From NCBI GenBank assembly GCA_012839475.1, contig DUNG01000014.1, positions 1 through 64,000 of the forward strand: 64,000 bases of DNA. The letters are read 5' to 3'. Each line of letters opens with the position of its first letter. The first letter of the stretch is position 1. The notes beneath the pieces are model-generated. The model worked only from the letters and a program-made list of their open reading frames with translations, was not told the origin of the DNA and did no database searches. The DNA is from Petrimonas sp. GTDB lineage: Bacteria; Bacteroidota; Bacteroidia; Bacteroidales; Dysgonomonadaceae. Below are positions 1 through 64,000 of this stretch, piece by piece. The position numbers were made by a program, and so were the translations under genes.

Positions 1-80
1 AGAAAAAAACCAAACACCCCCGGGAAAGGCGCCAAGCGCTTGTACTTGCTTGTCTTTATTGTAACGTGTATGTAAGTAAA

Positions 81-89
81 CTAAAGAAC
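81..89 (-). promoter_or_regulatory. boxA-like antitermination element in rRNA leader
   Basis: Read on the minus strand the bases are CTAAAGAAC reversed, i.e. GTTCTTTAG, which resembles the boxA sequence found in leaders of bacterial ribosomal RNA operons. It lies about 70 bases downstream of two stacked minus-strand promoters and is followed by a leader of the kind that precedes 16S genes in Bacteroidota (CAATAAAGACAAGCAAGTAC). The 16S gene itself would lie beyond base 1, so the identification is an inference from leader layout. Confidence 0.5.
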
Positions 90-154
90 GCTTCTCGAAA
101 AAAAAACTCCAGGAGAAAAACCCCATCAAAAGGGGTTGGCTCCAAAAGCGGGTG

Positions 155-186
155 CAAAGATAGAGAGTTATTTTTAATCTCCAAAA
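155..186 (-). promoter_or_regulatory. Minus-strand promoter P2 (rRNA-type leader)
   Basis: The minus strand carries a perfect Bacteroidota -7 box TATCTTTG (155-162), a 19-base spacer and a -33 TTTTG (182-186). No minus-strand coding start lies within the window downstream of it, so the transcript leaves the left edge. Confidence 0.65.
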
Positions 187-319
187 TTTTTGGCGATTTT
201 TATTTGAAATTTCTCACCAATCCTTGCTTTGAATTTGATTCCCAACGCCTTTCCTTGCTTGGTCACCCCTCTCTCATTGTCGCTACAACGAACAGGGCAC
301 TTTTTAGGCGAAAGGGTTA

Positions 320-352
320 CAAAGATACATCTTTTTCGCGATTCAATCCAAA
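320..352 (-). promoter_or_regulatory. Minus-strand promoter P1 (rRNA-type leader)
   Basis: A second perfect -7 box TATCTTTG (320-327 on the minus strand) is preceded by a 21-base spacer and TTTG (349-352). Two tandem strong promoters in front of a non-coding leader with a boxA-like element are typical of stable RNA operons. The rest of 1-498 holds no convincing protein gene. Confidence 0.6.
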
Positions 353-498
353 TATTTGACCCATTATTTTAGTTAAAAAACAAAACCGTATGAAATACAC
401 GCCTTACTTTGGCTGCATTACATCCCTTATACCTTATTATATATATAGCTAACTCAACCGTTACGCGCTTTTCAGCATATAGTTAGGGGCCTCGCGGT

Positions 499-1950
499 TC
501 AATTGACCAGGATATGCGTACTCTCGTTAATACGCGGAGAAACGGCGAAGTTCAACCGATTACCCCCTCGTTCCACCTCGAAATTGATCGAGGCGGGCGT
601 ATTCCAGTCGACATACTGGTTAAAGTTAAACAGGTAGGAGAATGCCGCGCTGTAGCGTCGGTTGTTGGCGAATGCCTCGGAAACCTGGCGGTACTTCGAT
701 ACATCCCAGAACATGCACTCTTTAAAGCCTTTAGAGTCAGTGTACCGCGTGCTTCTATCCCTCAGGTTCATCGTCTCGGCAAGGAAACGCCGGTATCCCT
801 CGGTGAGTGATCGTGTGGTGTGGTTGAAGTCCCACCCCTGAACGTTCACCACCACGTCACCCGGCCGTATACCTGCCATCGCTGCAGGCGATCCAGCATC
901 AACCGACACCACCGTCTTAAGGTCGTCCATATCGTACCCGATACCGGTGTAGTTGTACTTGACATACTTCACCTGATAGGTGCCAAACGTTGGGTTACCC
1001 GGGTAAGGGAACTTCAGCAACATCAACGGGAGGTTCAACTCAAGGTAATCGAGTAGCGTGTAACGCCCGCTCACCCGCTCTTTCACCTCGCTTTCCCAAA
1101 TCAACACCGATTCACCGGCTCCCATGAATTTCATGTCAAGAAAGCGATAGCCAAAATCCAGGTTATAGACGATATCATCTACCCGCACCGGTTCAGATGG
1201 ATCGTAAACAGGTACCCGAACCGTTCGACGATTTCTCATGTCGTACCTCCATACCGTCTGATAGCTGCCGTAAGTAGGAGAATCAGCCTTGAACATCGGG
1301 TTACTCTCGAAGCTATAATAGGTCTGAATGATGAAGTCAGGGTCCTCGGGGTTGTAGGTAAGTCCCATGGCCGTGAGCGATCGAATGAAGATGGCGTTCA
1401 CGCGCTCGTCAATCGCCCGAGTGCGCTCATCGATTGGCGCGAACGAAAACGAACGGTAGTTATGGAACAGCGCCGCCTCGTTGGCCTTGGTGGTAACGGG
1501 CAGAAGGAATCGACGATCCTGCACATCTTCAAGACTATAGAAAGCGAAAACGGGAGCCAATTGTGCCTCGTTGATGGCGTTCGGATGACGGCAATCCTTG
1601 GCAATACGAAGCTCTTTGAACGAGTGCTCGGAGTTACGAATCGCGATTGTCATCTCGGCGTCATCCTGGTTAAACCATGAAGCAATCGTTTGATAAGACT
1701 TCTGGTACGTGCCATTTTTATTGACGGACAAGATGATATCATTTAGCTTCAAGCCAGCCCGTTCTGCCGGGGAACCGGGTATTACATCCACGATTACCGG
1801 CTCCTTGTAGCCCCAGCTTTTACTCTCGCTTATCTCGAAGACAAACCCCAGTTGACAGGTGACGTCATGGTTTTGCGCCACTACCCTTCCCACGATAAAC
1901 AGGCTCCCGATAAATAGGAATAGGGCAGCCCTTGGCATTCGTTTCATCAT
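499..1950 (-). CDS. Secreted protein with two PDZ domains
   Basis: This 483-residue protein starts with a signal peptide (residues 1 to about 26, ending VVAQ). A first PDZ domain (about 34-110) has the typical stretch PGSPAERAGLKLNDIILSVN. A second, near residues 345-390, has GSPAAMAGIRPGDVVVNVQG. The central region (about 130-330) resembles the DUF4136 style of periplasmic or lipoprotein domains, but I cannot confirm that. There are no Ser/His/Asp protease motifs, so it is not an HtrA protease. A role as an envelope scaffold or chaperone is only a guess. It is divergent from glgB, with a good promoter just upstream. Its start is two adjacent ATGs (1950 or 1947). Confidence 0.75.
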   Translation of the reverse strand: MMKRMPRAALFLFIGSLFIVGRVVAQNHDVTCQLGFVFEISESKSWGYKEPVIVDVIPGSPAERAGLKLNDIILSVNKNGTYQKSYQTIASWFNQDDAEMTIAIRNSEHSFKELRIAKDCRHPNAINEAQLAPVFAFYSLEDVQDRRFLLPVTTKANEAALFHNYRSFSFAPIDERTRAIDERVNAIFIRSLTAMGLTYNPEDPDFIIQTYYSFESNPMFKADSPTYGSYQTVWRYDMRNRRTVRVPVYDPSEPVRVDDIVYNLDFGYRFLDMKFMGAGESVLIWESEVKERVSGRYTLLDYLELNLPLMLLKFPYPGNPTFGTYQVKYVKYNYTGIGYDMDDLKTVVSVDAGSPAAMAGIRPGDVVVNVQGWDFNHTTRSLTEGYRRFLAETMNLRDRSTRYTDSKGFKECMFWDVSKYRQVSEAFANNRRYSAAFSYLFNFNQYVDWNTPASINFEVERGGNRLNFAVSPRINESTHILVN

Positions 1951-1971
1951 ATGGCATTTTTTTAACGATTA

Positions 1972-2001
1972 CAAAGATATACTTTTTTTTCAATTCCACA
2001 A
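1972..2001 (-). promoter_or_regulatory. Promoter of the PDZ protein gene
   Basis: The minus strand shows -33 TTG (1999-2001), a 19-base spacer and -7 TATCTTTG (1972-1979), 22 bases before the start codon. Confidence 0.6.
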
Positions 2002-2007
2002 TTTCCT

Positions 2008-2015
2008 TATCTTTG
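2008..2015 (+). promoter_or_regulatory. -7 box of the glgB-manA promoter
   Basis: A perfect TATCTTTG lies 38 bases before the glgB ATG. The -33 region is only a T-run (1983-1990). It is back-to-back with the promoter of the PDZ gene. Confidence 0.5.
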
Positions 2016-2052
2016 CCAAGTATGGCAACAAATATTCATCAATCCACCTGAA

Positions 2053-4062
2053 ATGTTAGGCATCATCAAAAACGACCCATGGCTAACGCCCTACACAAAA
2101 GCGATTGAAGGGCGACACGAGTACTACCTGAAACGGCTCTCCCACCTGACACGAGACGGGGAGGTAACGCTCTCCGAGTTCGCCACGGGGTACCTCTACT
2201 TCGGGCTGCATAAGACACCCGACGGGTGGGTACTGAGGGAGTGGGCACCTAACGCCACCGACATATTCCTGATAGGCACGTTCAATGATTGGCAAAGAAT
2301 CGAGGCGTATCGTTTTAAACGAAAGAAAAACGGCGTGTGGGAGGTGAACGTCCCGCTCGAAAGGATGCAACACGGCGACCTGTACAAGCTACACGTCTCC
2401 TGGGAAGGGGGCTCCGGGGAACGAATCCCCGCTTGGTGCCGACGCGTAGTGCAAGACGAACGAACCAAGATTTTCAGCGCCCAGGTGTGGGAACCGGAAG
2501 AGAAATACCGCTTTAAGCACCTGGATTTTAAAGCCGACACCTCCCCCCTACTCATATACGAAACGCACGTGGGCATGGCCACCGAAGAAGAACGCGTTGG
2601 AACGTACAATGAGTTCCGAGAAAACGTACTACCCCGCGTAAAGAAAAACGGCTATAACGCGATTCAAGTGATGGCCATCCAGGAACACCCCTACTACGGC
2701 TCATTCGGTTACCACGTATCGAGTTTCTTCGCTCCCTCGTCACGTTGTGGCACGCCCGAGGAGCTAAAAGCGCTAATTGATACCGCACACGATATGGGGA
2801 TTGCCGTCATCATGGATATCGTTCACTCGCACGCGGTAAGAAACGAGGTCGAGGGTATCGCGTGTATCGATGGCACGCACGATCTCTACTTCCACAGTGA
2901 CCCGGCACGACGCTACCATACCGCTTGGGATTCGCTCTGCTTTGACTACGGGAAAGACGAGGTACTGCACTTCCTGCTCTCTAACTGTAAATACTGGTTG
3001 GAGGAGTTCAAGTTCGACGGGTTCCGCTTCGACGGGGTCACCTCAATGATATACTTCAATCATGGTCTGGGACAGGCCTTTACCGAGTACGGCGACTATT
3101 ACGATGGGGGGCAAGATGGAGACGCCATCTGCTACCTCACGCTGGCAAACCAGCTGATTCACGAGGTCAATCCCAACGCGGTCACCATCGCCGAAGAGGT
3201 GAGCGGGATGCCCGGTCTCGCGCTTGACATTGAATCGGGCGGGTACGGGTTTGATTACCGCATGGCGATGAATATACCCGATTTCTGGATCAAGATTATC
3301 AAGGAGCAACGTGACGAGGAGTGGTCCACCTCCGCCATCTGGTGGGAGACCACCAACCGCCGGGCCGATGAAAAAACCATCTCCTACGCCGAGAGCCACG
3401 ACCAGGCGCTGGTGGGCGATAAAACCATCATTTTCCGACTTATCGACGCTGATATGTACTGGCACATGTCGAAGTTGATGGAGAGCACCCTCACGGTAGA
3501 CCGCGGCATCGCGCTGCACAAGATGATCAGGCTGGTCACTGCCACCACCATCAACGGGGGGTACCTCACCTTCATGGGTAACGAGTTCGGTCACCCCGAG
3601 TGGATCGATTTCCCCCGGGAGGGGAACAACTGGTCGCACAAGTACGCGCGGCGTCAATGGAGTCTGCTAGAGGATCGCAACCTGAAGTACCACTACCTCG
3701 GGGATTTTGACCGGGCAATGATCGCCTTGATGCGTTCGGTTCCCGATTTCCAGGCTACCCCCCTTGTAAAAGCGTGGGACAAGGAAGATGATAGCATCCT
3801 CGCGTACCTTCGCGGCGACCTCCTTTTCGTCTACAACTTTCACCCCAAGAAGTCCTACATCGACTACGGCATCCTGACACCTGAAGGGGAGTACGAGGTG
3901 GTGCTTGATACCGATGACAAGGCTTTCGGGGGCTTTGGCCGCAACGATGCGTCGATACAGCACTTTACCCACTACGATGCGCTCTACGCGAAAGAGGACA
4001 AAGGGTGGCTCAAGCTATACCTGCCGGCACGAACGGCCATCGTATTAAGAAAAAAATCGTAA
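2053..4062 (+). CDS. glgB: 1,4-alpha-glucan branching enzyme (GH13)
   Basis: This enzyme makes alpha-1,6 branches in glycogen. The 669-residue protein has an N-terminal CBM48-type domain (about 35-140, including LREWAPNATDIFLIGTFNDW), a catalytic TIM barrel and a C-terminal beta domain. The GH13 landmarks are visible: nucleophile Asp at about residue 326 in FDGFRFDGVTSM, acid/base Glu near 381 in IAEEVSG, and the third acid near 450 in ESHDQ. Length and motif order fit the eukaryote-like branching enzymes common in Bacteroidota. manA follows after 19 bases, so the two are probably co-transcribed sugar-phosphate and storage-polysaccharide genes. Confidence 0.95.
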   Translation: MLGIIKNDPWLTPYTKAIEGRHEYYLKRLSHLTRDGEVTLSEFATGYLYFGLHKTPDGWVLREWAPNATDIFLIGTFNDWQRIEAYRFKRKKNGVWEVNVPLERMQHGDLYKLHVSWEGGSGERIPAWCRRVVQDERTKIFSAQVWEPEEKYRFKHLDFKADTSPLLIYETHVGMATEEERVGTYNEFRENVLPRVKKNGYNAIQVMAIQEHPYYGSFGYHVSSFFAPSSRCGTPEELKALIDTAHDMGIAVIMDIVHSHAVRNEVEGIACIDGTHDLYFHSDPARRYHTAWDSLCFDYGKDEVLHFLLSNCKYWLEEFKFDGFRFDGVTSMIYFNHGLGQAFTEYGDYYDGGQDGDAICYLTLANQLIHEVNPNAVTIAEEVSGMPGLALDIESGGYGFDYRMAMNIPDFWIKIIKEQRDEEWSTSAIWWETTNRRADEKTISYAESHDQALVGDKTIIFRLIDADMYWHMSKLMESTLTVDRGIALHKMIRLVTATTINGGYLTFMGNEFGHPEWIDFPREGNNWSHKYARRQWSLLEDRNLKYHYLGDFDRAMIALMRSVPDFQATPLVKAWDKEDDSILAYLRGDLLFVYNFHPKKSYIDYGILTPEGEYEVVLDTDDKAFGGFGRNDASIQHFTHYDALYAKEDKGWLKLYLPARTAIVLRKKS

Positions 4063-4081
4063 TGATAAACAAGTTGAACGT

Positions 4082-5071
4082 ATGACGACAAAGGGCGAGA
4101 CATTGTACCCGTTAAAGTTCCAGCCTATGCTGAAACCGGTTATTTGGGGAGGATCGGCCATCAGCCGCTTTAAGAACATCCAGCCTGTACAGGAAGGCAT
4201 TGGTGAGAGCTGGGAGGTTTCCGGTATGAAGGGAGACGCTTCCGTGGTATCGAACGGAAGCCTCAAGGGCAAATCGTTAGAGGAACTGATTGTTGAATAC
4301 CAGGGTTCCCTATTGGGTAAAAGCATACACAAGCGATTTGGGAAAACCTTTCCCCTGCTAATCAAGCTTATAGATGCCCAGGAAGCACTATCGATCCAGG
4401 TACATCCCGACGATAAGTTGGCGAAAGAGCGCCACGACTCGTTCGGGAAAACCGAGATGTGGTACGTGATACAGGCAACCCCGGAAGCGTATCTCTACTC
4501 GGGTTTTAAACAGTCCATAACCCCCGAGGAGTACGTGGAAAAAGTGAAAGATAACACCTTCACCGATACGCTTCAACGGCATGAGGTAAAAGAGGGTGAT
4601 GTTTTCTTCCTTCCCGCCGGGAGGGTGCATGCGATTGGCGCAGGCTGTTTTATGGTCGAGATACAACAAACCTCCAATATCACCTACCGGATTTACGATT
4701 ACAACCGGAAAGACGCGGCGGGAAACACCCGTGAACTGCATACCGATTTGGCCAAGGACGCGATCGACTACAGGGTGTACGACTCGTATCGTACTCGCTA
4801 CGTTAAGAAAAAGAACCAGCCAGTAGAGTTGGTTACCTCTCCCTTTTTCACCACCTGCCTGCTGGAGCTCGACCAACCCATGACGCGTGATTACACGAAC
4901 ATCGACTCGTTTGTCGTGTACATCTGCGTAGAGGGGAGCGCCACCTTGGGGGACGACAAAGGATACAGTGTTGAGGCAACGCCTGGGGAGTCAATACTTA
5001 TCCCGGCCAATAGCCAATGGATTGAAATAATGCCTAACGGACACTGTACGCTACTAGAAACACGTCCTTAA
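4082..5071 (+). CDS. manA: Mannose-6-phosphate isomerase, class I
   Basis: This zinc enzyme interconverts mannose-6-phosphate and fructose-6-phosphate. The 329-residue length is normal for the short class I form. Zinc-ligand regions are present: IQVHPDDKLA near residue 105, GKTEMWYV near 122-129, and GRVHAIGAG near 180 followed by QQTSNITYRIYDYNR. It starts 19 bases after glgB in the same direction. The substrate-side residues and overall architecture are intact, so I expect an active enzyme. Confidence 0.93.
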   Translation: MTTKGETLYPLKFQPMLKPVIWGGSAISRFKNIQPVQEGIGESWEVSGMKGDASVVSNGSLKGKSLEELIVEYQGSLLGKSIHKRFGKTFPLLIKLIDAQEALSIQVHPDDKLAKERHDSFGKTEMWYVIQATPEAYLYSGFKQSITPEEYVEKVKDNTFTDTLQRHEVKEGDVFFLPAGRVHAIGAGCFMVEIQQTSNITYRIYDYNRKDAAGNTRELHTDLAKDAIDYRVYDSYRTRYVKKKNQPVELVTSPFFTTCLLELDQPMTRDYTNIDSFVVYICVEGSATLGDDKGYSVEATPGESILIPANSQWIEIMPNGHCTLLETRP

Positions 5072-5189
5072 ATAAATAGTGGAGACTTAAAGTCGTTACA
5101 CGTTTAGGCGAAGAAGCGCCTACAATAAAAAGTTTCGGGTGAAAAAGGGTTGCCGTGAAGGCATGCGGGTCCTCGTTATAACAGTACAT

Positions 5190-6293
5190 TTACCGTTTTA
5201 ATATCCAGGCATCTGCATAGTTCGGGTATTGGGTGTGCACCTCTTTCAAGTAGACCCTCGCGGCCACCACATCGGTAAACGATGCCACGTAGACATCTAT
5301 GCGGCCGGCACGCTCCATCCAGCCGATATTGGTGAACCCGTTTTCCGTCAGCTCATCCGTCATTTTTTGTGCCGTCTGGGTACGACTAAACACCCCCAGG
5401 ATAATGTAATACTTAGGCGTTGCCTCGCTGACCAAGCTACTACCCTCCCCTGCCATCGTAATAGTCGGTGCAATCTGCTCGGGAGCGATATCAGCCGACA
5501 AATCGGTATCTGCCGATGATACGGATTCAGCAACTGCGACAATATCAGTAGCAGGAACAACTTCAATCGACGAAGTCGTTCCTCCCGATGGAGCGACCTC
5601 CTCGGCAGTGGTTTCCAACCGCGACCCATCTAATTCGGCCACCGAACGTTGCACGGCGGTCGGCTTACTCCAAAACCACTCCGTTTCGGACAACATCCGG
5701 GCGGAATGTCGATCTACGGTACTGTCGCCAACGGGGAAGAACAGCAGCATAACCGCGATAACGGCCACGGCGGCGGCACTAATGCTTGCGATACGGACTC
5801 TTTTGGTTCGTTCCTCGGGCCTTATTTCGGAATATAATGGCACCACGTTGGTCGCAGGAGCAGCTTCCTCACTTACAGCCACAGCCAACGGCTTCAACGC
5901 GACCTTAGATAAACCAAAGAAAGCGGGCCGGTAAAAGGTTGTTGGGGTGTAGACGATGCGCTTGTCTTCATACATCGTGAACAAACCCAGGGGTCCCAGC
6001 TCGACTTCACGGTGATCATACAACCGGTGCTTGAGGTCACGCACCCCATTTTGAATCTCCAGGGTGGCCGAATCGAAGGTGAGCTGGTATGTTTTCATGT
6101 AGGATTGCGCCATCAACCCATCGTTATAGGTGAGGTCGCGGTTAAAAACCAGCTCGCAGGCAGGCGGGAGGATACCCCCCTCCTCCCCTTCTCGGGAGTG
6201 GACGGCATTCACCACGAACCCACCAAAATCGGGGATGATCACACAGTTATGGTGATGCAAAAGGAACTCGATATGCGACACAAGCCGATCCAT
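5190..6293 (-). CDS. HU-CCDC81-type domain and SPOR domain membrane protein
   Basis: The 367-residue protein joins an N-terminal HU-like domain of the CCDC81 type (about 1-135, opening HIEFLLHHHNCVIIPDFGGF) to one transmembrane helix (about 168-187) and a C-terminal SPOR domain (about 290-367). A low-complexity Ser/Ala/Glu/Val linker separates helix and SPOR domain. SPOR domains bind denuded septal peptidoglycan, so the C-terminus should be periplasmic and the HU-like part cytoplasmic. This architecture is known in Bacteroidota but its task is not settled; a cell-division or envelope role is inferred. A CAAAGATA (minus TATCTTTG) sits only 4 bases before the start codon, so the mRNA may be leaderless if that box is real. 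Confidence 0.8.
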   Translation of the reverse strand: MDRLVSHIEFLLHHHNCVIIPDFGGFVVNAVHSREGEEGGILPPACELVFNRDLTYNDGLMAQSYMKTYQLTFDSATLEIQNGVRDLKHRLYDHREVELGPLGLFTMYEDKRIVYTPTTFYRPAFFGLSKVALKPLAVAVSEEAAPATNVVPLYSEIRPEERTKRVRIASISAAAVAVIAVMLLFFPVGDSTVDRHSARMLSETEWFWSKPTAVQRSVAELDGSRLETTAEEVAPSGGTTSSIEVVPATDIVAVAESVSSADTDLSADIAPEQIAPTITMAGEGSSLVSEATPKYYIILGVFSRTQTAQKMTDELTENGFTNIGWMERAGRIDVYVASFTDVVAARVYLKEVHTQYPNYADAWILKR

Positions 6294-6422
6294 ACGACAA
6301 AGATAAAAAAAATGTGAAGAACTCGGCAGAAAAAGGAGAAAAATTATTACCGTTTCACCTTGTCATCCCAAGGGAGCTGACGTATCCACCCGACACACCG
6401 CCCCAGGTACGGAATGGAGTTA

Positions 6423-6998
6423 TTATCGCTTTATCTTATCGGGGTTACGGGATATGTAATCTTTCCAACTTTTGTAAGGCTTCTCTCCCCTACCTATATC
6501 CGACTGGTAAAAGTGACAAAGGGCAGCCGCCAAACCATCCGTGGCGTCCAGCTGAGGCAGCATGTTCTCATCGGGTATATTCAAGATCTTTTGCAGCATG
6601 TAAGCCACCTGCTCCTTAGCGGCACGGCCGTTCCCGGTAATCGCCATCTTAATCTTTAACGGGGCGTACTCGAAGATAGGAACATCGCGCGAAATAGCGG
6701 CCGCCATGGCTACCCCCTGCGCCCTTCCCAGCTTGAGCATGCTTTGCACGTTCTTCCCGTAGAAGGGTGCCTCAATAGCCAGCTCATCGGGCAGGTACTC
6801 CTCGATAAGGCCAACCACACGCGCGTAGATCTTAGCCAGCTTCAGGTAGTGATCGCCGTACTTCTCCAACTGCATCACACCCATCGCCTCCATCGAAGGC
6901 TTGTTGTCAAGCACCCGCAAAATCCCGTACCCCATGACCGTGGTGCCGGGGTCGATGCCCATGATGATTCGCTCTTTTTGCTCTCTTCCTTTCTGCAT
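6423..6998 (-). CDS. ruvC: Crossover junction endodeoxyribonuclease RuvC
   Basis: RuvC resolves Holliday junctions as a dimer working with RuvAB. All four catalytic acids are visible: Asp16 in GIDPGTT, Glu76 in IEAPFYGK, and Asp151 and Asp154 in [11 protein letters not shown]. If translation starts at Met13 the protein is 179 residues, closer to the usual length, so the first 12 residues may not be translated. The gene follows the GH16 lipoprotein by 9 bases and may be co-transcribed with it. Confidence 0.95.
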
Positions 6999-7007
6999 AC
7001 ATACACT

Positions 7008-7934
7008 CTAATCGTATGGCGAGTATGACATCCAGTCTATCTCCACCTCGTAGGGATAAAGCGGCTTTTCGATAGAATTTGGCCGCGTAACTACCGACCA
7101 ATTGGGCGTATGCCAGTAATTCAGCCGATAGCGCGTGGGATTCGTTGGAATACCGGTAAAATGGGGGGTAGAACCCGAATAGTCCCACAACACCAATCGT
7201 TCACCCGTTGTTGGGTGAAGCATCCACCAGACCAGCCGATCGGGGTACCAATCGAACCCGTAGGTATAAAACCTGGCGGAGGCGTTGTAGTTTTCAATGG
7301 CTTCAATGGTTTCCGGCTGACTTTGTAACCCGGTAAGCGGTTCATCCTTACCGGCAGTAGCCGCTGATCTATATGAGGTGTCGTATATAATCCCCTTAGC
7401 CATGTTAATGGTTCTGCCAATCCGCTGCAGCTTCTCCTCGGTACCCGTGAAGGCCCCGATATATATTATTTCGGGGTCGGCCAGCAACCATTCAAAATCG
7501 ATTTCGCTCAACCCGAATACTTCATCCAAGTGGTAGGTAAAATAGCCGACCACCGCACCCACGTCAGGCTGTACCTTCGTGATATCCGGGATCCTCAACC
7601 GCGCGGAATAGGAACCGAAATGGGTGAACTTTTTGGATATAAGTTCCGGGCCGCGTCCGGGACCGGCGGGATCCTCGGGGTCAAACCGATAAATCATTAC
7701 TTTGGTCCCCTTTTCCGACAAGGAAACACTGCCGGGGAAATACCTGAAATCGTCTTCTTCGGCACGATTGTCGCGTCGCTGAATAAAGTAGTCGGAAGTT
7801 GGCTCGTCGAAGTTTTCGGTGAACTTCTCGTGGAACTCAACGTTCTCAAACGGTTTTGTCTGTGGCTGGGTTTGCTGACAACCGATCAATAACACGATCG
7901 CAGAGAAGATGAGTAGACAGTTCTTGCTTATCAT
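7008..7934 (-). CDS. Lipoprotein glycoside hydrolase, GH16-like
   Basis: A lipobox (SAIVLLIGC, Cys19) marks an exported lipoprotein of 308 residues; I chose the Met at 7934 because it puts the signal peptide in normal register, although the frame opens 12 codons earlier. The motif SEIDFEW matches the GH16 active site ExDxE (Glu144, Asp146, Glu148), inside a beta-sandwich-like sequence ending with FYTYGFDWYPDRLVWW. GH16 enzymes cleave beta-1,3/1,4-glucans or galactans; substrate cannot be predicted here. Its place directly ahead of ruvC looks fortuitous. Confidence 0.78.
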   Translation of the reverse strand: MISKNCLLIFSAIVLLIGCQQTQPQTKPFENVEFHEKFTENFDEPTSDYFIQRRDNRAEEDDFRYFPGSVSLSEKGTKVMIYRFDPEDPAGPGRGPELISKKFTHFGSYSARLRIPDITKVQPDVGAVVGYFTYHLDEVFGLSEIDFEWLLADPEIIYIGAFTGTEEKLQRIGRTINMAKGIIYDTSYRSAATAGKDEPLTGLQSQPETIEAIENYNASARFYTYGFDWYPDRLVWWMLHPTTGERLVLWDYSGSTPHFTGIPTNPTRYRLNYWHTPNWSVVTRPNSIEKPLYPYEVEIDWMSYSPYD

Positions 7935-8040
7935 AGGAAGATTATATAACAGCATTAACTGACCCCCCACCCAACCTATCCAATAAGGTGGGGTGTCACG
8001 ATGGGTGCTTTCAGCTTTGCATTTTTTCTATACAATTCTG

Positions 8041-8070
8041 TTGCAAATATAAACAAAATAGCTATCTTTG
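8041..8070 (+). promoter_or_regulatory. Promoter of tRNA-Ala
   Basis: TTG (8041-8043), a 19-base spacer and a perfect -7 TATCTTTG (8063-8070), 31 bases before the tRNA. Confidence 0.7.
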
Positions 8071-8101
8071 CAGCGTGAAAATCCAACGGGTTTTCATTTT
8101 C

Positions 8102-8175
8102 GGGGGATTAGCTCAGTTGGCTAGAGCGTTTGACTGGCAGTCAAAAGGTCATCGGTTCGATTCCGATATTCTCCA
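8102..8175 (+). tRNA. tRNA-Ala (anticodon GGC)
   Basis: The cloverleaf folds fully. The acceptor stem GGGGGAT pairs with ATTCTCC and contains the G3:U70 pair that identifies alanine tRNAs. The D arm is GCTC/GAGC. The anticodon stem TTTGA/TCAAA has loop CTGGCAG, giving anticodon GGC. The T arm carries GGTTCGATTCC, and the discriminator is A (8175). CCA is not encoded. It is followed by a clear terminator, so it is a single-gene unit. Confidence 0.96.
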
Positions 8176-8219
8176 CTAAAAACAGATTATCCGACCATGA
8201 TGATCAGGTGGGTATAAAT

Positions 8220-8251
8220 AAGGGTAGCTTTTAACGGCTACCCTTTATTTT
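8220..8251 (+). terminator. Rho-independent terminator after tRNA-Ala
   Basis: A perfect 9-bp stem AAGGGTAGC/GCTACCCTT with an 8-base loop is followed by TATTTTTT. Confidence 0.85.
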
Positions 8252-8265
8252 TTACAGGGGTTATT

Positions 8266-8297
8266 TTTGTGATATTAAAAGAATTATGATATTTTTG
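8266..8297 (+). promoter_or_regulatory. Promoter of the secreted-protein gene at 8424
   Basis: TTTG (8266-8269), a 20-base spacer and -7 TATTTTTG (8290-8297), which fits the Bacteroidota consensus. Confidence 0.55.
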
Positions 8298-8423
8298 TTG
8301 ATTGTGAAACATTCGTGAACGCCTACTGATTCGGCTGTTTTTTATGAACTATTTTTAATGAAAGTTTATCGCGCAAATAACAGGTTAGCAGCAATACTAT
8401 TAATAAAAAATCAAAGGAGACCT

Positions 8424-9467
8424 ATGAACAGATTAAAGCATTGTTGTAAAGCAGCTTGCCTTATTGTAATTAGTATTTGTTTTGCATGTAACGGATGGGC
8501 ACAATCGGAAAGTAAATGGGAAAGTTTTTATTTGAATGTCCGCGATTACGATTATGAAGATATGCCCGTTGATCCCTACCCTGAATCGAACATGTTCGAT
8601 GGTAACATTAAAACCTGCTGGGTATGTGGCTCATATGTAAATAATAACCCTGCTGGCACGTATCTAAAGATGCCCCAAAACGATAATGTGTATCTTAATA
8701 TTTTTGCCGGATACGGAAAGAGCCAGGCGCTGTTTTATCAAAATGCCCGCCCCCAAAAAATAGGATTATCGGTTTATGCCACTGTTCATCCTGAAGGATA
8801 TGTTACTGAAATTGCCGATGGGTATGAAGGGCTTAAATACCCGCGCGAACAAATTGTAACATTAGTTGATAGTTTTGGTATTCAAACAATTGAGTTAGAT
8901 TTTTCGCGAAATGAACTGAATGAATTCAGCAAGAAGGTATATCGGCAAGCAAGGTCATATTTTGAGCCACCCATACTCGATTCCTGTTTGGTTGTAAAAA
9001 TCGATATCCTAGAATCGTTGCCAGGAACTAAATATGATGATATCTGTATATCGGAACTTTTTTTAACCGGAGAAGAGTGCACGTTAAATAGCTCAACTCC
9101 ATTGACACCCATAAAAAAAGTTTACATAAACCAGGCCGAAAACAGCCTTTTAGCCGATGACGATCAAAACCAAGGTATAGTAATTTATCACGATTCACTG
9201 TCGGTTTTACAGCTTATCGATGTATCAGCCAGCAATAGATGGGCCATTGTAATATCGCTACCAGCTAAGGTTGGTGAGGGACGGGTTGAAACATTTTATC
9301 AGCTCGTAAACATACCAGACCGGAAAATTGTCAATAATGAGATTGAAGAATGCACGGGTAATTACTTGTCGGGAAACGAATTAATTTTTGAAACCAATAC
9401 CAGCGGGCAGCTAATGTTAACATACAGGGCTAATGATGACGAATATTATAGCATCGTGCTAAAATGA
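8424..9467 (+). CDS. Secreted protein, discoidin-like glycan-binding type
   Basis: The frame is open from 8358, but the Met at 8424 has a good AAAGGAGA ribosome site and starts a clean signal peptide (ending NGWAQ), giving 347 residues. Residues about 45-200 contain PESNMFDGNIKTCWV, a pattern seen in discoidin-like, NADase-type glycan-binding domains (NxFDGxxxTxW). The C-terminal half is a beta-rich stretch that I do not recognise. It lies in the AT-rich patch after the tRNA. Function is unknown; binding to a surface glycan is a guess from the fold. Confidence 0.7.
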   Translation: MNRLKHCCKAACLIVISICFACNGWAQSESKWESFYLNVRDYDYEDMPVDPYPESNMFDGNIKTCWVCGSYVNNNPAGTYLKMPQNDNVYLNIFAGYGKSQALFYQNARPQKIGLSVYATVHPEGYVTEIADGYEGLKYPREQIVTLVDSFGIQTIELDFSRNELNEFSKKVYRQARSYFEPPILDSCLVVKIDILESLPGTKYDDICISELFLTGEECTLNSSTPLTPIKKVYINQAENSLLADDDQNQGIVIYHDSLSVLQLIDVSASNRWAIVISLPAKVGEGRVETFYQLVNIPDRKIVNNEIEECTGNYLSGNELIFETNTSGQLMLTYRANDDEYYSIVLK

Positions 9468-9640
9468 TATTGATTGTAGAGCAAATTAGATATTGAACCA
9501 ATCAACAATAGTAAAACCCGATTTTTTCACATAATCTGTAAATTTATTTGTGATTTTTTTGAATTTTCATGGGAATTGTATAGTTTTACAAAATATGCGC
9601 GAACTTCGGACTAAGTTCCTGTAATTAGTGAATTTATCTT

Positions 9641-10092
9641 GAAAATCCACCTTCTTTGAAGGTGCCAATGTTCTTTTAGGTTTTACCTGTTTTTTGTTTC
9701 TTTGTTTGATGTCAAAATACAAGAAACAAAGTCATGTAATTTGGAACTGCCAGTATCATATCTTCTGGTGTCCAAAATCGTTTTAGTGTACTAACCGGTT
9801 TTATAAAAGAGCTGGTTGAGTACAATACTCTTCTGTTATGTGAGTGAAAAGGCTGTATTATTGATGAATTCAACGTTCAGCCAGACCACTTTCACTTAGT
9901 TGTTTCGACTCCTCCAAAAGTTTCCGTTTACACAAGAGCTACCCACAACTGAAAACAAAAAACATATTGGGGTAATCACTTTTGGTCTCGCGGTTATTTT
10001 GTTAACACCGTAGGAATGGATGAAGAGTTGAAGAGTGTGAAGGCTATGCCTGAATTCTTCGTTCTTAACAAATCGACTTTCTTAGAAGGTGG
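9641..10092 (+). mobile_element. Decayed IS200/IS605-family element
   Basis: The stretch holds a broken tnpA (9709-10045) flanked by two small hairpins: ACCTTC-TTT-GAAGGT at 9649-9663 and the closely similar ACTTTC-TTA-GAAGGT at 10076-10090. Subterminal hairpins of this sort are how IS200/IS605 elements mark their left and right ends. No terminal inverted repeats or target duplication are expected for this family. The open span 9468-9640 before it shows nothing else. Confidence 0.7.
9709..10045 (+). pseudogene. Broken IS200-type Y1 transposase (tnpA)
   Basis: The ATG at 9709 opens MSKYKKQSHVIWNCQYHIFW, the classic N-terminus of IS200 TnpA, and hits a stop after about 25 codons. Further pieces in other frames read NVQPDHFHLVVSTPPK (around 9870-9920; the HxH metal site of the HUH family is HFH) and then SRGYFVNTVGMDEEL-like sequence around 9985-10035. 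The catalytic Tyr region after that is not recoverable. Several frameshifts and stops make it inactive. Confidence 0.8.
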
Positions 10093-10115
10093 TCGTTTAA
10101 TTTAAATTTTTTGTC

Positions 10116-11381
10116 ATGAAAAGTAAAAAAAACACCAACAAATCCAAAAATCAATTTTCATTATTGACAATTGTATTTTTGGCATTATCATTTATTGTGG
10201 TTTCCTGTGAATTTGAGGTTGATATTGATGATATTGATGATCCTATTATCACTGCTGACAAGTATGAGCCTAACAATAAACTAACTGAAGCGTACGCAGT
10301 CACCTTAGGCACTAAATACAACGCTAAGATTAGTGGAGAAACAGATGACGATTGGTTTAAAATAACCCCGTCACATGGCGGCGACACCTATGATAAGGTG
10401 CAAATTAGTGTAACCGATGTATCTGCTGATTTAAAGATTCGCATGGAGCTTTACGATGCTGATGGTAAAAGCCTTGCGGTACATGGCACCTCAACAGGAG
10501 GACAGAGTTTAACTTATACTGTAGCCACGCCCGGGGTTGAATATTACGTCCGCTTTAGCGGATGGGATGGGTTCACTGACCATAGAACGACTGGTAGTTA
10601 CTCCTTTACTGTTTCTAATTTGAATGCCAACGATGAATTCGCGCCAAACCATACTATCGGAACGGCTAAATCTCTTGAATTTGGGAAATCCTATAATGGG
10701 GTTCTTGTATCAAAATATGAAGATGATTATTATAAATTTACGAATCCTACACCCGGTGTATGGAATTCCTATACCATTAACTTAACCAATGTATCCGATG
10801 ACTTAAAAGTAAGAATTTACCTTTACGGAGAAGATAAGTCAAAATTGGTTTCTAAAGGAGTTAGTACTGCTGGAGCAGATCTTTCATACACCTTTGTTTC
10901 TAAAGAGGATGAGTTTTATCTGCAAGTATTGGGATGGGATGGGTTCACTGACCATCAATCGAGTGGTAGTTATACATTGACTCCAGTAGTTAACGGAAAT
11001 GATGACTATGAGCCCGATGACACATTTGAACAAGCAAGGGAAATCACTTCATACCCAACCGGTAACCTGACGGGTACAATTTTAGCAGATGCTTACGATG
11101 ATAATGGTGGAGATTATGAATTCTTCAAAGTGTCGTTAGCTAACGGTAAAAAAGTATTATGGTCAGTTAAACCGGAAGCTTCAAACACGAAACTGCACTT
11201 TCAGGTTTACGATCCGAACAAAATATATCTTGGAAAAGCAACTGGTTCAAACGGTCAAACAATAACTGGTTCAATGAACAATACAAGTGGAGCGGATTCA
11301 TTTTTCTATATTAAATTGGGTGGTTATGTTGGTGATAGCGGCAACTATACCATTTCTTTTACCGAAACTGATGCGAATTAA
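10116..11381 (+). CDS. Lipoprotein with three PPC-like beta-sandwich repeats
   Basis: The 421-residue protein has a lipobox (FIVVSC, Cys31), an acidic Asp-rich linker and three tandem domains resembling the bacterial pre-peptidase C-terminal (PPC) fold. Each opens with a variant of D-x-Y/F-E/A-P-(N/D), at about residues 48, 170 and 295. Repeats 1 and 2 share WDGFTDH and almost identical DNA around 10559 and 10934, which shows recent internal duplication. There is no protease domain. PPC domains usually sit on secreted enzymes or act as binding modules, so a surface-binding role is inferred. Confidence 0.75.
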   Translation: MKSKKNTNKSKNQFSLLTIVFLALSFIVVSCEFEVDIDDIDDPIITADKYEPNNKLTEAYAVTLGTKYNAKISGETDDDWFKITPSHGGDTYDKVQISVTDVSADLKIRMELYDADGKSLAVHGTSTGGQSLTYTVATPGVEYYVRFSGWDGFTDHRTTGSYSFTVSNLNANDEFAPNHTIGTAKSLEFGKSYNGVLVSKYEDDYYKFTNPTPGVWNSYTINLTNVSDDLKVRIYLYGEDKSKLVSKGVSTAGADLSYTFVSKEDEFYLQVLGWDGFTDHQSSGSYTLTPVVNGNDDYEPDDTFEQAREITSYPTGNLTGTILADAYDDNGGDYEFFKVSLANGKKVLWSVKPEASNTKLHFQVYDPNKIYLGKATGSNGQTITGSMNNTSGADSFFYIKLGGYVGDSGNYTISFTETDAN

Positions 11382-11420
11382 CAGGTATAGTTTTTATTAA
11401 AAAAAATAGGAGGAACAATT

Positions 11421-12209
11421 ATGAAAAAATTAAAAAAATTCAAGTTGCCGGTCGTGATTATTATTTTTAGTCTATTTTCACTAGTCGGATGCTCACAGGC
11501 TGAAAATGCAGCTACAGACGTAGCTAAGGAGATATTATACGCGTACAAAAACAAAGATGTTGAATTGCTTAAAAAGAACGCCTCGGGAATTATAAAACAG
11601 ACAATCTCGCCAAGCTATTTCGAAGATAAAAGCGTACAGGATGATACAAAAGCTGTTGATGAATGGGATGGCACTATAAAAGAGGTGCGTTATGATACCG
11701 GCAATATAATGGGCAATAAAGTGGTTTTCGCTACAGCATATTACGCTGATGCAGGACCAGACCAGATTTATGCTGTCGTTTTGTCAAGCTTAGATAATGG
11801 AAAAAACTGGGTTTTTATGGGTAATGGCTTGGGAAAATTAACAAAAGAAGAATTTAAACAATTAAGCAAAACCATACCTGTCGAGGGGGCGAAAAAGGAA
11901 TCAAAAACAGTGACAACTTTCTCAGCCGAGTTGGCCAATGGTGATACTTTTGATAATATCAGTGAGGAAAAAATGGTGGAATGTATCAACAGCCTTGACG
12001 ATGACAACTTCTTTATTATTCTGAAGAACAAAGAAGATTTTATTCAAGCCGCATTTTCCGATGGTGATTTTGTAGTTCAATATAAAGAGGATGGGAAACA
12101 ATTTTCTGCTGAAAAGGTGCTTACAAAAGAGGAGACCATCCAACTGTTTAAAGATTACTATCAAGGGAAAGATAATTGGAAAACAGAGATTGTCTGGGTG
12201 GACTTTTAA
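11421..12209 (+). CDS. Hypothetical lipoprotein
   Basis: A 262-residue lipoprotein (LFSLVGC, Cys24) with a strong AGGAGG ribosome site, 39 bases after the PPC lipoprotein and probably in its operon. Residues about 28-130 look like the NTF2-like/DUF4878 type of small alpha+beta domain (helix starting DVAKEILYAYKNKDVELLKK, then a beta stretch). The rest is Lys/Glu-rich. I do not recognise a specific family. Confidence 0.6.
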   Translation: MKKLKKFKLPVVIIIFSLFSLVGCSQAENAATDVAKEILYAYKNKDVELLKKNASGIIKQTISPSYFEDKSVQDDTKAVDEWDGTIKEVRYDTGNIMGNKVVFATAYYADAGPDQIYAVVLSSLDNGKNWVFMGNGLGKLTKEEFKQLSKTIPVEGAKKESKTVTTFSAELANGDTFDNISEEKMVECINSLDDDNFFIILKNKEDFIQAAFSDGDFVVQYKEDGKQFSAEKVLTKEETIQLFKDYYQGKDNWKTEIVWVDF

Positions 12210-12369
12210 TGCAAAAAATACAATGGTGATTTAGAAAAAACAGAATGAAAAATTGCTATTTATACGACTGAAAACAGGGATTAAAAAACCAAGGTTAATT
12301 AGAGAGCACCGTATATATTACTTTGAATAAAAAATAAATATAAAATATTAATTTTTAAAACGAAAAGCT

Positions 12370-13488
12370 ATGAAAACTAAACCATTTATTCTTATCGCTC
12401 TACTTGTAGCCGCTTTTTCATTTCCGGCGGAAGCACAAGTAAAAGTAAAAGTAAGTGCTAAAGGACTTCTAAATGCAGTGTCAAAAGAAGCCGGAAAAGC
12501 AGCAAATAAAAAAACGGAACAAGTAAAAGAACAGACTTCCGAGGAAGCGGAAACAACGGCGACTGGGGAAGCAGAAGCAACAGCGACTGGGGAAGCAGAA
12601 GCAACAGCGACCGATGATTCTCCAATCATCCCTATTTATTCAGGAAGCGACATTCGTTATGACGACCAAATCGGTTATGAAGAGTTTCCATTAATAATTA
12701 ATGATTCAACAATTCAAAATACCGAAGGTGTCTTAAGACGCATTTTTTGTCAAGCCCCTGAAGGACGTTCGCCACTGGAAATAATAAAAAACTACGAAAG
12801 TGCCATCAAAGAAGATGGCGGGTCAATATTGTTTATAACCCGTAATCCAAAAGAAATTGAAATAGATGGCGAAACATTTAATGATATTTTCAGAAAAAAC
12901 AGGAAGGATCGAGGCCTTTCGACCTATGTTTTTACCCATACAGATTTTCCCAAAACAGCGACAGAATACCTTGCGGGAAAGCTAAGTATGACTGATAAAG
13001 ATGTTTATATTATTGTAGCTGCAGGTCCCGGAGCCTGGGCAGCAAGTGAAGATAATAGGACATTTTATGAACTCGTTACCTTGGAAGCTGAGCCTATGGA
13101 AATGGGAATGGTAACTTCGGCGGATATAGGGAAAGGTATATCAACATTAGGGCGCATAGCCATTTATGATATCTTTTTTGATACAGGGCAATCTGACGTA
13201 AAACCGGAATCTGCCGGTGCGTTGAAAGCCATTGCCGAATACCTTAATACCAATAAAAATCAAAAAGTACTAATAGTGGGCCATACAGATAACACAGGTG
13301 ATTTTGATATGAATGTAACTCTTTCAAAAGAGCGCGCAGACGCGGTAATGGAAAAGCTGATATCTGAATATGGTGTCGCTGGAGATCAACTTAAACCATA
13401 CGGTGCTGGCCCTGTATCTCCTATTGCAAGCAATTCTACAGAACAGGGTAAAGCCAATAACAGGCGTGTTGAGATAGTTGAACAATAA
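12370..13488 (+). CDS. OmpA-family outer-membrane/peptidoglycan-associated protein
   Basis: The 372-residue protein has a signal peptide (to about residue 22, PAEAQ), a Lys/Ala-rich helix, a run of ATGEAEAT repeats (residues 59-82), a middle domain resembling DUF4892 (about 90-250), and a C-terminal OmpA domain (about 265-372). The OmpA part has the peptidoglycan-binding signature GHTDNTGDFDMNVTLSKERA and ends NNRRVEIVEQ. It would anchor to the cell wall from the periplasm or outer membrane. It has its own upstream space of 160 bases with a possible -7 TTACTTTG at 12318-12325. Confidence 0.8.
   Translation: MKTKPFILIALLVAAFSFPAEAQVKVKVSAKGLLNAVSKEAGKAANKKTEQVKEQTSEEAETTATGEAEATATGEAEATATDDSPIIPIYSGSDIRYDDQIGYEEFPLIINDSTIQNTEGVLRRIFCQAPEGRSPLEIIKNYESAIKEDGGSILFITRNPKEIEIDGETFNDIFRKNRKDRGLSTYVFTHTDFPKTATEYLAGKLSMTDKDVYIIVAAGPGAWAASEDNRTFYELVTLEAEPMEMGMVTSADIGKGISTLGRIAIYDIFFDTGQSDVKPESAGALKAIAEYLNTNKNQKVLIVGHTDNTGDFDMNVTLSKERADAVMEKLISEYGVAGDQLKPYGAGPVSPIASNSTEQGKANNRRVEIVEQ
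12544..12615 (+). repeat. 24-bp coding tandem repeat, three units
   Basis: Three 24-base units (12544-12567, 12568-12591, 12592-12615) encode ATGEAEAT-like octapeptides in the linker of the OmpA-family protein. Units 2 and 3 are almost identical, so length variation between strains is likely. Confidence 0.8.
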
Positions 13489-13510
13489 TTGCTACTGCCA
13501 AAATAATTAG

Positions 13511-13690
13511 CGATTAGTTGGTAATTCCACTGTTGGAACGCTCCGCGAAATTGCCAACGCCCTCGAAATCCATATATCGGAATTATTCATTAATCCCGAT
13601 AAGGCCACGTCAATTATTTACCCTAATTGCGAAACAGAAATATTTATTGATGTCAAGAAGCGGGTAGTACACGGCGAAAATCCCTGTTGA
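13511..13690 (+). pseudogene. C-terminal remnant of an XRE-family HTH regulator
   Basis: The frame opens just after a stop (13508-13510) and has no start codon or ribosome site. It reads STVGTLREIANALEIHISEL followed by FINPDKATSI and ends at TGA 13688-13690. TVGTL-x-x-IA-x-ALE-x-x-x-SELF is the end of the DNA-binding domain of Cro/C1-type regulators. The first half of the domain is absent, so this is a decayed fragment at the right edge of the AT-rich patch. Confidence 0.6.
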
Positions 13691-13730
13691 GCCTCTTTAT
13701 CCAGTTGGTGGTGTAAATCATCGACTGTTT

Positions 13731-16256
13731 TTAGAAACCTAATTTCACCCCCGCGAAAAAGCTCCTGGGTGTCGTGGGGCCATAGGTGTAGGCGGAATCC
13801 CTGCCCGCCCCCGTGTCGAAATCGTCCTGAAAAGCGTTAAATATATTCTGCACACCGCCGTTAAGTTGCAACTCTATCTCACCATTCAGTTTAAAAGTGT
13901 AGGCCAGCCTAAGGTTGGTCTCGAAAAAGGAGGGACTCTTTTCGGTCACGTTTATTTTCGAGAACTTGTCAACACCTTCCACTCCTTCTCCCGCGCAGTG
14001 GGGCACGAGCATCGAGCCGGTGTAATTTCCCGAAAGCGTTACCGCGAGAGGCTTGACCGGTGTCCAGGTAGCAACGGCATAGGCGTACGCGTTGGGGGTG
14101 CGCATCACCCTTTTTAGGGCTTCCACCCCATCCAGCTCCTTCTCCTCCTCCGAAGCGGGTTCCCACCATTTGCGCGGGTTATCGTACAGGCTCCGTTGGA
14201 GTGTAACGCCCGACTGCACCTGAAGGTTGCGACCCAAAGCTACCCGTCCCTCCAGGTTGGCACCATAAACGTTGACCCCGTCATCGGCGTTTTGCACGAT
14301 CACGTCACGTCCTTTGGTAACCGACTCGAACGGGTCAGTCAGTCGGGTATAGAACCCCTCGAGCATCAGGTTGAGCTGAACGGCACCGAACGAGTGATAA
14401 TAGTCTACGGAACCGCTTACGCTCCTCGAGCGCTCCTCCTTCAACCCTTTTGCCAGGTGACGCACTAGCTGTTCTCCCCCAGCGATATCCACGTGCAGAT
14501 CCTCATCGAAGTATTGCGGCGCACGAAAACCTTCGCTGTAGGAGAACCTGAAATTGGTGTTTGGCGTGGGATTATAACGCAAGTTAACGCGCGGGCTGAA
14601 AATAAGTCCATCGACCAGGTTGTGCTTATCGAGCCTACCTCCCAACAAGAAGCTCCACTTTTCATCTTTCCACTCGTTTTGCAAGAAAGCGCTACCGTTA
14701 CGTGTAATCTGATTGATTCCTTCACGGCGATATCCGCTCACGTCTTTCAGGTTATCCTGCAGGTACTCCAGTCCGCCCGTTATCTCGGCCGGCATAAAGA
14801 GCAACCGGTCAAACCGGTACATGTATTGCGAACCCGCTTGAAAAGTAAGTTCGGTAGAACGACCATACGAAGTCAACCGGGCGTTATTATTATCAAAAGC
14901 ATCTTGTAACTCATCGGCTGTAGCCTCGCTCACAACTGGGTCGCCCCCACCGTAATAGCTCAGACGCAGGACATGTTGCGCCGAAGCGTACAAACTTAAC
15001 GCGTTATTGCCATCGGGATCGGTTCTGCTGAAACTCAGCCCTCCCCCGTTAATGTAGTGCTCCAGTTGCTCTGTAATGTAAGCCTCGAACGGCTGAAGTT
15101 TCAGGTTATCGCCTCCCCGACGATGCTCGTGCATATTGCGGTAGTCAAACGTGAGCATAGAGTAGAGGCCGGTCTTGAGGAAGGAGTGAAATCCCAGGGT
15201 CCTGTTTTTCAGCTCCGCGAGTTCCGAAAAACCGTCGCCATCGTGATCAAACGCGTCCCTCACCCTGTTCTGTCCAAACACGGTGATACCCGCCTTACGG
15301 CTATCGGTAAGGATAGAGGCGTTAAACGCCGTACTTTGTTGCCAACTGCCCGTGCCGTCGTAGTTGAGCGTGTTATAGCTCACCTCGCCCGAGTTGCGAA
15401 TCGGCTCGCGGGTGATGATATTAATAACCCCTCCTATGGCCGAAGAGCCAAACAGCGCCGAGCCGCCACCCCTCATCACCTCCACCCGCTCGATCATGTT
15501 GGCGGGAATCTGCTCCAAGCCGTAAACGGCAGCCAGCGCACCCACCGTGGGACGGGAGTTAATCAGTATCTGCGAGTAGGGGCCTTCAAGCCCGTTAATG
15601 CGTACCTGCGTGAAGCCGCAGTTCTGACAGTTATTCTCCACCCGCAGTCCCGGCTGAAAGCGCAACCCTTGCGACAGGTCGCAGGAGTTGGTGACCTCCA
15701 AGGTTTTCATATCGAGAATGGTAACCAGCGAAGGTGCCAGTTTCCTGGAGGTCTCGTTCCGGTTGGCCGAAACCACCACCTCGTTGAGCGACAGCGGTTC
15801 GGATTCCAACTCGAAGTTCAATTCAATGGTCTTGTTTTTCTCGAGCAGCACCTCTTGCTCCACGGTTTTATACCCCACGAACTTGGCAAGGATGGTGAAT
15901 CGCCCTACCGGGAGGTTATTGATAAAATAGTGTCCCGTCGCATCGGTCGTGGTTCCCACGGTTGTACCTTTCAGCTGAATGGTAACGTAGGGCAAATGCT
16001 CTTTCGTACTGGCATCCAAAACATGCCCAAAAACGTTGGCATCCGTTTTGTCCCTCGAAACCGGGGTGTGATCGCCTTCTGCATACGCGCTATTTGAAGA
16101 AAGCTTATCGGGGCTACCGCTTACCGCGTTGGCAAACGGGGTATCGGCAGGCAAGGGATTCGCCAATAGGCCATTGACGTTCGGGCTATTCACGAATAGG
16201 GCAAACAGTATGCCCACTACATATAATCGTCTTGTTGAATAGAATTGTTCTTGCAT
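13731..16256 (-). CDS. TonB-dependent receptor
   Basis: An 841-residue outer-membrane receptor with signal peptide, a carboxypeptidase-regulatory-like domain (about 73-150, VFGHVLDASTKEHLPYVTIQ), a plug domain (about 165-290) and a 22-strand barrel ending in aromatic Phe (GVKLGF). The plug contains an unusual paired cysteine motif, NNCQNCGFTQVRINGLEG, and then PANMIERVEVMRGGGSALFG. The CQNC type is common in Bacteroidota receptors linked to metals, but the substrate is not shown by sequence. Upstream in the same direction lies the His-rich protein, and both should be driven by the leftward arm of operator A. Confidence 0.9.
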   Translation of the reverse strand: MQEQFYSTRRLYVVGILFALFVNSPNVNGLLANPLPADTPFANAVSGSPDKLSSNSAYAEGDHTPVSRDKTDANVFGHVLDASTKEHLPYVTIQLKGTTVGTTTDATGHYFINNLPVGRFTILAKFVGYKTVEQEVLLEKNKTIELNFELESEPLSLNEVVVSANRNETSRKLAPSLVTILDMKTLEVTNSCDLSQGLRFQPGLRVENNCQNCGFTQVRINGLEGPYSQILINSRPTVGALAAVYGLEQIPANMIERVEVMRGGGSALFGSSAIGGVINIITREPIRNSGEVSYNTLNYDGTGSWQQSTAFNASILTDSRKAGITVFGQNRVRDAFDHDGDGFSELAELKNRTLGFHSFLKTGLYSMLTFDYRNMHEHRRGGDNLKLQPFEAYITEQLEHYINGGGLSFSRTDPDGNNALSLYASAQHVLRLSYYGGGDPVVSEATADELQDAFDNNNARLTSYGRSTELTFQAGSQYMYRFDRLLFMPAEITGGLEYLQDNLKDVSGYRREGINQITRNGSAFLQNEWKDEKWSFLLGGRLDKHNLVDGLIFSPRVNLRYNPTPNTNFRFSYSEGFRAPQYFDEDLHVDIAGGEQLVRHLAKGLKEERSRSVSGSVDYYHSFGAVQLNLMLEGFYTRLTDPFESVTKGRDVIVQNADDGVNVYGANLEGRVALGRNLQVQSGVTLQRSLYDNPRKWWEPASEEEKELDGVEALKRVMRTPNAYAYAVATWTPVKPLAVTLSGNYTGSMLVPHCAGEGVEGVDKFSKINVTEKSPSFFETNLRLAYTFKLNGEIELQLNGGVQNIFNAFQDDFDTGAGRDSAYTYGPTTPRSFFAGVKLGF

Positions 16257-16467
16257 AATGATTACTTTGTTGATATTAAAGTGCTTGGAACCTGTTTCTA
16301 AAACTCCACACCTAAGGCTATCAGATCAAGGAGATTCTGAAGCAAGCATTGATTCTTGAAACCAGTTCGTAATGGTGGTTGTATAATTAAAGTTGTAAAT
16401 GTTTTGGAATCAAATATCGCCCTTGTTTAGAAGGGCTATTAAATGGTAAAAACAACGTGATTGAAGT

Positions 16468-16818
16468 TCACGCTGCCGAGGCAGGTGGTGCCCTTGGGGA
16501 GGAGGTTAAGAAATATAGTTTCGGTATAACATGGTCGGTCGCTCTACCGTTGAGATCATCCAATACAACGACAGAGGGATTCAAATCAAATTGTGGAACG
16601 ATATCCGCGGTTGATGCAAAATGGTTCAACTGGGCTATCAAGAGAAATTCGGATGCGGAGTGATGATGGTCAGCATCACCGAACGGGTGAGAGTGTACAA
16701 TCCTTACATTACCGATACAGTGTTCATGATAAAACAGCGTTATTCCCGCCATATAAAACGAGAAGAGAACAATCAGTCCCCATTTCACTGCACACGGTAT
16801 ATTGTTGTTCTTTCTCAT
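16468..16818 (-). CDS. Small His-rich membrane protein upstream of TonB receptor
   Basis: I take the Met at 16818 (116 residues) as start because it places one hydrophobic helix (about 12-32, WGLIVLFSFYMAGITLFYH) at the N-terminus. After it come histidine clusters HEHCIGNVRIVHSHPF and ADHHHS, typical of proteins that touch Zn, Cu or Fe. Small proteins of this form precede metal-linked TonB receptors in Bacteroidota; I do not know an established name. It is 211 bases upstream of the receptor. Role as a periplasmic metal-binding or sensing partner is inferred. Confidence 0.6.
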   Translation of the reverse strand: MRKNNNIPCAVKWGLIVLFSFYMAGITLFYHEHCIGNVRIVHSHPFGDADHHHSASEFLLIAQLNHFASTADIVPQFDLNPSVVVLDDLNGRATDHVIPKLYFLTSSPRAPPASAA

Positions 16819-16959
16819 TGGACTACACGATAGACGAAACAACGTTTCGCGAAAATGCTTAGACAGCTGTTGGCGTAACACGAGCGTTTACACTAAAGAC
16901 GAAAAATGGTTTCGTTAAGACTGTAACACGAAAGCCGCTTTGGCTCAAAAACAATCTCG

Positions 16960-17069
16960 CAAAGATAGCCCTTTATAGAATAAGAAACCATCCCTATAAA
17001 TGGTGATTTTTTGACCTGAAAACCCCATGATATGGGGATTGACCCCCTTACCCTTTCTTATGAACTTTG
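16960..17069. promoter_or_regulatory. Operator-promoter element A (divergent)
   Basis: Left box CCATCCCTATAAATGGTG (16988-17005) and right box ACCCCATGATATGGGGATTG (17022-17041; CCCCAT/ATGGGG palindrome) span 54 bases. Rightward: TTG 17039-17041, 20 bases, -7 GAACTTTG 17062-17069, serving the TonB receptor at 17192. Leftward: TGG in place of TTG at 16988-16990, exactly 20 bases, then a perfect TATCTTTG (minus, 16960-16967), serving the His-rich protein and the receptor at 13731. It is the first of five related elements in the window. Confidence 0.75.
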
Positions 17070-17191
17070 TATGTTGATTTTTCTTGAAACCGAAAAGAGG
17101 TGTTCACGCCCCTCTTGATGCTCCTTGTACACTTTGCTCCCGGGAAAACGGGGGCGTAAGACAACAAGAAAACGGGGCGAAAGACAAGATA

Positions 17192-20155
17192 ATGGGTAGA
17201 GGTATCATACTACAAGTCGTACTCCTTGTTATATCCGGTTCGGTAGCCGCGCAAGCCACCTTCCCGGTTAAAGGTTCCGTGGTGGATGCCAGCAACAAGC
17301 AGGCCATTGAACTGGCTACTATTTGGATACCCGAGTTAGATCGCTGGACTACGACCGACAAGGAGGGACGTTTTACCATTAACAACGTGACGGAAGGACG
17401 CTACGAAGTTCAATGCAAGGTGTTGGGGTACCGCGATACCACTTTCCAGGTTAATGTGAACGACAAGTTGAAGTTCCTGGATATAGCGCTATCCCCCAAC
17501 TCGTTAGCACTTCCCGAGGTGGAGGTAACCTCCAAGATGGGTTCCCGAAACCTTGCGACCACCTACAACATTGACCAGACTGCCATACAGCATATGCAGC
17601 TGCTCAACGTGGCCGACGTGGGTAGCTTGCTGCCGGGCGGCAAGAGCAGCAGAAACAACACGCTCAACTCCGCGTCCTACATCGCCCTGCGGAGCAAACC
17701 TGGCGGTGAGAGCGATAACCCCACGTTCGGTACCGGCGTGGAGGTAGACGGCTTAAGGTTATCCACCAACAGTGCTTTCTCGCAAGCTAACGCCATGCAT
17801 ACCTACGGGGTGGACACCCGCAATATCGCCAGCTCGAACGTGGCTTCGGTCGAGGTAATCACCGGTATCCCGTCAGTGGAGTACGGGGACATCTCGAACG
17901 GGGTGGTAAAAATAAACACGTTCCAAGGAAAAACGCCCCTCCACTTCCTCTTTTCAAGCAATATCAACAGTAAGCAGCTGGCCGTGAGCAAAGGCTTCGC
18001 CCTACGTGAGCAGCTTGGAATCCTTAACATGAATATAGAACGGGCTAAATCGGTAAGCGACATCGCTTCGCCCTACACCTCATACAGCAGGAACAGCTTA
18101 TCGCTCAAGTACAGCAACACGCTGAACCGGGAAAATGGGCGCCCCCTATCCCTCGTGGTGTCGTTGACGGGCAACGTGGGCGGCTCCAACTCGGTAAACG
18201 ACCCGGATGCCTTCCGGGACACCTACTCCAAGCGGAGCGACAACACCCTCCGGGGCGGTATCCAAGCCACGTGGCGAGTCAACACCGCATGGTTAAGCAA
18301 CCTGACCTTTTCCCTGTCGACAGTGCTTTCCAACAACACCTCCGAACAGAAAACAAACGCCTCGTCACCGGTTTCAACCGCCTCGCTACACGGCAAGGAG
18401 GAGGGCTATTTCGTGGCTACCCATTACGCCGAAAATCCGAATGCCCACATCCTTATCGTACCCCGAGGCTATTGGTACAACACGGTTTACGAGGAGAACC
18501 GGCCATCAGACCTCCGCTTGGAGCTGAAGGTCGATCTAACCAAAAAGGTGGCGAATAGGGTCTACAGCAAGTCGAAGGTCGGCACCCAACACGTGGCAAG
18601 CGGCAACAGCGGGCGGGGCATTTATTACAAGGATCTGAGCCTGGCACCCACGTGGCGAGAATTCAGGTACAGCGATGAACCCGTGATGCACAACACCTCT
18701 TTTTTCGCCGAAGAGAAGCTCATCGTGATGATCCATTCACACAAGCTGGAAATGATAGCCGGCCTACGAAACGATTTCACCTACATCGCCAAATCGGAGT
18801 ACGGACTGATTAGCAGCCTCTCGCCCCGATTCAATATCGGTTTTCAATCAGATTACCGGAACGACCGGTTATTCCGCCGTTACTCGCTGCACGCGGGATG
18901 GGGTAAAATGGTGAAGCTGCCTTCGTTTACCATCCTCTACCCCCGCCCCTCTTATACCGATGAGCTCACGTTCGCGCCCGGCACGTTGGCAGATGGCACC
19001 ACTTTCTACGCTTACCATACCATGCCCAGCCGGTTGATCTACAACAGCGGGCTGAGGTGGCAGGAGAACCAACAACTGGAAGTGGGGGTAAGTGGCACGA
19101 TGGGCAAAACGAACATCAGTGTATCGGCCTTTTACAACAAAACCGGTAACCCGTACATGCAAAACGCCGAATACGTACCCTTTAGCTACAAGTTCACGGG
19201 ACAAACGGCATTGGAAAACAGCCCGATCCCCTCGGCAAACAGGCGCTACCAAGTAGATCAGGAAAGCGGCATCGTGAGCGTGGTGGATAGAACCGGCATC
19301 ATTCCCACCTATCCACTGGATTACAAGGAGCGCACGCGGTTCAAGGGGAACTATTATTACGAGAACGGAACGCCGATTCACCGCGTGGGCTTGGAGTGGG
19401 TAATCGATTTTGGCAAAATAAAACCGCTCAACAGCTCCATTCGGGTGGATGGCAACCTATATCACTACAAGAATTCCGAGGATCGGATGTTACCGGGTAC
19501 GTCGGGCAACCGGATGTCAGACGGGAACCACTACAAGTACTTGGGATTCTACCCGGGTGGGACATCTGTTTCAAACGCCTCGCTCACCAAAGAGTGTAAC
19601 ACGAACCTAACCCTCGTCACCCACATCCCGAGCGTACGGCTCGTGGTATCATTGCGGGTAGAATGTTCGCTCTACAGCTACAGCCAAAGGCTTAGCGAGT
19701 GGCATGGCGAAAGACGCGGGTTCGTGCTTAACGCGAAGGAGGATTACTTCCCCTCGGCAACGAAATGGGACATCTACGAGCGTGATCAATTCGTGGGGCT
19801 TTACCCCGATTATTACGTGAGTATCGACGATATGCAAACTAAAATACCCTTCGAAGAGGCGTTCAGGTGGGCAAAAGAAAACGACCAGGTACTCTACAAC
19901 GATTTGGCACGCCTGGTGAAAAAGTCGAACTACAAATCCACCTTTAACCCCGCGCGGCTCACCCCCTTCTACTCGGCCAACATCAACGTCACCAAAGAGA
20001 TAGGGGAAAATGTTTCCATCTCTTTTTACGCCAAGAACTTCCTGAACAACCTGGCGCAAGTAAAAAGTACTGAAAACAACCGGAAGCAGACGCTTTACAA
20101 CAGCGGTAGGATACCCGCGTTCTATTACGGGCTAACCTGCAGGGTAAAAATATAG
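17192..20155 (+). CDS. TonB-dependent receptor (DUF4876-linked type)
   Basis: The open frame begins at a TTG at 17084, but the ATG at 17192 gives a proper signal peptide (ending VAAQATF) and 987 residues, and leaves a 5' leader of about 115 bases. A carboxypeptidase-like domain (about 28-110, VKGSVVDASNKQAIELATIW) precedes a plug with SSNVASVEVITGIPSVEYGD and a long barrel. The start of a three-gene set with the DUF4876 lipoprotein and a barrel protein, 46 and 6 bases apart, under operator A. The ligand is unknown; context suggests a metal or metal complex. Confidence 0.88.
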   Translation: MGRGIILQVVLLVISGSVAAQATFPVKGSVVDASNKQAIELATIWIPELDRWTTTDKEGRFTINNVTEGRYEVQCKVLGYRDTTFQVNVNDKLKFLDIALSPNSLALPEVEVTSKMGSRNLATTYNIDQTAIQHMQLLNVADVGSLLPGGKSSRNNTLNSASYIALRSKPGGESDNPTFGTGVEVDGLRLSTNSAFSQANAMHTYGVDTRNIASSNVASVEVITGIPSVEYGDISNGVVKINTFQGKTPLHFLFSSNINSKQLAVSKGFALREQLGILNMNIERAKSVSDIASPYTSYSRNSLSLKYSNTLNRENGRPLSLVVSLTGNVGGSNSVNDPDAFRDTYSKRSDNTLRGGIQATWRVNTAWLSNLTFSLSTVLSNNTSEQKTNASSPVSTASLHGKEEGYFVATHYAENPNAHILIVPRGYWYNTVYEENRPSDLRLELKVDLTKKVANRVYSKSKVGTQHVASGNSGRGIYYKDLSLAPTWREFRYSDEPVMHNTSFFAEEKLIVMIHSHKLEMIAGLRNDFTYIAKSEYGLISSLSPRFNIGFQSDYRNDRLFRRYSLHAGWGKMVKLPSFTILYPRPSYTDELTFAPGTLADGTTFYAYHTMPSRLIYNSGLRWQENQQLEVGVSGTMGKTNISVSAFYNKTGNPYMQNAEYVPFSYKFTGQTALENSPIPSANRRYQVDQESGIVSVVDRTGIIPTYPLDYKERTRFKGNYYYENGTPIHRVGLEWVIDFGKIKPLNSSIRVDGNLYHYKNSEDRMLPGTSGNRMSDGNHYKYLGFYPGGTSVSNASLTKECNTNLTLVTHIPSVRLVVSLRVECSLYSYSQRLSEWHGERRGFVLNAKEDYFPSATKWDIYERDQFVGLYPDYYVSIDDMQTKIPFEEAFRWAKENDQVLYNDLARLVKKSNYKSTFNPARLTPFYSANINVTKEIGENVSISFYAKNFLNNLAQVKSTENNRKQTLYNSGRIPAFYYGLTCRVKI

Positions 20156-20201
20156 CCAACATGGTGAATAATAAACTATTAACAATAAACAATGTAGAAT
20201 T

Positions 20202-21545
20202 ATGATTATGAAAACAAAGAGACATTTACTTTACCTGGGGTTGATCACCATCATGCTGACCGCCCTTTCATGTGAACGAACCACGGACGAGTACAAAACC
20301 TACCCGCTGACCGTTGAGCTGGTGTACCCGGATGGGTATAACGCGAAAAAAGATATCACGGTGACGCTAACCAGCACGGCAGACAGCAAGACGATGGAGG
20401 CCCAAACCGATGAGAACGGGGTGGCCAAGTTCACCGTCACGGTAGGTGTGTACGACGCTTCGGCCACGGATAACCGCACCGGCGACGGCGTGGCTTTCGT
20501 GTTGAACGGTGCTGAACGAGGCATTATCGTTAACGATCAATGGACGGGAACCGAAAACGTGAAGGTAAGGCTCAGCGAGTCGAAGCTCAGCCAGGTAATC
20601 ATCAAAGAGGTATATTACGGTGGAACACCCACTGATGATGGTTCCAGACCGTTCGCGTATGACAGGCACGTGATCCTGTACAACAACTCCGCCCTACCCG
20701 CCTCGTTAGACAACGTATGCCTGGCGATCACGCTTCCGTACAACCCGCACGCGACCAACTTGGATTACGTGGACGGGAAGCTTTTTTACGAGAACGAGGG
20801 CTGGTGTCCCGCAGGGCAAGCCTTCTGGTACTTCCAGAATCCGGTTACCCTGGAACCCTACTCGCAACTGGTCATCGCCCTGTTCAACGCGGTGGACAAT
20901 ACCCAAACGTACAGCAAGTCCATCAACTTCGCTAATCCCGAGTACTACTGCACGTACGATATTGAAAAGTTTAACCACAAAGCAAGCTACCCATCTCCAT
21001 CCGAAGTGATTCCCACCTCTCACTACCTGAAGCCTCACGTCTACGGAACGGGGACGGCATGGGTGTTCAGCCAGCTCGGGCCCGCGTTCTTTATCTTCGC
21101 ACCAGAAGGGCAATCTGTCGAGCAATTTGGCACGGACGCGAACAATCTCGACATGTACGGGGGCAGAGCCAGTCAGGTACGTAAAAAAGTGCCGGTGAAG
21201 TGGGTGTTAGACGGTGTAGAAATATTCATGCAAGGTGCAGATAGTAACCGGAAGCGCCTGAACACGGAGATTGACGCCGGGTACATTCACGGCATCAATG
21301 GTATGGGCTACAGCATCTATCGGAACGTGGATAAATCTGCCACCGAAGCCATTAAAGAAAACGAGGGCAAACTGATCTATAACTACGCGATGGGTACCCA
21401 GGATATTGAAGGCGGCACCACGGATTCCAGCGGCATCGATGCCGAAGCATCCATCAAAAACGGGGCGAAGATAGTCTTTATGGATACAAACAACTCATCC
21501 AAAGACTTCCACCAACGCAAAGAGGCGTCGTTGAGGTACAAGTAA
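20202..21545 (+). CDS. DUF4876-type lipoprotein
   Basis: A 447-residue lipoprotein; the lipobox is MLTALSC (Cys25). ATGs at 20202 and 20208 are both possible. An Ig-like N-domain (about 28-110) is followed by a lamin-tail-like region (LSQVIIKEVYYGGTP, then HVILYNNSALPASLDNVCLA), which is the DUF4876 pattern. Such proteins form outer-surface partners of the TonB receptor encoded just before, and likely capture or hand over its ligand. Gene order receptor, DUF4876, barrel protein supports one transport complex. Confidence 0.75.
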   Translation: MIMKTKRHLLYLGLITIMLTALSCERTTDEYKTYPLTVELVYPDGYNAKKDITVTLTSTADSKTMEAQTDENGVAKFTVTVGVYDASATDNRTGDGVAFVLNGAERGIIVNDQWTGTENVKVRLSESKLSQVIIKEVYYGGTPTDDGSRPFAYDRHVILYNNSALPASLDNVCLAITLPYNPHATNLDYVDGKLFYENEGWCPAGQAFWYFQNPVTLEPYSQLVIALFNAVDNTQTYSKSINFANPEYYCTYDIEKFNHKASYPSPSEVIPTSHYLKPHVYGTGTAWVFSQLGPAFFIFAPEGQSVEQFGTDANNLDMYGGRASQVRKKVPVKWVLDGVEIFMQGADSNRKRLNTEIDAGYIHGINGMGYSIYRNVDKSATEAIKENEGKLIYNYAMGTQDIEGGTTDSSGIDAEASIKNGAKIVFMDTNNSSKDFHQRKEASLRYK

Positions 21546-21551
21546 ACGGGT

Positions 21552-23345
21552 ATGGAGCCACGACTGCTATCCCTGGCCGTTCTGCTGCTCATTGGCGGAG
21601 CACTGCGCTCCGCCAATCCAGCTGATTTCACCAATTCGGCCGGCACGGCGAATTCGATCGGCATGGCGAATTCGGTCGGCGCATCCAACTCGGCTTGTTT
21701 CGCCCATTCTGGTGACTTTACCAATGCGGCCAGCCTCCCCTCTCCCGACTCGCTACGGTGGCTTAGCTTCCGTCACGTGAAAGGGAGCGATGCCCGTTTG
21801 GTGTCGGAAAACGGGGCTTGGCTTCACGCGTTGCCCGATCTACGCGTTTCAGAGGCCCGCTTTCTGGTGAACAAAAGCAACGGGAACTTCATCGACTACT
21901 TTCAATCGCCCGACAGTTACACGCTGGGGGGTGAAGCCGAATCGTTTTATCGCGTCACCCCCCGGCTTGTGTTTCACGGGTGGGTGAGCTACCACAACTT
22001 CACTGGCAAGCAGATGGGCGGCTCAGCGTTTATCGACCCGACTTACGCCCCGTTCAACATGGTGGAGTCAACCGACACCACGAGGGGGACAAAACAGCGG
22101 GAGGCTTACCGACTGACCGGGTCTTTGGCGTACGACCTATCGAAACGGGTCACCTTGGGCGCTAAGGTGGATTACACCTCCACCAATTACACCAAGCGGA
22201 AAGATTTGCGCCACCGCAACAAGTTGCTCAACTTGGTAGCCACCGCGGGAATGAGCTACCGATTAACCCCAAGGATCGAAGTGGGCATAAACACGTTCTA
22301 CCGCAAGCGTGTGGAGGGAGTTTTCTTCAACACCTACGGGACGACCGACAGGCAGTACACCTCGCTGGTGGATTTCGGGACGTCATACGGTCGCCACGAG
22401 CTCTTCGTGGAAAACGGCGATGGCTATACCTCCGGGAAGAAGGAGCGACCGTTGACCGACGCGTATCACGGGGGAGCCGTGCAACTACAGCTCAACCTCT
22501 CTCCCCGGCACTCGTTCTTCAACCGCTTTCATTACCGGCACCGAAGCGGGTATTACGGCATCCCCTCCTCTTCAGAGGTGACCTATACCGAACATAAGGG
22601 AGATGAATGGGGGTACCTGGGTAGCGTGGTATATAAAACCGCCAGAAACCGCCACAGGATAGACGTGGAACTGGAAAGCGAAACGCTGACAAACGCCGAA
22701 AACATATACACGATAGAAAATGAAATCGGGGGATTCTCTTTCGTGGAGTACCACGGCATAAACGAGCGACTACACCGGTATAGAAGAAAAATAGGGGCTG
22801 AATACAGCGGCTACATCAACGTCAAAAACGGTCGGTCGCTATGGCTCGTCACCGCCTCGGCAAGCTTTAACACGCGAAACGATAAAACATCGCTCTACCC
22901 CTTTTTCCGGGAACAACGCCTCACGTATTGGCGCGTGAACGGCCTCGTGAGCAGAAGCCTCGCGAACCGATCACCTCACTGCCTTATCCCGGCCGTGGGC
23001 CTATCGTTTGGCGGGGGTAGCGGTCTCCCTTTCTCTGACGGGCTCTACGCTACCCCGTCACCGACGGAAACAGCACCGCCATCAGCTGACTTCAACCTGT
23101 ATACCCAACACCATTACATCACTGCCACGCGCATCGGCTTTCACCCTGCGCTGCGGTACGAAATCATTTTGAAGAACCGGGCCACGGGGAGCGTTACCCT
23201 CCGTTACGACAGAATACACGCGTTGACCAGTCATCCCGACAAAACGGGCGATCAGAACACAGCAGGCAATCAATATGCACCTGGCAATCGGAACAAACCG
23301 AACGACAGGCAGCAACTGCTCCTTTCATTGGGGTACCAATTCTAA
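21552..23345 (+). CDS. Outer-membrane beta-barrel protein, DUF6850-like
   Basis: The 597-residue protein starts 6 bases after the DUF4876 gene. It has a signal peptide, then a curious Asn/Ser/Ala-rich segment (residues about 20-60) built of short repeats such as SIGMANSVGASNS, and then alternating beta strands typical of a TonB-type barrel without plug. The C-terminus ends LLLSLGYQF, a barrel-insertion signal with terminal Phe. This corresponds to the DUF6850 barrel family usually encoded with DUF4876. Function is unknown; a companion porin is a guess. Confidence 0.7.
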   Translation: MEPRLLSLAVLLLIGGALRSANPADFTNSAGTANSIGMANSVGASNSACFAHSGDFTNAASLPSPDSLRWLSFRHVKGSDARLVSENGAWLHALPDLRVSEARFLVNKSNGNFIDYFQSPDSYTLGGEAESFYRVTPRLVFHGWVSYHNFTGKQMGGSAFIDPTYAPFNMVESTDTTRGTKQREAYRLTGSLAYDLSKRVTLGAKVDYTSTNYTKRKDLRHRNKLLNLVATAGMSYRLTPRIEVGINTFYRKRVEGVFFNTYGTTDRQYTSLVDFGTSYGRHELFVENGDGYTSGKKERPLTDAYHGGAVQLQLNLSPRHSFFNRFHYRHRSGYYGIPSSSEVTYTEHKGDEWGYLGSVVYKTARNRHRIDVELESETLTNAENIYTIENEIGGFSFVEYHGINERLHRYRRKIGAEYSGYINVKNGRSLWLVTASASFNTRNDKTSLYPFFREQRLTYWRVNGLVSRSLANRSPHCLIPAVGLSFGGGSGLPFSDGLYATPSPTETAPPSADFNLYTQHHYITATRIGFHPALRYEIILKNRATGSVTLRYDRIHALTSHPDKTGDQNTAGNQYAPGNRNKPNDRQQLLLSLGYQF

Positions 23346-23414
23346 TGAAACGGCTATTTTTACGGTTAAGAAGGTAAAAGTAAAAAATCAGTGAGTCAGC
23401 GATAATCCACGATT

Positions 23415-24452
23415 ATGGATAAAAAAGCAGAAAACGATATAACAACAGTTCGGGGCAAGAACGATGGCCAGGAACTTTACGACCACGTGCATCTCCCACC
23501 TCATCATGCACATTCCCACCATCACGACCATCATCATCACGCGCATCACCATCACCACCACGCGCACACTGAAAACTTGCGGGGGAGGAAATTGCTGTGG
23601 GTTACGCTGCTCAACTTCTCGATCAGCGTGGTACAAGTCGTGGGTGGAATCGTGTCCAACAGCCTCTCACTTATTTCAGACGCGATACACAACCTGGGTG
23701 ACACCTCCGCCATTTTCATCGCCTTTTTAGCCGGGAAGCATGCCGCTAAAAAACCGGATGCCCAAAAGACTTTTGGCTACAAACGTGCCGAGATCCTGGC
23801 GGCCCTCTTTAACGGGGTGGTGCTCATCGCTATCTGCATCTTCTTGTTCGTGGAGGCCTACAAGCGCTTTATAAATCCACAACCTATCAAAGGTGGCGTG
23901 ATGCTGACGGTAGCCGTTTTCGGGCTGCTGGCCAACCTGATCTCGGTACTGGTGTTGCAGAAAGAGAAGTCACACAACCTGAACGTACGTGCCGCGTACC
24001 TGCACCTGTTGGGCGATACGCTCTCGTCGGTAGCGGTCATCGCGGGCGGTATAGCCATTATCGTTTGGGACGTTTACTGGATCGACCCGCTCGTGACCGT
24101 CGCCGTGGGGGTTTACATCACGTACCACACCTGGGGCGTGGTACGCCAAACGGTCGATATCCTGATGCAGGCTACGCCACGCCATATCGATATTCAAAAA
24201 ATCAAACAGACAGTGGAGACGTTGCCGCAAGTGGACAACCTCCACCACCTGCACGTGTGGCAGATGGATGACGAACAGGTTCACCTGGAGGCCCACCTCA
24301 ACATCTCCCGGGATATGCCGCTCAGCGAGGCCCAAACCGTGCGCCATGACGTGGAGACCGTGTTGAGAGATACATTCGGCATCGGCCACATCACCCTGCA
24401 AATCGAGTATAAAGGGTGCGAGGATAACGACGGGCTGATTTTTCGCCAATAG
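23415..24452 (+). CDS. Cation diffusion facilitator, CzcD/ZitB-like zinc exporter
   Basis: A 345-residue CDF antiporter of the inner membrane. The N-terminus has a dense histidine tract (about residues 23-54, with HHDHHHHAHHHHHHAH), then six helices and a cytoplasmic domain. The zinc sites HxxxD are visible as DAIHNLGD in helix 2 and HLLGDTLSS in helix 5. The C-terminal domain carries HHLHVWQMDDEQVHLEAH. Zinc/cobalt/cadmium export is typical; iron is possible. A near-identical paralogue lies at 52641. It ends just before operator B and closes the receptor operon. Confidence 0.9.
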   Translation: MDKKAENDITTVRGKNDGQELYDHVHLPPHHAHSHHHDHHHHAHHHHHHAHTENLRGRKLLWVTLLNFSISVVQVVGGIVSNSLSLISDAIHNLGDTSAIFIAFLAGKHAAKKPDAQKTFGYKRAEILAALFNGVVLIAICIFLFVEAYKRFINPQPIKGGVMLTVAVFGLLANLISVLVLQKEKSHNLNVRAAYLHLLGDTLSSVAVIAGGIAIIVWDVYWIDPLVTVAVGVYITYHTWGVVRQTVDILMQATPRHIDIQKIKQTVETLPQVDNLHHLHVWQMDDEQVHLEAHLNISRDMPLSEAQTVRHDVETVLRDTFGIGHITLQIEYKGCEDNDGLIFRQ

Positions 24453-24490
24453 TTTTTCCACACCATATATTCGCACGAAAAACCAACAAA

Positions 24491-24573
24491 CCATCCCCAG
24501 AAATGATGATTTGTTAACCTGTAAAATCCCATGATATGGGGATTGCCCCCTTTTTAATTTAGTGTGAACTTTG
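24491..24573 (+). promoter_or_regulatory. Operator-promoter element B
   Basis: Left box CCATCCCCAGAAATGATG (24491-24508) and right box TCCCATGATATGGGGATTG (24527-24545), 55 bases overall. The final TTG (24543-24545) is the -33, followed by 20 bases and -7 GAACTTTG (24566-24573). It serves the OB-fold lipoprotein at 24635 and the genes behind it. No leftward -7 box is present, consistent with the convergent upstream gene. Confidence 0.75.
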
Positions 24574-24634
24574 CACTCGGGAACAACTTCGGTGTTTTTA
24601 CACATTTATTTAAATCAAAACAGATAGAACGACA

Positions 24635-25213
24635 ATGAAAATCTCGAGAACAATTTTGTTCATTTTAACGCTCTCTTGCCTACTTATTTCGTGCAACCAG
24701 AAACAAAAAAGCACCCCAAGCGAAACCGCTAAAATCTCCAAAACAATGCAGGTAGACGACCTACTAAACAACGCCGAAGGGCTTGTTGGCGAAACCGTGG
24801 TCGTGGACGGTGTTTGCACGCATATTTGCCGACATGGCGGGAAAAAAATCTTCTTGATGGGTAGCGACGATACCCAAATCATCCGTGTAGAGGCAAGCGA
24901 CAACATCGGTAGTTTTAGTCAGGAAACCGTGAATAGCATCGTGGAAGTGAAAGGCATTTTAATGGAGCAACGCATCGACGAGGCTTACCTGGTGGATTGG
25001 GAAACGAGACTGGCAGCAGGAACAGCTGAGGAACACGGAGATGGAGAAGAGGGATGCGCTACGGAGCAAAAAGCCCAAAACGAACAACCGGCTAACACGG
25101 AACAGGAGCGTATCGCCAACTTCCGGGAACGCATCGCGGAACGAAATGAAAAGGAGGGAAAGAACTTCCTGTCGTTTTATTTTATCGAGGCCGAGGAATA
25201 TACCATCCAGTAG
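24635..25213 (+). CDS. OB-fold-like lipoprotein with CxxxCxH motif
   Basis: A 192-residue lipoprotein (CLLISC, Cys20). Residues about 38-110 form a compact beta domain of OB-fold style, with VGETVVVDGVCTHICRHGGK and then IIRVEASDNIG. The motif C-T-H-I-C-R-H offers metal or haem ligands. The C-terminal third is Glu/Gln-rich and likely helical. A diverged homologue at 32448 keeps H-(I/V)-C-(R/K)-H in the same place, and both sit next to uptake genes, so I infer a periplasmic metal or haem carrier. First gene behind operator B; the PepSY gene follows 45 bases later. Confidence 0.72.
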   Translation: MKISRTILFILTLSCLLISCNQKQKSTPSETAKISKTMQVDDLLNNAEGLVGETVVVDGVCTHICRHGGKKIFLMGSDDTQIIRVEASDNIGSFSQETVNSIVEVKGILMEQRIDEAYLVDWETRLAAGTAEEHGDGEEGCATEQKAQNEQPANTEQERIANFRERIAERNEKEGKNFLSFYFIEAEEYTIQ

Positions 25214-25258
25214 CGGGCGACAACCCCATACACCTCATTTTCAACCAAGATACACGGT

Positions 25259-25840
25259 ATGACTAAAAAGCGTTTAACGGGAGCACATTGGCGAAAATGG
25301 TTTCGTGTGATACATCGTGATTTGTCGTTTTTCTTTTCGGGCGTCATCATCATTTACGCAGTTTCGGGGATCATGCTCAATCATCGCGACAGCATCGATC
25401 CGAACTACACGGTAAAGCGGCACAGCCTGCAGGCGGAAGGGACATTCCCCATGACCCAGGAGGATATTTCCCAAGCGATGGTCATGGAGATGCTGAAACC
25501 GATACATGAGGAGAAGAACTACACGAAACATTACTTCCCCGCAAACGACAAACTGAAAGTTTTCTTAAAAGGTGGTTCTTCGCTGGAAGTGGATATGCAG
25601 AGTGGGAAAGCAGTGTATGAGGCACTAAAAATGCGTCCTATCATCAGCCAGTTCAACTGGTTGCATTACAATCCGGGAAAAGGGTGGACGGTTTTCTCGG
25701 ACATCTTCGCCGTTTCGCTCATCATCATCACGCTAACCGGTATATTCATAAACAAGGGTAAAAAAGGTGTTTTAGGACGAGGAGGTATTGAGTTGCTGGC
25801 CGGGATTATCATACCGATCCTGTTTATCCTGCTACTATGA
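25259..25840 (+). CDS. PepSY-associated membrane protein
   Basis: A 193-residue inner-membrane protein of the PepSY-TM type. An N-terminal helix (about 20-40, LSFFFSGVIIIYAVSGIMLN) is followed by HRDSIDPNY, a periplasmic PepSY-like domain (about 60-130) and two C-terminal helices. His18 (VIHRDLSFFF), His42 and His140 (FNWLHYNPGKGW) are placed as in haem-coordinating PepSY reductases. Relatives assist reduction of siderophore or haem iron (XusC-like function); here that role is inferred from family and neighbours. Confidence 0.8.
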   Translation: MTKKRLTGAHWRKWFRVIHRDLSFFFSGVIIIYAVSGIMLNHRDSIDPNYTVKRHSLQAEGTFPMTQEDISQAMVMEMLKPIHEEKNYTKHYFPANDKLKVFLKGGSSLEVDMQSGKAVYEALKMRPIISQFNWLHYNPGKGWTVFSDIFAVSLIIITLTGIFINKGKKGVLGRGGIELLAGIIIPILFILLL

Positions 25841-25982
25841 ATACCGCACAGTGTGATTTTAGCCGTGACTTTCATACGATTATTTTACTCATGTCGGCTT
25901 CATGGCCAATTTTGTTTATGCTTTTATTATACGATTGAACGATAAGCACATACTGTTACAATTATTTACACGAAACATTGCA

Positions 25983-26870
25983 ATGAACCCAATCATCACA
26001 TGTACTAACCTCACGCATCATTACGGCAAACGGTTGATATACGAGAACCTGAACTTTTCCGTACCCGAAGGACGTATTTTGGGACTGCTAGGAAAAAATG
26101 GCACAGGCAAAACCACGACCATCAATATTTTAAATGGCTACCTGAGACCTTCGAGCGGCGAGTGTACTATTTTCGGGGAGAACATTCGACATATTAACCC
26201 CATTACAAAACAACGCATCGCGCTGCTTATTGAAGGGCATGTACAGTACTCGTTTATGAATATTGAGCAGATTGAGCGATTTTACGCGTCGTTTTATCCG
26301 AAATGGAGAAAGGAAGCCTATTATGAGCTGATGGAGCTGCTTAAAGTGGCACCCCGACAACGAATCGCGAACATGTCATGTGGACAACGCTCGCAAGTAG
26401 CACTTGGGCTTATCATGGCTCAAAATGCCGACCTGCTTATCCTGGACGACTTTTCGCTCGGATTAGACCCGGGCTATCGCCGCCTATTTATCGAATACCT
26501 GCGTGAATACGCTAAAAGCGAACGAAAAACCGTATTTCTCACCTCGCACATTATTCAAGATATGGAGAAACTTATCGATGATTGCATCATTCTCGATTAC
26601 GGGAAAATACTTATTCAACAGTCGGTAAGCGAACTGATGAACAGGTTTAAAAAATACACCTTCAAGATAAACGATGCGCGTTCATCATTACCCGCCAACG
26701 ATGAGTTTTACAATCCGGCGGTATATCGGGGAAACGGCGAACTGTTCTCCTTTCAAAGCACGGAGTACGTGGAGCGATATCTCGGCAAACATTCCATTGA
26801 ATACAGCCAGTTGAAGACGGAAGAACTGAATTTGGAAGATATTTTTATCGGACTTACAGGAAAATATTGA
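25983..26870 (+). CDS. ABC transporter ATP-binding protein with altered active site
   Basis: The ATG at 25983 gives 295 residues and starts right at the ABC domain. Walker A is GLLGKNGTGKTTT (about 35-47). The signature is MSCGQRSQ rather than LSGGQ, and Walker B is LLILDDFSLGLDP, with Asp where the catalytic Glu normally stands. The H-loop is TSHI. The pattern resembles YtrB-type ABC-2 ATPases. It pairs with the membrane protein at 26889, 18 bases later. The altered signature and Asp suggest slow hydrolysis or a gating rather than pumping role. Confidence 0.85.
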   Translation: MNPIITCTNLTHHYGKRLIYENLNFSVPEGRILGLLGKNGTGKTTTINILNGYLRPSSGECTIFGENIRHINPITKQRIALLIEGHVQYSFMNIEQIERFYASFYPKWRKEAYYELMELLKVAPRQRIANMSCGQRSQVALGLIMAQNADLLILDDFSLGLDPGYRRLFIEYLREYAKSERKTVFLTSHIIQDMEKLIDDCIILDYGKILIQQSVSELMNRFKKYTFKINDARSSLPANDEFYNPAVYRGNGELFSFQSTEYVERYLGKHSIEYSQLKTEELNLEDIFIGLTGKY

Positions 26871-26888
26871 TTATACACAACTAAAACT

Positions 26889-27557
26889 ATGATTAAAGCA
26901 ATACTATACAAAGAGTGGATTAAAACACGCTACCTGTTTCTGCTGTTGGCGATAATCTTGGTGGCTTTTACAGCCTATTGTCAATTACGCATCGGCAAAG
27001 TGGTTAGCTTGCGCGGCGCGGCTCATTTATGGGAAATACTGCTTACACGCGACCATACATTTCACGAAACCATGCGGTACGTTCCGCTTTTTTCGGGTAT
27101 CCTATTGGCCCTGTTTCAGTTTGTACCCGAAATGCAGCAAAAACGGCTTAAGCTGTGCCTGCATCTACCCCTGCCGCAAAGCAGGATAATGGGTACCATG
27201 CTCGGCTTCGGGGTCAACCTGCTGATGGCTCTTTTTGTAGCGACGTACCTGATTATAGGTTTATACCTGTACCACGTGTTAGCCCCCGAGCTTATAAGTC
27301 GTATTTTGCTAACCATGCTGCCTTGGTTTGTTGCGGGCTTCGCGGGGTATGCTTTCGTTGCCTTTACCGTGTTGGAGCCTACTTGGCGACGACGACTGTT
27401 AAACGTGTTGGCGGGTGTCGCTTTTATCCGAATTTTTTACTTGTCGAGCTATGCCGAAGCCTACAATCAAGTTATCGTGTGGCTGTTGATAATAACACTT
27501 GCCTTGGTCGGATTCTCTTTCCTATCGGTTTCCCGATTCAAAGATGGTGTGCAGTGA
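26889..27557 (+). CDS. ABC-2-type permease subunit
   Basis: A 222-residue membrane protein with about six hydrophobic segments (about 13-32, 57-78, 98-124, 135-158, 170-185, 192-212). No sequence motif is diagnostic, but the position behind an ABC ATPase and before a DUF4857 protein matches a recurrent Bacteroidota gene set. It is expected to form the membrane part of that ABC transporter. The substrate is unknown. Confidence 0.65.
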   Translation: MIKAILYKEWIKTRYLFLLLAIILVAFTAYCQLRIGKVVSLRGAAHLWEILLTRDHTFHETMRYVPLFSGILLALFQFVPEMQQKRLKLCLHLPLPQSRIMGTMLGFGVNLLMALFVATYLIIGLYLYHVLAPELISRILLTMLPWFVAGFAGYAFVAFTVLEPTWRRRLLNVLAGVAFIRIFYLSSYAEAYNQVIVWLLIITLALVGFSFLSVSRFKDGVQ

Positions 27558-27582
27558 GCTTTTCCGGTTATTTCTGAACCCC

Positions 27583-27638
27583 GACTTTGGACTTTGGACT
27601 TCCAACTTCCAACTTCAAGCTTCAAGCTTTGAACTTCC
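27583..27638. repeat. Heptanucleotide array R1 (8 units)
   Basis: Eight perfect-period 7-base units with consensus RRCTTYN (GACTTTG, GACTTTG, GACTTCC, AACTTCC, AACTTCA, AGCTTCA, AGCTTTG, AACTTCC). It lies between the permease and the DUF4857 gene, inside a probable operon. Confidence 0.85.
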
Positions 27639-27670
27639 AATAAAATTTAATTAAACACGAATAAAACATC

Positions 27671-28894
27671 ATGAGTAAAACGTATAAAATCATTTACTAT
27701 ATACTCCTAATAGCTATTTTGGCCTGGTTACTGCCGTGGCTCTACAATTTGGCCACGTTAAAAAGATGGTCAACGCCCTTCACGTTATACAGCGAAATTA
27801 TCGAGGATTTTGCCATGATCAACGTGAATTACGATGAAAAAGCATCCCGTTTCATCGACCGAAAAGGCAACTCTTACACCGAAACGCAATTTGACAGCAT
27901 TTTACCTATGTTTTACTACCGCCAACTCGTTACCGACAACAAGTTGCCCGATACCATACGAGGTACCCACGTTACATCGTCTATAATAAGGAGGGAAAAT
28001 TTCATATTCCGCTCGCGTCCATCGGAGATCAACATGCATCATCCGGGTCTCTATCCTCTGCTCGAATCAAGGTCGAAACGGGTTGATTTGGTGATGCCCG
28101 AAGATGTTTTCCGCTTAACGAAAAACGGCATCGAGTTTATTGACATGGAGGTCAATCAAGTGAACAGGGAAAAATCCGCGTTGTTTCAGTCCGTTTTCAT
28201 ACAAAAAGAGGTCGCTTTTCCCGTCCAAACCATAGCTGGAAATCCAACTAATAGAAAAGAGTACGATGAAGGGTATCTATTCACCGACAACGACGGCAAA
28301 CTTTTTCACCTAAAACAGGTGCAAGGACGACCTTTCCTAAGACCCATACCGATAGATCCGGAAATCAACATATCGCGAATCTGGGTAACGGAACTTTCAA
28401 ACCGCAAGTACTTCGCGTTTCTCACCGACGCGAACAACCACTTTTACGCGCTTACAGCACCCGATTACAACTTGGTGAATATTGATATTCCGCCTTTCAA
28501 ACCCGAAAAAGAGAGCATGACCATTTTTGGTAACATGTTTACCTGGACGGTCGTTCAATCCAACAACACAGACGAAATAGTGACCGCCGTTGATGCCAAA
28601 ACCCTTGCAGCAATAGACAGCATGACTTTCTGCAATCCCGAAAAAGATAAAATAGGGACGGCATCCTACCTTTTCCCGTTACAATTGAGTTTCACCTCTA
28701 CAGTGGACAAATTTTTCTACCCCCGACTGAAAGCGTTTTCATGCCATGCTTTGGTGTTAAATTTGGTATTACTCGTCTTGTATGTCGTCTTATGTAGAAA
28801 AAATAAGTTCTCTGCCATGTACCTCTTTAAAGCGGTAGCGGTAGCAGTTTTAGGAATTTTTGCATTTATCCCTGCCCTGTTACTAAAACAATAA
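27671..28894 (+). CDS. DUF4857-type membrane protein
   Basis: A 407-residue protein with an N-terminal helix (about 8-26), a large extracytoplasmic beta-rich domain and two helices at the C-terminus (about 350-370 and 382-403). It matches the DUF4857 proteins that accompany ABC-2 transporters and PepSY proteins in Bacteroidota. It is probably the periplasmic/membrane accessory subunit of the preceding ABC transporter. No enzymatic motif is visible. Confidence 0.7.
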   Translation: MSKTYKIIYYILLIAILAWLLPWLYNLATLKRWSTPFTLYSEIIEDFAMINVNYDEKASRFIDRKGNSYTETQFDSILPMFYYRQLVTDNKLPDTIRGTHVTSSIIRRENFIFRSRPSEINMHHPGLYPLLESRSKRVDLVMPEDVFRLTKNGIEFIDMEVNQVNREKSALFQSVFIQKEVAFPVQTIAGNPTNRKEYDEGYLFTDNDGKLFHLKQVQGRPFLRPIPIDPEINISRIWVTELSNRKYFAFLTDANNHFYALTAPDYNLVNIDIPPFKPEKESMTIFGNMFTWTVVQSNNTDEIVTAVDAKTLAAIDSMTFCNPEKDKIGTASYLFPLQLSFTSTVDKFFYPRLKAFSCHALVLNLVLLVLYVVLCRKNKFSAMYLFKAVAVAVLGIFAFIPALLLKQ

Positions 28895-28898
28895 AGCG

Positions 28899-29006
28899 AT
28901 GCCTACTTCAACCAATCCAACGCACCTTACCGACGTACCTGCCACCTTGTTTATCCCGTTTTTCGGAAAATCGATGAAAATATTTTTACTAATAAAAGGA
29001 GGATGA
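28899..29006 (+). pseudogene. Internally deleted LCMT-type methyltransferase remnant
   Basis: The 35-codon frame joins the N-terminus of a methyltransferase (TNPTHLTDVPATL) straight to its C-terminus (PFFGKSMKIFLL). The intact paralogue at 40946 has NPTHLTGVPATL at its start and PFFGKSMKIFLL near its end, about 230 residues apart. DNA identity is high on both sides of the join, so a simple internal deletion explains it. The last bases double as the ribosome site of feoA (AAAGGAGG), so the fragment may persist because it feeds feoA translation. Confidence 0.75.
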
Positions 29007-29009
29007 GAA

Positions 29010-29237
29010 ATGCTAACACTTAATGAAGTAAATGAGGGTCAAAAAGTAATAATCGCGGATATTAAAGGTAACACCCGATTCCTTAGCCGAATAACGTCCA
29101 TCGGTTTAACATTGGGCTGTGAGATTAAAATGCTTTACAACGAAAAAAAGTTTCCCTTGCTTTTTTACGGTCGAGACACCGTGATCGCGCTGAATCGCGA
29201 GGAGAGTAATGATGTTTTTGTGGAGGAAATCGCATGA
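29010..29237 (+). CDS. feoA: FeoA-like SH3-domain protein
   Basis: A 75-residue protein of FeoA type. It has the small beta barrel with LSRITSIGLTLGCEIKMLYN in place of the usual RLxxMGLxPG stretch. FeoA supports the ferrous iron transporter FeoB. It overlaps the feoB start by 4 bases (ATGA), so translation is coupled. In most Bacteroidota FeoA is fused to FeoB, so a free FeoA is notable. Confidence 0.85.
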   Translation: MLTLNEVNEGQKVIIADIKGNTRFLSRITSIGLTLGCEIKMLYNEKKFPLLFYGRDTVIALNREESNDVFVEEIA

Positions 29238-31273
29238 GCACAACAGCTATCAAACAACCTACCATCGCCCTTTTGGGGCAACCCAACTCTGGAAAGTCCA
29301 CGCTCTTTAACGGACTGACCGGAGCAAGGCAACGAGTCGGGAACTGGCCCGGTAAAACGGTTGAGAAAAAGGAAGGGCACTATGATAAAAACGGGAAACG
29401 CTATCACGTCACCGACCTACCCGGAACTTACAGTCTTTCAGCCAATTCAGAAGAAGAAATCATTACACGCGACTATATTGCATCAGGTCAAGCGGACATC
29501 GTGTGCATATTAGCCGACTCTTCTCAGTTATCCCGAAGCCTTTTCATGTTGGCTGATTACGCGGGCATTAAATGCCCCGTGGTACTTCTGTTGAACCTTA
29601 TGGATGTCGCGGAGGAGCAAGGAAAACAAATTAACACGGGAAAACTCGAAGAGAAATTGGGAATCCCCGTGATTCCTTTTGTTGCTGCTGACCATGCTCG
29701 ATACAATGCTTTTTACACTGTTATCGATAAGGCATTGGAAGAGAAAAAGCTGCTTAATACCGACTCTTTAACGGAAAAATACAGCTTGATTGAAAATGGA
29801 GTCTATAATAAAGTACTCTCGCTAATGCCAAAAGAGGGCATCGAGAATTATTCTCCTTCTTGGCTTGCGACAAAGCTCATTGAAAAAGATGCAAACGTTC
29901 TGACAAAAATAAAAAATGTTTTACCACAAGACGAGCTGCAAGAGTTGGGGGAGATTTTATCTTCGATAAACAACGGCACTTTGAAAACGGCAGGCTATAA
30001 ATTCCAATGGATTGATGAATTACTCAGAGATACGCTTGTCCAAAATGATGAAAAACCGATTCTCTCGAAATTCGATAGAATAGCAACTCATCGAAAATGG
30101 GGAAAACCACTCGCGATATTAATCATCCTGTTGGGACTAATCGCTTCATTTATTCCCGCCACGCCTATCATGTACGTCGGCAGCCTTATCCCCTTACTGG
30201 GAGAGCCCATCACGGCAGCCATGACGGCCATTAACGCACCGACAATGCTCACCAGCCTGATCACGCAAGTAGTACTGAACACCCTGTACTTTACCGTGGC
30301 CATGATCGGTTTTGTTTTCGGTGTGAACCTGGTGTTCGGATTTTTGGAAGAGGTGGGCTACATGGCCCGTGTTTCCTATGTCTTCGATAGCACGATGGCA
30401 CGGTTGGGACTACAAGGAAAGTCGGTGATGCCCCTGGTGGTAAGTTTCGGTTGCACCATTGGCGGCGCGGCGGGAACGCGCGTTATCGACTCGTGGGGAC
30501 AAAAAGTGCTTACCATCGCTTTGGCATGGGTCGTTCCCTGTGCCGCCACGTGGGCAATTGTACCCGTGCTTTCTTCCATGTTCTTTGGGGCATGGGCTCC
30601 GTTAATTATTGTCGCCATCTTTTTTGTTGCTGCTCTTCATATGATGATAACGGCAAAGATTTTTGGCTCCAAATTATTGAGAGAAGAGGAACGCGCGGGT
30701 CTGATAATGGAATTGCCACCTTATCACAAGCCAAGGTGGGGGGCTTTGTTCAGGTCAATCTGGGTTAGAACACGGGATATTTTGTCCAGGGCACTGCGGG
30801 TCATCTTTATTGTCTCCTTACTCTTTTGGTTAATGACTTACAGTGTTTCTGGTAATCCCGAGGGAACAGTGTTATACCGCTTCGGGAAAGCCATAGAACC
30901 GGTAACGATGGTATTTGGCTTAACATGGCAGACATTTTTAGCCTATTTCGCATCTATGTTCAGCAAAGAGGCGGCTTTGGGAGTTTTAGGTTCCCTCTAT
31001 TTAGGTGCAGGAAGCTTATTTTCTGCAGCAGTCGAAAGCAGCGGCGAAGTGGCAGCTGGATTAAGCACTGCATTGCTCAACTCCCTTACTCCATCAGCGG
31101 CTTTAGCGTTTATCTTTGCCGTTACTTTTAATGCCCCTTGTCTCATGGCTATCACTTCAACCTATCAGGAAACTCGATCTTTGAAGTGGACCTTGCGTAT
31201 TTTGGGTTATTATATCGCGACATCTTTGTTGCTTGCCTTTTTAGTATATCATGTTTCCAATCTATTCTTTTAA
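29234..31273 (+). CDS. feoB: Ferrous iron transporter FeoB (variant gate motif)
   Basis: A 679-residue inner-membrane GTPase transporter for Fe2+. The N-terminal G domain has G1 GQPNSGKST (about 15-23), G3 DLPGTYS and G4 NLMD. The membrane half carries two gate repeats: SFGCTIGGAAGTRVID, where the usual Pro after the Cys is replaced by Gly-Gly, and FNAPCLMAIT, which keeps PC. The protein is at the short end for FeoB. It belongs to the operon feoA-feoB-feoC-like. The first-gate change may mark a subclass with another ion preference. Confidence 0.92.
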   Translation: MSTTAIKQPTIALLGQPNSGKSTLFNGLTGARQRVGNWPGKTVEKKEGHYDKNGKRYHVTDLPGTYSLSANSEEEIITRDYIASGQADIVCILADSSQLSRSLFMLADYAGIKCPVVLLLNLMDVAEEQGKQINTGKLEEKLGIPVIPFVAADHARYNAFYTVIDKALEEKKLLNTDSLTEKYSLIENGVYNKVLSLMPKEGIENYSPSWLATKLIEKDANVLTKIKNVLPQDELQELGEILSSINNGTLKTAGYKFQWIDELLRDTLVQNDEKPILSKFDRIATHRKWGKPLAILIILLGLIASFIPATPIMYVGSLIPLLGEPITAAMTAINAPTMLTSLITQVVLNTLYFTVAMIGFVFGVNLVFGFLEEVGYMARVSYVFDSTMARLGLQGKSVMPLVVSFGCTIGGAAGTRVIDSWGQKVLTIALAWVVPCAATWAIVPVLSSMFFGAWAPLIIVAIFFVAALHMMITAKIFGSKLLREEERAGLIMELPPYHKPRWGALFRSIWVRTRDILSRALRVIFIVSLLFWLMTYSVSGNPEGTVLYRFGKAIEPVTMVFGLTWQTFLAYFASMFSKEAALGVLGSLYLGAGSLFSAAVESSGEVAAGLSTALLNSLTPSAALAFIFAVTFNAPCLMAITSTYQETRSLKWTLRILGYYIATSLLLAFLVYHVSNLFF

Positions 31274-31290
31274 CGTGGGAGGATATTATC

Positions 31291-31575
31291 GTGTTTCAAA
31301 AACTTATCACTCTGCTAAATGACGGAAAGAGATATTCTCTGCTTGAATTATCTGAGGAATTGGGTATTTCAATAGAGACATTGCAGGGATTCATTGAATA
31401 CCTTTCCGAAAAAGGATTACTCACGCCGTTGGAATTTCACAAGGATATCAATTCTCATTCTAACGGGTGCAACAATTGCACGAGTTGTAAAGGATGTTTC
31501 GTTGGGGTTTTAGGCAGGTGTGATGATTTATACATCGTTCGTGGAGTTACTTACCGATGCCAATCGACACGCTAA
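31291..31575 (+). CDS. feoC: FeoC-like winged-helix protein with Cys cluster
   Basis: Translation probably starts at GTG 31291, which has GGGAGG just upstream and lies 17 bases after feoB; 94 residues. The N-half is a winged helix (LLELSEELGISIETLQGFIE) and the C-half carries C-N-N-C-T-S-C-K-G-C plus two more cysteines, fit for an iron-sulfur cluster. FeoC proteins sense iron or oxygen and regulate FeoB stability. The longer frame from 31138 lies inside feoB and is not likely used. Confidence 0.75.
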   Translation: MFQKLITLLNDGKRYSLLELSEELGISIETLQGFIEYLSEKGLLTPLEFHKDINSHSNGCNNCTSCKGCFVGVLGRCDDLYIVRGVTYRCQSTR

Positions 31576-31676
31576 ATCTCATGCATGGCGACAACATGGG
31601 TATCCTGTATGCCGGCGGTAATAGCATTTAATTTGTTGCTACTTGGATAGGTTTAAATGTCGGGAAACTAACAAAG

Positions 31677-32345
31677 ATGACTGATAATACAAAGCAAAAT
31701 AAGGCCTACGCGAAGCTTATCAATCGCTACGACGATGTGTTGACGGCACGCAAGTGGTGGAGTCGTCTCTATATGAAGTGCATATGGAAAGTGGATGACA
31801 ATCTGGTGGCAAAAGAGGTTTTGGAGATGCTACCTGATGATTTCCGGGGAGAAATTCTGGACGTTCCAATAGGGACAGCCGTTTTCACTGCCCAGAAATA
31901 CCGCACTATGCAAAACGCCAAAATTTTAGGTATCGATTTTTCACAAGAGATGCTTGACATCGCTAACCAACGTTTTTTACACGAAAAGATTAACAACGTG
32001 AAGTTGCAACATGGCGACGTATGCAAGCTTACGTTTGAAAACGAACGTTTTGACGCGGTACTTTCGATGAACGGCTTTCACGCTTTCCCCACGCAAAAGC
32101 ACAAGGCATTTTCCGAAACCTACCGCGTGCTTAAACAAGGTGGTATTTTCTTGGGCTGCTTCTATATCAAGGGAGAGCGCAGCATTGCCGATTGGGTCGT
32201 ACACAACATACTGAACAGAAAGGGGTTTTTCACTCCGCCTCATTTCATAAAAAAAGAGGCGATAGAGGTTCTAAAATCGTTTTACGGTGAAAATGTCGAG
32301 GTGAAAAATCACCGTTCACTGTTAATTTTTAAATGCGTGAAGTAA
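31677..32345 (+). CDS. Class I SAM-dependent methyltransferase
   Basis: A 222-residue cytosolic protein of UbiE/methyltransf_11 type. Motif I is ILDVPIGTAVF (about 59-69; Pro-Ile in place of the usual Gly-x-Gly), followed by GIDFSQEMLDIA and the post-I region FDAVLSMNGFHAFP. It ends LLIFKCVK. The substrate is unknown. A scrap of a relative with the end NSHSILIFKGVK lies at 52589. It starts about 100 bases after the FeoC-like gene and may have a separate promoter. Confidence 0.82.
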   Translation: MTDNTKQNKAYAKLINRYDDVLTARKWWSRLYMKCIWKVDDNLVAKEVLEMLPDDFRGEILDVPIGTAVFTAQKYRTMQNAKILGIDFSQEMLDIANQRFLHEKINNVKLQHGDVCKLTFENERFDAVLSMNGFHAFPTQKHKAFSETYRVLKQGGIFLGCFYIKGERSIADWVVHNILNRKGFFTPPHFIKKEAIEVLKSFYGENVEVKNHRSLLIFKCVK

Positions 32346-32351
32346 AATAAA

Positions 32352-32446
32352 GGTACCTGCATTTTGGCACTTGTGTATATACTCAATAAAACAGCAATAT
32401 TTGGGTTCTGACAAGTTCGGGTTGAAGTTGTTAAATTATATATGGA
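32352..32446 (-). pseudogene. Remnant of a DUF6686-type gene
   Basis: On the minus strand this reads IHI-stop-FNNFNPNLSEPKY, then FIEYIHK. The intact gene at 36073 has IHIEFNNFNLNLSESEYRRF, then VDYIHE. The match is about 30 codons with an in-frame stop and no start. It lies directly behind the OB-fold lipoprotein gene, so it is a duplicated and decayed copy from the same operon. Confidence 0.7.
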
Positions 32447-32447
32447 T

Positions 32448-32981
32448 TTATTCCAGCTCATACCTTTCAGCTTCTATGCTATAATTGGTATAATATGAGA
32501 TTTTACCACTTGATATTTGCCGATAAATGTCCTGAATAAAAGCTATTTCCTCTTTAAAATGCTCCGTATCTTCCTCACCTTTATGGTTTTCTCTCATTTT
32601 CTTCTCCCATTCTTTTACCTCTTCGGCATCCATTATTACAGGCTTTAATTTTCCTGTGACTTTTGCCTTTTGCCCTACAATAGAAGGGTCAACTGTTGAG
32701 AGATTATTTCCTAATTCAACCTTTATAAATAGATTTTCGTTTTCGCCTATAATTCTAAATCGTTTATGAGAATGTTTACATACATGCTCGATAAGACCCT
32801 CTACGTGAACAGTTTTATCAAACAAAGTTTCGCCATTGGCGAACACTTCATCAACAGTCAAATAATTAATTGATACTTCTGTGTTTTCCCTATTTTCTGT
32901 CTGCTTGTTGTTTGTTTGCTTACATGCATTAACCGACAATAAAACGGCAGCCACCACAATAATTGAAAAAATTTTATTCAT
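32448..32981 (-). CDS. OB-fold-like lipoprotein with HxCxH motif
   Basis: A 177-residue lipoprotein (LLSVNAC, Cys20), homologous to the protein at 24635 across the whole beta domain. Here the stretch is VHVEGLIEHVCKHSHKRF, then LFIKVELGNN, and VGQKAKVTGKL. The shared H-(I/V)-C-(R/K)-H suggests metal or haem binding. It is the last gene of the minus-strand operon that begins with flavodoxin, 11 bases after its TonB receptor. The function is inferred from context only. Confidence 0.72.
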   Translation of the reverse strand: MNKIFSIIVVAAVLLSVNACKQTNNKQTENRENTEVSINYLTVDEVFANGETLFDKTVHVEGLIEHVCKHSHKRFRIIGENENLFIKVELGNNLSTVDPSIVGQKAKVTGKLKPVIMDAEEVKEWEKKMRENHKGEEDTEHFKEEIAFIQDIYRQISSGKISYYTNYSIEAERYELE

Positions 32982-32992
32982 AAATGAAGTTT

Positions 32993-35293
32993 TTAAAAGT
33001 GAAACGATAATATAACCTTAAAATTTCTTCCCATCGCGGGAATATAAGAGCCAAAGGGCTGATAATCTGTATTTAGAATATTTTTTACTATAAAACGAAG
33101 TTTTGGAAAACCAATTAGGGAATTTGAATTAACACCAAAGGCAAAATTTAAAACAGCATGAGCATCAGATGGCACATAACCCCAAGGACCTCCTTCTGTG
33201 CCTTCCGGAATTTTTGCTACTCTATTTTGAGCGGCAGCATATTCTGTATCCAACTTCACAGAATATCCCGTTATCCATTTTTTATTGACTAGCCCACGAT
33301 AAATAGCTTCTATATTCATTTTGAATGGCGGAACACCAAACATGGGTGCATTTTCACCTTCTAACAGTTCAATACCATAAACGTAAGCAGCTCCCAAACC
33401 CAAATACAACGAATTGGACGGTTTTAGCACATTATTGAACTGATAGTCTGCTGAAAACTCACCGCCCATTAGCTTAGCGTCTGTGTTTCTTAGTGTAAAA
33501 TCCACATCGGGTTCATCAGCAGGTGCTTCGTTGATGAAATCATCAAGAATATTATAAAATAGTGCAATGTCATATTTTAACTTCTCTTTCAAGGTTTTAC
33601 CACGTAACCCAACATCAAAATTCCAACTATATTCAGGTTGCAAATCAGGGTTTCCAACTTTTATCCCTTTACAGCTGATTACCCTTGTAAACATCTCCTC
33701 TGTGATTGGCATACGAAAAGCCCTACCTGCATTAAAAGAGATATGGGTTGTATTGTTGGGCGAATAGACAAAGCCCGCGTTTCCGCTGAATGCATCTCTT
33801 TTTTCATTCCGACCGACTATCGTACCTTTCTTGCCTTCTAAAACAGTTGCAGCATCGTAACGAACGCCTGCAACAATCTGCCATTTTTCCCCGATTTGCC
33901 ATTCATCATTGATAAAAGCGCCAATGTTTTGTTGTCCCGCACCTTTATAACCTTCTACTGTGCCGTGCGTATCGTTGTAATAGTCAAAAAGTTCCGACGG
34001 GTTGTCAAGGCGAAACAGATAGCAGTCAATTCCGGCAGTCATCTTGTTGTTTTTGGACAAATTGAGAATGGTATATAAGCGAGCTCCACCGTAGCTGTTT
34101 TTATAGTGCACTAAATCAAGAGTTGAAACTTTTCCGCTAACAACGCTATATTTATATTGGTAATAATCTCGCCAACCGCTGTCGTAATACAGGTTAAGAT
34201 TGACCGACTCTACAATGCCTTTCGGGGTGTAGTTGTAAGCAAAATCGGTATGAAAGTTCTCTTCTTTATTGCGTACTTTGGTAAATCGCTTTGTCGGACC
34301 ATTAAATCCGCGCGGTTTCCCCCAATCACCATAATGATAATTGGCATTGAAAGTGATTTTGTGCTTATCCGAAAATTTGTAGCCCGTATTCAGTGAGATG
34401 TCCCGATCTTCTACATTGCTGTTATCCGCAATTTCGCCGGAGCCGTAAATCATCTCATCTGTTTTACGATACTTACCGCTGAGCGACATTCCAAACTTTT
34501 CTCTTTTATGGCACAGTTTCATCAACTCTAAAAACTCGTTGTTGTTACTGCCATATCCCGAGCTTAGTTGAATGCTGTTACTGTTGCTGCCAAAAGGTTC
34601 TGCACTGACCAAATTAATAATCCCTGAAATAGCCCCACTACCATAAATTACAGATCCCGGACCTTTAACAATTTCGATTTTTTGGTTATCATAAACATTA
34701 ATATCCTGACCGAAATAGCCACCCGGGAATGTGCCGATGCGCCTGTTGCCATCTTTCATAATAATCAGACGATTAGAATTTAATCCCCTTAAAATTATCG
34801 GCGAATGGTATTCCCAAACCTGCGTAAAGCCAGGAGTTTTATTTAACACATCGATTATATTGGAGTTCATATTGTCTCTGATTTCCCGATGTGAAATTAC
34901 ATTAGCAGCCTTTGTAAGCTTGTCCGTTCGTTGCTCATACAATCCGGCAGAAACTACGATATCAGACAACTGAAACTCTTTGGGCGTTAAATAAACAGTC
35001 AAATTGCCGGAAAACAAGCTGTCAGAGACCAAAACTTCTTTTCTATAATAATTAACATGGCTAAGAATGATAGTAGTTTGTTTTTCCTTCGCTATATTTA
35101 TTTTGAACCTTCCTTCCGCATCAGTGGCTGTTCCCTTTGACACATTGCTGATGGAAATATTGACAAAAGGTATTGGTGCTTTTGAGTCAAAGTCTATAAC
35201 AACACCTTGTATTGTCTTTCCTTGACCAAAAGAGCTATTAATAAATCCGAATACAAATAGGGCTACAAATAAGCTTCTTAATACTTTTATCAT
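32993..35293 (-). CDS. TonB-dependent receptor
   Basis: A 766-residue outer-membrane receptor: signal peptide (ending NSSFGQ), carboxypeptidase-like domain (about 26-105), plug (about 115-235, with KIEIVKGPGSVIYGSGAISG) and barrel ending VILSFHF. The plug and barrel motifs place it with siderophore/haem/cobalamin receptors; the barrel has AFRMPITEEMF and GNPDLQPEYS, which are like the FRAP and NPxL boxes of haem receptors. It sits between a lipoprotein and the OB-fold lipoprotein in the flavodoxin operon, which implies an iron-related ligand. Confidence 0.9.
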   Translation of the reverse strand: MIKVLRSLFVALFVFGFINSSFGQGKTIQGVVIDFDSKAPIPFVNISISNVSKGTATDAEGRFKINIAKEKQTTIILSHVNYYRKEVLVSDSLFSGNLTVYLTPKEFQLSDIVVSAGLYEQRTDKLTKAANVISHREIRDNMNSNIIDVLNKTPGFTQVWEYHSPIILRGLNSNRLIIMKDGNRRIGTFPGGYFGQDINVYDNQKIEIVKGPGSVIYGSGAISGIINLVSAEPFGSNSNSIQLSSGYGSNNNEFLELMKLCHKREKFGMSLSGKYRKTDEMIYGSGEIADNSNVEDRDISLNTGYKFSDKHKITFNANYHYGDWGKPRGFNGPTKRFTKVRNKEENFHTDFAYNYTPKGIVESVNLNLYYDSGWRDYYQYKYSVVSGKVSTLDLVHYKNSYGGARLYTILNLSKNNKMTAGIDCYLFRLDNPSELFDYYNDTHGTVEGYKGAGQQNIGAFINDEWQIGEKWQIVAGVRYDAATVLEGKKGTIVGRNEKRDAFSGNAGFVYSPNNTTHISFNAGRAFRMPITEEMFTRVISCKGIKVGNPDLQPEYSWNFDVGLRGKTLKEKLKYDIALFYNILDDFINEAPADEPDVDFTLRNTDAKLMGGEFSADYQFNNVLKPSNSLYLGLGAAYVYGIELLEGENAPMFGVPPFKMNIEAIYRGLVNKKWITGYSVKLDTEYAAAQNRVAKIPEGTEGGPWGYVPSDAHAVLNFAFGVNSNSLIGFPKLRFIVKNILNTDYQPFGSYIPAMGRNFKVILSFHF

Positions 35294-35311
35294 AATTTAA
35301 GCCTTCCTTCC

Positions 35312-36007
35312 CTACTCTACAAAATCCCACATGATCTCAATGTAGCCTGTTGGAGTTGGGGCAGGCTTAGCAGGAAATTTGGGAACAATAAACTTAACAA
35401 GTCGTCCTTCTTTGGTTTGTATTATCCATATCGGCTCGTCATCAGCAATGTTGTTGTTGGCAGGTTCTCTCCACGTTTGTCCGATAACTAATTTTTTGTA
35501 TTCCTTAGCAAGTTCTTTCATCAGTGGTGTTCCGGATTCACCTTTTTGTACCGATGATATATCAAACGAGGGGTCATCTGATTTTAAAGTATAGTCCAAC
35601 AAATTTGATTTTTTAAGGTTTCTGAAACTTGTTACTCCCTTGCATGTTTCGTCAACCGATGAGTAGTTTACCGCTTTTGCCGATGACGCCAATTGAATAA
35701 AAGGAGCTCCGCCTGAACTGCCATCAGGTCTTTCTGCTTTAATTGTACGAATTTTCAGATCATACTCAAAGTCAGTTACCGTGAGCGAATCCATGTTATT
35801 TGCCCCACCCTTTTTTCCCTTATATTCAAAATCAAAGCCTACTCCACCCGGATTTCTTCCGGCACAAATCAAATAGGGAGATTCAAGGCTTTTAAACTGA
35901 CTTTCATTTATTGGATTGTCAGGTTCCTCTTTCTCACATGAAGTTAATAAAACAGCTCCTATAGTAAGGGTTACAACTACAATAAATAAATTTTTAAACG
36001 ATTTCAT
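35312..36007 (-). CDS. Lipoprotein partner of TonB receptor
   Basis: I take the Met at 36007, which has AGAGAGA upstream; this gives 231 residues with lipobox VLLTSC. The body is predicted mostly beta and contains ESPYLICAGRNPGGVGFDFE and IWIIQTKEGRLVKFIVPKF, the latter like the strand pair at the end of HmuY-type proteins. It directly precedes the TonB receptor (18 bases). By position it is a surface ligand-binding lipoprotein, perhaps an HmuY-like haem binder, but I cannot assign a family firmly. Confidence 0.65.
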   Translation of the reverse strand: MKSFKNLFIVVVTLTIGAVLLTSCEKEEPDNPINESQFKSLESPYLICAGRNPGGVGFDFEYKGKKGGANNMDSLTVTDFEYDLKIRTIKAERPDGSSGGAPFIQLASSAKAVNYSSVDETCKGVTSFRNLKKSNLLDYTLKSDDPSFDISSVQKGESGTPLMKELAKEYKKLVIGQTWREPANNNIADDEPIWIIQTKEGRLVKFIVPKFPAKPAPTPTGYIEIMWDFVE

Positions 36008-36024
36008 GTCTCTCTTTTTTATTA

Positions 36025-36045
36025 AAAAAGTCATCTTGACTTTTT
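36025..36045. terminator. Possible weak terminator/attenuator hairpin
   Basis: A perfect 9-bp stem AAAAAGTCA/TGACTTTTT with a 3-base loop lies between the DUF6686 gene and the lipoprotein gene. It is AT-rich with the T-run inside the stem, so it may only partly stop transcription in the flavodoxin operon. Confidence 0.35.
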
Positions 36046-36072
36046 ATTCTTATTAATACCCTTTTCCTTTTC

Positions 36073-36477
36073 TCAACTCCAACATACCGATGCTTGCAAC
36101 TTTTCCACCAACATCTTTTCCACGACGCATCCAGGTAAAACGAGTAACTGCCAAAGTGGTCGTTCGGTTATCAACACCTTAACCCGGCTATCAAGTCCGG
36201 GTAAAACGAGCAACTGCCGGAGTGCCGGAAGCTCATCCGCGTGTAACATCAAGCAAGTGCGCGTTGGAGCTATCGGAATCCTTATTTTCCTTCGATACAT
36301 ACTCTGTTTATTGCTTTCTTCCCAGTAATCACCGTCAAGCTCGTGAATATAGTCGACGAAACGGCGGTATTCGGACTCTGACAAATTCAAGTTAAAATTG
36401 TTGAACTCAATATGGATCTTGTTACAAACGCTGCATTTAAACACTATGCCATATTGGGTTTGATTGATGATATTCAT
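36073..36477 (-). CDS. DUF6686-type small protein
   Basis: The start at 36477 gives MNIINQTQYGIVFKCSVCNK and 134 residues, 13 bases after flavodoxin; the frame is open further upstream but overlaps flavodoxin. The conserved part (about 1-60) has CSVC followed by IHIEFNNFNLNLSESEYRRF and matches small DUF6686 proteins of Bacteroidota, often linked with iron genes. The C-terminal 50 residues contain a duplicated QLLVLPG unit that looks like recent tandem duplication and may be non-native sequence. Function is unknown. Confidence 0.65.
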   Translation of the reverse strand: MNIINQTQYGIVFKCSVCNKIHIEFNNFNLNLSESEYRRFVDYIHELDGDYWEESNKQSMYRRKIRIPIAPTRTCLMLHADELPALRQLLVLPGLDSRVKVLITERPLWQLLVLPGCVVEKMLVEKLQASVCWS

Positions 36478-36490
36478 CTTTTCCACAGGG

Positions 36491-36994
36491 TTAAAATGAA
36501 GGTTTGATGTTTTGTACCCAAGAGGAGACACGCTCATCGGTCAGGTCGCTTTCATTATCCACGTCAATGGGCAGTCCCACGAACTTATTATCCACGACGG
36601 CACGCGAGTCGTCAAAACTATATCCGGCTGTAGCCACAGACCCAACTATTTTACACCCCTTTCCAAAGAAAAACTCGTACAGCTCGCCCATCCCGTCCAC
36701 AAAGGTGTCGGAGTAACCACTTGCATCGCCTAATCCGAAAAGGGCGACGATCTTACCGGACAGATCAACCGATTTTAGTCGTGGCAACATATCGTACCAA
36801 TCGTCTTGCAAATCGCCTAACCCCCAGGTGGAGGTACCCAAAATAAGGCAATCGGCGGTGGTAAAGTCATCGGCGCTACACTGCGCCACATCTTTCAATT
36901 GAGGTGAAAACTCGCTTAGCAGCTCGGCAATCTTTTCGGCTGTCTCTCTCGTGTTATCAGTTGAAGAACCGTAGATAATCGATATCTTTTTCAT
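36491..36994 (-). CDS. fldA: Flavodoxin
   Basis: A 167-residue FMN electron carrier. The phosphate loop is YGSSTDNTRETAE (8-20); FMN-flanking loops are TSTWGLGDLQDDW (about 53-65) and GLGDASGYSDTF. Flavodoxin replaces ferredoxin when iron is scarce and is iron-regulated in Porphyromonas. The Met at 36994 begins the flavodoxin fold directly. It is the first gene of the leftward operon under operator C, which is a strong hint that this operator answers to iron shortage. Confidence 0.95.
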   Translation of the reverse strand: MKKISIIYGSSTDNTRETAEKIAELLSEFSPQLKDVAQCSADDFTTADCLILGTSTWGLGDLQDDWYDMLPRLKSVDLSGKIVALFGLGDASGYSDTFVDGMGELYEFFFGKGCKIVGSVATAGYSFDDSRAVVDNKFVGLPIDVDNESDLTDERVSSWVQNIKPSF

Positions 36995-37021
36995 CGTGTT
37001 GTATATTAATGTTTGATTTAA

Positions 37022-37131
37022 CAAAAATATTGCGATTACAAACAGCAAGCAATCCCCAGATCATGGGATTTTATTGATAAACAATCATCATTTATAGGGA
37101 TTGATACGGTCATTTTTGTAGGTTAATTTTG
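37022..37131. promoter_or_regulatory. Operator-promoter element C (divergent, inverted copy)
   Basis: The element is inverted relative to A and B. Its left box, read on the minus strand, is TCCCATGATCTGGGGATTG (37050-37068), and its right box on the plus strand is CATCATTTATAGGGATTG (37086-37103). Leftward: TTG 37050-37052, 20 bases, -7 TATTTTTG (37022-37029) for flavodoxin. Rightward: TTG 37101-37103, 20 bases, -7 TAATTTTG (37124-37131) for the copper ATPase. Both -33 boxes thus lie in the operator. Confidence 0.8.
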
Positions 37132-37184
37132 CTTTTGGGAACCAGAGAACAGCGTTCAGTTGAAATAGAAAGGCCTTACCGAGT

Positions 37185-39446
37185 ATGACAACAGAAAAAT
37201 ATAATATCACGGGTATGGCTTGCTCCGCATGCGCGGCTCACGTTGAGAAGAGTGTGCAAAAGTTGGATGGCATGCGAGAGGTGAGCGTCAACTTACTGAC
37301 AAACAGCATGTCTGTTGAATTTGACGAGAAACGGTTATCATCACAAGATATTATCCACGCTGTTCAAGAAGCCGGCTACAGTGCTTTTTGGGTACAGCCC
37401 GAAAAAACCGAGTCATCGTCCACAAGAATTGATTACGTGGCAAAAGAACAACAGGCATTGAAGAAACGCTTTATTGCCTCTTTAATATTTCTTGTACCAT
37501 TGATATATCTCTCCATGGGCAGTATGGTTGGGTTGCCTTTACCCCTCTCTATCTCTATTGATAAGAATCCCCTCTTGTTTGCTTTCGCGCAATTTATATT
37601 AACTATTCCCATATTTATCATCAACGGCAAGTTTTTCACTAACGGTTTTCGCGCTCTGGGCAAACTGGTGCCCACTATGGACTCGTTAGTCGCCATTGGT
37701 TCATCTGCCGCGTTTATCTACGGGATTTACGCGTTGGTCAGAATTTATTTGGGGTTGAAACAGGGTGATTGGGAATTGGTGAGTCAATTTTCTCACAACC
37801 TGTTTTTCGAGTCGGGTGCTACTATTTTGACCCTGATAACATTGGGCAAATATTTGGAGGCTCGTTCCAAGCGGAGGACTTCAGACGCCTTGAGCAAGCT
37901 AATCGATTCAGCGCCGGAGACAGCTACCGTGACTCGTTTCGGGGAAGAGGTAGAGATCCCTGCCGAAGAGGTGGTCGTGGGCGATATGGTAAGCATTCGG
38001 CCCGGTCAGAAAATCCCGGTTGATGGAGAGGTCACGGAAGGTATTAGTGCCGTTGACGAGTCGGCTATCACGGGCGAGAGTATTCCGGTAACTAAAGAGC
38101 CGGGCGATACGGTTATATCCGCGAGTATCAACAAAACGGGCTACCTGCTTTTCAGGGCCACTAAGGTGGGCGCAGACACCACCTTTTCGCAGATAGTGAA
38201 GCTGCTGGAAGAGGCGTCGGCGTCCAAGGCTCCTATTGCCCGTTTGGCAGACAGGGTTAGTCGTGTCTTCGTGCCGACCGTAATTCTCATAGCCCTGATA
38301 TCGACCGTCGCCTGGTTGCTGTTCGGACAGTCGTTCGAATTCGCGTTGTCCATTGGCATTTCAGTGCTGATTATTTCATGTCCCTGCGCGCTGGGGTTGG
38401 CCACGCCCGTCGCAATCATGGTGGGAACGGGCAAAGGCGCTGAAAAAGGCATTCTCTTCAAATCTGGCGAGGCACTTGAAATGGGGAGCAAACTTGACGC
38501 GGTGGTGTTCGATAAAACCGGAACGGTTACAAAAGGTGAACTGCGGGTAACCGATATCGTGCCAATTCGGGATTTAGATGAAAATGGATTGTTGAAAATA
38601 GCCGCGTCGTTAGAGGCTTATTCCGAGCATCCTATTTCAAAAGCGGCATTGAGTAGAGCTGAAGAGAAGAAATTGTCGCTTTATCCCGTGTCGAATTTCG
38701 TCGCGGTACCCGGCAAAGGAGTATCGGGAGAGATAGTCGAGAAACAATGCAAAATAGGCAATCAGGCTTATATTTCAGAAAATATTGATACTACAGCTAT
38801 TGACGATTTGCTGTTTAGTATAACTCAACAGGGAAAAACAGCGCTGTTGGTGGCGGACGATAAGAAAGTTTTGGGTGTAATCGGCGTTGCCGATGTGTTG
38901 AAGCCGACCAGTCGCCGAGCCGTGGATGAATTGAAATCGATGGGTATCCACACCGTGATGCTTACAGGCGATTATCGGTTAACCGCACATGCTATACAAA
39001 AGGAGTTAGGTGCGGATCAAGTTATCGCCGAAGTTTTGCCGCAAGATAAAGACAAGGCCATTCAAGAGCTTCGTCAAAGCGGGATGAAGGTCGCGATGGT
39101 AGGCGACGGCATTAACGATGCGCCGGCGTTGGCGCGTGCCGACTTGGGTTTTGCCATGAGTACAGGTACCGATGTAGCCGTGGAGTCGGCAGACGTAGTG
39201 TTGATGAAAAACGATCCGCACGATGTGGTAACCGCTATACGGCTCAGCAAAGCTACCCTGAAAAACATCAAGCAAAACCTGTTTTGGGCGTTTTTCTACA
39301 ATACTATCGGGATACCTTTGGCAGCAGGTATTTTTTACCCGATATTGGGCTGGACGTTAAGTCCCACCTTTGCCGCCATAGCTATGAGTTTAAGTTCAAT
39401 AACGGTGGTGTTAAATGCTTTGCGATTAAAGCGAGTCCTCCTTTAA
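37185..39446 (+). CDS. copA: Cu+-exporting P1B-type ATPase
   Basis: A 753-residue copper pump. An N-terminal HMA domain (about 1-68) has GMACSACAAHVE. Then come the A domain with ITGESIPV, the membrane metal site SCPCALGLATPVA, the phosphorylation site FDKTGTVT, the SEHPISKA motif of P1B pumps and the hinge GDGINDAPALA. The last helix MSLSSITVVLNALRL matches the copper subclass. It shares a divergent operator with flavodoxin, which is unusual, because copper export is normally controlled by copper sensors rather than iron-type regulation. Confidence 0.95.
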   Translation: MTTEKYNITGMACSACAAHVEKSVQKLDGMREVSVNLLTNSMSVEFDEKRLSSQDIIHAVQEAGYSAFWVQPEKTESSSTRIDYVAKEQQALKKRFIASLIFLVPLIYLSMGSMVGLPLPLSISIDKNPLLFAFAQFILTIPIFIINGKFFTNGFRALGKLVPTMDSLVAIGSSAAFIYGIYALVRIYLGLKQGDWELVSQFSHNLFFESGATILTLITLGKYLEARSKRRTSDALSKLIDSAPETATVTRFGEEVEIPAEEVVVGDMVSIRPGQKIPVDGEVTEGISAVDESAITGESIPVTKEPGDTVISASINKTGYLLFRATKVGADTTFSQIVKLLEEASASKAPIARLADRVSRVFVPTVILIALISTVAWLLFGQSFEFALSIGISVLIISCPCALGLATPVAIMVGTGKGAEKGILFKSGEALEMGSKLDAVVFDKTGTVTKGELRVTDIVPIRDLDENGLLKIAASLEAYSEHPISKAALSRAEEKKLSLYPVSNFVAVPGKGVSGEIVEKQCKIGNQAYISENIDTTAIDDLLFSITQQGKTALLVADDKKVLGVIGVADVLKPTSRRAVDELKSMGIHTVMLTGDYRLTAHAIQKELGADQVIAEVLPQDKDKAIQELRQSGMKVAMVGDGINDAPALARADLGFAMSTGTDVAVESADVVLMKNDPHDVVTAIRLSKATLKNIKQNLFWAFFYNTIGIPLAAGIFYPILGWTLSPTFAAIAMSLSSITVVLNALRLKRVLL

Positions 39447-39513
39447 AGTTTTCACTTTATTTTCATACGATTATTTTAATCTTTTACATTTTGGTGTATG
39501 GAACCTTTGATAT

Positions 39514-39554
39514 TTAAAATAATCATTCCCAAGAATGTTTAATGATTATTTTAA
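39514..39554. repeat. 14-bp perfect inverted repeat
   Basis: TTAAAATAATCATT (39514-39527) and its exact complement AATGATTATTTTAA (39541-39554) are separated by 13 bases. It lies between copA and the antitoxin-like frame. It could be an operator for the lost toxin-antitoxin pair or a weak terminator of copA. A related non-palindromic piece, CATACGATTATTTTA, is found at about 25875 and 39464. Confidence 0.6.
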
Positions 39555-39606
39555 TCATGTCGGTTTCATATCATTGTATTACTCTAATTCACTAATTGTA
39601 TTTGTT

Positions 39607-39890
39607 ATGGAACGAATTGTACTGAAAGTAAAACCTGAAACGGTACGCGGGTGGCGCATGAAAAGTCGGGAAGCAAAGCCGTCGGATATTGAAGATCTTG
39701 ATCGGCTTTTGAACTTTTGGCTAAACGCTCAAGAAGAAGAGCTTTGGCCTTTTTTGGAACGAGTGCTGCACTTTCGCCACATTCAGTAAGTGCCGATGCT
39801 TTGAAAAAAGCGTTGCTTGAATTACATCCTTTCCAAAATATTCCTATTCTTTCCCCTGCAGATTTTTTGAATACAAGTTTCAATTGTTAA
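39607..39890 (+). pseudogene. Deletion remnant of an antitoxin/PIN-toxin pair
   Basis: The ATG at 39607 opens MERIVLKVKPETVRGWRMKS, like N-termini of small antitoxins next to PIN toxins in Bacteroidota, and stops at 39789. In the next frame the same region continues as ADALKKALLELHPFQNIPIL then SPADFLN and stops at 39890; an ending of the form PxLSPAxFL is typical of PIN-domain toxins. The two parts overlap around 39735-39790, so a deletion and frame slip probably fused the start of one gene to the end of the next. The assignment is tentative. Confidence 0.4.
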
Positions 39891-39945
39891 CCTCTCATTA
39901 CCTGTAAATTGCACATTACTAATTTGCTGAGGCGCTTTTTCTGTC

Positions 39946-40028
39946 GTCTCCCCAATAATGGTGAATTGTTGACCCTTAAAATCCCATCAACTGAGGATTG
40001 ACATGGTCGTTTTTCCAGGTTAATTTTG
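39946..40028 (+). promoter_or_regulatory. Operator-promoter element D (ahead of tetR)
   Basis: Left box GTCTCCCCAATAATGGTG (39946-39963) and a more diverged right box TCCCATCAACTGAGGATTG (39982-40000), 55 bases overall. TTG 39998-40000, 20 bases, then a perfect -7 TAATTTTG (40021-40028). The tetR ATG is 54 bases downstream. Confidence 0.72.
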
Positions 40029-40082
40029 CATGTCGAATTCAAAGAACAGTGTTCAGACACGAAATCGAGTGTCAACCAGAGT

Positions 40083-40721
40083 ATGAAAACAGAAAAAGAA
40101 GAGATACGCCAAGTGCTAATAACAACGGCACGCGAAGCCTTTTTAAAAAAAGGTTATAAGACCGTGTCGATGCGTGAAATATCGGGAAAATCGGGAGTGG
40201 GACTGAGCAATATATACAACTATTTTGACAGCAAAGACGAACTGTACAGGGTGGTGTTAACGCCATTTTTACACTCTTTTGAAAAGATGATGATTGAACA
40301 CTCAGAAGCGAGCAGGGATACCGAAGTAGATATGTACACTTCCGAAAAGTATCAAGCGGAAACAATTCGATCTTTCCTGGAAGTCTTTCGTCAGTACCGC
40401 CCCGAACTGAAATTGCTCTTTTATGCATCGCAAGGTTCCTGTTTCGAGAACTACTGCGAAATGCTTATCGATAACAACACGCGTCGCAGCCTAGAATACA
40501 TGAAGTTAATCAAAGAAAAAAACCACCTCTTGTCTATCGATATTTCCACGTTTTTTATACATCTCTGTTGTGTATGGTGGGTAAACGTTCTTAAAGAGAT
40601 CGCGGGACACGATGAGTTGACAGACATTGAGATTGAGCGCTTTATCGCGGAGTACGTGCGATTTGCCGCCGCCGGGTGGGAAGCCCTATTCAAAACATGC
40701 GAGTCCAAAAAACAGGAATGA
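40083..40721 (+). CDS. TetR/AcrR-family regulator
   Basis: The ATG at 40083 gives 212 residues and agrees with the promoter of element D; an earlier in-frame start would lie at the -7 box. The N-terminal HTH (about 10-58) is typical: LITTAREAFLKKGYKTVSMR then EISGKSGVGLSNIYNYFDSK. The helical C-domain, with Cys133 and Cys139 (SCFENYCEM) and CC near 177, could bind a metal or ligand. Because the operator ahead of it is the same as those ahead of the uptake operons, I infer self-regulation and control of the whole locus. A strong terminator follows at once. Confidence 0.9.
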   Translation: MKTEKEEIRQVLITTAREAFLKKGYKTVSMREISGKSGVGLSNIYNYFDSKDELYRVVLTPFLHSFEKMMIEHSEASRDTEVDMYTSEKYQAETIRSFLEVFRQYRPELKLLFYASQGSCFENYCEMLIDNNTRRSLEYMKLIKEKNHLLSIDISTFFIHLCCVWWVNVLKEIAGHDELTDIEIERFIAEYVRFAAAGWEALFKTCESKKQE

Positions 40722-40767
40722 AATGAAAACTTTGATACTCACGATTACTGAAGCCTTGTACAAAGCC

Positions 40768-40803
40768 AAGCGTACCGCCCAATTCAGGCGGTACGCTTTT
40801 TTT
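40768..40803 (+). terminator. Rho-independent terminator after tetR
   Basis: A perfect 12-bp stem AAGCGTACCGCC/GGCGGTACGCTT with a 7-base loop is followed by a run of T. It isolates tetR from the genes downstream. Confidence 0.9.
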
Positions 40804-40945
40804 ATGAACAAACTTGAACTTTGTTCTCTGTTTAAAAACAGCAATAGCAACATGGAACCAACAGGCTTGCAAGAACCACTGCCCGTGGTATTTAAATATG
40901 GCAAACGTGAAAAACTCATGATAAGCAACTTGATTGGACAACCGT

Positions 40946-41794
40946 ATGACAGTAACAAGTAAAAACCCAACCCATCTTACAGGCGTTCCTGCCACCTTGC
41001 TTATTTCGCTTAGAGCAAGATGCTTGGAGAGCCTTGACCCGAAAGGGATTATAAAAGACGAACGGAGCGTGGATATTGCCCGTGCCCTCGGCTGCGACAT
41101 CTCGCCCGGGAGCGAAAGTTTTTTCACGCAAGTGGGCACGGCACAACGTACCGTGGTGTTTAACGACTACACCAACGACTTCCTTTCCCGCTACCCGGAC
41201 GGAACGGTAGTCAACCTGGCGTGTGGATTAGACACTCGCTTTGAACGATTGGATAACGGTCAGGTAAGATGGTTTGACCTCGATTTGCCGGAAGTCATTA
41301 ACATTCGCCGACGTTTTTTCAAAGAGAGTGAGCGGTATCGCTATATCGAAAAATCGGCATTGGACTTTTCGTGGTTAGATGATGTACCGAAAGAGCGTCC
41401 CGTGTTTATAACTGCCGAAGGACTGTCCTGTTACTTTACCGAAGAGCAGATGCGTGAACTGCTAACCCGCGTAGCCGAAGCCTTTGACTACGTGGAGTTT
41501 GTCATAGAGGCCATAAGTCCCTTTATGGTGCAACACACGGACAAACATCCAAGCATGAAAGATCATGAAGCGCAATTTATGTGGGGCATCAAAACGGGTC
41601 GCGAAATAGATGAATGGAACACTGGCTTTCATTTCGTAAGCGAACGCTACTTCATGCTGGAATGCAAAAAGCGGGCTTTAAGCATACGGTTCATGTGCCT
41701 GTTTCCCTTTTTCGGAAAATCGATGAAAATATTTTTATTGAGAAAAATGAATAGGTGGGCGCCCTTTAAGCAACTTCCGATTTCACTCGTTTGA
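40946..41794 (+). CDS. LCMT/PPM-type SAM methyltransferase
   Basis: The ATG at 40946 gives 282 residues. The family is the leucine carboxyl methyltransferase (TcmP/PPM) group: NPTHLTGVPATLLISLRARC at the start, SAM motif VVNLACGLDTRFERL (about 90-104), then WFDLDLPEVINIRR and FITAEGLSCYFTEEQM. These enzymes methylate small-molecule or peptide carboxylates. A deleted copy is at 28899 and a relative at 48997. It stands between the tetR terminator and an ABC pair; no clear -7 box is visible in front, and 40804-40945 holds nothing else I can support. Confidence 0.82.
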   Translation: MTVTSKNPTHLTGVPATLLISLRARCLESLDPKGIIKDERSVDIARALGCDISPGSESFFTQVGTAQRTVVFNDYTNDFLSRYPDGTVVNLACGLDTRFERLDNGQVRWFDLDLPEVINIRRRFFKESERYRYIEKSALDFSWLDDVPKERPVFITAEGLSCYFTEEQMRELLTRVAEAFDYVEFVIEAISPFMVQHTDKHPSMKDHEAQFMWGIKTGREIDEWNTGFHFVSERYFMLECKKRALSIRFMCLFPFFGKSMKIFLLRKMNRWAPFKQLPISLV

Positions 41795-41827
41795 CTTTGG
41801 TCTCCAGACCTCAACCTTCCAGCTTCG
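41793..41827. repeat. Heptanucleotide array R2 (5 degenerate units)
   Basis: Five 7-base units (GACTTTG, GTCTCCA, GACCTCA, ACCTTCC, AGCTTCG) start right at the stop of the methyltransferase gene. More degenerate than R1. Confidence 0.55.
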
Positions 41828-41846
41828 AAAATAATACTAAAAAAAT

Positions 41847-43598
41847 ATGAATACATTAAAACGTTTTAAAGTTTACATGGGCAAGCGAAAAGCGTTGCTT
41901 CCCCTATCGTTGGTGCTATCGGCTCTCAACGGTTTGTTAGCCTTAGTTCCGGCAGTTTTAGTCTGGTTTATTGTTCGCACGCTTATCAATAGCGGCGGCA
42001 CACCGGAAGGTACTGCCGTATATCAATATGCCTGGTGGGCGTTTGTCGCGGCAGTATTCAGTGTTTTACTTTACTTCGTGGCTCTGATGTTGTCGCACTT
42101 GGCGGCGTTTCGCGTGGAGTGTAACCTGCGTACAACCGCCGTTAATCGCCTGCTTCATATGCCGTTGGGCTTTTTCGAAAACAAGGCGAGCGGACGAATA
42201 CGCAAAATCATCGACGACGATGCCGGGAATACGCATACCTTCTTGGCCCATATACTGCCCGATTTGGCGGCAAGCATCGTTTCGCCTCTGCTGGTATTCG
42301 TGTTACTTTTCGTATTCGATTGGCGAATGGGCGTGGCGAGTTTAATCCCTATCGTCATCACGATGCTGCTTATGGGTAAAATGATGAACCCCAAATACAA
42401 TCACTTCATGAAAGATTATATGACGGCACAAGAGCAGATGAGTGCCGAAGCGGTGGAATACGTGCGGGGGATTCCGGTGGTTAAGGTGTTTCAACAGACG
42501 GTTTTCTCGTTCCGCCGATTTTACGACAGCATTATCCGTTATCGCGATTTGGTCATCCCCTACACGCTCACGTGGCGTCAGCCGATGAGTATCTACACCG
42601 CCGTCATCAACGGTTTCGCCTTTTTCATTATTCCCCTTGCCGTGCTGCTTATCGGTCGGGGTGGCGAGCTGGCGGTAGTTATGAGCGATTTGCTGTTCTA
42701 CCTGCTTATCACGCCTATTATCGGCTCTAACATCATGAGAGTGATGTACCTGCAAAGCAACCTGTTCATGGCGGGCGAAGCCCTTACACGTATCGAGAAT
42801 ATCACATCAACCGAACCACTTCCCGAAGCGGCTCAACCGCAATCCATTAAAAAGCATGATATAGAATTTGGAAACGTGCGATTCGCTTACCCCGAAGCTA
42901 CCACATTCGCCGTGGATGGCGTGTCGTTCCATATCCCGCAAGGCAGCACTTATGCCTTGGTGGGTCAATCGGGCGGGGGCAAAACCACCATTGCCCGACT
43001 TATCCCCCGTTTCTGGGATGTAGCGGAAGGTAGCGTGAAAATCGGTGGCGTGGATGTAAGGGATATCGCCAAAAAAGAGTTGATGGACAACGTATCGTTC
43101 GTGTTTCAAAACAGCAAGCTGTTTAAGACTTCGCTTTTGGAGAATATCACTTACGGCAAGCCCGATGCTTCGCCTGCCGAAATTGAGCGAGCTATCGACT
43201 TGTCGCAAAGTCGTGAGATTATCGACCGCTTGCCTAATGGGTTAAACACGAAAATAGGCGCGGAGGGCACCTACCTTTCCGGTGGGGAGCAACAACGCAT
43301 CGTGTTGGCACGAGCATTTTTAAAAGATGCCCCTATCGTGGTGTTGGATGAAGCCACCGCCTTTGCCGACCCTGAAAACGAACACCTTATTCAACAAGCC
43401 CTACGTGAGTTGATGAAAGGAAAAACCGTGCTGATGATCGCGCATCGCCTGACTACCGTACAGGACGTGGATAGGATTTTGGTGGTGGATAAAGGCAAAA
43501 TCGCCGAGCAAGGCACTCACACGGAGCTGATGGCACAAAAAGGAATATACCACACCATGTGGGACGAATATCAAAAAGCGCTAACATGGACTTTCTGA
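41847..43598 (+). CDS. ABC transporter, fused permease/ATPase (half 1)
   Basis: A 583-residue exporter-fold half transporter: six helices (about 1-315) and an ATPase domain with Walker A GQSGGGKTT (about 373-381), signature LSGGEQQ and Walker B IVVLDEATAFADPENE. The EATAFADPENE ending is a recurring form in IrtA/YbtP-type siderophore importers, which use an exporter fold. It should pair with the half at 44122. Context (iron uptake locus) favours a siderophore or metal-chelate role over drug export, but this is inference. Confidence 0.88.
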   Translation: MNTLKRFKVYMGKRKALLPLSLVLSALNGLLALVPAVLVWFIVRTLINSGGTPEGTAVYQYAWWAFVAAVFSVLLYFVALMLSHLAAFRVECNLRTTAVNRLLHMPLGFFENKASGRIRKIIDDDAGNTHTFLAHILPDLAASIVSPLLVFVLLFVFDWRMGVASLIPIVITMLLMGKMMNPKYNHFMKDYMTAQEQMSAEAVEYVRGIPVVKVFQQTVFSFRRFYDSIIRYRDLVIPYTLTWRQPMSIYTAVINGFAFFIIPLAVLLIGRGGELAVVMSDLLFYLLITPIIGSNIMRVMYLQSNLFMAGEALTRIENITSTEPLPEAAQPQSIKKHDIEFGNVRFAYPEATTFAVDGVSFHIPQGSTYALVGQSGGGKTTIARLIPRFWDVAEGSVKIGGVDVRDIAKKELMDNVSFVFQNSKLFKTSLLENITYGKPDASPAEIERAIDLSQSREIIDRLPNGLNTKIGAEGTYLSGGEQQRIVLARAFLKDAPIVVLDEATAFADPENEHLIQQALRELMKGKTVLMIAHRLTTVQDVDRILVVDKGKIAEQGTHTELMAQKGIYHTMWDEYQKALTWTF

Positions 43599-43666
43599 GA
43601 AGTCCGAAGTCAGGAGTCGGGAGTCGGAAGTATCATACCTTCGGACTTCGGACTTCCGACTTCCAA
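43599..43666. repeat. Heptanucleotide array R3 (inverted)
   Basis: Units GAAGTCC, GAAGTCA, GGAGTCG, GGAGTCG, GAAGTAT on one side and ACCTTCG, GACTTCG, GACTTCC, GACTTCC on the other face each other, so the RNA can fold into a long hairpin. It starts right after the stop of the ABC gene and ends at the stop of the convergent four-helix gene, and may act as a two-way terminator. Confidence 0.75.
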
Positions 43667-44020
43667 CTACTTAATGTTCTTTTTAAAGGCAATCATCATA
43701 TTCATCAAGTTAAATGCTTCATTATAAAGATGCTCAAACATTTCATCCGTCATATATTCTCGAAGTTTAGCCTTGTGCAGACAAGTAACAACCTCTGCCA
43801 TAGAACGAATAGCATAGCTCATAAACCTGCGAAATTCGGGATTTGTCTGTCCAATAGCACCCTCGGATATATTCAAGGCGATACTGTCAGCAGCACGTCT
43901 AATCTGAGAAGAAAGATTAAACAGTTCCTCTCGTGGGAACGTGCACGCAAGATGATGAATTTCCTCGCCAAAGGTCATAGCCTTTTGCCATATAGTAAGT
44001 TTTTCAAATTTAAACTCCAT
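43667..44020 (-). CDS. Four-helix-bundle protein (S23/IVS family)
   Basis: The protein has 117 residues from Met at 44020. It begins FKFEKLTIWQKAMTFGEEIH and has SSQIRRAADSIALNISEGA, the hallmark of the four-helix-bundle family originally found in 23S rRNA intervening sequences (TIGR02436) and related to Avd of diversity-generating retroelements. Function is unknown, with nucleic-acid binding likely. It lies opposite to the two ABC halves and splits them, and arrays R3 and R4 flank it, so it looks like an inserted unit. Confidence 0.85.
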   Translation of the reverse strand: MEFKFEKLTIWQKAMTFGEEIHHLACTFPREELFNLSSQIRRAADSIALNISEGAIGQTNPEFRRFMSYAIRSMAEVVTCLHKAKLREYMTDEMFEHLYNEAFNLMNMMIAFKKNIK

Positions 44021-44066
44021 AAGCAATTAATTTTCATAAATATAGCAATAAAAATTTAAACGCTCA

Positions 44067-44105
44067 GACTTCGGACTTCAAACTTCAAACTTCAGACTTC
44101 AGACT
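44067..44105. repeat. Heptanucleotide array R4 (5 units)
   Basis: Units GACTTCG, GACTTCA, AACTTCA, AACTTCA, GACTTCA and a partial sixth. It lies on the other side of the four-helix gene from R3, just before the second ABC half. Confidence 0.8.
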
Positions 44106-44121
44106 AAAAACTTAATAAATC

Positions 44122-46041
44122 ATGTCACTCAACAAATATTTTCAAAAACGATTTGCTCTCTCGCCGGAAGGGGCAACTTCGTTCATAAGCGGAGTAGTCT
44201 TATCTACGCTACAAAACATCGTGCTGATGTTGCCGGCCCTGTTCATGTTTATTTTCCTGATGGAGTACTTAGCTCCTAACGATACGCCACACGGTTTCTG
44301 GTTTTACGCGCTTTTGGGACTGGCTTTTTTATTTGTAATTTACATTGTTACCTATTTTCAATATAAAAGTACCTACATCGATGTCTATAACGAGAGCGCC
44401 AAACGCCGAATAGGTCTCGCGGAGAAATTACGCAAGCTGCCGCTGGCCTTTTTCGGCGAGAAAAACCTCTCCGACCTGACCAACACCATCATGGAAGACA
44501 ACAGCGCGTTGGAACAGATTTTTTCGCATGCCGTACCGCAACTGTTCGCATCGATTATCAGTGTGATACTGGTGGGTATCGGGTTATTCTTTTACCAGTG
44601 GCAATTGGCGTTGGCACTGCTTTGGGTAGTCCCGTTAGCCTTGTTGCTGGTGGTAATTTCACGACGCTTGATGAAGAAAACGTTTGTCGAAAACCACCGT
44701 GTGAAACGTGGTGTGAGCGAAAGCATCCAGGCGGCTATCGAAAACGTGCAGGAGATAAAGTCGTACAACGGCGAAGCCGCCTATATGAACAAATTTGAAA
44801 ACCAAATAAAGGGGTATGAAAAGAGCTTGATAAAAACCGAGTTGGCATCGGGCGTACTGCTCAATATCTCGTATATCTTTCTAAAACTGGGATTGCCCAC
44901 GGTAATCATCGTTGGAGCGCACCTGTTGGCATCGGGTTCCGTTTCATTGATAACCTACCTGGTATTTTTGATGATTTCGAGCATCATTTACAATCCCATT
45001 AACGAAGTGCTCAATAACATGGCTATTCTCAGCTACTTGGATGTACGTCTTGACCGCATGCGTGAAATGGAGCAAATGCCCGTGCAGGAAGGGAAAACCG
45101 AATACTCGGTATTGAATTACGATATAGTCTTCAACAACGTGTCGTTTGCTTACGAGGAGGGGAAGCAGGTGCTTCGCGACGTGTCGTTTACCGCTTGCCA
45201 GGGCGATGTTACGGCTTTGGTAGGACCATCCGGAGGCGGGAAAAGTACATCGGCAAAACTCGCGGCAAGGTTTTGGGATATTGACGAAGGCACGATAACG
45301 CTTGGCGGAGAAGATATTTCGCTGATTGACCCGGAAGCACTTTTAAGAAACTACTCGGTGGTGTTTCAAGATGTGGTGCTGTTCAACGCGTCTGTCGCCG
45401 ATAACATACGTATCGGTCGTAGAGACGCGTCTGACGAAGATGTCATGCGGGTGGCTCGCTTGGCCCAATGCGAAGAGTTTATCAACCGTTTGCCCAACGG
45501 TTACAATACGCTTTTAGGCGAAAACGGCGAAACGCTTTCAGGTGGCGAACGTCAGCGTATTTCTATTGCTCGTGCGTTGCTTAAAGATGCACCTATCGTG
45601 TTGTTAGACGAAGCCACGGCAAGCATCGACGTGGAAAACGAGACCAAAATCCAAGCCGGGATTTCGGAACTGATAAAAGACAAAACCGTGCTGATCATCG
45701 CTCACCGTATACGTACGGTTGCCAACGCCCACAAGATAGTTGTAATAAAAGACGGCACTGTCGCCGAACAAGGCTCACCCGCGGAATTGATAAGCCGTGG
45801 TGGTTATTACGCGGAGATGGTGGGGAGTCGGGAGTCGGGAGTCGGGAGTCAGAAGACCGAAGACCGGAGTCAGAAGACCGAAGACCGGAGTCAGAAGACC
45901 GAAGACCGGAGTCAGAAGACGGAAGTCGGGAGTCGGGAGTCAGAAGACATCCCAACGTCGTTCTGCTCATCGCATCCTTGCATAGATTGGAGATATAATG
46001 ATAAAGATGGCGGTAAACAGGATGGATTTTCAATAGGTTGA
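44122..46041 (+). CDS. ABC transporter, fused permease/ATPase (half 2), repeat-extended
   Basis: A 639-residue exporter-fold half transporter with Walker A GPSGGGKST (about 372-380), signature LSGGERQ, and Walker B IVLLDEATASIDVENE. It is the partner of the half at 41847. The normal protein should end near residue 568 (SRGGYYAEMV). The frame then runs through the heptanucleotide array R5, adding some 40 residues of SQKTEDR repeats, and on into a methyltransferase scrap read out of frame. The tail is therefore an acquired, probably disordered extension. Confidence 0.88.
   Translation: MSLNKYFQKRFALSPEGATSFISGVVLSTLQNIVLMLPALFMFIFLMEYLAPNDTPHGFWFYALLGLAFLFVIYIVTYFQYKSTYIDVYNESAKRRIGLAEKLRKLPLAFFGEKNLSDLTNTIMEDNSALEQIFSHAVPQLFASIISVILVGIGLFFYQWQLALALLWVVPLALLLVVISRRLMKKTFVENHRVKRGVSESIQAAIENVQEIKSYNGEAAYMNKFENQIKGYEKSLIKTELASGVLLNISYIFLKLGLPTVIIVGAHLLASGSVSLITYLVFLMISSIIYNPINEVLNNMAILSYLDVRLDRMREMEQMPVQEGKTEYSVLNYDIVFNNVSFAYEEGKQVLRDVSFTACQGDVTALVGPSGGGKSTSAKLAARFWDIDEGTITLGGEDISLIDPEALLRNYSVVFQDVVLFNASVADNIRIGRRDASDEDVMRVARLAQCEEFINRLPNGYNTLLGENGETLSGGERQRISIARALLKDAPIVLLDEATASIDVENETKIQAGISELIKDKTVLIIAHRIRTVANAHKIVVIKDGTVAEQGSPAELISRGGYYAEMVGSRESGVGSQKTEDRSQKTEDRSQKTEDRSQKTEVGSRESEDIPTSFCSSHPCIDWRYNDKDGGKQDGFSIG
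45824..45950. repeat. Heptanucleotide array R5 with 21-bp super-period
   Basis: About 18 units of 7 bases (GGAGTCG, GGAGTCA, GAAGACC and variants), arranged in part as a 21-base unit GGAGTCA-GAAGACC-GAAGACC repeated three times. Period 21 keeps reading frame, and it encodes SQKTEDR repeats at the C-terminus of the ABC protein. Confidence 0.9.
45959..46036 (+). pseudogene. C-terminal scrap of an LCMT-type methyltransferase
   Basis: In this frame the DNA reads RSAHRILA-stop-IGDIMIKMAVNRMDFQ and ends at TAG 46034-46036. The intact protein at 48997 ends FSHRLLARIGDKIIKMSINR then MDFE. Same length and spacing, with one internal stop. It starts directly after array R5 and overlaps the extended end of the ABC gene in another frame. 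Confidence 0.75.
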
Positions 46042-46065
46042 GATATAAGTATAAGCAAAAACATT

Positions 46066-46686
46066 ATGAACAATAACGCGCGATTTTGGGATAGAGTTGC
46101 CGGTATCTACGATATTTTCGTGAATGTCATAAACGCAAAAACACATCGACAATTGTGCGAGGAAATTACCCGCCTTATTCAGCCGACCGACATCGTTTTA
46201 GAATGCGCCTGCGGAACAGGCATGCTCACTAAAGTTATTGCACCACACTGCACTAAACTGATAGCGACGGATTTCTCGACAAAGATGTTGAAACGTACCG
46301 AAAAAAAATGCAAGAACTTTACTAACACAGATTTCAGGACGGCTGATATAACGAGTTTAGATTTTGAAACCGGCTCCTTCGATAAAGTTGTCGCAGGCAA
46401 TGTTATTCACTTGCTTCAATATCCGTGCAAAGCTTTACGTGAATTGAATCGTGTCTGCCGTCCCGGTGGAAAAATAATCGTGCCGACTTATATCGTTACA
46501 AGCAAACAAGAGAAAATTACTCGTATCTATAGCAAAATGGGTGCGGGATTTCAAAACAAATTCACGTTCGCATCATACGAACAGTTTTTCATTGATTCCG
46601 GATATACCAACGTGGAGTTTATCCATGCTGAAGGGAAAATCCCATGTTCAATAGCCGTAATAGAGAAAAAGGATAAAATTAATTGA
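46066..46686 (+). CDS. Class I SAM-dependent methyltransferase (UbiE-like)
   Basis: A 206-residue protein: motif I VLECACGTGMLTK (about 44-56; Cys for the usual Gly), ATDFSTKML, then FDKVVAGNVIHLL and a C-terminal strand ending SIAVIEKK. Its N-terminus RFWDRVAGIYDIF is typical of UbiE/Coq5-like enzymes. It overlaps the next gene by one base of the ATGA junction (stop TGA 46684-46686, next start 46686), so the two are translationally coupled. The substrate is unknown. Confidence 0.82.
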   Translation: MNNNARFWDRVAGIYDIFVNVINAKTHRQLCEEITRLIQPTDIVLECACGTGMLTKVIAPHCTKLIATDFSTKMLKRTEKKCKNFTNTDFRTADITSLDFETGSFDKVVAGNVIHLLQYPCKALRELNRVCRPGGKIIVPTYIVTSKQEKITRIYSKMGAGFQNKFTFASYEQFFIDSGYTNVEFIHAEGKIPCSIAVIEKKDKIN

Positions 46687-47324
46687 TGAAATACAAGCCT
46701 ATATATTGGATTATTTCAAAACCGTTTGTAGGGAAATATTTGAAAAAGCATTTTGATAAAAAGTCGATTAAAACAATTTTCAAAAATGCCAAAGCAGAAT
46801 ACAAACGCTTATTAAGCCGAGCCGACGATATTGGTTCCGATAATCCTATGGCATCAAATTTATATTTTGCATTGGTTATAGTCTCTTTCTTAACTGCAAA
46901 CAGGGATAAAATTACAGCGGAAATGCTTGCAGAAATGATAGAAAGTACCTTTAATTCACGCTTTCTAAAGAAGCTAATGCCACTTGATTTAAATAGAGAG
47001 AAAGATATTTTATTTATGAAGCACAGGATGTTGAGGGCATCTAAATGGGCTGCTAAGCACAAGAATGAACATCCTGAGACTTGGGAGATTAATTTTGACG
47101 ATAATTTACATAAGGATGGAAGTTACTATTATTTTACCAAATGTCCGATTGCTAAATTTTTTAAGGATAATGACATGCAGGATTTAACGCATATGCTTTG
47201 TGAGATAGATTATCTAGCAATTAAACTCGCTAAGGGAAAATTAATTAGAAATTGTACCTTGGCAAACGGAGATGCGATGTGTGACTTTTGGATTGTCGGA
47301 GACAAGGTGAAAAATCCACGATAA
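46686..47324 (+). CDS. ATC hydrolase-like protein (L-2-amino-thiazoline-4-carboxylate hydrolase family)
   Basis: A 212-residue cytosolic protein. The C-terminal half carries CPIAKFFKDNDMQDLTHMLC, then EIDYLAIKLAKGKLIRNCTL and DAMCDFWI, the characteristic layout of the ATC hydrolase family, whose founding member opens a thiazoline ring to make cysteine in Pseudomonas. Most bacterial members occur with methyltransferases and have other, unknown substrates. It is coupled to the methyltransferase before it. Low GC and Lys-rich composition set it apart from the left part of the window. Confidence 0.75.
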   Translation: MKYKPIYWIISKPFVGKYLKKHFDKKSIKTIFKNAKAEYKRLLSRADDIGSDNPMASNLYFALVIVSFLTANRDKITAEMLAEMIESTFNSRFLKKLMPLDLNREKDILFMKHRMLRASKWAAKHKNEHPETWEINFDDNLHKDGSYYYFTKCPIAKFFKDNDMQDLTHMLCEIDYLAIKLAKGKLIRNCTLANGDAMCDFWIVGDKVKNPR

Positions 47325-47358
47325 AAATGAGAAAAACAATAAAAACAAGTATAGAGCA

Positions 47359-48873
47359 ATGAATAATACAAAACAATTAAACTTAGGAACTTTTGTTTAC
47401 CAAAGTGAAAATGTGGATGGTGTGGAAGTACAAAGTTTTCTCGGGATACCTTATGCTAAGGCAGAGCGATTTGGAATGCCGATTATGATTGATACGTACA
47501 AAAAAACTCCGGTTAATTCAGGAATCGGAATGCGTTTTCCGCAAAATTATGTACCGCCTGTTTTAAATCTCTTTTTGAAAAATCCGATGATGCGAAAAGA
47601 AATTCTGACCCAAGGTGATAAAACTGATGAGAATGCATTTGTGCTAAATATTTGGACAAACTCAACCGAAGGGAAAAAACCCGTGCTTGTTTTTATCCAC
47701 GGGGGCGGTTTTACATATGGTTCGGGAACGACACCGCTTTACAACGGAAAATATCTTGCATCAAAAGGGATTGTTGTCGTAACAATTAATTATCGATTGT
47801 GTGTTGCAGGTTTTATTCCTGTTATGATTGACGGGAAACTTTCAGTAAACCGCGGTTTTTTCGACCAACAGTATGCCCTTAAATGGGTTCGCAAAAATAT
47901 TGGTACTTTTGGTGGTGATGCAAATAACATAACGCTAATGGGACAATCTGCCGGAGGGCTTTCTGTTTCCATCCACATGATGAGCGAAGAAAGCACAAAG
48001 TATTTTGACAAGCTCATCGTCTGCTCTGCCGGTGCAAATGAATGCATGAATTTAGAAACAGCAGAAAAAGTAGCAAGCGGTTTTTTAAAAAATAATCGAT
48101 TATCAAGTACTGATGAATTACTTGCACTTCCCGCCAAAAAACTGATAAAACTAAAAATGCCACTTGCACTGTTGGCGACACCTGTTATCGACTGTGTGTT
48201 GTTGAAAGACGACGCGAGGGGTTTGATGAAACGAGGTGCATTCTCGCCAAAGCCCGTTATGCTCGGAACGACAGAAGATGAATTGGAAATGGTCAACAAT
48301 AAGTCGTGGTACAAGGCTTTGGGAATTGCAAATAATGAAAGTGATTTTCAAAAACAAACGGCGGAAAAATACGGAGAAGAGGGATTGTTGCTGGCAGAAG
48401 AACTTCGGAAAACATATCCGAATGTTGTCGATGTGCAATTTAAAATGATGGAAATGTTTTTTCACGTTGGCGCACTCCGTGACCTAAAACTGTATTCTGC
48501 AAAGGCACCCTGCTACGGATACCGCATGAACTTTGTGCCGAACATTTGGAACGGCAAGCGGGGTGCATATCATTGTGCGGAATTTCCGTTTATTTTTGAA
48601 ACGCTTCACGATATCAACATGACTGTCACAGAAAAAAATCTCAGACAATCGAAAATCATACAAAGTGATTGGCTTGAGTTTATAAAAAACGGACGTATTC
48701 CCGGTCGTGAAACCTTTGGAGAAAATGGAAAAATTACGTTGTACGAAAATACTGAAGCGACGATGATCAACTTTCCGTATCGAGACATAATTGAAAAGAT
48801 TGAGGACTCAGGTGTATTTACAAAAATATTAAACTCCTTTCTGCGAGGCAGTGATGAAAATTTTATCGCGTAA
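47359..48873 (+). CDS. Type-B carboxylesterase
   Basis: A 504-residue alpha/beta hydrolase of the carboxylesterase/cholinesterase family. The oxyanion-hole motif is VFIHGGGFTYGSG (about 112-124), the nucleophile elbow GQSAGG (Ser near 197), and the catalytic His lies near 398 in GAYHCAEFPFIFE. No signal peptide is seen, so it is likely cytosolic. It probably cleaves an ester in the same small-molecule pathway as the neighbouring methyltransferases. Part of the AT-rich run of genes 46-52 kb. Confidence 0.88.
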   Translation: MNNTKQLNLGTFVYQSENVDGVEVQSFLGIPYAKAERFGMPIMIDTYKKTPVNSGIGMRFPQNYVPPVLNLFLKNPMMRKEILTQGDKTDENAFVLNIWTNSTEGKKPVLVFIHGGGFTYGSGTTPLYNGKYLASKGIVVVTINYRLCVAGFIPVMIDGKLSVNRGFFDQQYALKWVRKNIGTFGGDANNITLMGQSAGGLSVSIHMMSEESTKYFDKLIVCSAGANECMNLETAEKVASGFLKNNRLSSTDELLALPAKKLIKLKMPLALLATPVIDCVLLKDDARGLMKRGAFSPKPVMLGTTEDELEMVNNKSWYKALGIANNESDFQKQTAEKYGEEGLLLAEELRKTYPNVVDVQFKMMEMFFHVGALRDLKLYSAKAPCYGYRMNFVPNIWNGKRGAYHCAEFPFIFETLHDINMTVTEKNLRQSKIIQSDWLEFIKNGRIPGRETFGENGKITLYENTEATMINFPYRDIIEKIEDSGVFTKILNSFLRGSDENFIA

Positions 48874-48994
48874 AACAAAAAATCATCCAATATTAAACGC
48901 TATAATGGTCGGTGCTTTTTCCTTTGGTAATATATGGATGCTGGGCGGTCATTTGTTGATGCTGGGTAAAGCGAAAAAGAGATCTTTTAGTTGA
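48854..48994 (+). CDS. Possible small membrane peptide
   Basis: A 46-codon frame starts inside the last codons of the carboxylesterase and ends 2 bases before the next ATG. It encodes a basic N-terminus, one hydrophobic segment (about 13-38, ILNAIMVGAFSFGNIWMLGG) and a basic tail. Overlap with the upstream stop suggests translational coupling, but there is no recognised family and it may be chance or a gene scrap. Confidence 0.3.
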   Translation: MKILSRKTKNHPILNAIMVGAFSFGNIWMLGGHLLMLGKAKKRSFS

Positions 48995-48996
48995 CA

Positions 48997-49869
48997 ATGA
49001 AAATAATTGAAAACACAGATAAAGTACATGTTAAGATGGAAAAAGTTAAGATTGAAAAAAATACGGTTCAGGAAACATTAATAATCCCTTTATATGGGAG
49101 AAAAATGTGTTCCGAAAAATTCCCTGAGCTTTATAATGATGTTTTTGCAAAGAGATTATGTGACAGATTAGATTATGATTTTTCGGAATTAGAGAAAAAG
49201 AACAAATCGTTTTTGTATGAATTTGGTTCTCTTGAAGCAGCAATGCGGCAGTTGGATATAATGTGGGAGATTCAAGCGTATTTAAAAGATCACCCCAAAG
49301 CAACGATTGTAAATCTCGGCTGCGGTTTGGACGACACCGGAAAAGCCTGCAACAACGGTCTTTGCCATATCGTGAATGTCGATTTCCCTGATGTTATATT
49401 GGTTCGCAAGCAGTTGATTGTTGAACAGGAGAGAGAAAAAAGTATCGCATGCGATTTGAAAGATTATTCGTGGATGGAAGAGGTTGACGGAACTAACGGG
49501 GTTATTTTCTTTGCAGCCGGGGTGTTTCATTATTTTAGGAAAGATGAAGTAAAGACCTTGGTATTAGAGCTTTCAAAAAGATATCCGGGAGGATGCTTGG
49601 TGTTTGACAGTGTTGGAAAACTCGGTTTAAGACTGATGATGTCAAAAGCGATAAAAAACATGGGCATTAACGATGTAGAGGGTCTGTTTTATGTAAATAA
49701 TCCCAAAAAGGAATTGAATTGGTCAAATAGAATCAAGGTTACTTCAAAGGGCTATATGTTAGGTTATTATGATATGAAAAGTCCCGGTATTCGTTTTTCA
49801 CATCGTCTGCTTGCAAGGATTGGCGATAAAATAATCAAGATGTCGATAAATAGGATGGATTTTGAATAA
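48997..49869 (+). CDS. LCMT/PPM-type SAM methyltransferase
   Basis: A 290-residue protein from ATG 48997 (a later Met 16 codons on is also possible). Motifs: IVNLGCGLDDTGKACNN, HIVNVDFPDVILVRKQ and FFAAGVFHYFRKDEVK. It is the same family as the protein at 40946, but diverged. It ends HRLLARIGDKIIKMSINRMD. The closest scrap is at 45959. The role is probably methyl-esterification of a small carboxylate, with the esterase next door as a possible opposite step. Confidence 0.8.
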   Translation: MKIIENTDKVHVKMEKVKIEKNTVQETLIIPLYGRKMCSEKFPELYNDVFAKRLCDRLDYDFSELEKKNKSFLYEFGSLEAAMRQLDIMWEIQAYLKDHPKATIVNLGCGLDDTGKACNNGLCHIVNVDFPDVILVRKQLIVEQEREKSIACDLKDYSWMEEVDGTNGVIFFAAGVFHYFRKDEVKTLVLELSKRYPGGCLVFDSVGKLGLRLMMSKAIKNMGINDVEGLFYVNNPKKELNWSNRIKVTSKGYMLGYYDMKSPGIRFSHRLLARIGDKIIKMSINRMDFE

Positions 49870-49930
49870 AATACAGCTTAGTATATGGCGATGAGCTTTG
49901 TGATTTTAAATTTAAAAAAGGAGAATTACG

Positions 49931-50938
49931 ATGATTAAAAAAGCAACTATTTATGAACAACTTACAGCCTTACCCTATCTCTCAACATATCAACAGTTGA
50001 TACAGGGGGCTATTGAATTGGATCTGTTTTCCCATTTGGAAACCCCGAAAAAGGCAGGCGACTTGTCTCGAAAAATGAATTGGAATGAGTACAACACTTT
50101 GAATCTTCTAAAGGGATTGTACAGCCTCGGCTATATTAAAAGACAGGGCGATACATTTTGCAACATGCCCGAAACTTCAAACTATCTGGTCAAAGGGAAA
50201 CCCGCATATATGGGTGAAGTGTTGACATTCTTCTGCAATAATCAAGGAATGAATCTCGGCGATGTGGTACAGCAGGTAAAAGAGGGTCCCAAACCAATGG
50301 AACAGACACAGCAAACCATGGATTTTGCTTCTTTCGGGGAGGCAATGCGTAAAGCCCAATCGGGAATACGACAGCATGAATTGTTGGAAATTATTCGCAC
50401 TCTTCCAGAAAACAAATCCATCCGAAAAGTTTTGGATCTGGGTTGTGGTGCCGGTTGTTTTGGAATTGCCATTGTGCAGGATGCACCTGAACGTAAGGGT
50501 GTTCTTTTCGACCTTCCGTCTATGCAAAAACTAATAGAAGAGACCGTGAAAATTTCCGAAATGCAAGAAAACATCACTGTCAAAACCGGAGACTTTTTAA
50601 AAGATGAGATTGGAAGCGATTATGATTTAATTCTATGCTCATCCATTATGTTTTTAGGTCTTGCCGAAGACGCCGGTTTTTTCAAAAAACTTAAAGATGC
50701 ACTCAATCCCGGCGGTCTGGTTCTTTGCTTAAATGAGGGTATTGAGCCTGATTATTCGGGACCATGGGATATGATTTTGGGATATATGGCATTTAATTTA
50801 CAAGGTATGCCGATGGGTGTTATTAAAGGGCAGATTGCAGATACAGCAAAAACAGCAGGCTTTAATTCTATAGAAAATCGCGGCGTTCTTCTTAGCACAG
50901 GAACTTACGATATAAATATTTTGAGAGTTAAATCTTAG
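49931..50938 (+). CDS. O-methyltransferase with winged-helix dimerisation domain
   Basis: A 335-residue protein with good ribosome site (AAAAGGAG). The N-terminal part (about 10-95) is a winged-helix dimerisation domain, and the C-part has motif I VLDLGCGAGCFGIAI (about 164-178), then FDLPSM and LILCSSIMF. The overall layout is like acetylserotonin/hydroxyindole O-methyltransferases and related CrtF-type enzymes of natural-product pathways. The substrate cannot be read from the sequence. Confidence 0.82.
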   Translation: MIKKATIYEQLTALPYLSTYQQLIQGAIELDLFSHLETPKKAGDLSRKMNWNEYNTLNLLKGLYSLGYIKRQGDTFCNMPETSNYLVKGKPAYMGEVLTFFCNNQGMNLGDVVQQVKEGPKPMEQTQQTMDFASFGEAMRKAQSGIRQHELLEIIRTLPENKSIRKVLDLGCGAGCFGIAIVQDAPERKGVLFDLPSMQKLIEETVKISEMQENITVKTGDFLKDEIGSDYDLILCSSIMFLGLAEDAGFFKKLKDALNPGGLVLCLNEGIEPDYSGPWDMILGYMAFNLQGMPMGVIKGQIADTAKTAGFNSIENRGVLLSTGTYDINILRVKS

Positions 50939-50976
50939 TACATGATAAAAAAATAGTTATGGGTTACTTTGTAGCT

Positions 50977-51025
50977 GGAAGAAGGAAGAAGGAAGAAGGA
51001 AGAAGGAAGAAGGAAGAAGGAAGAA
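50977..51025. repeat. Heptanucleotide array R6 (7 perfect units)
   Basis: GGAAGAA repeated exactly seven times between the O-methyltransferase and the hydrolase gene. It is the most homogeneous of the arrays, so the most recently expanded, and its copy number should vary. Confidence 0.95.
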
Positions 51026-51127
51026 CGTAAGACTGAATTTATTGAAGTGAAACTAAAACGGGTTATACAGGATATTGTGACGAAGCTGACGACACAAAAG
51101 AGAGTGTAAAAAAATACAAGATTTGAT

Positions 51128-52051
51128 ATGAAAAATAAATTCAACAGTAAAATTATTAGGGGAGCAATGAGATTGTTTTCGTTTTTGTTTTTTCCGGATA
51201 AAGATGTGGATGAAACATATGCCCATGCCAAAGCGCATAATGAGAAACAGAGTTTCAAGCTTCCAAAGAGTGGAAAGATAGAATACGAAGAGCTGAAAAT
51301 TTATACCGAGAATGGAACTTACCACTGCCTTCGTATGAAGAAAAGAGAACAAAAACCGGAGCGTGCTATTCTCTACATTTGCGGTGGCGGTGGAGTGTAC
51401 GACTACTGCCGGCATCAACTTTTCCTTGCTAAAAAACTTTTAAACCGGGTGGACTGTGAAGTTTTTTATCCTTTTTACCCACCTTCGACCAAGCAGCCTA
51501 TCAACGAAACTTACCGAATGATCTTTGAAACCTATAAACTTATGTTGAAGAAATACGATCATAAAAAAACAGCTGTTCTGGGGGTATCCTTTGGAGCAAC
51601 AGCGGCAATGACAATGATTTCTTGGAATAATTATTACAGTGAAAATATTCCTATGCCGGCAATAACTATCGGCTTGTCTCCCGGGCATGTGCCGGCAAAC
51701 TCAGCGGAAAGAGAGATGCTTGAAGGCTATCGAGGCATAGATTCTCTTGTTTCAGTAGACATGGTAGAGGCTTATGGAGAAATTCATAAAAAAGGAGCAG
51801 GTGTAGATGATTGGTTTATCTATACCGCCCATGGCGATTTCCGAAATGCAGGGAAAATATTCCTCTATTTTGGCGAAAAAGAGAGCTTGGCTTTTGCAAC
51901 CCCCATCTATCAGCAATCACTAGAAAAGGCCGAGGCAGATTACCAAATTCATATAGAGCCGGGTATGCCTCACTGCTATGGTGCTACGCGGATAAACAAA
52001 GCTTGCAGAAGGACTTATGATGAATATGTAACACTCTTAAATAAGCTTTGA
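51128..52051 (+). CDS. Alpha/beta hydrolase
   Basis: A 307-residue cytosolic hydrolase: oxyanion region ILYICGGGGVYDYCRH (the HGGG motif appears as CGGGG), nucleophile elbow GVSFGAT (Ser near 156), and catalytic His in EPGMPHCYGATR near 284. It resembles the HSL/acetyl-esterase group. Second esterase-like enzyme in the module, likely acting on the same unknown compound as the methyltransferases. Confidence 0.8.
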   Translation: MKNKFNSKIIRGAMRLFSFLFFPDKDVDETYAHAKAHNEKQSFKLPKSGKIEYEELKIYTENGTYHCLRMKKREQKPERAILYICGGGGVYDYCRHQLFLAKKLLNRVDCEVFYPFYPPSTKQPINETYRMIFETYKLMLKKYDHKKTAVLGVSFGATAAMTMISWNNYYSENIPMPAITIGLSPGHVPANSAEREMLEGYRGIDSLVSVDMVEAYGEIHKKGAGVDDWFIYTAHGDFRNAGKIFLYFGEKESLAFATPIYQQSLEKAEADYQIHIEPGMPHCYGATRINKACRRTYDEYVTLLNKL

Positions 52052-52095
52052 GGATAATAAAAGTTAATATAACAACGCGATAAAACTTTAAAATT

Positions 52096-52575
52096 ATGTC
52101 AATTGTACTAGAACCTATAGGGACAATTTATACTCCTTTTAAAACAAGGGAGGGAATGCCAATTCAATCAATTGGAGCAAAAGGTGTAAAGGGTCGAATA
52201 GAATTAAACGAGGAGTTTGTTCCGGGATTAGCTGACCTCGATGGATTCTCACATATAATTTTAGTTTATTTTTTTCATAAATCTAAGGGATATGAATTAT
52301 TAACAAAACCTTTTCTCGACACTGTGTCACGAGGAGTTTTTGCGACAAGGGCTCCTAAGAGACCTAATGCAATAGGATTGTCTGTTGTTAGAAATTTAAA
52401 AATTGAAAAGAATATTATCTATGTTGAGAATATAGATATACTTGATGGAACGCCTCTCTTAGATATAAAACCTTATATTCCGGACTTTGATATTCATAAG
52501 ACAGAAAAACATGGGTGGATAGAAAGAAAAAATTACAACTTAAAAGAAGTCAAATCAGATGAAAGATTTAAATGA
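52096..52575 (+). CDS. trmO: TrmO/TsaA-type tRNA m6t6A37 methyltransferase
   Basis: A 159-residue beta-barrel SAM enzyme. Typical blocks: PIGTIYTPFKTREGMPIQ, GLADLDGFSHIILVYFFHKS, RGVFATRAPKRPNAIGLS and DILDGTPLLDIKPYIPDFD. TrmO methylates t6A37 of some tRNAs in E. coli; short stand-alone copies near metal or anaerobic gene sets are common and their role may differ. It closes the AT-rich module. A methyltransferase scrap follows. Confidence 0.88.
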   Translation: MSIVLEPIGTIYTPFKTREGMPIQSIGAKGVKGRIELNEEFVPGLADLDGFSHIILVYFFHKSKGYELLTKPFLDTVSRGVFATRAPKRPNAIGLSVVRNLKIEKNIIYVENIDILDGTPLLDIKPYIPDFDIHKTEKHGWIERKNYNLKEVKSDERFK

Positions 52576-52588
52576 ATTAACTAAAAAA

Positions 52589-52627
52589 AACAGTCACTCA
52601 ATATTGATTTTTAAGGGTGTGAAGTAA
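52589..52627 (+). pseudogene. C-terminal scrap of a class I methyltransferase
   Basis: Twelve codons plus stop read NSHSILIFKGVK. The protein at 31677 ends NHRSLLIFKCVK. The scrap sits directly before the second CDF exporter and suggests that a methyltransferase of the 31677 type once stood here. It is short, but also matches in DNA (TTTTTAA then GTGAAGTAA). Confidence 0.55.
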
Positions 52628-52640
52628 TATATCAGAAATT

Positions 52641-53618
52641 ATGAAAAAACAAGAGGATACAACTTCGTGTGATCATATAGACCAACAGCACAAGCATCTT
52701 CATCCACACACGAAAAAACTGCGGGGTAAAAAGTTGTTGTGGGTTACATTGCTCAACTTTTCAATAAGTTTTGTGCAAGTTGCGGGTGGAATTATATCCA
52801 ACAGCCTTTCGCTCATTTCCGATGCTATACACAATTTGGGTGATACCTCAGCCATTTTTATCGCTTTTTTGGCCGGAAAACATGCTAATAAAAAACCTGA
52901 TGCCCGCAAAACTTTTGGATACAAGCGTGCCGAAATTTTGGCGGCTCTCTTCAATGCGATGGTGCTTATAGCTATCTGTGTTTTTCTTTTCGTGGAGGCC
53001 TATGAGCGTCTTAAGAATCCGCAAGCCATCAAAGGCGGCATAATGTTGTCTGTAGCCGTTTTCGGATTGTTGGCCAATCTGATTTCGGTTTTGGTATTAC
53101 AAAAGGAGAAATCGCACAACCTGAATATACGTGCCGCCTATCTGCACCTGTTGGGCGATACGCTCTCCTCCGTTGCCGTTATTGTAGGTGGTGTAGCTAT
53201 TCTCATTTGGCAAGTTTATTGGCTGGACCCTCTGATAACTGTTGCCGTGGGAGTTTATATTATCTATCATACTTTGGGCATAGTTCGCCAAACGGTTGAT
53301 ATTCTGATGCAGGCAACACCGCGCCATATCGACATTCAAAAAATCAGACAAAGCGTAGAGACATTGTCGCAGGTGGAAAATATTCATCATCTACACGTGT
53401 GGCAAATTGATGACGAGCAAATTCATTTGGAAGCACACCTCAACATGTGTAAAGACTTGTCATTAAGTGAAACTGAAACCGTCCGTCATAACGTGGAGAA
53501 TTTGTTAAAAAATAAATTTGGCATAAGTCATATCACCCTCCAAATCGAGTATAAAGGGTGTGAAAACAATAACGAGTTGATTGTTAATCAAGAAAAGAGA
53601 CAGGCGGATAAACATTGA
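52641..53618 (+). CDS. Cation diffusion facilitator (second copy, shortened His tract)
   Basis: A 325-residue CDF exporter, very close to the one at 23415 from the first helix on (LLWVTLLNFSIS, DAIHNLGD, HLLGDTLSS). The N-terminus has only scattered His (DHIDQQHKHLHPHTKK) instead of the dense His tract. The metal-site residues of the membrane part are kept. Codon use is more AT-rich than in the first copy, so the duplication is old or one copy was acquired. Confidence 0.9.
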   Translation: MKKQEDTTSCDHIDQQHKHLHPHTKKLRGKKLLWVTLLNFSISFVQVAGGIISNSLSLISDAIHNLGDTSAIFIAFLAGKHANKKPDARKTFGYKRAEILAALFNAMVLIAICVFLFVEAYERLKNPQAIKGGIMLSVAVFGLLANLISVLVLQKEKSHNLNIRAAYLHLLGDTLSSVAVIVGGVAILIWQVYWLDPLITVAVGVYIIYHTLGIVRQTVDILMQATPRHIDIQKIRQSVETLSQVENIHHLHVWQIDDEQIHLEAHLNMCKDLSLSETETVRHNVENLLKNKFGISHITLQIEYKGCENNNELIVNQEKRQADKH

Positions 53619-53650
53619 AGTTAATCTATAAAAAGTAAAACATTAAACAG

Positions 53651-54550
53651 ATGAGAAAAATAACGAAACATTTATTCACGCTATTTTTTGCCACAGCGTT
53701 TGCTCTATCGGCATTTTCTGCCGAAAATCCACAGGCATATATCATCTTTAATTCACAAGGCGAAAAGGTTAGTTTCGCCGAAATGATTGATGCTGTTTCT
53801 AAGAAGAATGTCGTGTTCTTTGGTGAAATGCACTACTGCCCTATTTGCCATTGGTTGGAAGCGGAAACTACTAAGCAACTCTATGCACGACATGGAGAAA
53901 AACTGCTGTTAGGTGCTGAAATGTTCGAGACAGACAATCAGCTTATTCTTAATGAGTATTTGAAAGGCGACATTTCTAAAAGTAGTTTTGAACGAGAGAT
54001 ACGTCTATGGAACAACTATTCAACCGATTACTCAAAGTTGGTCGAGTTTGCAAAAGCGAACAGCGTGCCTTTTTATGCCACCAATATTCCGCGTCGGTAT
54101 GCACAAATTGTATCCTTAAAAGGATTGGAAGCATTAGATACGCTTTCGGTTGAAGCAAAACGCTATATCGCACCACTGCCAATTCCGTATGTTTCAGATA
54201 GTACCAAAGTAGCGATGTTTGAAAAAATGACTGTAAAGATGATGGGACACGACAATCGAAATCCCGAATTTATGTCGCAAGCACAAGCCATAAAAGACGC
54301 TACAATGGCGTGGAGCATATCGCAAGCGTTTGTGGAAAATCCTGACAGCTGTTTTCTGCACTTCAACGGAAGTTTTCACAGTGATAACAACAATGGGATT
54401 ATTCCTTTTCTAATGAATTATAACAGCCACGTTAGTATTGCCACTATAAGCTGTTGCCGACAGGAAGACATATCGTATCTTAAAGAAGCGAACTACAGGA
54501 AAACTGATTTTATTATCTGCATACCAAACGATATGGTCAACTCGAATTAA
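53651..54550 (+). CDS. ChaN-like haem-binding protein
   Basis: A 299-residue exported protein (signal peptide ending ALSAFSAEN, no lipobox Cys). It has the ChaN/Tiki-type pattern: VVFFGEMHYCPICHWLEAET near the N-terminus, LLLGAEMFETDNQ, and HFNGSFHSDNNNGI near the C-terminus. ChaN of Campylobacter and relatives bind haem and are iron-regulated. It sits between the CDF exporter (32 bases upstream) and operator E, and probably belongs to the haem system. The CPIC motif near the first His is an extra feature. Confidence 0.82.
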   Translation: MRKITKHLFTLFFATAFALSAFSAENPQAYIIFNSQGEKVSFAEMIDAVSKKNVVFFGEMHYCPICHWLEAETTKQLYARHGEKLLLGAEMFETDNQLILNEYLKGDISKSSFEREIRLWNNYSTDYSKLVEFAKANSVPFYATNIPRRYAQIVSLKGLEALDTLSVEAKRYIAPLPIPYVSDSTKVAMFEKMTVKMMGHDNRNPEFMSQAQAIKDATMAWSISQAFVENPDSCFLHFNGSFHSDNNNGIIPFLMNYNSHVSIATISCCRQEDISYLKEANYRKTDFIICIPNDMVNSN

Positions 54551-54570
54551 TCTGCTTTTTGGATGCTTAT

Positions 54571-54652
54571 CTATCCCCATTTTTGGCTATTTTTCCTACA
54601 CAAAACCATTATTGTTAGGGATTGACCTGTGTTTGGAAAACTTCTTACTTTG
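54571..54652 (+). promoter_or_regulatory. Operator-promoter element E (hmu operon)
   Basis: Left box CTATCCCCATTTTTGGC (54571-54587) and diverged right box ACCATTATTGTTAGGGATTG (54605-54624), 54 bases overall. TTG 54622-54624, 20 bases, -7 TTACTTTG (54645-54652). The hmuR-like ATG follows 60 bases later. It is the weakest copy of the operator but keeps the length and the 20-base spacing exactly. Confidence 0.68.
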
Positions 54653-54711
54653 CAGACCAAAATCACCGATTTTCGGATATTTTTTCCACAAGAATTTTTC
54701 AAACAAATAAA

Positions 54712-56988
54712 ATGAAACAGAAAAGCATACTTATCACTATTTTTCTTTTATCTCTATTTCCTGCTTTATCGGCGCAACAAAAAACAGCCCTTGTGTCGGG
54801 TGAAGTAATCACGGCAGACGGCGAACCCGCGGAAGCTATTTCGGTATTTATCGAGGATACACCTTACGGCACGACAACCGATCGCTACGGAAAGTTCAAA
54901 ATGCAAGCCCCGACGGGAAAACACACGTTGGTGGTTTACTCTTTTCGGGCACATCGTGTGGAAGTGCCAATTGAAGTGGTTGCCGACACAGAAAACCATA
55001 TACCGCCCATAACGATTATTGAAACTTCCCAACAGTTGGGAGAAGTGGTTGTTACCGGACAGTTTTCCCCGCAATCATTGCGCAACTCACTGTACAAAGT
55101 AAAAGTTGTCGGGCGTGATCAAATAGAAAAGAAAGGAGCGGTAAATGCCCAAACACTACTAAACACCGAATTAGGTGTGCGTTTAAGCAACGATATGGCG
55201 TTGGGAGAAACTGATTTTGAATTGCTTGGGATGAGCGGCAACAATGTCAAGGTATTGCTTGATGGTGTGCCGCTTGTTGAACGAGGAGCTAAAAAACAGG
55301 TCCTTTCACAAATCGACATAAATACCATTGAGCGGGTTGAAATCGTAGAAGGACCGATGTCGGTCATATATGGAACCGATGCTTTGGCGGGTGTTATCAA
55401 CATTATCACTCGCAAGCGTGGCAAAGACGGTATCAATATCGGAGCACGTTTACACGAGGAGAGCGTGGGTAGCGAATATAATTTTTTTACCGAAAAAGGT
55501 ATTCACAATCAGCACCTGCTGTTGGGATACACGATGAAAAACGGACTGTACGCCGATGCCGGGTTTACTCACAACGGATTTGGTGGTTGGCGCGGAAATG
55601 AGACCGGCCGAGCCTTACGTTTTCAATCCAAAGAGCAATACATCACAAGCGGAACAGTAGGTTTCATTGCCGACAGATGGAAAATATCCTACAAACCCAA
55701 TTTTGTCAATGAAAATATTCTCACGCTTGGTGACATCAACGAATTAACAAACAGTGCAGTAGATAAGGAATTTATCGTGAAACGATTTACTCAACAACTG
55801 CATAGCGACGTTGAAGCTACGAATAGACTGCGTTTCAACCTTGCCGCAAGTCATCAAAGCTACAACCGCCGCACCCGAACCACAACTCTCGATATGGCTA
55901 CGGGCAAACGAACATTAGCTTTGGGTGAAAGTTTGCAAGATGAGACGGGTTTCAATCTTATTTTCGGGCGATTGACCGCCGTGTGGAAAACACTTGATAA
56001 TCTGACACTGCAACCCGGCGTGGAGTATCAGGTAAGTAAAGGACACGGCGACCGCATAGACGGAGAACGTTCGATTAATCAGACCGCCATGTTCCTGTCG
56101 GCAGAATACACACCGATTGAGTGGTTTAGTGCAAGAGCAGGCGTTCGCTCAACCATTAATTCAAGCTACAAAGCACCCAAAGCCATACCGTCCATTAATT
56201 TCAAATTCGGTATCTCGCCCGATATGGATTTACGACTTTCTTACGGTCGCGGTTTTCGTGCCCCCACGCTGCAAGAGCTTTACTTCTCGTTTCACAATGC
56301 CAACCACAACATCGACGGAAATCCCGACCTGAAAGCAGAACATTCCGACAGCTACTTGGCATCGTGGGTATGGCGTATGGTGCATAATAACCAAACACGA
56401 TACACGCTTACCGTTTCGGGTTATTTCAACGATTTCAAAAACCGAATTAGCATGATGAGACGTGCCGATAAACCGGAATTTATAACCTACGGCAATATAG
56501 GGAAATACAAAACAACCGGTTTCTCTATCGAAAATGCGCTCACGTGGAAAAACCTGTCTGCCCATGTGAATTTTATGATGGTAGGACGATACAATTTACT
56601 GAATGAAGAAGAGCAGTGGCAAAATGCCAACATGACCGATTTCAGATTTTCACCCGAACTGTCGGCAAGCATAAATTATGATTGGGAAAAAGTGGCATCC
56701 ATAAGCCTATTCTATAAATACACCGGAAAGCGTCACGAATACCGCATTGTAGAAAACAACCCTGTTTTGCAGGGACTGAACGATTATCATTGGTGCGACA
56801 TTACGCTATCGCATCCTATCGTGAAGTATTTGACAGCAAATATCGGTGTGCGAAACCTTTTCAATGTTTCCGAAGTAACAAGCACCGTACCGGGTAGCAG
56901 TAGCGGACACGGCACATCCGGTGGCAGTGCACAAATGGGATACGGACGCTCTTTCTTTGCAGGATTAAGGTTTGATTTGGGGAGGTAA
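54712..56988 (+). CDS. hmuR: Haem-type TonB-dependent receptor (HmuR-like)
   Basis: The ATG at 54712 begins a clean signal peptide (ending ALSAQQ) and gives 758 residues. Carboxypeptidase-like domain (about 24-105), plug with NTIERVEIVEGPMSVIYGTD, and barrel with RGFRAPTLQELYFSFHNANH followed by GNPDLKAEHS. The FRAP/NPDL pair with His between is the haem-receptor signature known from HmuR of Porphyromonas. The barrel ends FFAGLRFDLGR. It heads the operon with hmuY, a membrane protein and hmuS under operator E. Confidence 0.88.
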   Translation: MKQKSILITIFLLSLFPALSAQQKTALVSGEVITADGEPAEAISVFIEDTPYGTTTDRYGKFKMQAPTGKHTLVVYSFRAHRVEVPIEVVADTENHIPPITIIETSQQLGEVVVTGQFSPQSLRNSLYKVKVVGRDQIEKKGAVNAQTLLNTELGVRLSNDMALGETDFELLGMSGNNVKVLLDGVPLVERGAKKQVLSQIDINTIERVEIVEGPMSVIYGTDALAGVINIITRKRGKDGINIGARLHEESVGSEYNFFTEKGIHNQHLLLGYTMKNGLYADAGFTHNGFGGWRGNETGRALRFQSKEQYITSGTVGFIADRWKISYKPNFVNENILTLGDINELTNSAVDKEFIVKRFTQQLHSDVEATNRLRFNLAASHQSYNRRTRTTTLDMATGKRTLALGESLQDETGFNLIFGRLTAVWKTLDNLTLQPGVEYQVSKGHGDRIDGERSINQTAMFLSAEYTPIEWFSARAGVRSTINSSYKAPKAIPSINFKFGISPDMDLRLSYGRGFRAPTLQELYFSFHNANHNIDGNPDLKAEHSDSYLASWVWRMVHNNQTRYTLTVSGYFNDFKNRISMMRRADKPEFITYGNIGKYKTTGFSIENALTWKNLSAHVNFMMVGRYNLLNEEEQWQNANMTDFRFSPELSASINYDWEKVASISLFYKYTGKRHEYRIVENNPVLQGLNDYHWCDITLSHPIVKYLTANIGVRNLFNVSEVTSTVPGSSSGHGTSGGSAQMGYGRSFFAGLRFDLGR

Positions 56989-57196
56989 GTTGGGAGTCGG
57001 GAGACAGAAGTCGGGAGACGGGAGACGGGAGTCGGAAGTCGGAAGTCGGGAGACGGAAGACGGGAGTCGGGAGTTTGAAGTCCGAAGTTTGAAATCGGGA
57101 GACGGAAGACGTGAGTCGGAAGTTGGGAGTTTGAAGTCCGAAGACGGGAGACGGAAGACGGGAGACGGGAGACGGAAGACGGGAGACGAAAGTCCA
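56987..57196. repeat. Heptanucleotide array R7 (about 30 units)
   Basis: The longest array: about 210 bases of 7-base units such as GGAGTCG, GGAGACA, GAAGTCG, GGAGACG and GTTTGAA. It begins at the stop codon of hmuR and fills most of the 264-base gap before hmuY. The region contains no gene. Confidence 0.92.
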
Positions 57197-57252
57197 AAGA
57201 TAAGATGAATGAAACAATCATAAATCAATTAAACTAATAAAATACGACAATT

Positions 57253-58710
57253 ATGAAATCGAAAATTAAATTCGTTTTGCCACTTTTAATGGCTTTATTA
57301 TTTATCAATACGGGTTGTAATCAAGAAGATCCGCCCCTACCCGACAACATCCTTTCGTTTTCGGTATCGGAGGTGGGTTTTGACAGTGACGAAACTTCAA
57401 AAACAATTACTCTAAGTACTTCGCGTGCGGTGGTGGAAGCAACCCAGGTAACTATTACCGTAACTGAAGATGGTGTGACCTATGGCGAACATTACACAAC
57501 AGAACCTGCTATGGTAAACGGGAAAGTAACCCTTACAATTCCCGCGAAAGCAATGGAAGCCACATTGACGGTTAAAAAAGTATCGAACGTTTTCTTGGAA
57601 GGTACTGAAAGCCTTCAATTTGCCGTGGAAAGTGCAAGCAGTGAAGTGGTTATAGATAAATCAAAAAAAACCACACTGAAATTTGATGCTATTCTCTCGG
57701 AAGGCGATATGATGACCATACATGGCAAGTTAGATGCCGAAGAAAAGGTTGTAGAGCCGGTATATATCGATTTTAGCCAAAACCAACAGCAGCGTATGGC
57801 AGAAATGCCTTACACATTAGGTTTTTATTGCGGTGATGATTTCAGAGTGCTACTGAACAATACCGATAGAGTAAAAGCAACCTTCGCGGGAAAAACCTAC
57901 GAAACAGCCAAAACCGACATCAATGCCGTAACCCTTGCCGATGCCGATGATGCGATAAATATCGGTGCCGACGGAATGATGGTTGCATTGGATATAAATG
58001 CTATTGACGACGCATCGGGAAAGTTGGAAGGAACTGTTTTCAGAAAAGTATCTGAAAAACCCGCGGAAAACAAGGTCTATTTAGTAGCGATTGGAAAAGG
58101 AATGGCAGCAACACCAAAAAACGAGTGGTACAAAGTGAAAGTAAACCGCAAAGACAATGGTTACTCCGTGCAATACGCGCTTATCGATGCAAAAGAAGTA
58201 AAAACGATAGATATTGAAAAGAAGGAAGACTATAATTTGGTGGCGTTAAATTTGGAAACCGGAAAGACTTTTGTACGTGAACCGGAAGCTGCAAAATGGG
58301 ATATTCTTTACAGCCCGGGTATGGCTGTCAGCACATCAACAATGGGTGGTGGTCCGGCAACCCCAAAACCCTATTTTATGCAAGATTTGATTTTCATCAA
58401 CAATCTCGCGGGTGTGCAAGCGGCAGAAGTTTCAACCGAAGACATTAAAGAAAATGATAAAGTTGTAGTAAAAGGAATTGCTTATGAAGATTTTTCAAAA
58501 GCGCACTTGAAAGATGTGAAGTTTTCGTCAGACAGAAGCATTATAGGCATTAATTGGCGCAATGTTTTCGTTGGAGTAAATAAAAATGTTTTCTATGTAG
58601 TAAAAGATGCCGCGGGTAATGTGTATAAACTTCGTTTCTTAAAAATGGGTGTAGGAGGCGATGGCGGTGTGCGTGGCAGACCCGAAATGGAATATGCTTT
58701 GGTAAAGTAG
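57253..58710 (+). CDS. hmuY: HmuY-family haem-binding lipoprotein with extra N-domain
   Basis: A 485-residue lipoprotein (LFINTGC, Cys22). An N-terminal Calx-beta-like domain (about 33-125) with GDEDGVTYGEHYTT-like features precedes a middle domain and the C-terminal HmuY-type region (about 310-485; TGKTFVREPEAAKWDILYSP, then VFYVVKDAAGNVYKLRFLKM). HmuY of Porphyromonas, about half this size, takes haem from host proteins and passes it to HmuR; here receptor comes first. The added domain may position the binder on the surface. Confidence 0.8.
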   Translation: MKSKIKFVLPLLMALLFINTGCNQEDPPLPDNILSFSVSEVGFDSDETSKTITLSTSRAVVEATQVTITVTEDGVTYGEHYTTEPAMVNGKVTLTIPAKAMEATLTVKKVSNVFLEGTESLQFAVESASSEVVIDKSKKTTLKFDAILSEGDMMTIHGKLDAEEKVVEPVYIDFSQNQQQRMAEMPYTLGFYCGDDFRVLLNNTDRVKATFAGKTYETAKTDINAVTLADADDAINIGADGMMVALDINAIDDASGKLEGTVFRKVSEKPAENKVYLVAIGKGMAATPKNEWYKVKVNRKDNGYSVQYALIDAKEVKTIDIEKKEDYNLVALNLETGKTFVREPEAAKWDILYSPGMAVSTSTMGGGPATPKPYFMQDLIFINNLAGVQAAEVSTEDIKENDKVVVKGIAYEDFSKAHLKDVKFSSDRSIIGINWRNVFVGVNKNVFYVVKDAAGNVYKLRFLKMGVGGDGGVRGRPEMEYALVK

Positions 58711-58808
58711 ACACTCAACCACTCTGACAATCAGGATTGTGTATGCTGATAAGAAACAACTTTTTATCTGCATACACTTTCTTTGTAAATGCAAAAACTT
58801 GTCTGATT

Positions 58809-59699
58809 ATGACTAAAAAAACTGTTCTTATCGGTATAGCATCGTTTCTTATCGTGCTTTTCACGATGCCACTTGGACACGCGCTGATGATACTTATGGA
58901 GCATCTGCTCAACAAGCAAGCTCTCTACCACGCCGCTTTCGCGATGGGTGCGGTAGGACTTGTGCTTACCATTATTGGCGTGTTTGTAAACGGCGATACT
59001 CGCCAAACTCTTTTCGGACTTTTTGGCGGACTCCTGTTTTGGACAGGTTGGATAGAGTTTGGTTATGTCTATTTTGCCAACCGCTATGGCGTGCAACCGC
59101 TCGTTGATGCAGCAGGCGAAGTAATTACAAAGCCCGAATATCTTATCATGCCTTCGTCCATTGGTTTTTGGGTGATGTTTATGTTGCTCTATCTGTTTAG
59201 TATCAAAAGTGGTTGCCGTATGTTTATATATCTGCAAAAAATATTTTTCCGCAAAAGCAAAGTGCGTTTCGAGATAAAACCGATAACACGCCACACGTCC
59301 ATTGTTACGTTTATGGAACTGAACCTGATGATGTGGACTTGCTATTTGGTATTGCTTTTCTGTTACGACGACCATTTTCTTGGCGAGCGTCATCCCGTAA
59401 CTACGCTTATCGCGGCAATCTGTTTGGCAGGCTCAATCTATATGTTTATCAAACTGATAAAAATTCCACAGTGGGGATATTCCATTCGATATGCGATTGC
59501 CACGGTTATCGTTTTTTGGACATTTGTGGAAGTTTTGGGCAGACGCGACGTGTTCAAAGAGATATGGGTGCATCCACTCGAATATAAATATGAAATGATA
59601 ACGATACTTTCGTCGCTTATCGTACTGCTTGGCTTTCTTATTTACAATTCATCCAAAAGAAAACGAAATAAGATATTGCAAGGTAATGATAAAAACTAA
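58809..59699 (+). CDS. Multi-pass membrane protein of haem operon
   Basis: The ATG at 58809 gives 296 residues; an earlier frame opening adds a non-standard start. About seven hydrophobic segments (roughly 5-30, 40-62, 68-85, 112-132, 168-188, 200-218, 230-245, 265-285). Conserved-looking His and Cys (PLGHALMILMEHLLNK, MWTCYLVLLFCYDDHF) could bind haem or metal. I do not recognise the family. Sitting between hmuY and hmuS suggests a membrane partner in haem transport or processing. Confidence 0.65.
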   Translation: MTKKTVLIGIASFLIVLFTMPLGHALMILMEHLLNKQALYHAAFAMGAVGLVLTIIGVFVNGDTRQTLFGLFGGLLFWTGWIEFGYVYFANRYGVQPLVDAAGEVITKPEYLIMPSSIGFWVMFMLLYLFSIKSGCRMFIYLQKIFFRKSKVRFEIKPITRHTSIVTFMELNLMMWTCYLVLLFCYDDHFLGERHPVTTLIAAICLAGSIYMFIKLIKIPQWGYSIRYAIATVIVFWTFVEVLGRRDVFKEIWVHPLEYKYEMITILSSLIVLLGFLIYNSSKRKRNKILQGNDKN

Positions 59700-59741
59700 T
59701 CGCATTATAATAAATCAAGAAACACTGAACAAAACGATAAA

Positions 59742-62700
59742 ATGAAAAAGCGTTTTTCAAACTCTCGACTTTCCCAAAAAACGCTAATTATTGCCGTTGT
59801 TGCACTAATTGTAGTGTTTGGATTTTTTTTCACTTACGACAAGTTGGTTTCGCCTACACGAATAGCGCTGGTTAATTTTCAACCCTATATGGCTACAAGC
59901 ATTCAACTTGCCAATACCGATAAGTTTATTAAATACGAAAATATGTCGTTAGATGAATTGCGCAAGCTAAATTCTGCCGATTTCGTGCTTGCTTTCGGAA
60001 TGGGATTGAAAATGAGTGCCGAACAGCGCGAGCAATTACAAAAAGCCATAGATAAAGGTGTTGACGTGAATGTAGTTTCAGCCACGACACCCGATAATAT
60101 GATATCTACGCTTGATAGCATTCAAAAGGAAAATGTTAGCAGTTATATGGAAAATGGCGGAAAAAAGAACTACCAAAGTCTTGCTCGCTATATTCGTGCT
60201 GAAATTGATAAGAAAAAGTTGTTTGTCACACAGCCGGATTCGGTTATGGAGACACCGAACGATGTGCTTTATCATTTAGATGACGAACTTTCGTTTGCCA
60301 CAGTGCAAGAGTATGAAACTTATCTGCGCGACAAGAAAATATTTAAAACCGATGCACCGAAAATAGCCATGGTGGGCGGTTTCAATGACCCTTTTAGTGG
60401 CAATCGCGATAATATCGACAGCATAATCGTCAGTTTTGAACGTGCGGGATTTAATTTTTATCCTGTAAGTTCCAATCGAAAACGAGTAGAGTTTTTGCAA
60501 GAGATAAATCCCGATGCGGTAATCTATTTCGCTCACGGACGTTTGGCAATGGGACAAAGCGATGCCGCGGTCGATTGGCTGAAAAGTCGCAACATCCCGA
60601 TTTTTGCACCGCTTTCTATTTTGCAAACACAAGATAAATGGGAAGAAGATAAAATGGGAATGTTTGGCGGATTTCTTTCTCAAAGTATCGTTATGCCCGA
60701 ATTGGACGGCGGAATTTATCCCTATGTTCTAAATGTTCAGGAGATTGATAAACGCGGACTTTACCGTTTTAAGGCTATTCCCGAAAGATTGAAAACTTTC
60801 ACGGAGATTGTTTCAAATTATATTCGATTAAAAGATAAGAAAAATTCGGAAAAGAAAGTAGCCATTTTCTACTTCAAAGGTCCGGGGCAAAGTGCGCTTA
60901 CCGCACAGGGATTGGAAACGCCGCAATCGCTTTACAATCTGCTTAAACGACTGAAAGCCGAAGGTTACAAAATCAACAATCTGCCTGCCGATGAAAAGGC
61001 TTTTGAAAATTTGTTGATGTCGCAGGGAGCGGTATTCAGTCCTTATGCCGAAGGAGCTTTTGACGATTATCTGAAAAACGGAAAACCCTTGCTGATTGAA
61101 AAAAGCGACTACGAAACTTGGGTTAAACAATCGATGCCCGCCACAAGCTATGAAGAAGTGGTTACTCAATATGGCGATGCACCGGGCAGCTATATGACGG
61201 TTAACAAAAACGACAAACAGCATCTTGCCGTTGCCGCCATTCAGCTTGGGAATGTGGCACTTTTACCGCAACCGATGGCGGGATTGGGCGATGACTCTTT
61301 TGAAGTGGTGCATGGAGCCAAAATGGCACCACCACATAGCTATATAGCACCCTATCTGTGGGCGCAACACGGTTTTAAAGCTGATGCAATGGTGCATTTC
61401 GGCACGCACGGAAGTTTGGAGTTTACACCGCAGAAACAAGTGGCTCTAAGCAGTTACGATTGGGGTGATATACTTGTTGGCAGCGTTCCGCATTTTTACT
61501 ATTACACCATTGGAAATATCGGCGAAAGTGTAATGGCGAAACGTCGTTCGTATGCAACATTGATATCCTACATTACACCGGCTTTCAGCGAAACCAAAAC
61601 CCGCACCCAATATAAAGCTTTCACCGATGCCGTGAATGCTTATTACAAAGCCGATCCGATTGTGAAAGATAAAGCATCGTTGCGTGTAAAAAAAGTGGCG
61701 GTGGAAATGGGTTTGCATCGTTTCTTGCGACTTGACAGCGTTTTGTCGAAACCTTACAGTGAAGAAGATATTGAACGCCTTGAAAACTTCGCCGAAGAGA
61801 TAGCGAACGAAAAAATGACGGGAACATTCTACACTACCGGAGTTCCTTACAGTCCCGAAAAAATCAAATCGACCGTGATGGCTATGAGTGCCGACCCTAT
61901 CGCGTATAGTCTTGCTGCATTAGACCGACAGAACGGAAAAGTAACCGAAAAGCAACTCAAAAGCAATGTCTTTTTTACACAGCGATACTTAAATCCCGCA
62001 AAAGAAATAGTAAATCAAATTCTTGGTGGAGCAAAAGTTGACAGTAACTATGTGGCAAAGATAGCGGGCATTTCAACCGATGAAATTGCTAAATCAAAAC
62101 AAATTCTTACACCGCCTAACCGAAATATGATGTCGATGATGGCGGCTGCAAATACGACATCAAAAGCGACCAACTCGAAAAAATCGGGACACCCTTCGTG
62201 GATACCTAAAACAGGGAAACGTCCTAAAAGCAGCATGAAGAGTGCCAATGAGAAATCTGAAAATAGTAAGGAGTATTCTGCAAACAGCGAGAAAAAACAA
62301 GAAGTTCAAGGACATAGCGGCGCTACCACCAAAACCTACACCGAAGAAGAGAAAAATCGTGCTCGTGCCATTGTGGAAATAGAACGTACGATTACTAACG
62401 TGGCAGCATATAAATCGGCACTGTTGCAAAGTCCCGAAATGGAGTTGCAAGCTTTCTTGAATGCGCTTTCGGGTGGATACACCGCACCTTCGTCGGGTGG
62501 AGATGCTGTTGCCAATCCACGAGCTGTACCGACAGGTAAAAATATGTATTCAATCAATGCCGAAGCTACACCTTCCGAAGTGGCTTGGGATAAGGGAGTT
62601 GCACTTGCCGAAGCTACCATAGAGCAGTATCGCAAGCAACACAACGGAGAATATCCGCGAAAAATAAGCTATACGTTTTGGAGTAGCGAGTTTATCGAAA

Positions 62701-64000
62701 GCGAAGGAGCTACCATTGCACAAACACTATATATGCTCGGCGTAGAGCCTGTAAGAGATGCTTTCGGACGTGTGTCCGACTTGCGTCTGATTCCGGCAGA
62801 GCAACTTGGTCGTCCACGTATCGATGTGGTGGTACAGACATCGGGACAGTTTAGAGATATCGCGGCATCGCGCCTTGCACTTATAAGCCGTGCGGTAGAG
62901 ATGGCAAGCAAAGCCGAAGATGGCAAAACCGATAATTTTGTAAAAAACAGTACGATAGAGATAGAGCGTCAGCTTGTAGAGAAAGGGTTGTCGCCTAAAA
63001 AAGCGCGCGAACTATCGAAACGTCGTGTGTTTGGCGGTATTAACGGAATGTACGGTACAGGTATTCAGGAGATGATAACTTCGAGCGACCGATGGGAAAA
63101 TGAGAAAGAGATAGCGGATGTTTATCTTAACAACATGGGTGCATCATACGGAGATGACAAATCGTGGGGCGAGTTCGATAAAGATTTGTTGCGTGCCGTG
63201 TTGCACAACACTGATGCCATTGTTCAGCCACGCCAAAGCAACACGTGGGGAGCGTTGAGCCTTGACCATGTGTATGAATTTATGGGCGGAATGAACCTTA
63301 CCATTCGCAACGTTACGGGAAAAGACCCTGATGCCTTTTTTGCAGATTATCGCAACCGCAACAATATGCGTATGCAGGATTTGAAAGAAGCAATCGGCGT
63401 GGAAGCCAACTCAACTGTTTTCAATCCCGAATATATGAAAGAGATTGTAAAGGGCGGCTCGTCAAGTGCCGGACGAATAGAAGAGTTGGTTACCAATACT
63501 TTCGGATGGAACGTCGCCAAACCCGATGTTATCGATAACGAAATGTGGGACGAGATGTACAATGTTTTTGTGAAAGATAAGTTCAATGTCGGTACGCAAG
63601 ACTTTTTCGAGCGTGAAAATCCCGCATCTTTGCAGGAAATTACTGCCGTGATGATGGAATCTGCACGCAAAGGAATGTGGAAAGCCACTGAACAACAGCT
63701 TAAAGATATTGCCGAACTTCATACTCAGTTGGTAAACAGACATGGAGCAAGTGGCAAAGGATTTTCGGGTGGAAATAAAAAGCTACAAGATTTTATCGCC
63801 GCCAAAACCGATGCTCAAACGGCATCGCAATATAAGCAGGCAATAAGCAAAATGGAAAAATCGACCGATGTTTCTGCCGACAACAAAGGCATGGTACTGA
63901 AAAAAGATGAACTATCGGCACAACAAGATGCGAAGAATATGTTGCTTAACGGCGGAATTGTTGTAGCTGTGGTATTGGCTATTTTTATCATACTGATATT
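59742..64000 (+). CDS. hmuS: HmuS/CobN-like chelatase-family protein (partial, cut by window end)
   Basis: The frame runs 1419 codons from ATG 59742 to the last base. The N-terminus is a membrane anchor (about 13-33, TLIIAVVALIVVFGFFFTYD), followed by the CobN-type architecture with HFGTHGSLEFTPQKQ near residue 553 (the motif in cobaltochelatase large subunits) and a long C-terminal section. The end of the window reads GGIVVAVVLAIFIIL, a final membrane helix, so only a few residues are missing. HmuS proteins have been linked to haem iron release in anaerobes. It is anchored in the membrane, unlike soluble CobN. Confidence 0.9.
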   Translation, partial: MKKRFSNSRLSQKTLIIAVVALIVVFGFFFTYDKLVSPTRIALVNFQPYMATSIQLANTDKFIKYENMSLDELRKLNSADFVLAFGMGLKMSAEQREQLQKAIDKGVDVNVVSATTPDNMISTLDSIQKENVSSYMENGGKKNYQSLARYIRAEIDKKKLFVTQPDSVMETPNDVLYHLDDELSFATVQEYETYLRDKKIFKTDAPKIAMVGGFNDPFSGNRDNIDSIIVSFERAGFNFYPVSSNRKRVEFLQEINPDAVIYFAHGRLAMGQSDAAVDWLKSRNIPIFAPLSILQTQDKWEEDKMGMFGGFLSQSIVMPELDGGIYPYVLNVQEIDKRGLYRFKAIPERLKTFTEIVSNYIRLKDKKNSEKKVAIFYFKGPGQSALTAQGLETPQSLYNLLKRLKAEGYKINNLPADEKAFENLLMSQGAVFSPYAEGAFDDYLKNGKPLLIEKSDYETWVKQSMPATSYEEVVTQYGDAPGSYMTVNKNDKQHLAVAAIQLGNVALLPQPMAGLGDDSFEVVHGAKMAPPHSYIAPYLWAQHGFKADAMVHFGTHGSLEFTPQKQVALSSYDWGDILVGSVPHFYYYTIGNIGESVMAKRRSYATLISYITPAFSETKTRTQYKAFTDAVNAYYKADPIVKDKASLRVKKVAVEMGLHRFLRLDSVLSKPYSEEDIERLENFAEEIANEKMTGTFYTTGVPYSPEKIKSTVMAMSADPIAYSLAALDRQNGKVTEKQLKSNVFFTQRYLNPAKEIVNQILGGAKVDSNYVAKIAGISTDEIAKSKQILTPPNRNMMSMMAAANTTSKATNSKKSGHPSWIPKTGKRPKSSMKSANEKSENSKEYSANSEKKQEVQGHSGATTKTYTEEEKNRARAIVEIERTITNVAAYKSALLQSPEMELQAFLNALSGGYTAPSSGGDAVANPRAVPTGKNMYSINAEATPSEVAWDKGVALAEATIEQYRKQHNGEYPRKISYTFWSSEFIESEGATIAQTLYMLGVEPVRDAFGRVSDLRLIPAEQLGRPRIDVVVQTSGQFRDIAASRLALISRAVEMASKAEDGKTDNFVKNSTIEIERQLVEKGLSPKKARELSKRRVFGGINGMYGTGIQEMITSSDRWENEKEIADVYLNNMGASYGDDKSWGEFDKDLLRAVLHNTDAIVQPRQSNTWGALSLDHVYEFMGGMNLTIRNVTGKDPDAFFADYRNRNNMRMQDLKEAIGVEANSTVFNPEYMKEIVKGGSSSAGRIEELVTNTFGWNVAKPDVIDNEMWDEMYNVFVKDKFNVGTQDFFERENPASLQEITAVMMESARKGMWKATEQQLKDIAELHTQLVNRHGASGKGFSGGNKKLQDFIAAKTDAQTASQYKQAISKMEKSTDVSADNKGMVLKKDELSAQQDAKNMLLNGGIVVAVVLAIFIILI

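Follow-up and report, generated by a model that had tools for sequence, protein, structure and literature searches.

The window, i.e., the 64,000-nucleotide stretch of Petrimonas sp. DNA analysed here (contig DUNG01000014.1, positions 1 to 64,000), carries five copies (A–E) of a 54–55-base element, which most likely (probability roughly 0.78) is the operator-promoter of a LuxR-type factor of the CdhR kind within a Fur-independent iron regulon. The analysis shows the element with its spacing and spread, the annotated kinds of its targets and a genomic link to a gene pair encoding a hemerythrin and a LuxR-type protein; binding, signal and sign of regulation are inferred, there being no binding, footprint or expression data.

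A direct check of the sequence confirmed the five elements, the coordinates given for them in the initial annotation, their lengths (54, 55, 54, 55, and 54 bases) and the spacing of 20 bases from the right-hand TTG to an 8-base −7 box in all five. The elements and their −7 boxes are the following:

16988-17041, plus strand: element A; distal dyad about 16989-17008, proximal dyad 17021-17040, TTG −33 box at the right edge
17062-17069, plus strand: −7 box of A, GAACTTTG
16960-16967, minus strand: −7 box of A on this strand, TTTG 24 bases from the left edge
24491-24545, plus strand: element B; proximal dyad 24525-24544, distal dyad about 24492-24511, by analogy with A
24566-24573, plus strand: −7 box of B, GAACTTTG
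37050-37103, plus strand: element C; distal dyad 37051-37070, proximal dyad 37083-37102, promoter pattern complete on both strands
37124-37131, plus strand: −7 box of C towards copA, TAATTTTG
37022-37029, minus strand: −7 box of C towards flavodoxin
39946-40000, plus strand: element D; proximal dyad 39980-39999, distal dyad about 39947-39966, lowest score of the five
40021-40028, plus strand: −7 box of D, TAATTTTG
54571-54624, plus strand: element E; distal dyad about 54572-54591, proximal dyad 54604-54623
54645-54652, plus strand: −7 box of E, TTACTTTG

Each element consists of two imperfect dyads of about 20 bp (type AATCCC-N8-GGGATT), mostly 32–33 bp apart, and ends on the right with the −33 TTG. 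This is a better description than one palindrome. The whole element matches its own reverse complement at 24–32 of 54–55 positions, and a single palindrome of the full length was rejected; several distant loci match the proximal dyad only. The symmetry of the proximal dyad is likewise imperfect (4–8 of 10 positions pair). From the dyad edge to TTTG there are 24 bases in 18 of 19 orientations (L037 has TTCG at the same place); it should be noted that 10 of the 12 foreign sites in this count came from a pattern permitting 22–26 bases. Elements A and C have the complete promoter pattern also on the minus strand (E = 1.1e-10 and 3.3e-12, respectively), so that the five elements give seven promoter patterns. 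These promoters and their −33/−7 spacing are predicted from the sequence, transcription starts not having been mapped, and a scan for sigma-70 promoters and terminators yielded chance-level results only. In element B the best palindrome found by script lies elsewhere than the assigned distal dyad, 28 bases from the proximal one.

That the five elements did not arise by chance follows from the fact that a DNA model without sites from the own genome finds all of them. This model (R2), built from 16 sites, all of other genomes, recovers in the 3.39 Mb of the own genome elements A (E = 9.5e-14), C (5.9e-13), and B (2.6e-12) and, more weakly, elements E (8.1e-10) and D (1.5e-5), the best place outside the five having E = 0.02. 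E-values of the DNA model are rough.

The genes behind the elements were annotated by Pfam; operon membership is presumed, and operon boundaries were not tested:

13731-16256, minus strand: TonB receptor, possible target of A on the minus side, behind the His-rich ORF
16468-16881: His-rich 137-aa ORF on the minus side of A
17192-24452, plus strand: behind A, TonB receptor, DUF4876, DUF6850, cation efflux (CDF)
24635-28894, plus strand: behind B, 192-aa protein, PepSY_TM, ABC ATPase, 222-aa protein, DUF4857
32448-36994, minus strand: behind C, flavodoxin, DUF6686, 240-aa protein, TonB receptor, 177-aa protein
37185-39446, plus strand: behind C, copA-type heavy-metal P-type ATPase
40083-40721, plus strand: behind D, TetR-family regulator, then methyltransferases and an ABC pair
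54712-59699, plus strand: behind E, hmu-type TonB receptor, HmuY, 318-aa protein; then CobN, which runs past the window end

No Pfam family was found for 24635-25213, 26889-27557, 32448-32981, 35312-36034, and 58743-59699, the first of which, the 192-aa protein, had initially been labelled OB-fold. Element E heads hmu-type haem uptake genes as judged by Pfam and the model scan, without binding data. The label "iron" given to the targets comes from the annotation of published species and not from expression data on this bacterium.

Homologous elements in other Bacteroidales precede metal and haem uptake genes of like kinds. Homologues of window genes were present at 11 of 29 model loci (two of the 11, L089 and L092, being training sites of the model) as compared with 3 of 30 control loci, the controls being chance-like matches of a pattern with the wrong gap. 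The occurrence of sites at orthologous promoters, which had been proposed as a test together with the first description of the elements, was found in one congener for A, C, and D; counterparts of B and E were not found there, and 15 of 39 congeners showed no site. The initial proposal of a single regulator and of a metal/haem regulon is supported by inference from these homologous elements and from published iron stimulons.

No regulator had been named initially. The one that we propose, a LuxR-type protein, is encoded together with a RIC-like hemerythrin beyond the window (contig positions in window numbering):

68036-68761: RIC/YtfE-like hemerythrin gene, 4 kb past the window end
68758-69345: LuxR/NarL-type (GerE) regulator gene, overlapping the hemerythrin gene by 4 bases

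In 32 of the 33 best loci, the own genome included, a LuxR-type gene directly follows the hemerythrin gene, in 20 with overlap. The hemerythrin partner is a relative of the RIC family rather than an equivalog. Like RIC, YtfE, and ScdA it shows a profile match over nearly the full length (ScdA, E = 3.9e-12; YtfE, 7.7e-7), a fold match, YtfE and ScdA making up the first eight hits albeit with a modest TM of about 0.5, and six positions invariant in 33 of 33 sequences (H89, H133, E137, H173, H217, and E221; four His and two Glu), which we take to be the di-iron ligands of YtfE (the HMMER alignment puts the first ligand His one position away). Unlike these proteins it is tied to a LuxR gene instead of standing alone, and with 29 and 66 bits it remains far below the NCBIfam RIC equivalog cut-off of 204.7 bits. 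The LuxR partner has, like the response regulators NarL and VraR, a GerE DNA-binding domain, with a strongly conserved HTH, and a receiver-like domain; unlike in NarL and VraR, the phospho-acceptor place (VraR alignment) is occupied by Asp in only 2 of 30 partners and by Asn in 21. The pairing of a RIC-type di-iron protein with a LuxR factor mostly without phospho-acceptor suggests that metal is sensed directly and that no histidine kinase is used for this. In the own genome the promoter of the pair itself gave no model match up to E = 10.

The element and the pair are linked in position. Across the 247 genomes of the order sample, 28 of the 142 non-own site rows analysed have a hemerythrin-partner gene no more than 3 kb away, where 0.25 would be expected; counted otherwise, the linkage concerns 25 of 82 genomes or 26 of 137 distinct places (a place matched on both strands gives two rows). 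The expectation assumes even placement in 3.5 Mb, and the comparison rests on these 142 site rows and on 149 non-own partner rows, which are a part of all matches. None of the linked rows was a training site of the DNA model. The partner profile (A3) was, however, built mostly from genes seen beside sites, which is why the six genomes that had suggested the link were left out of a recount; 20 of 129 rows were still linked (0.22 expected). In the full set, 9 linked rows lie 30–138 bp ahead of the hemerythrin gene and 16 just behind the LuxR gene, and the 20 of the recount divide into 11 upstream of the partner gene and 9 downstream of it. Since the rows of the recount are less concentrated behind the LuxR gene, our confidence in the main reading was slightly lowered and that in the pair being a mere target raised. 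For two other kinds of regulator the 3-kb linkage in 43 genomes was 0 of 92 sites (Fur family) and 3 of 92 (TetR).

Element and pair also occur together. In the order sample sites were detected in 115 of 247 genomes and the hemerythrin partner in 177; many genomes have the partner and no site was found in them, and in G001, which has the pair, the single site is weak (E = 2.2e-4). The partner is present in 42 of 43 genomes with a site of E≤1e-4 vs. 134 of 203 others (Fisher 2.4e-6, kinship ignored; G087 and G222 were counted as partner-bearing from the genome rows of the partner list); the exception is G030, with a site at E = 5.7e-6 but without the partner. In a sample of the phylum (n = 247) the partner (E≤1e-30) was found in 10 genomes, a site (E≤1e-3) in 13, and both in 6, own genome included. 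Without the latter, the partner is present in 5 of 12 site-bearing genomes vs. 4 of 234 others (Fisher 1.3e-5), among them the three best by site score; in 7 of the 12 (site E from 4.2e-5 to 9.9e-4), four of which are of one genus, it was not found. The association is weaker (3 of 10 vs. 4 of 234, Fisher 0.0016) when the two genomes of the same order are also left out.

The pair resembles PG1236-PG1237 from Porphyromonas gingivalis and BT0519-BT0520 from B. thetaiotaomicron, in which a hemerythrin gene is likewise followed by a LuxR-type (response-regulator-type) gene and for which there is a link to hmu activation and iron starvation (PMC10101095, PMC10434189). The equation with PG1237 and BT0520 is by gene order and annotation, without sequence comparison. 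CdhR (PG1237) activates hmu in P. gingivalis, where one mutant shows a joint rise of hmu, PG1019-20, PG1178-81, and cdhR (PMC10101095). PG1236-37 and BT0519-20 are induced by iron starvation, and in P. intermedia the two are fused to one protein; gene sets with similar annotation are part of the stimulons described for iron starvation in P. gingivalis, P. intermedia, and B. thetaiotaomicron, and the iron response of gut and oral Bacteroidetes amounts to tens to hundreds fold for several operons (PMC10434189). The kind of regulator is already known. Its molecular mechanism was called unclear in the case of CdhR (PMC10434189), and neither for CdhR and BT0519-BT0520 nor otherwise was a description of the operator defined here found in the literature searched. 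With a defined operator the regulon becomes countable in any genome, and a short DNA probe becomes available for testing the regulator.

How the pair might act on the element is inferred throughout, i.e., with respect to the binding of the LuxR partner, to activation and to the contact by which the hemerythrin would report the iron status. A LuxR dimer would bind to each of the dyads, the proximal one abutting the −33 TTG with its centre near −42.5, provided that the conventional numbering of the −7 box applies, and the distal one lying three helical turns upstream. A centre near −42.5 is the classic position for activation by LuxR-type proteins. The element shares with their boxes the dyad of about 20 bp abutting the −33/−35 box at a fixed distance to the core promoter and differs from them in its own sequence, in the often double dyad and in the Bacteroidetes-type −33/−7 promoter. 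The di-iron hemerythrin would signal through contact with the LuxR protein, whose receiver-like domain is mostly without a phosphorylatable Asp, and when iron is scarce the pair would turn on the uptake of haem, iron, and other metals, flavodoxin and the copper-type ATPase as well as the tetR-led export/methyltransferase cluster. A bolder reading, which may as well be wrong as right, is that Bacteroidales sense iron by a Fur-independent switch, in which a RIC-type di-iron protein gauges iron (or NO/O2) and directly gates, on this double-dyad operator, a LuxR activator that is not phosphorylatable in the usual way. If true, the switch would be of the same kind as hemerythrin-based iron sensing, in a bacterial form.

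The rival that survives best, although we consider it unlikely, is that the hemerythrin/LuxR pair is merely a target, an unidentified iron regulator binding to the element there and at the other genes. For it speak the nine linked rows directly ahead of the hemerythrin gene (11 of 20 ahead without the discovery genomes) and the iron induction of the pair itself in two species (PMC10434189). Against it speak the other linked rows just behind the LuxR gene (16, or 9 of 20 without the discovery genomes), a linkage greater than for the two other regulators tested, the co-occurrence in the phylum sample, the size and position of the dyad, which suit a LuxR-type activator, and the published role of CdhR as activator of hmu (PMC10101095); moreover, ordinary autoregulation also predicts sites ahead of the pair.

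Much less probable is that the TetR-family protein behind element D is the regulator, repressing itself and the other operons. Element D lies ahead of tetR, and in G221, G123, and G228, too, a site is found directly ahead of a tetR homologue. However, close homologues (E≤1e-30) were detected in no more than 6 of the 43 site-bearing genomes, and of 92 sites just 3 have one nearby. The window's TetR was therefore rejected as regulator; tetR fits better as a conserved target. Very improbable, too, is binding by a two-component response regulator such as HaeR, whose linkage to sites was not searched: HaeR shifts the hmuY, htrA, and ihtA promoters of P. gingivalis (PMC3764172), but neither "consensus" nor "inverted repeat" occurs in the text of that paper, which thus offers no motif for comparison. 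A Crp/FNR-like protein was considered from the shape of the dyad only and set aside, no evidence having been sought.

Binding by a Fur-family protein can be all but excluded. The targets are iron genes by annotation, and Fur-family genes are present in 39 of 43 site-bearing genomes. It is true that distance alone cannot exclude a global regulator, and Fur boxes themselves were not scanned. The sequence of the element does not, however, resemble a Fur box by eye, and the initial remark to this effect is supported by the 92 sites in 43 genomes, since none of the 67 Fur-family genes lies as close as 3 kb to a site. The family was rejected on this lack of linkage and on four site-bearing genomes (G125, G256, G222, and G139) in which no Fur match was found.

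The element is likely, with a probability of about 0.78, to be the operator of a CdhR-type, Fur-independent iron regulon. Its proposed regulator is encoded by a gene pair 4 kb past the window end, one gene coding for a RIC/YtfE-like hemerythrin protein (hemerythrin partner) and the other for a CdhR-type LuxR protein (LuxR partner). The features concerned are:

16988-17041, plus strand, element A (complete promoter pattern on both strands)
24491-24545, plus strand, element B
37050-37103, plus strand, element C (complete promoter pattern on both strands)
39946-40000, plus strand, element D
54571-54624, plus strand, element E
68036-68761, hemerythrin gene of the own genome
68758-69345, same contig, behind the hemerythrin gene, nearest LuxR-type homologue

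Five elements of 54-55 bases at these coordinates, each followed 20 bases further on by a -7 box, had been claimed in the initial annotation; checked in the window sequence, both claims held, the latter for 5/5. Over the whole element, 24-32 of the 54-55 positions are self-complementary. On closer view the element consists of two dyads of ~20 bases with the consensus AATCCC-N8-GGGATT. Across promoters compared in 19 orientations, 7 of them from the window and 12 from other genomes, the proximal dyad ends one base short of the G in the -33 TTG and pairs at 4-8 of 10 positions, the background in 20-base windows of the window sequence being 23 percent for at least 4, 2.2 percent for 6 and 0.04 percent for 8. 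The distal dyad was chosen as the best among 12 offsets; in 15/19 orientations its distance upstream is 32-33 bases, the exceptions being B (28) and the foreign sites L079b (27), L086 (34) and L079a (34). TTTG starts 24 bases past the -33 G in 18/19 orientations, with TTCG at that place in the foreign site L037. It should be noted that 10/12 foreign sites came from a pattern permitting 22-26 bases, their spacing being free within that range only; L037 and L038 were located through their gene and not through the spacing pattern.

Two DNA models of the element were used: R1, trained on 17 sites, is circular for the window because the window sites were included, and R2 was trained on 16 sites, all from other genomes. 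In the whole own genome (3.39 Mb) R2 finds all five elements on the plus strand (E 9.5e-14 to 1.5e-5) and recovers A and C a second time on the minus strand, in complete promoter form; it also picks up the dyads of B, lacking the -7 box. Since only the five elements match strongly and the best place outside them has an E of 0.02, the strong R2-visible sites of this genome are confined to one ~37 kb cluster.

In the congener G020, A, C and D are found between or ahead of orthologous genes, namely TonB receptors at A (95 and 70 percent identical), copA (94 percent) and flavodoxin (89 percent) at C, and TetR at D (97 percent). No match for B or E was found in G020, where the two contigs examined are short. 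Positions identical with the window number 50/54 in element A (75/108 upstream, 27/29 further downstream), 47/54 in C (43/60, 45/57) and 45/55 in D (131/146, 56/60). A and C are thus above their upstream flanks, A is not above its downstream flank and D is below its flanks; the comparison therefore shows a common position and no clear excess conservation. Congener sites head TonB receptors, an ABC pair and a DUF4876/DUF6850 operon, and others head operons that are hmu-like by gene sizes, without domain evidence. At E<=0.001, 24/39 genomes of the genus sample have at least one match. Regulon size appears to be very variable inside this one genus, ranging from 11-17 matches, both strands counted (G022 17, G012 12, G015 11, G007 11), to none in 15/39; G010, G012, G014 and G015 supplied training sites to R2.

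In the order Bacteroidales a match at E<=0.01 is present in 115/247 genomes. Homologues of 31 hand-picked window proteins occur at 11/29 of the best non-own loci, as against 3/30 loci from a wrong-spacing pattern, these controls coming mostly from closer relatives; three of the 29 (L089, L091, L092) were R1 training sites, and two of these are among the 11 positives. At several distant loci the match covers the proximal dyad only. Two Alistipes loci (L044, L045) have a single dyad of the same type ahead of the gene for a relative of the 192-aa protein; that of L043 is more divergent.

The element is physically linked to the pair. At 6/29 loci (L090, L094, L096, L097, L099, L115) it is directly preceded by a hemerythrin gene and a LuxR-type gene, and 28 of 142 listed non-own site rows, from 25/82 genomes, are no more than 3 kb away from a partner gene (expected 0.25; Poisson 3e-47), the count resting on listed rows and listed partner genes only. 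Six genomes were the source of the idea that the two are linked, so the count was repeated without them: 20/129 rows in 20/76 genomes remained linked (expected 0.22). In the order sample the hemerythrin partner (profile A3) is present at E<=1e-10 in 177/247 genomes. In the phylum sample it is found in 10/247 (E<=1e-30) and sites in 13/247 (E<=0.001), with both in 6 including the own genome; of the 5 other genomes with both, 4 (G320, G308, G172, G080) have a site no further than ~1.3 kb from the partner, G080 and G172 being common to both samples. Against this, 7/12 non-own site-bearing genomes of the phylum sample, four of them of one genus, have no partner (site E 4.2e-5 to 9.9e-4). The co-occurrence tests are uncorrected for kinship, on which physical linkage depends less.

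The two genes are adjacent in 32/33 best loci and overlap in 20; in P. intermedia the two regulator genes are fused (PMC10434189). Aligned over nearly full length, the hemerythrin partner profile hits ScdA at E 3.9e-12 and YtfE at E 7.7e-7, and a PDB fold search with its structure model (mean pLDDT 92.9) returned YtfE at ranks 1-7 and ScdA at rank 8 (E 1.1e-3 to 0.23, TM near 0.5). H89, H133, E137, H173, H217 and E221, invariant in 33/33 sequences, we take to be the iron ligands from the alignment to YtfE and what is generally known of it. The protein is far under the NCBIfam RIC equivalog cut-off and is therefore a relative rather than a filed RIC member. The LuxR partner (model mean pLDDT 92.6, pTM 0.66) has a receiver-like domain and a strongly conserved GerE domain; at the phospho-acceptor place, aligned to VraR, Asp is found in 2/30 and Asn in 21/30.

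A dyad of about this size suits a GerE-domain dimer, as follows from known families, and one touching the -33 box suits activation. Element, spacing, spread, targets by annotation and linkage are observed; the rest of the mechanism is inferred. The LuxR partner would bind the dyads, for which there are no binding data; iron shortage would trigger activation, with the di-iron hemerythrin partner as the putative sensor. NO, O2 or redox state are possible signals instead, because RIC proteins, which are widespread, are linked to nitrosative and oxidative stress (PMC9268430). Iron is the favoured signal, since it is for this metal that stimulons have been published: iron limitation raises PG1019-22, PG1175-81, hmu, flavodoxin and PG1236-37 in P. 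gingivalis, and BT3625-33, BT0491-98, BT0507-09, BT0515-17 and BT0519-20 in B. thetaiotaomicron (PMC10434189). CdhR is an hmu activator, and hmu, PG_1019-1020, PG_1178-1181 and cdhR rise jointly in a PG_0686 mutant (PMC10101095); CdhR is also a negative regulator of Mfa1 (PMC7482874), and its mechanism is described as unclear (PMC10434189). No description of an operator of this form was found in the open-licence PMC literature searched, subscription papers on CdhR being outside the scope.

Among the rivals, the pair might be merely one more target of an unidentified regulator that binds the element. Bearing on this, 9 linked rows lie 30-138 bases ahead of the partner gene, 16 lie 580-786 bases behind it and so immediately past the LuxR gene, and 3 are at 2.5-2.7 kb; without the six discovery genomes, 11 are ahead and 9 behind. 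The own pair lies downstream of the hmu-type genes headed by E, and R1 gave no hit at its promoter, even at E values as high as 10. The regulator might instead be the TetR protein; the 43 genomes that have a site scoring E<=1e-4 hold 92 sites, of which 3 are near one of 31 TetR homologue genes (20 genomes), compared with 21 rows near the 44 listed hemerythrin partner genes (40 genomes). HaeR might be proposed, as it binds hmuY and other promoters (PMC3764172). Fur is the weakest candidate, with none of 67 Fur family genes (39 genomes) near any of the 92 sites. In P. gingivalis the Fur orthologue is described as being without the usual Fur metal-site motifs (PMC4222909).

Some further features of the window were noticed. 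Behind the TetR gene, 40946-52051 encodes methyltransferases, two LCM-type proteins, an ABC transporter pair, esterase-like proteins and an ATC-hydrolase-like protein; at a guess, this cluster might serve to produce or process a tetrapyrrole or a small metal-binding molecule. A small His-rich ORF (16468-16881, minus strand) separates element A from the TonB receptor gene and might, equally as a guess, point to copper or zinc instead of haem as receptor cargo. Two CDF cation-efflux genes (23415-24452 and 52641-53618), 77 percent identical across 300 bases, lie in one cluster and probably arose by duplication. A 34-base repeat (32316-32349 and 52598-52631, 79 percent alike) directly behind two unrelated genes may be a common terminator or a mobile remnant. 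Degenerate runs of a 7-base unit (GGGAGTC/GGAAGAC type) are found at gene ends (45777-45990, 56960-57229, 43596-43630), and one of them occupies the gap between a TonB receptor gene and an HmuY gene.
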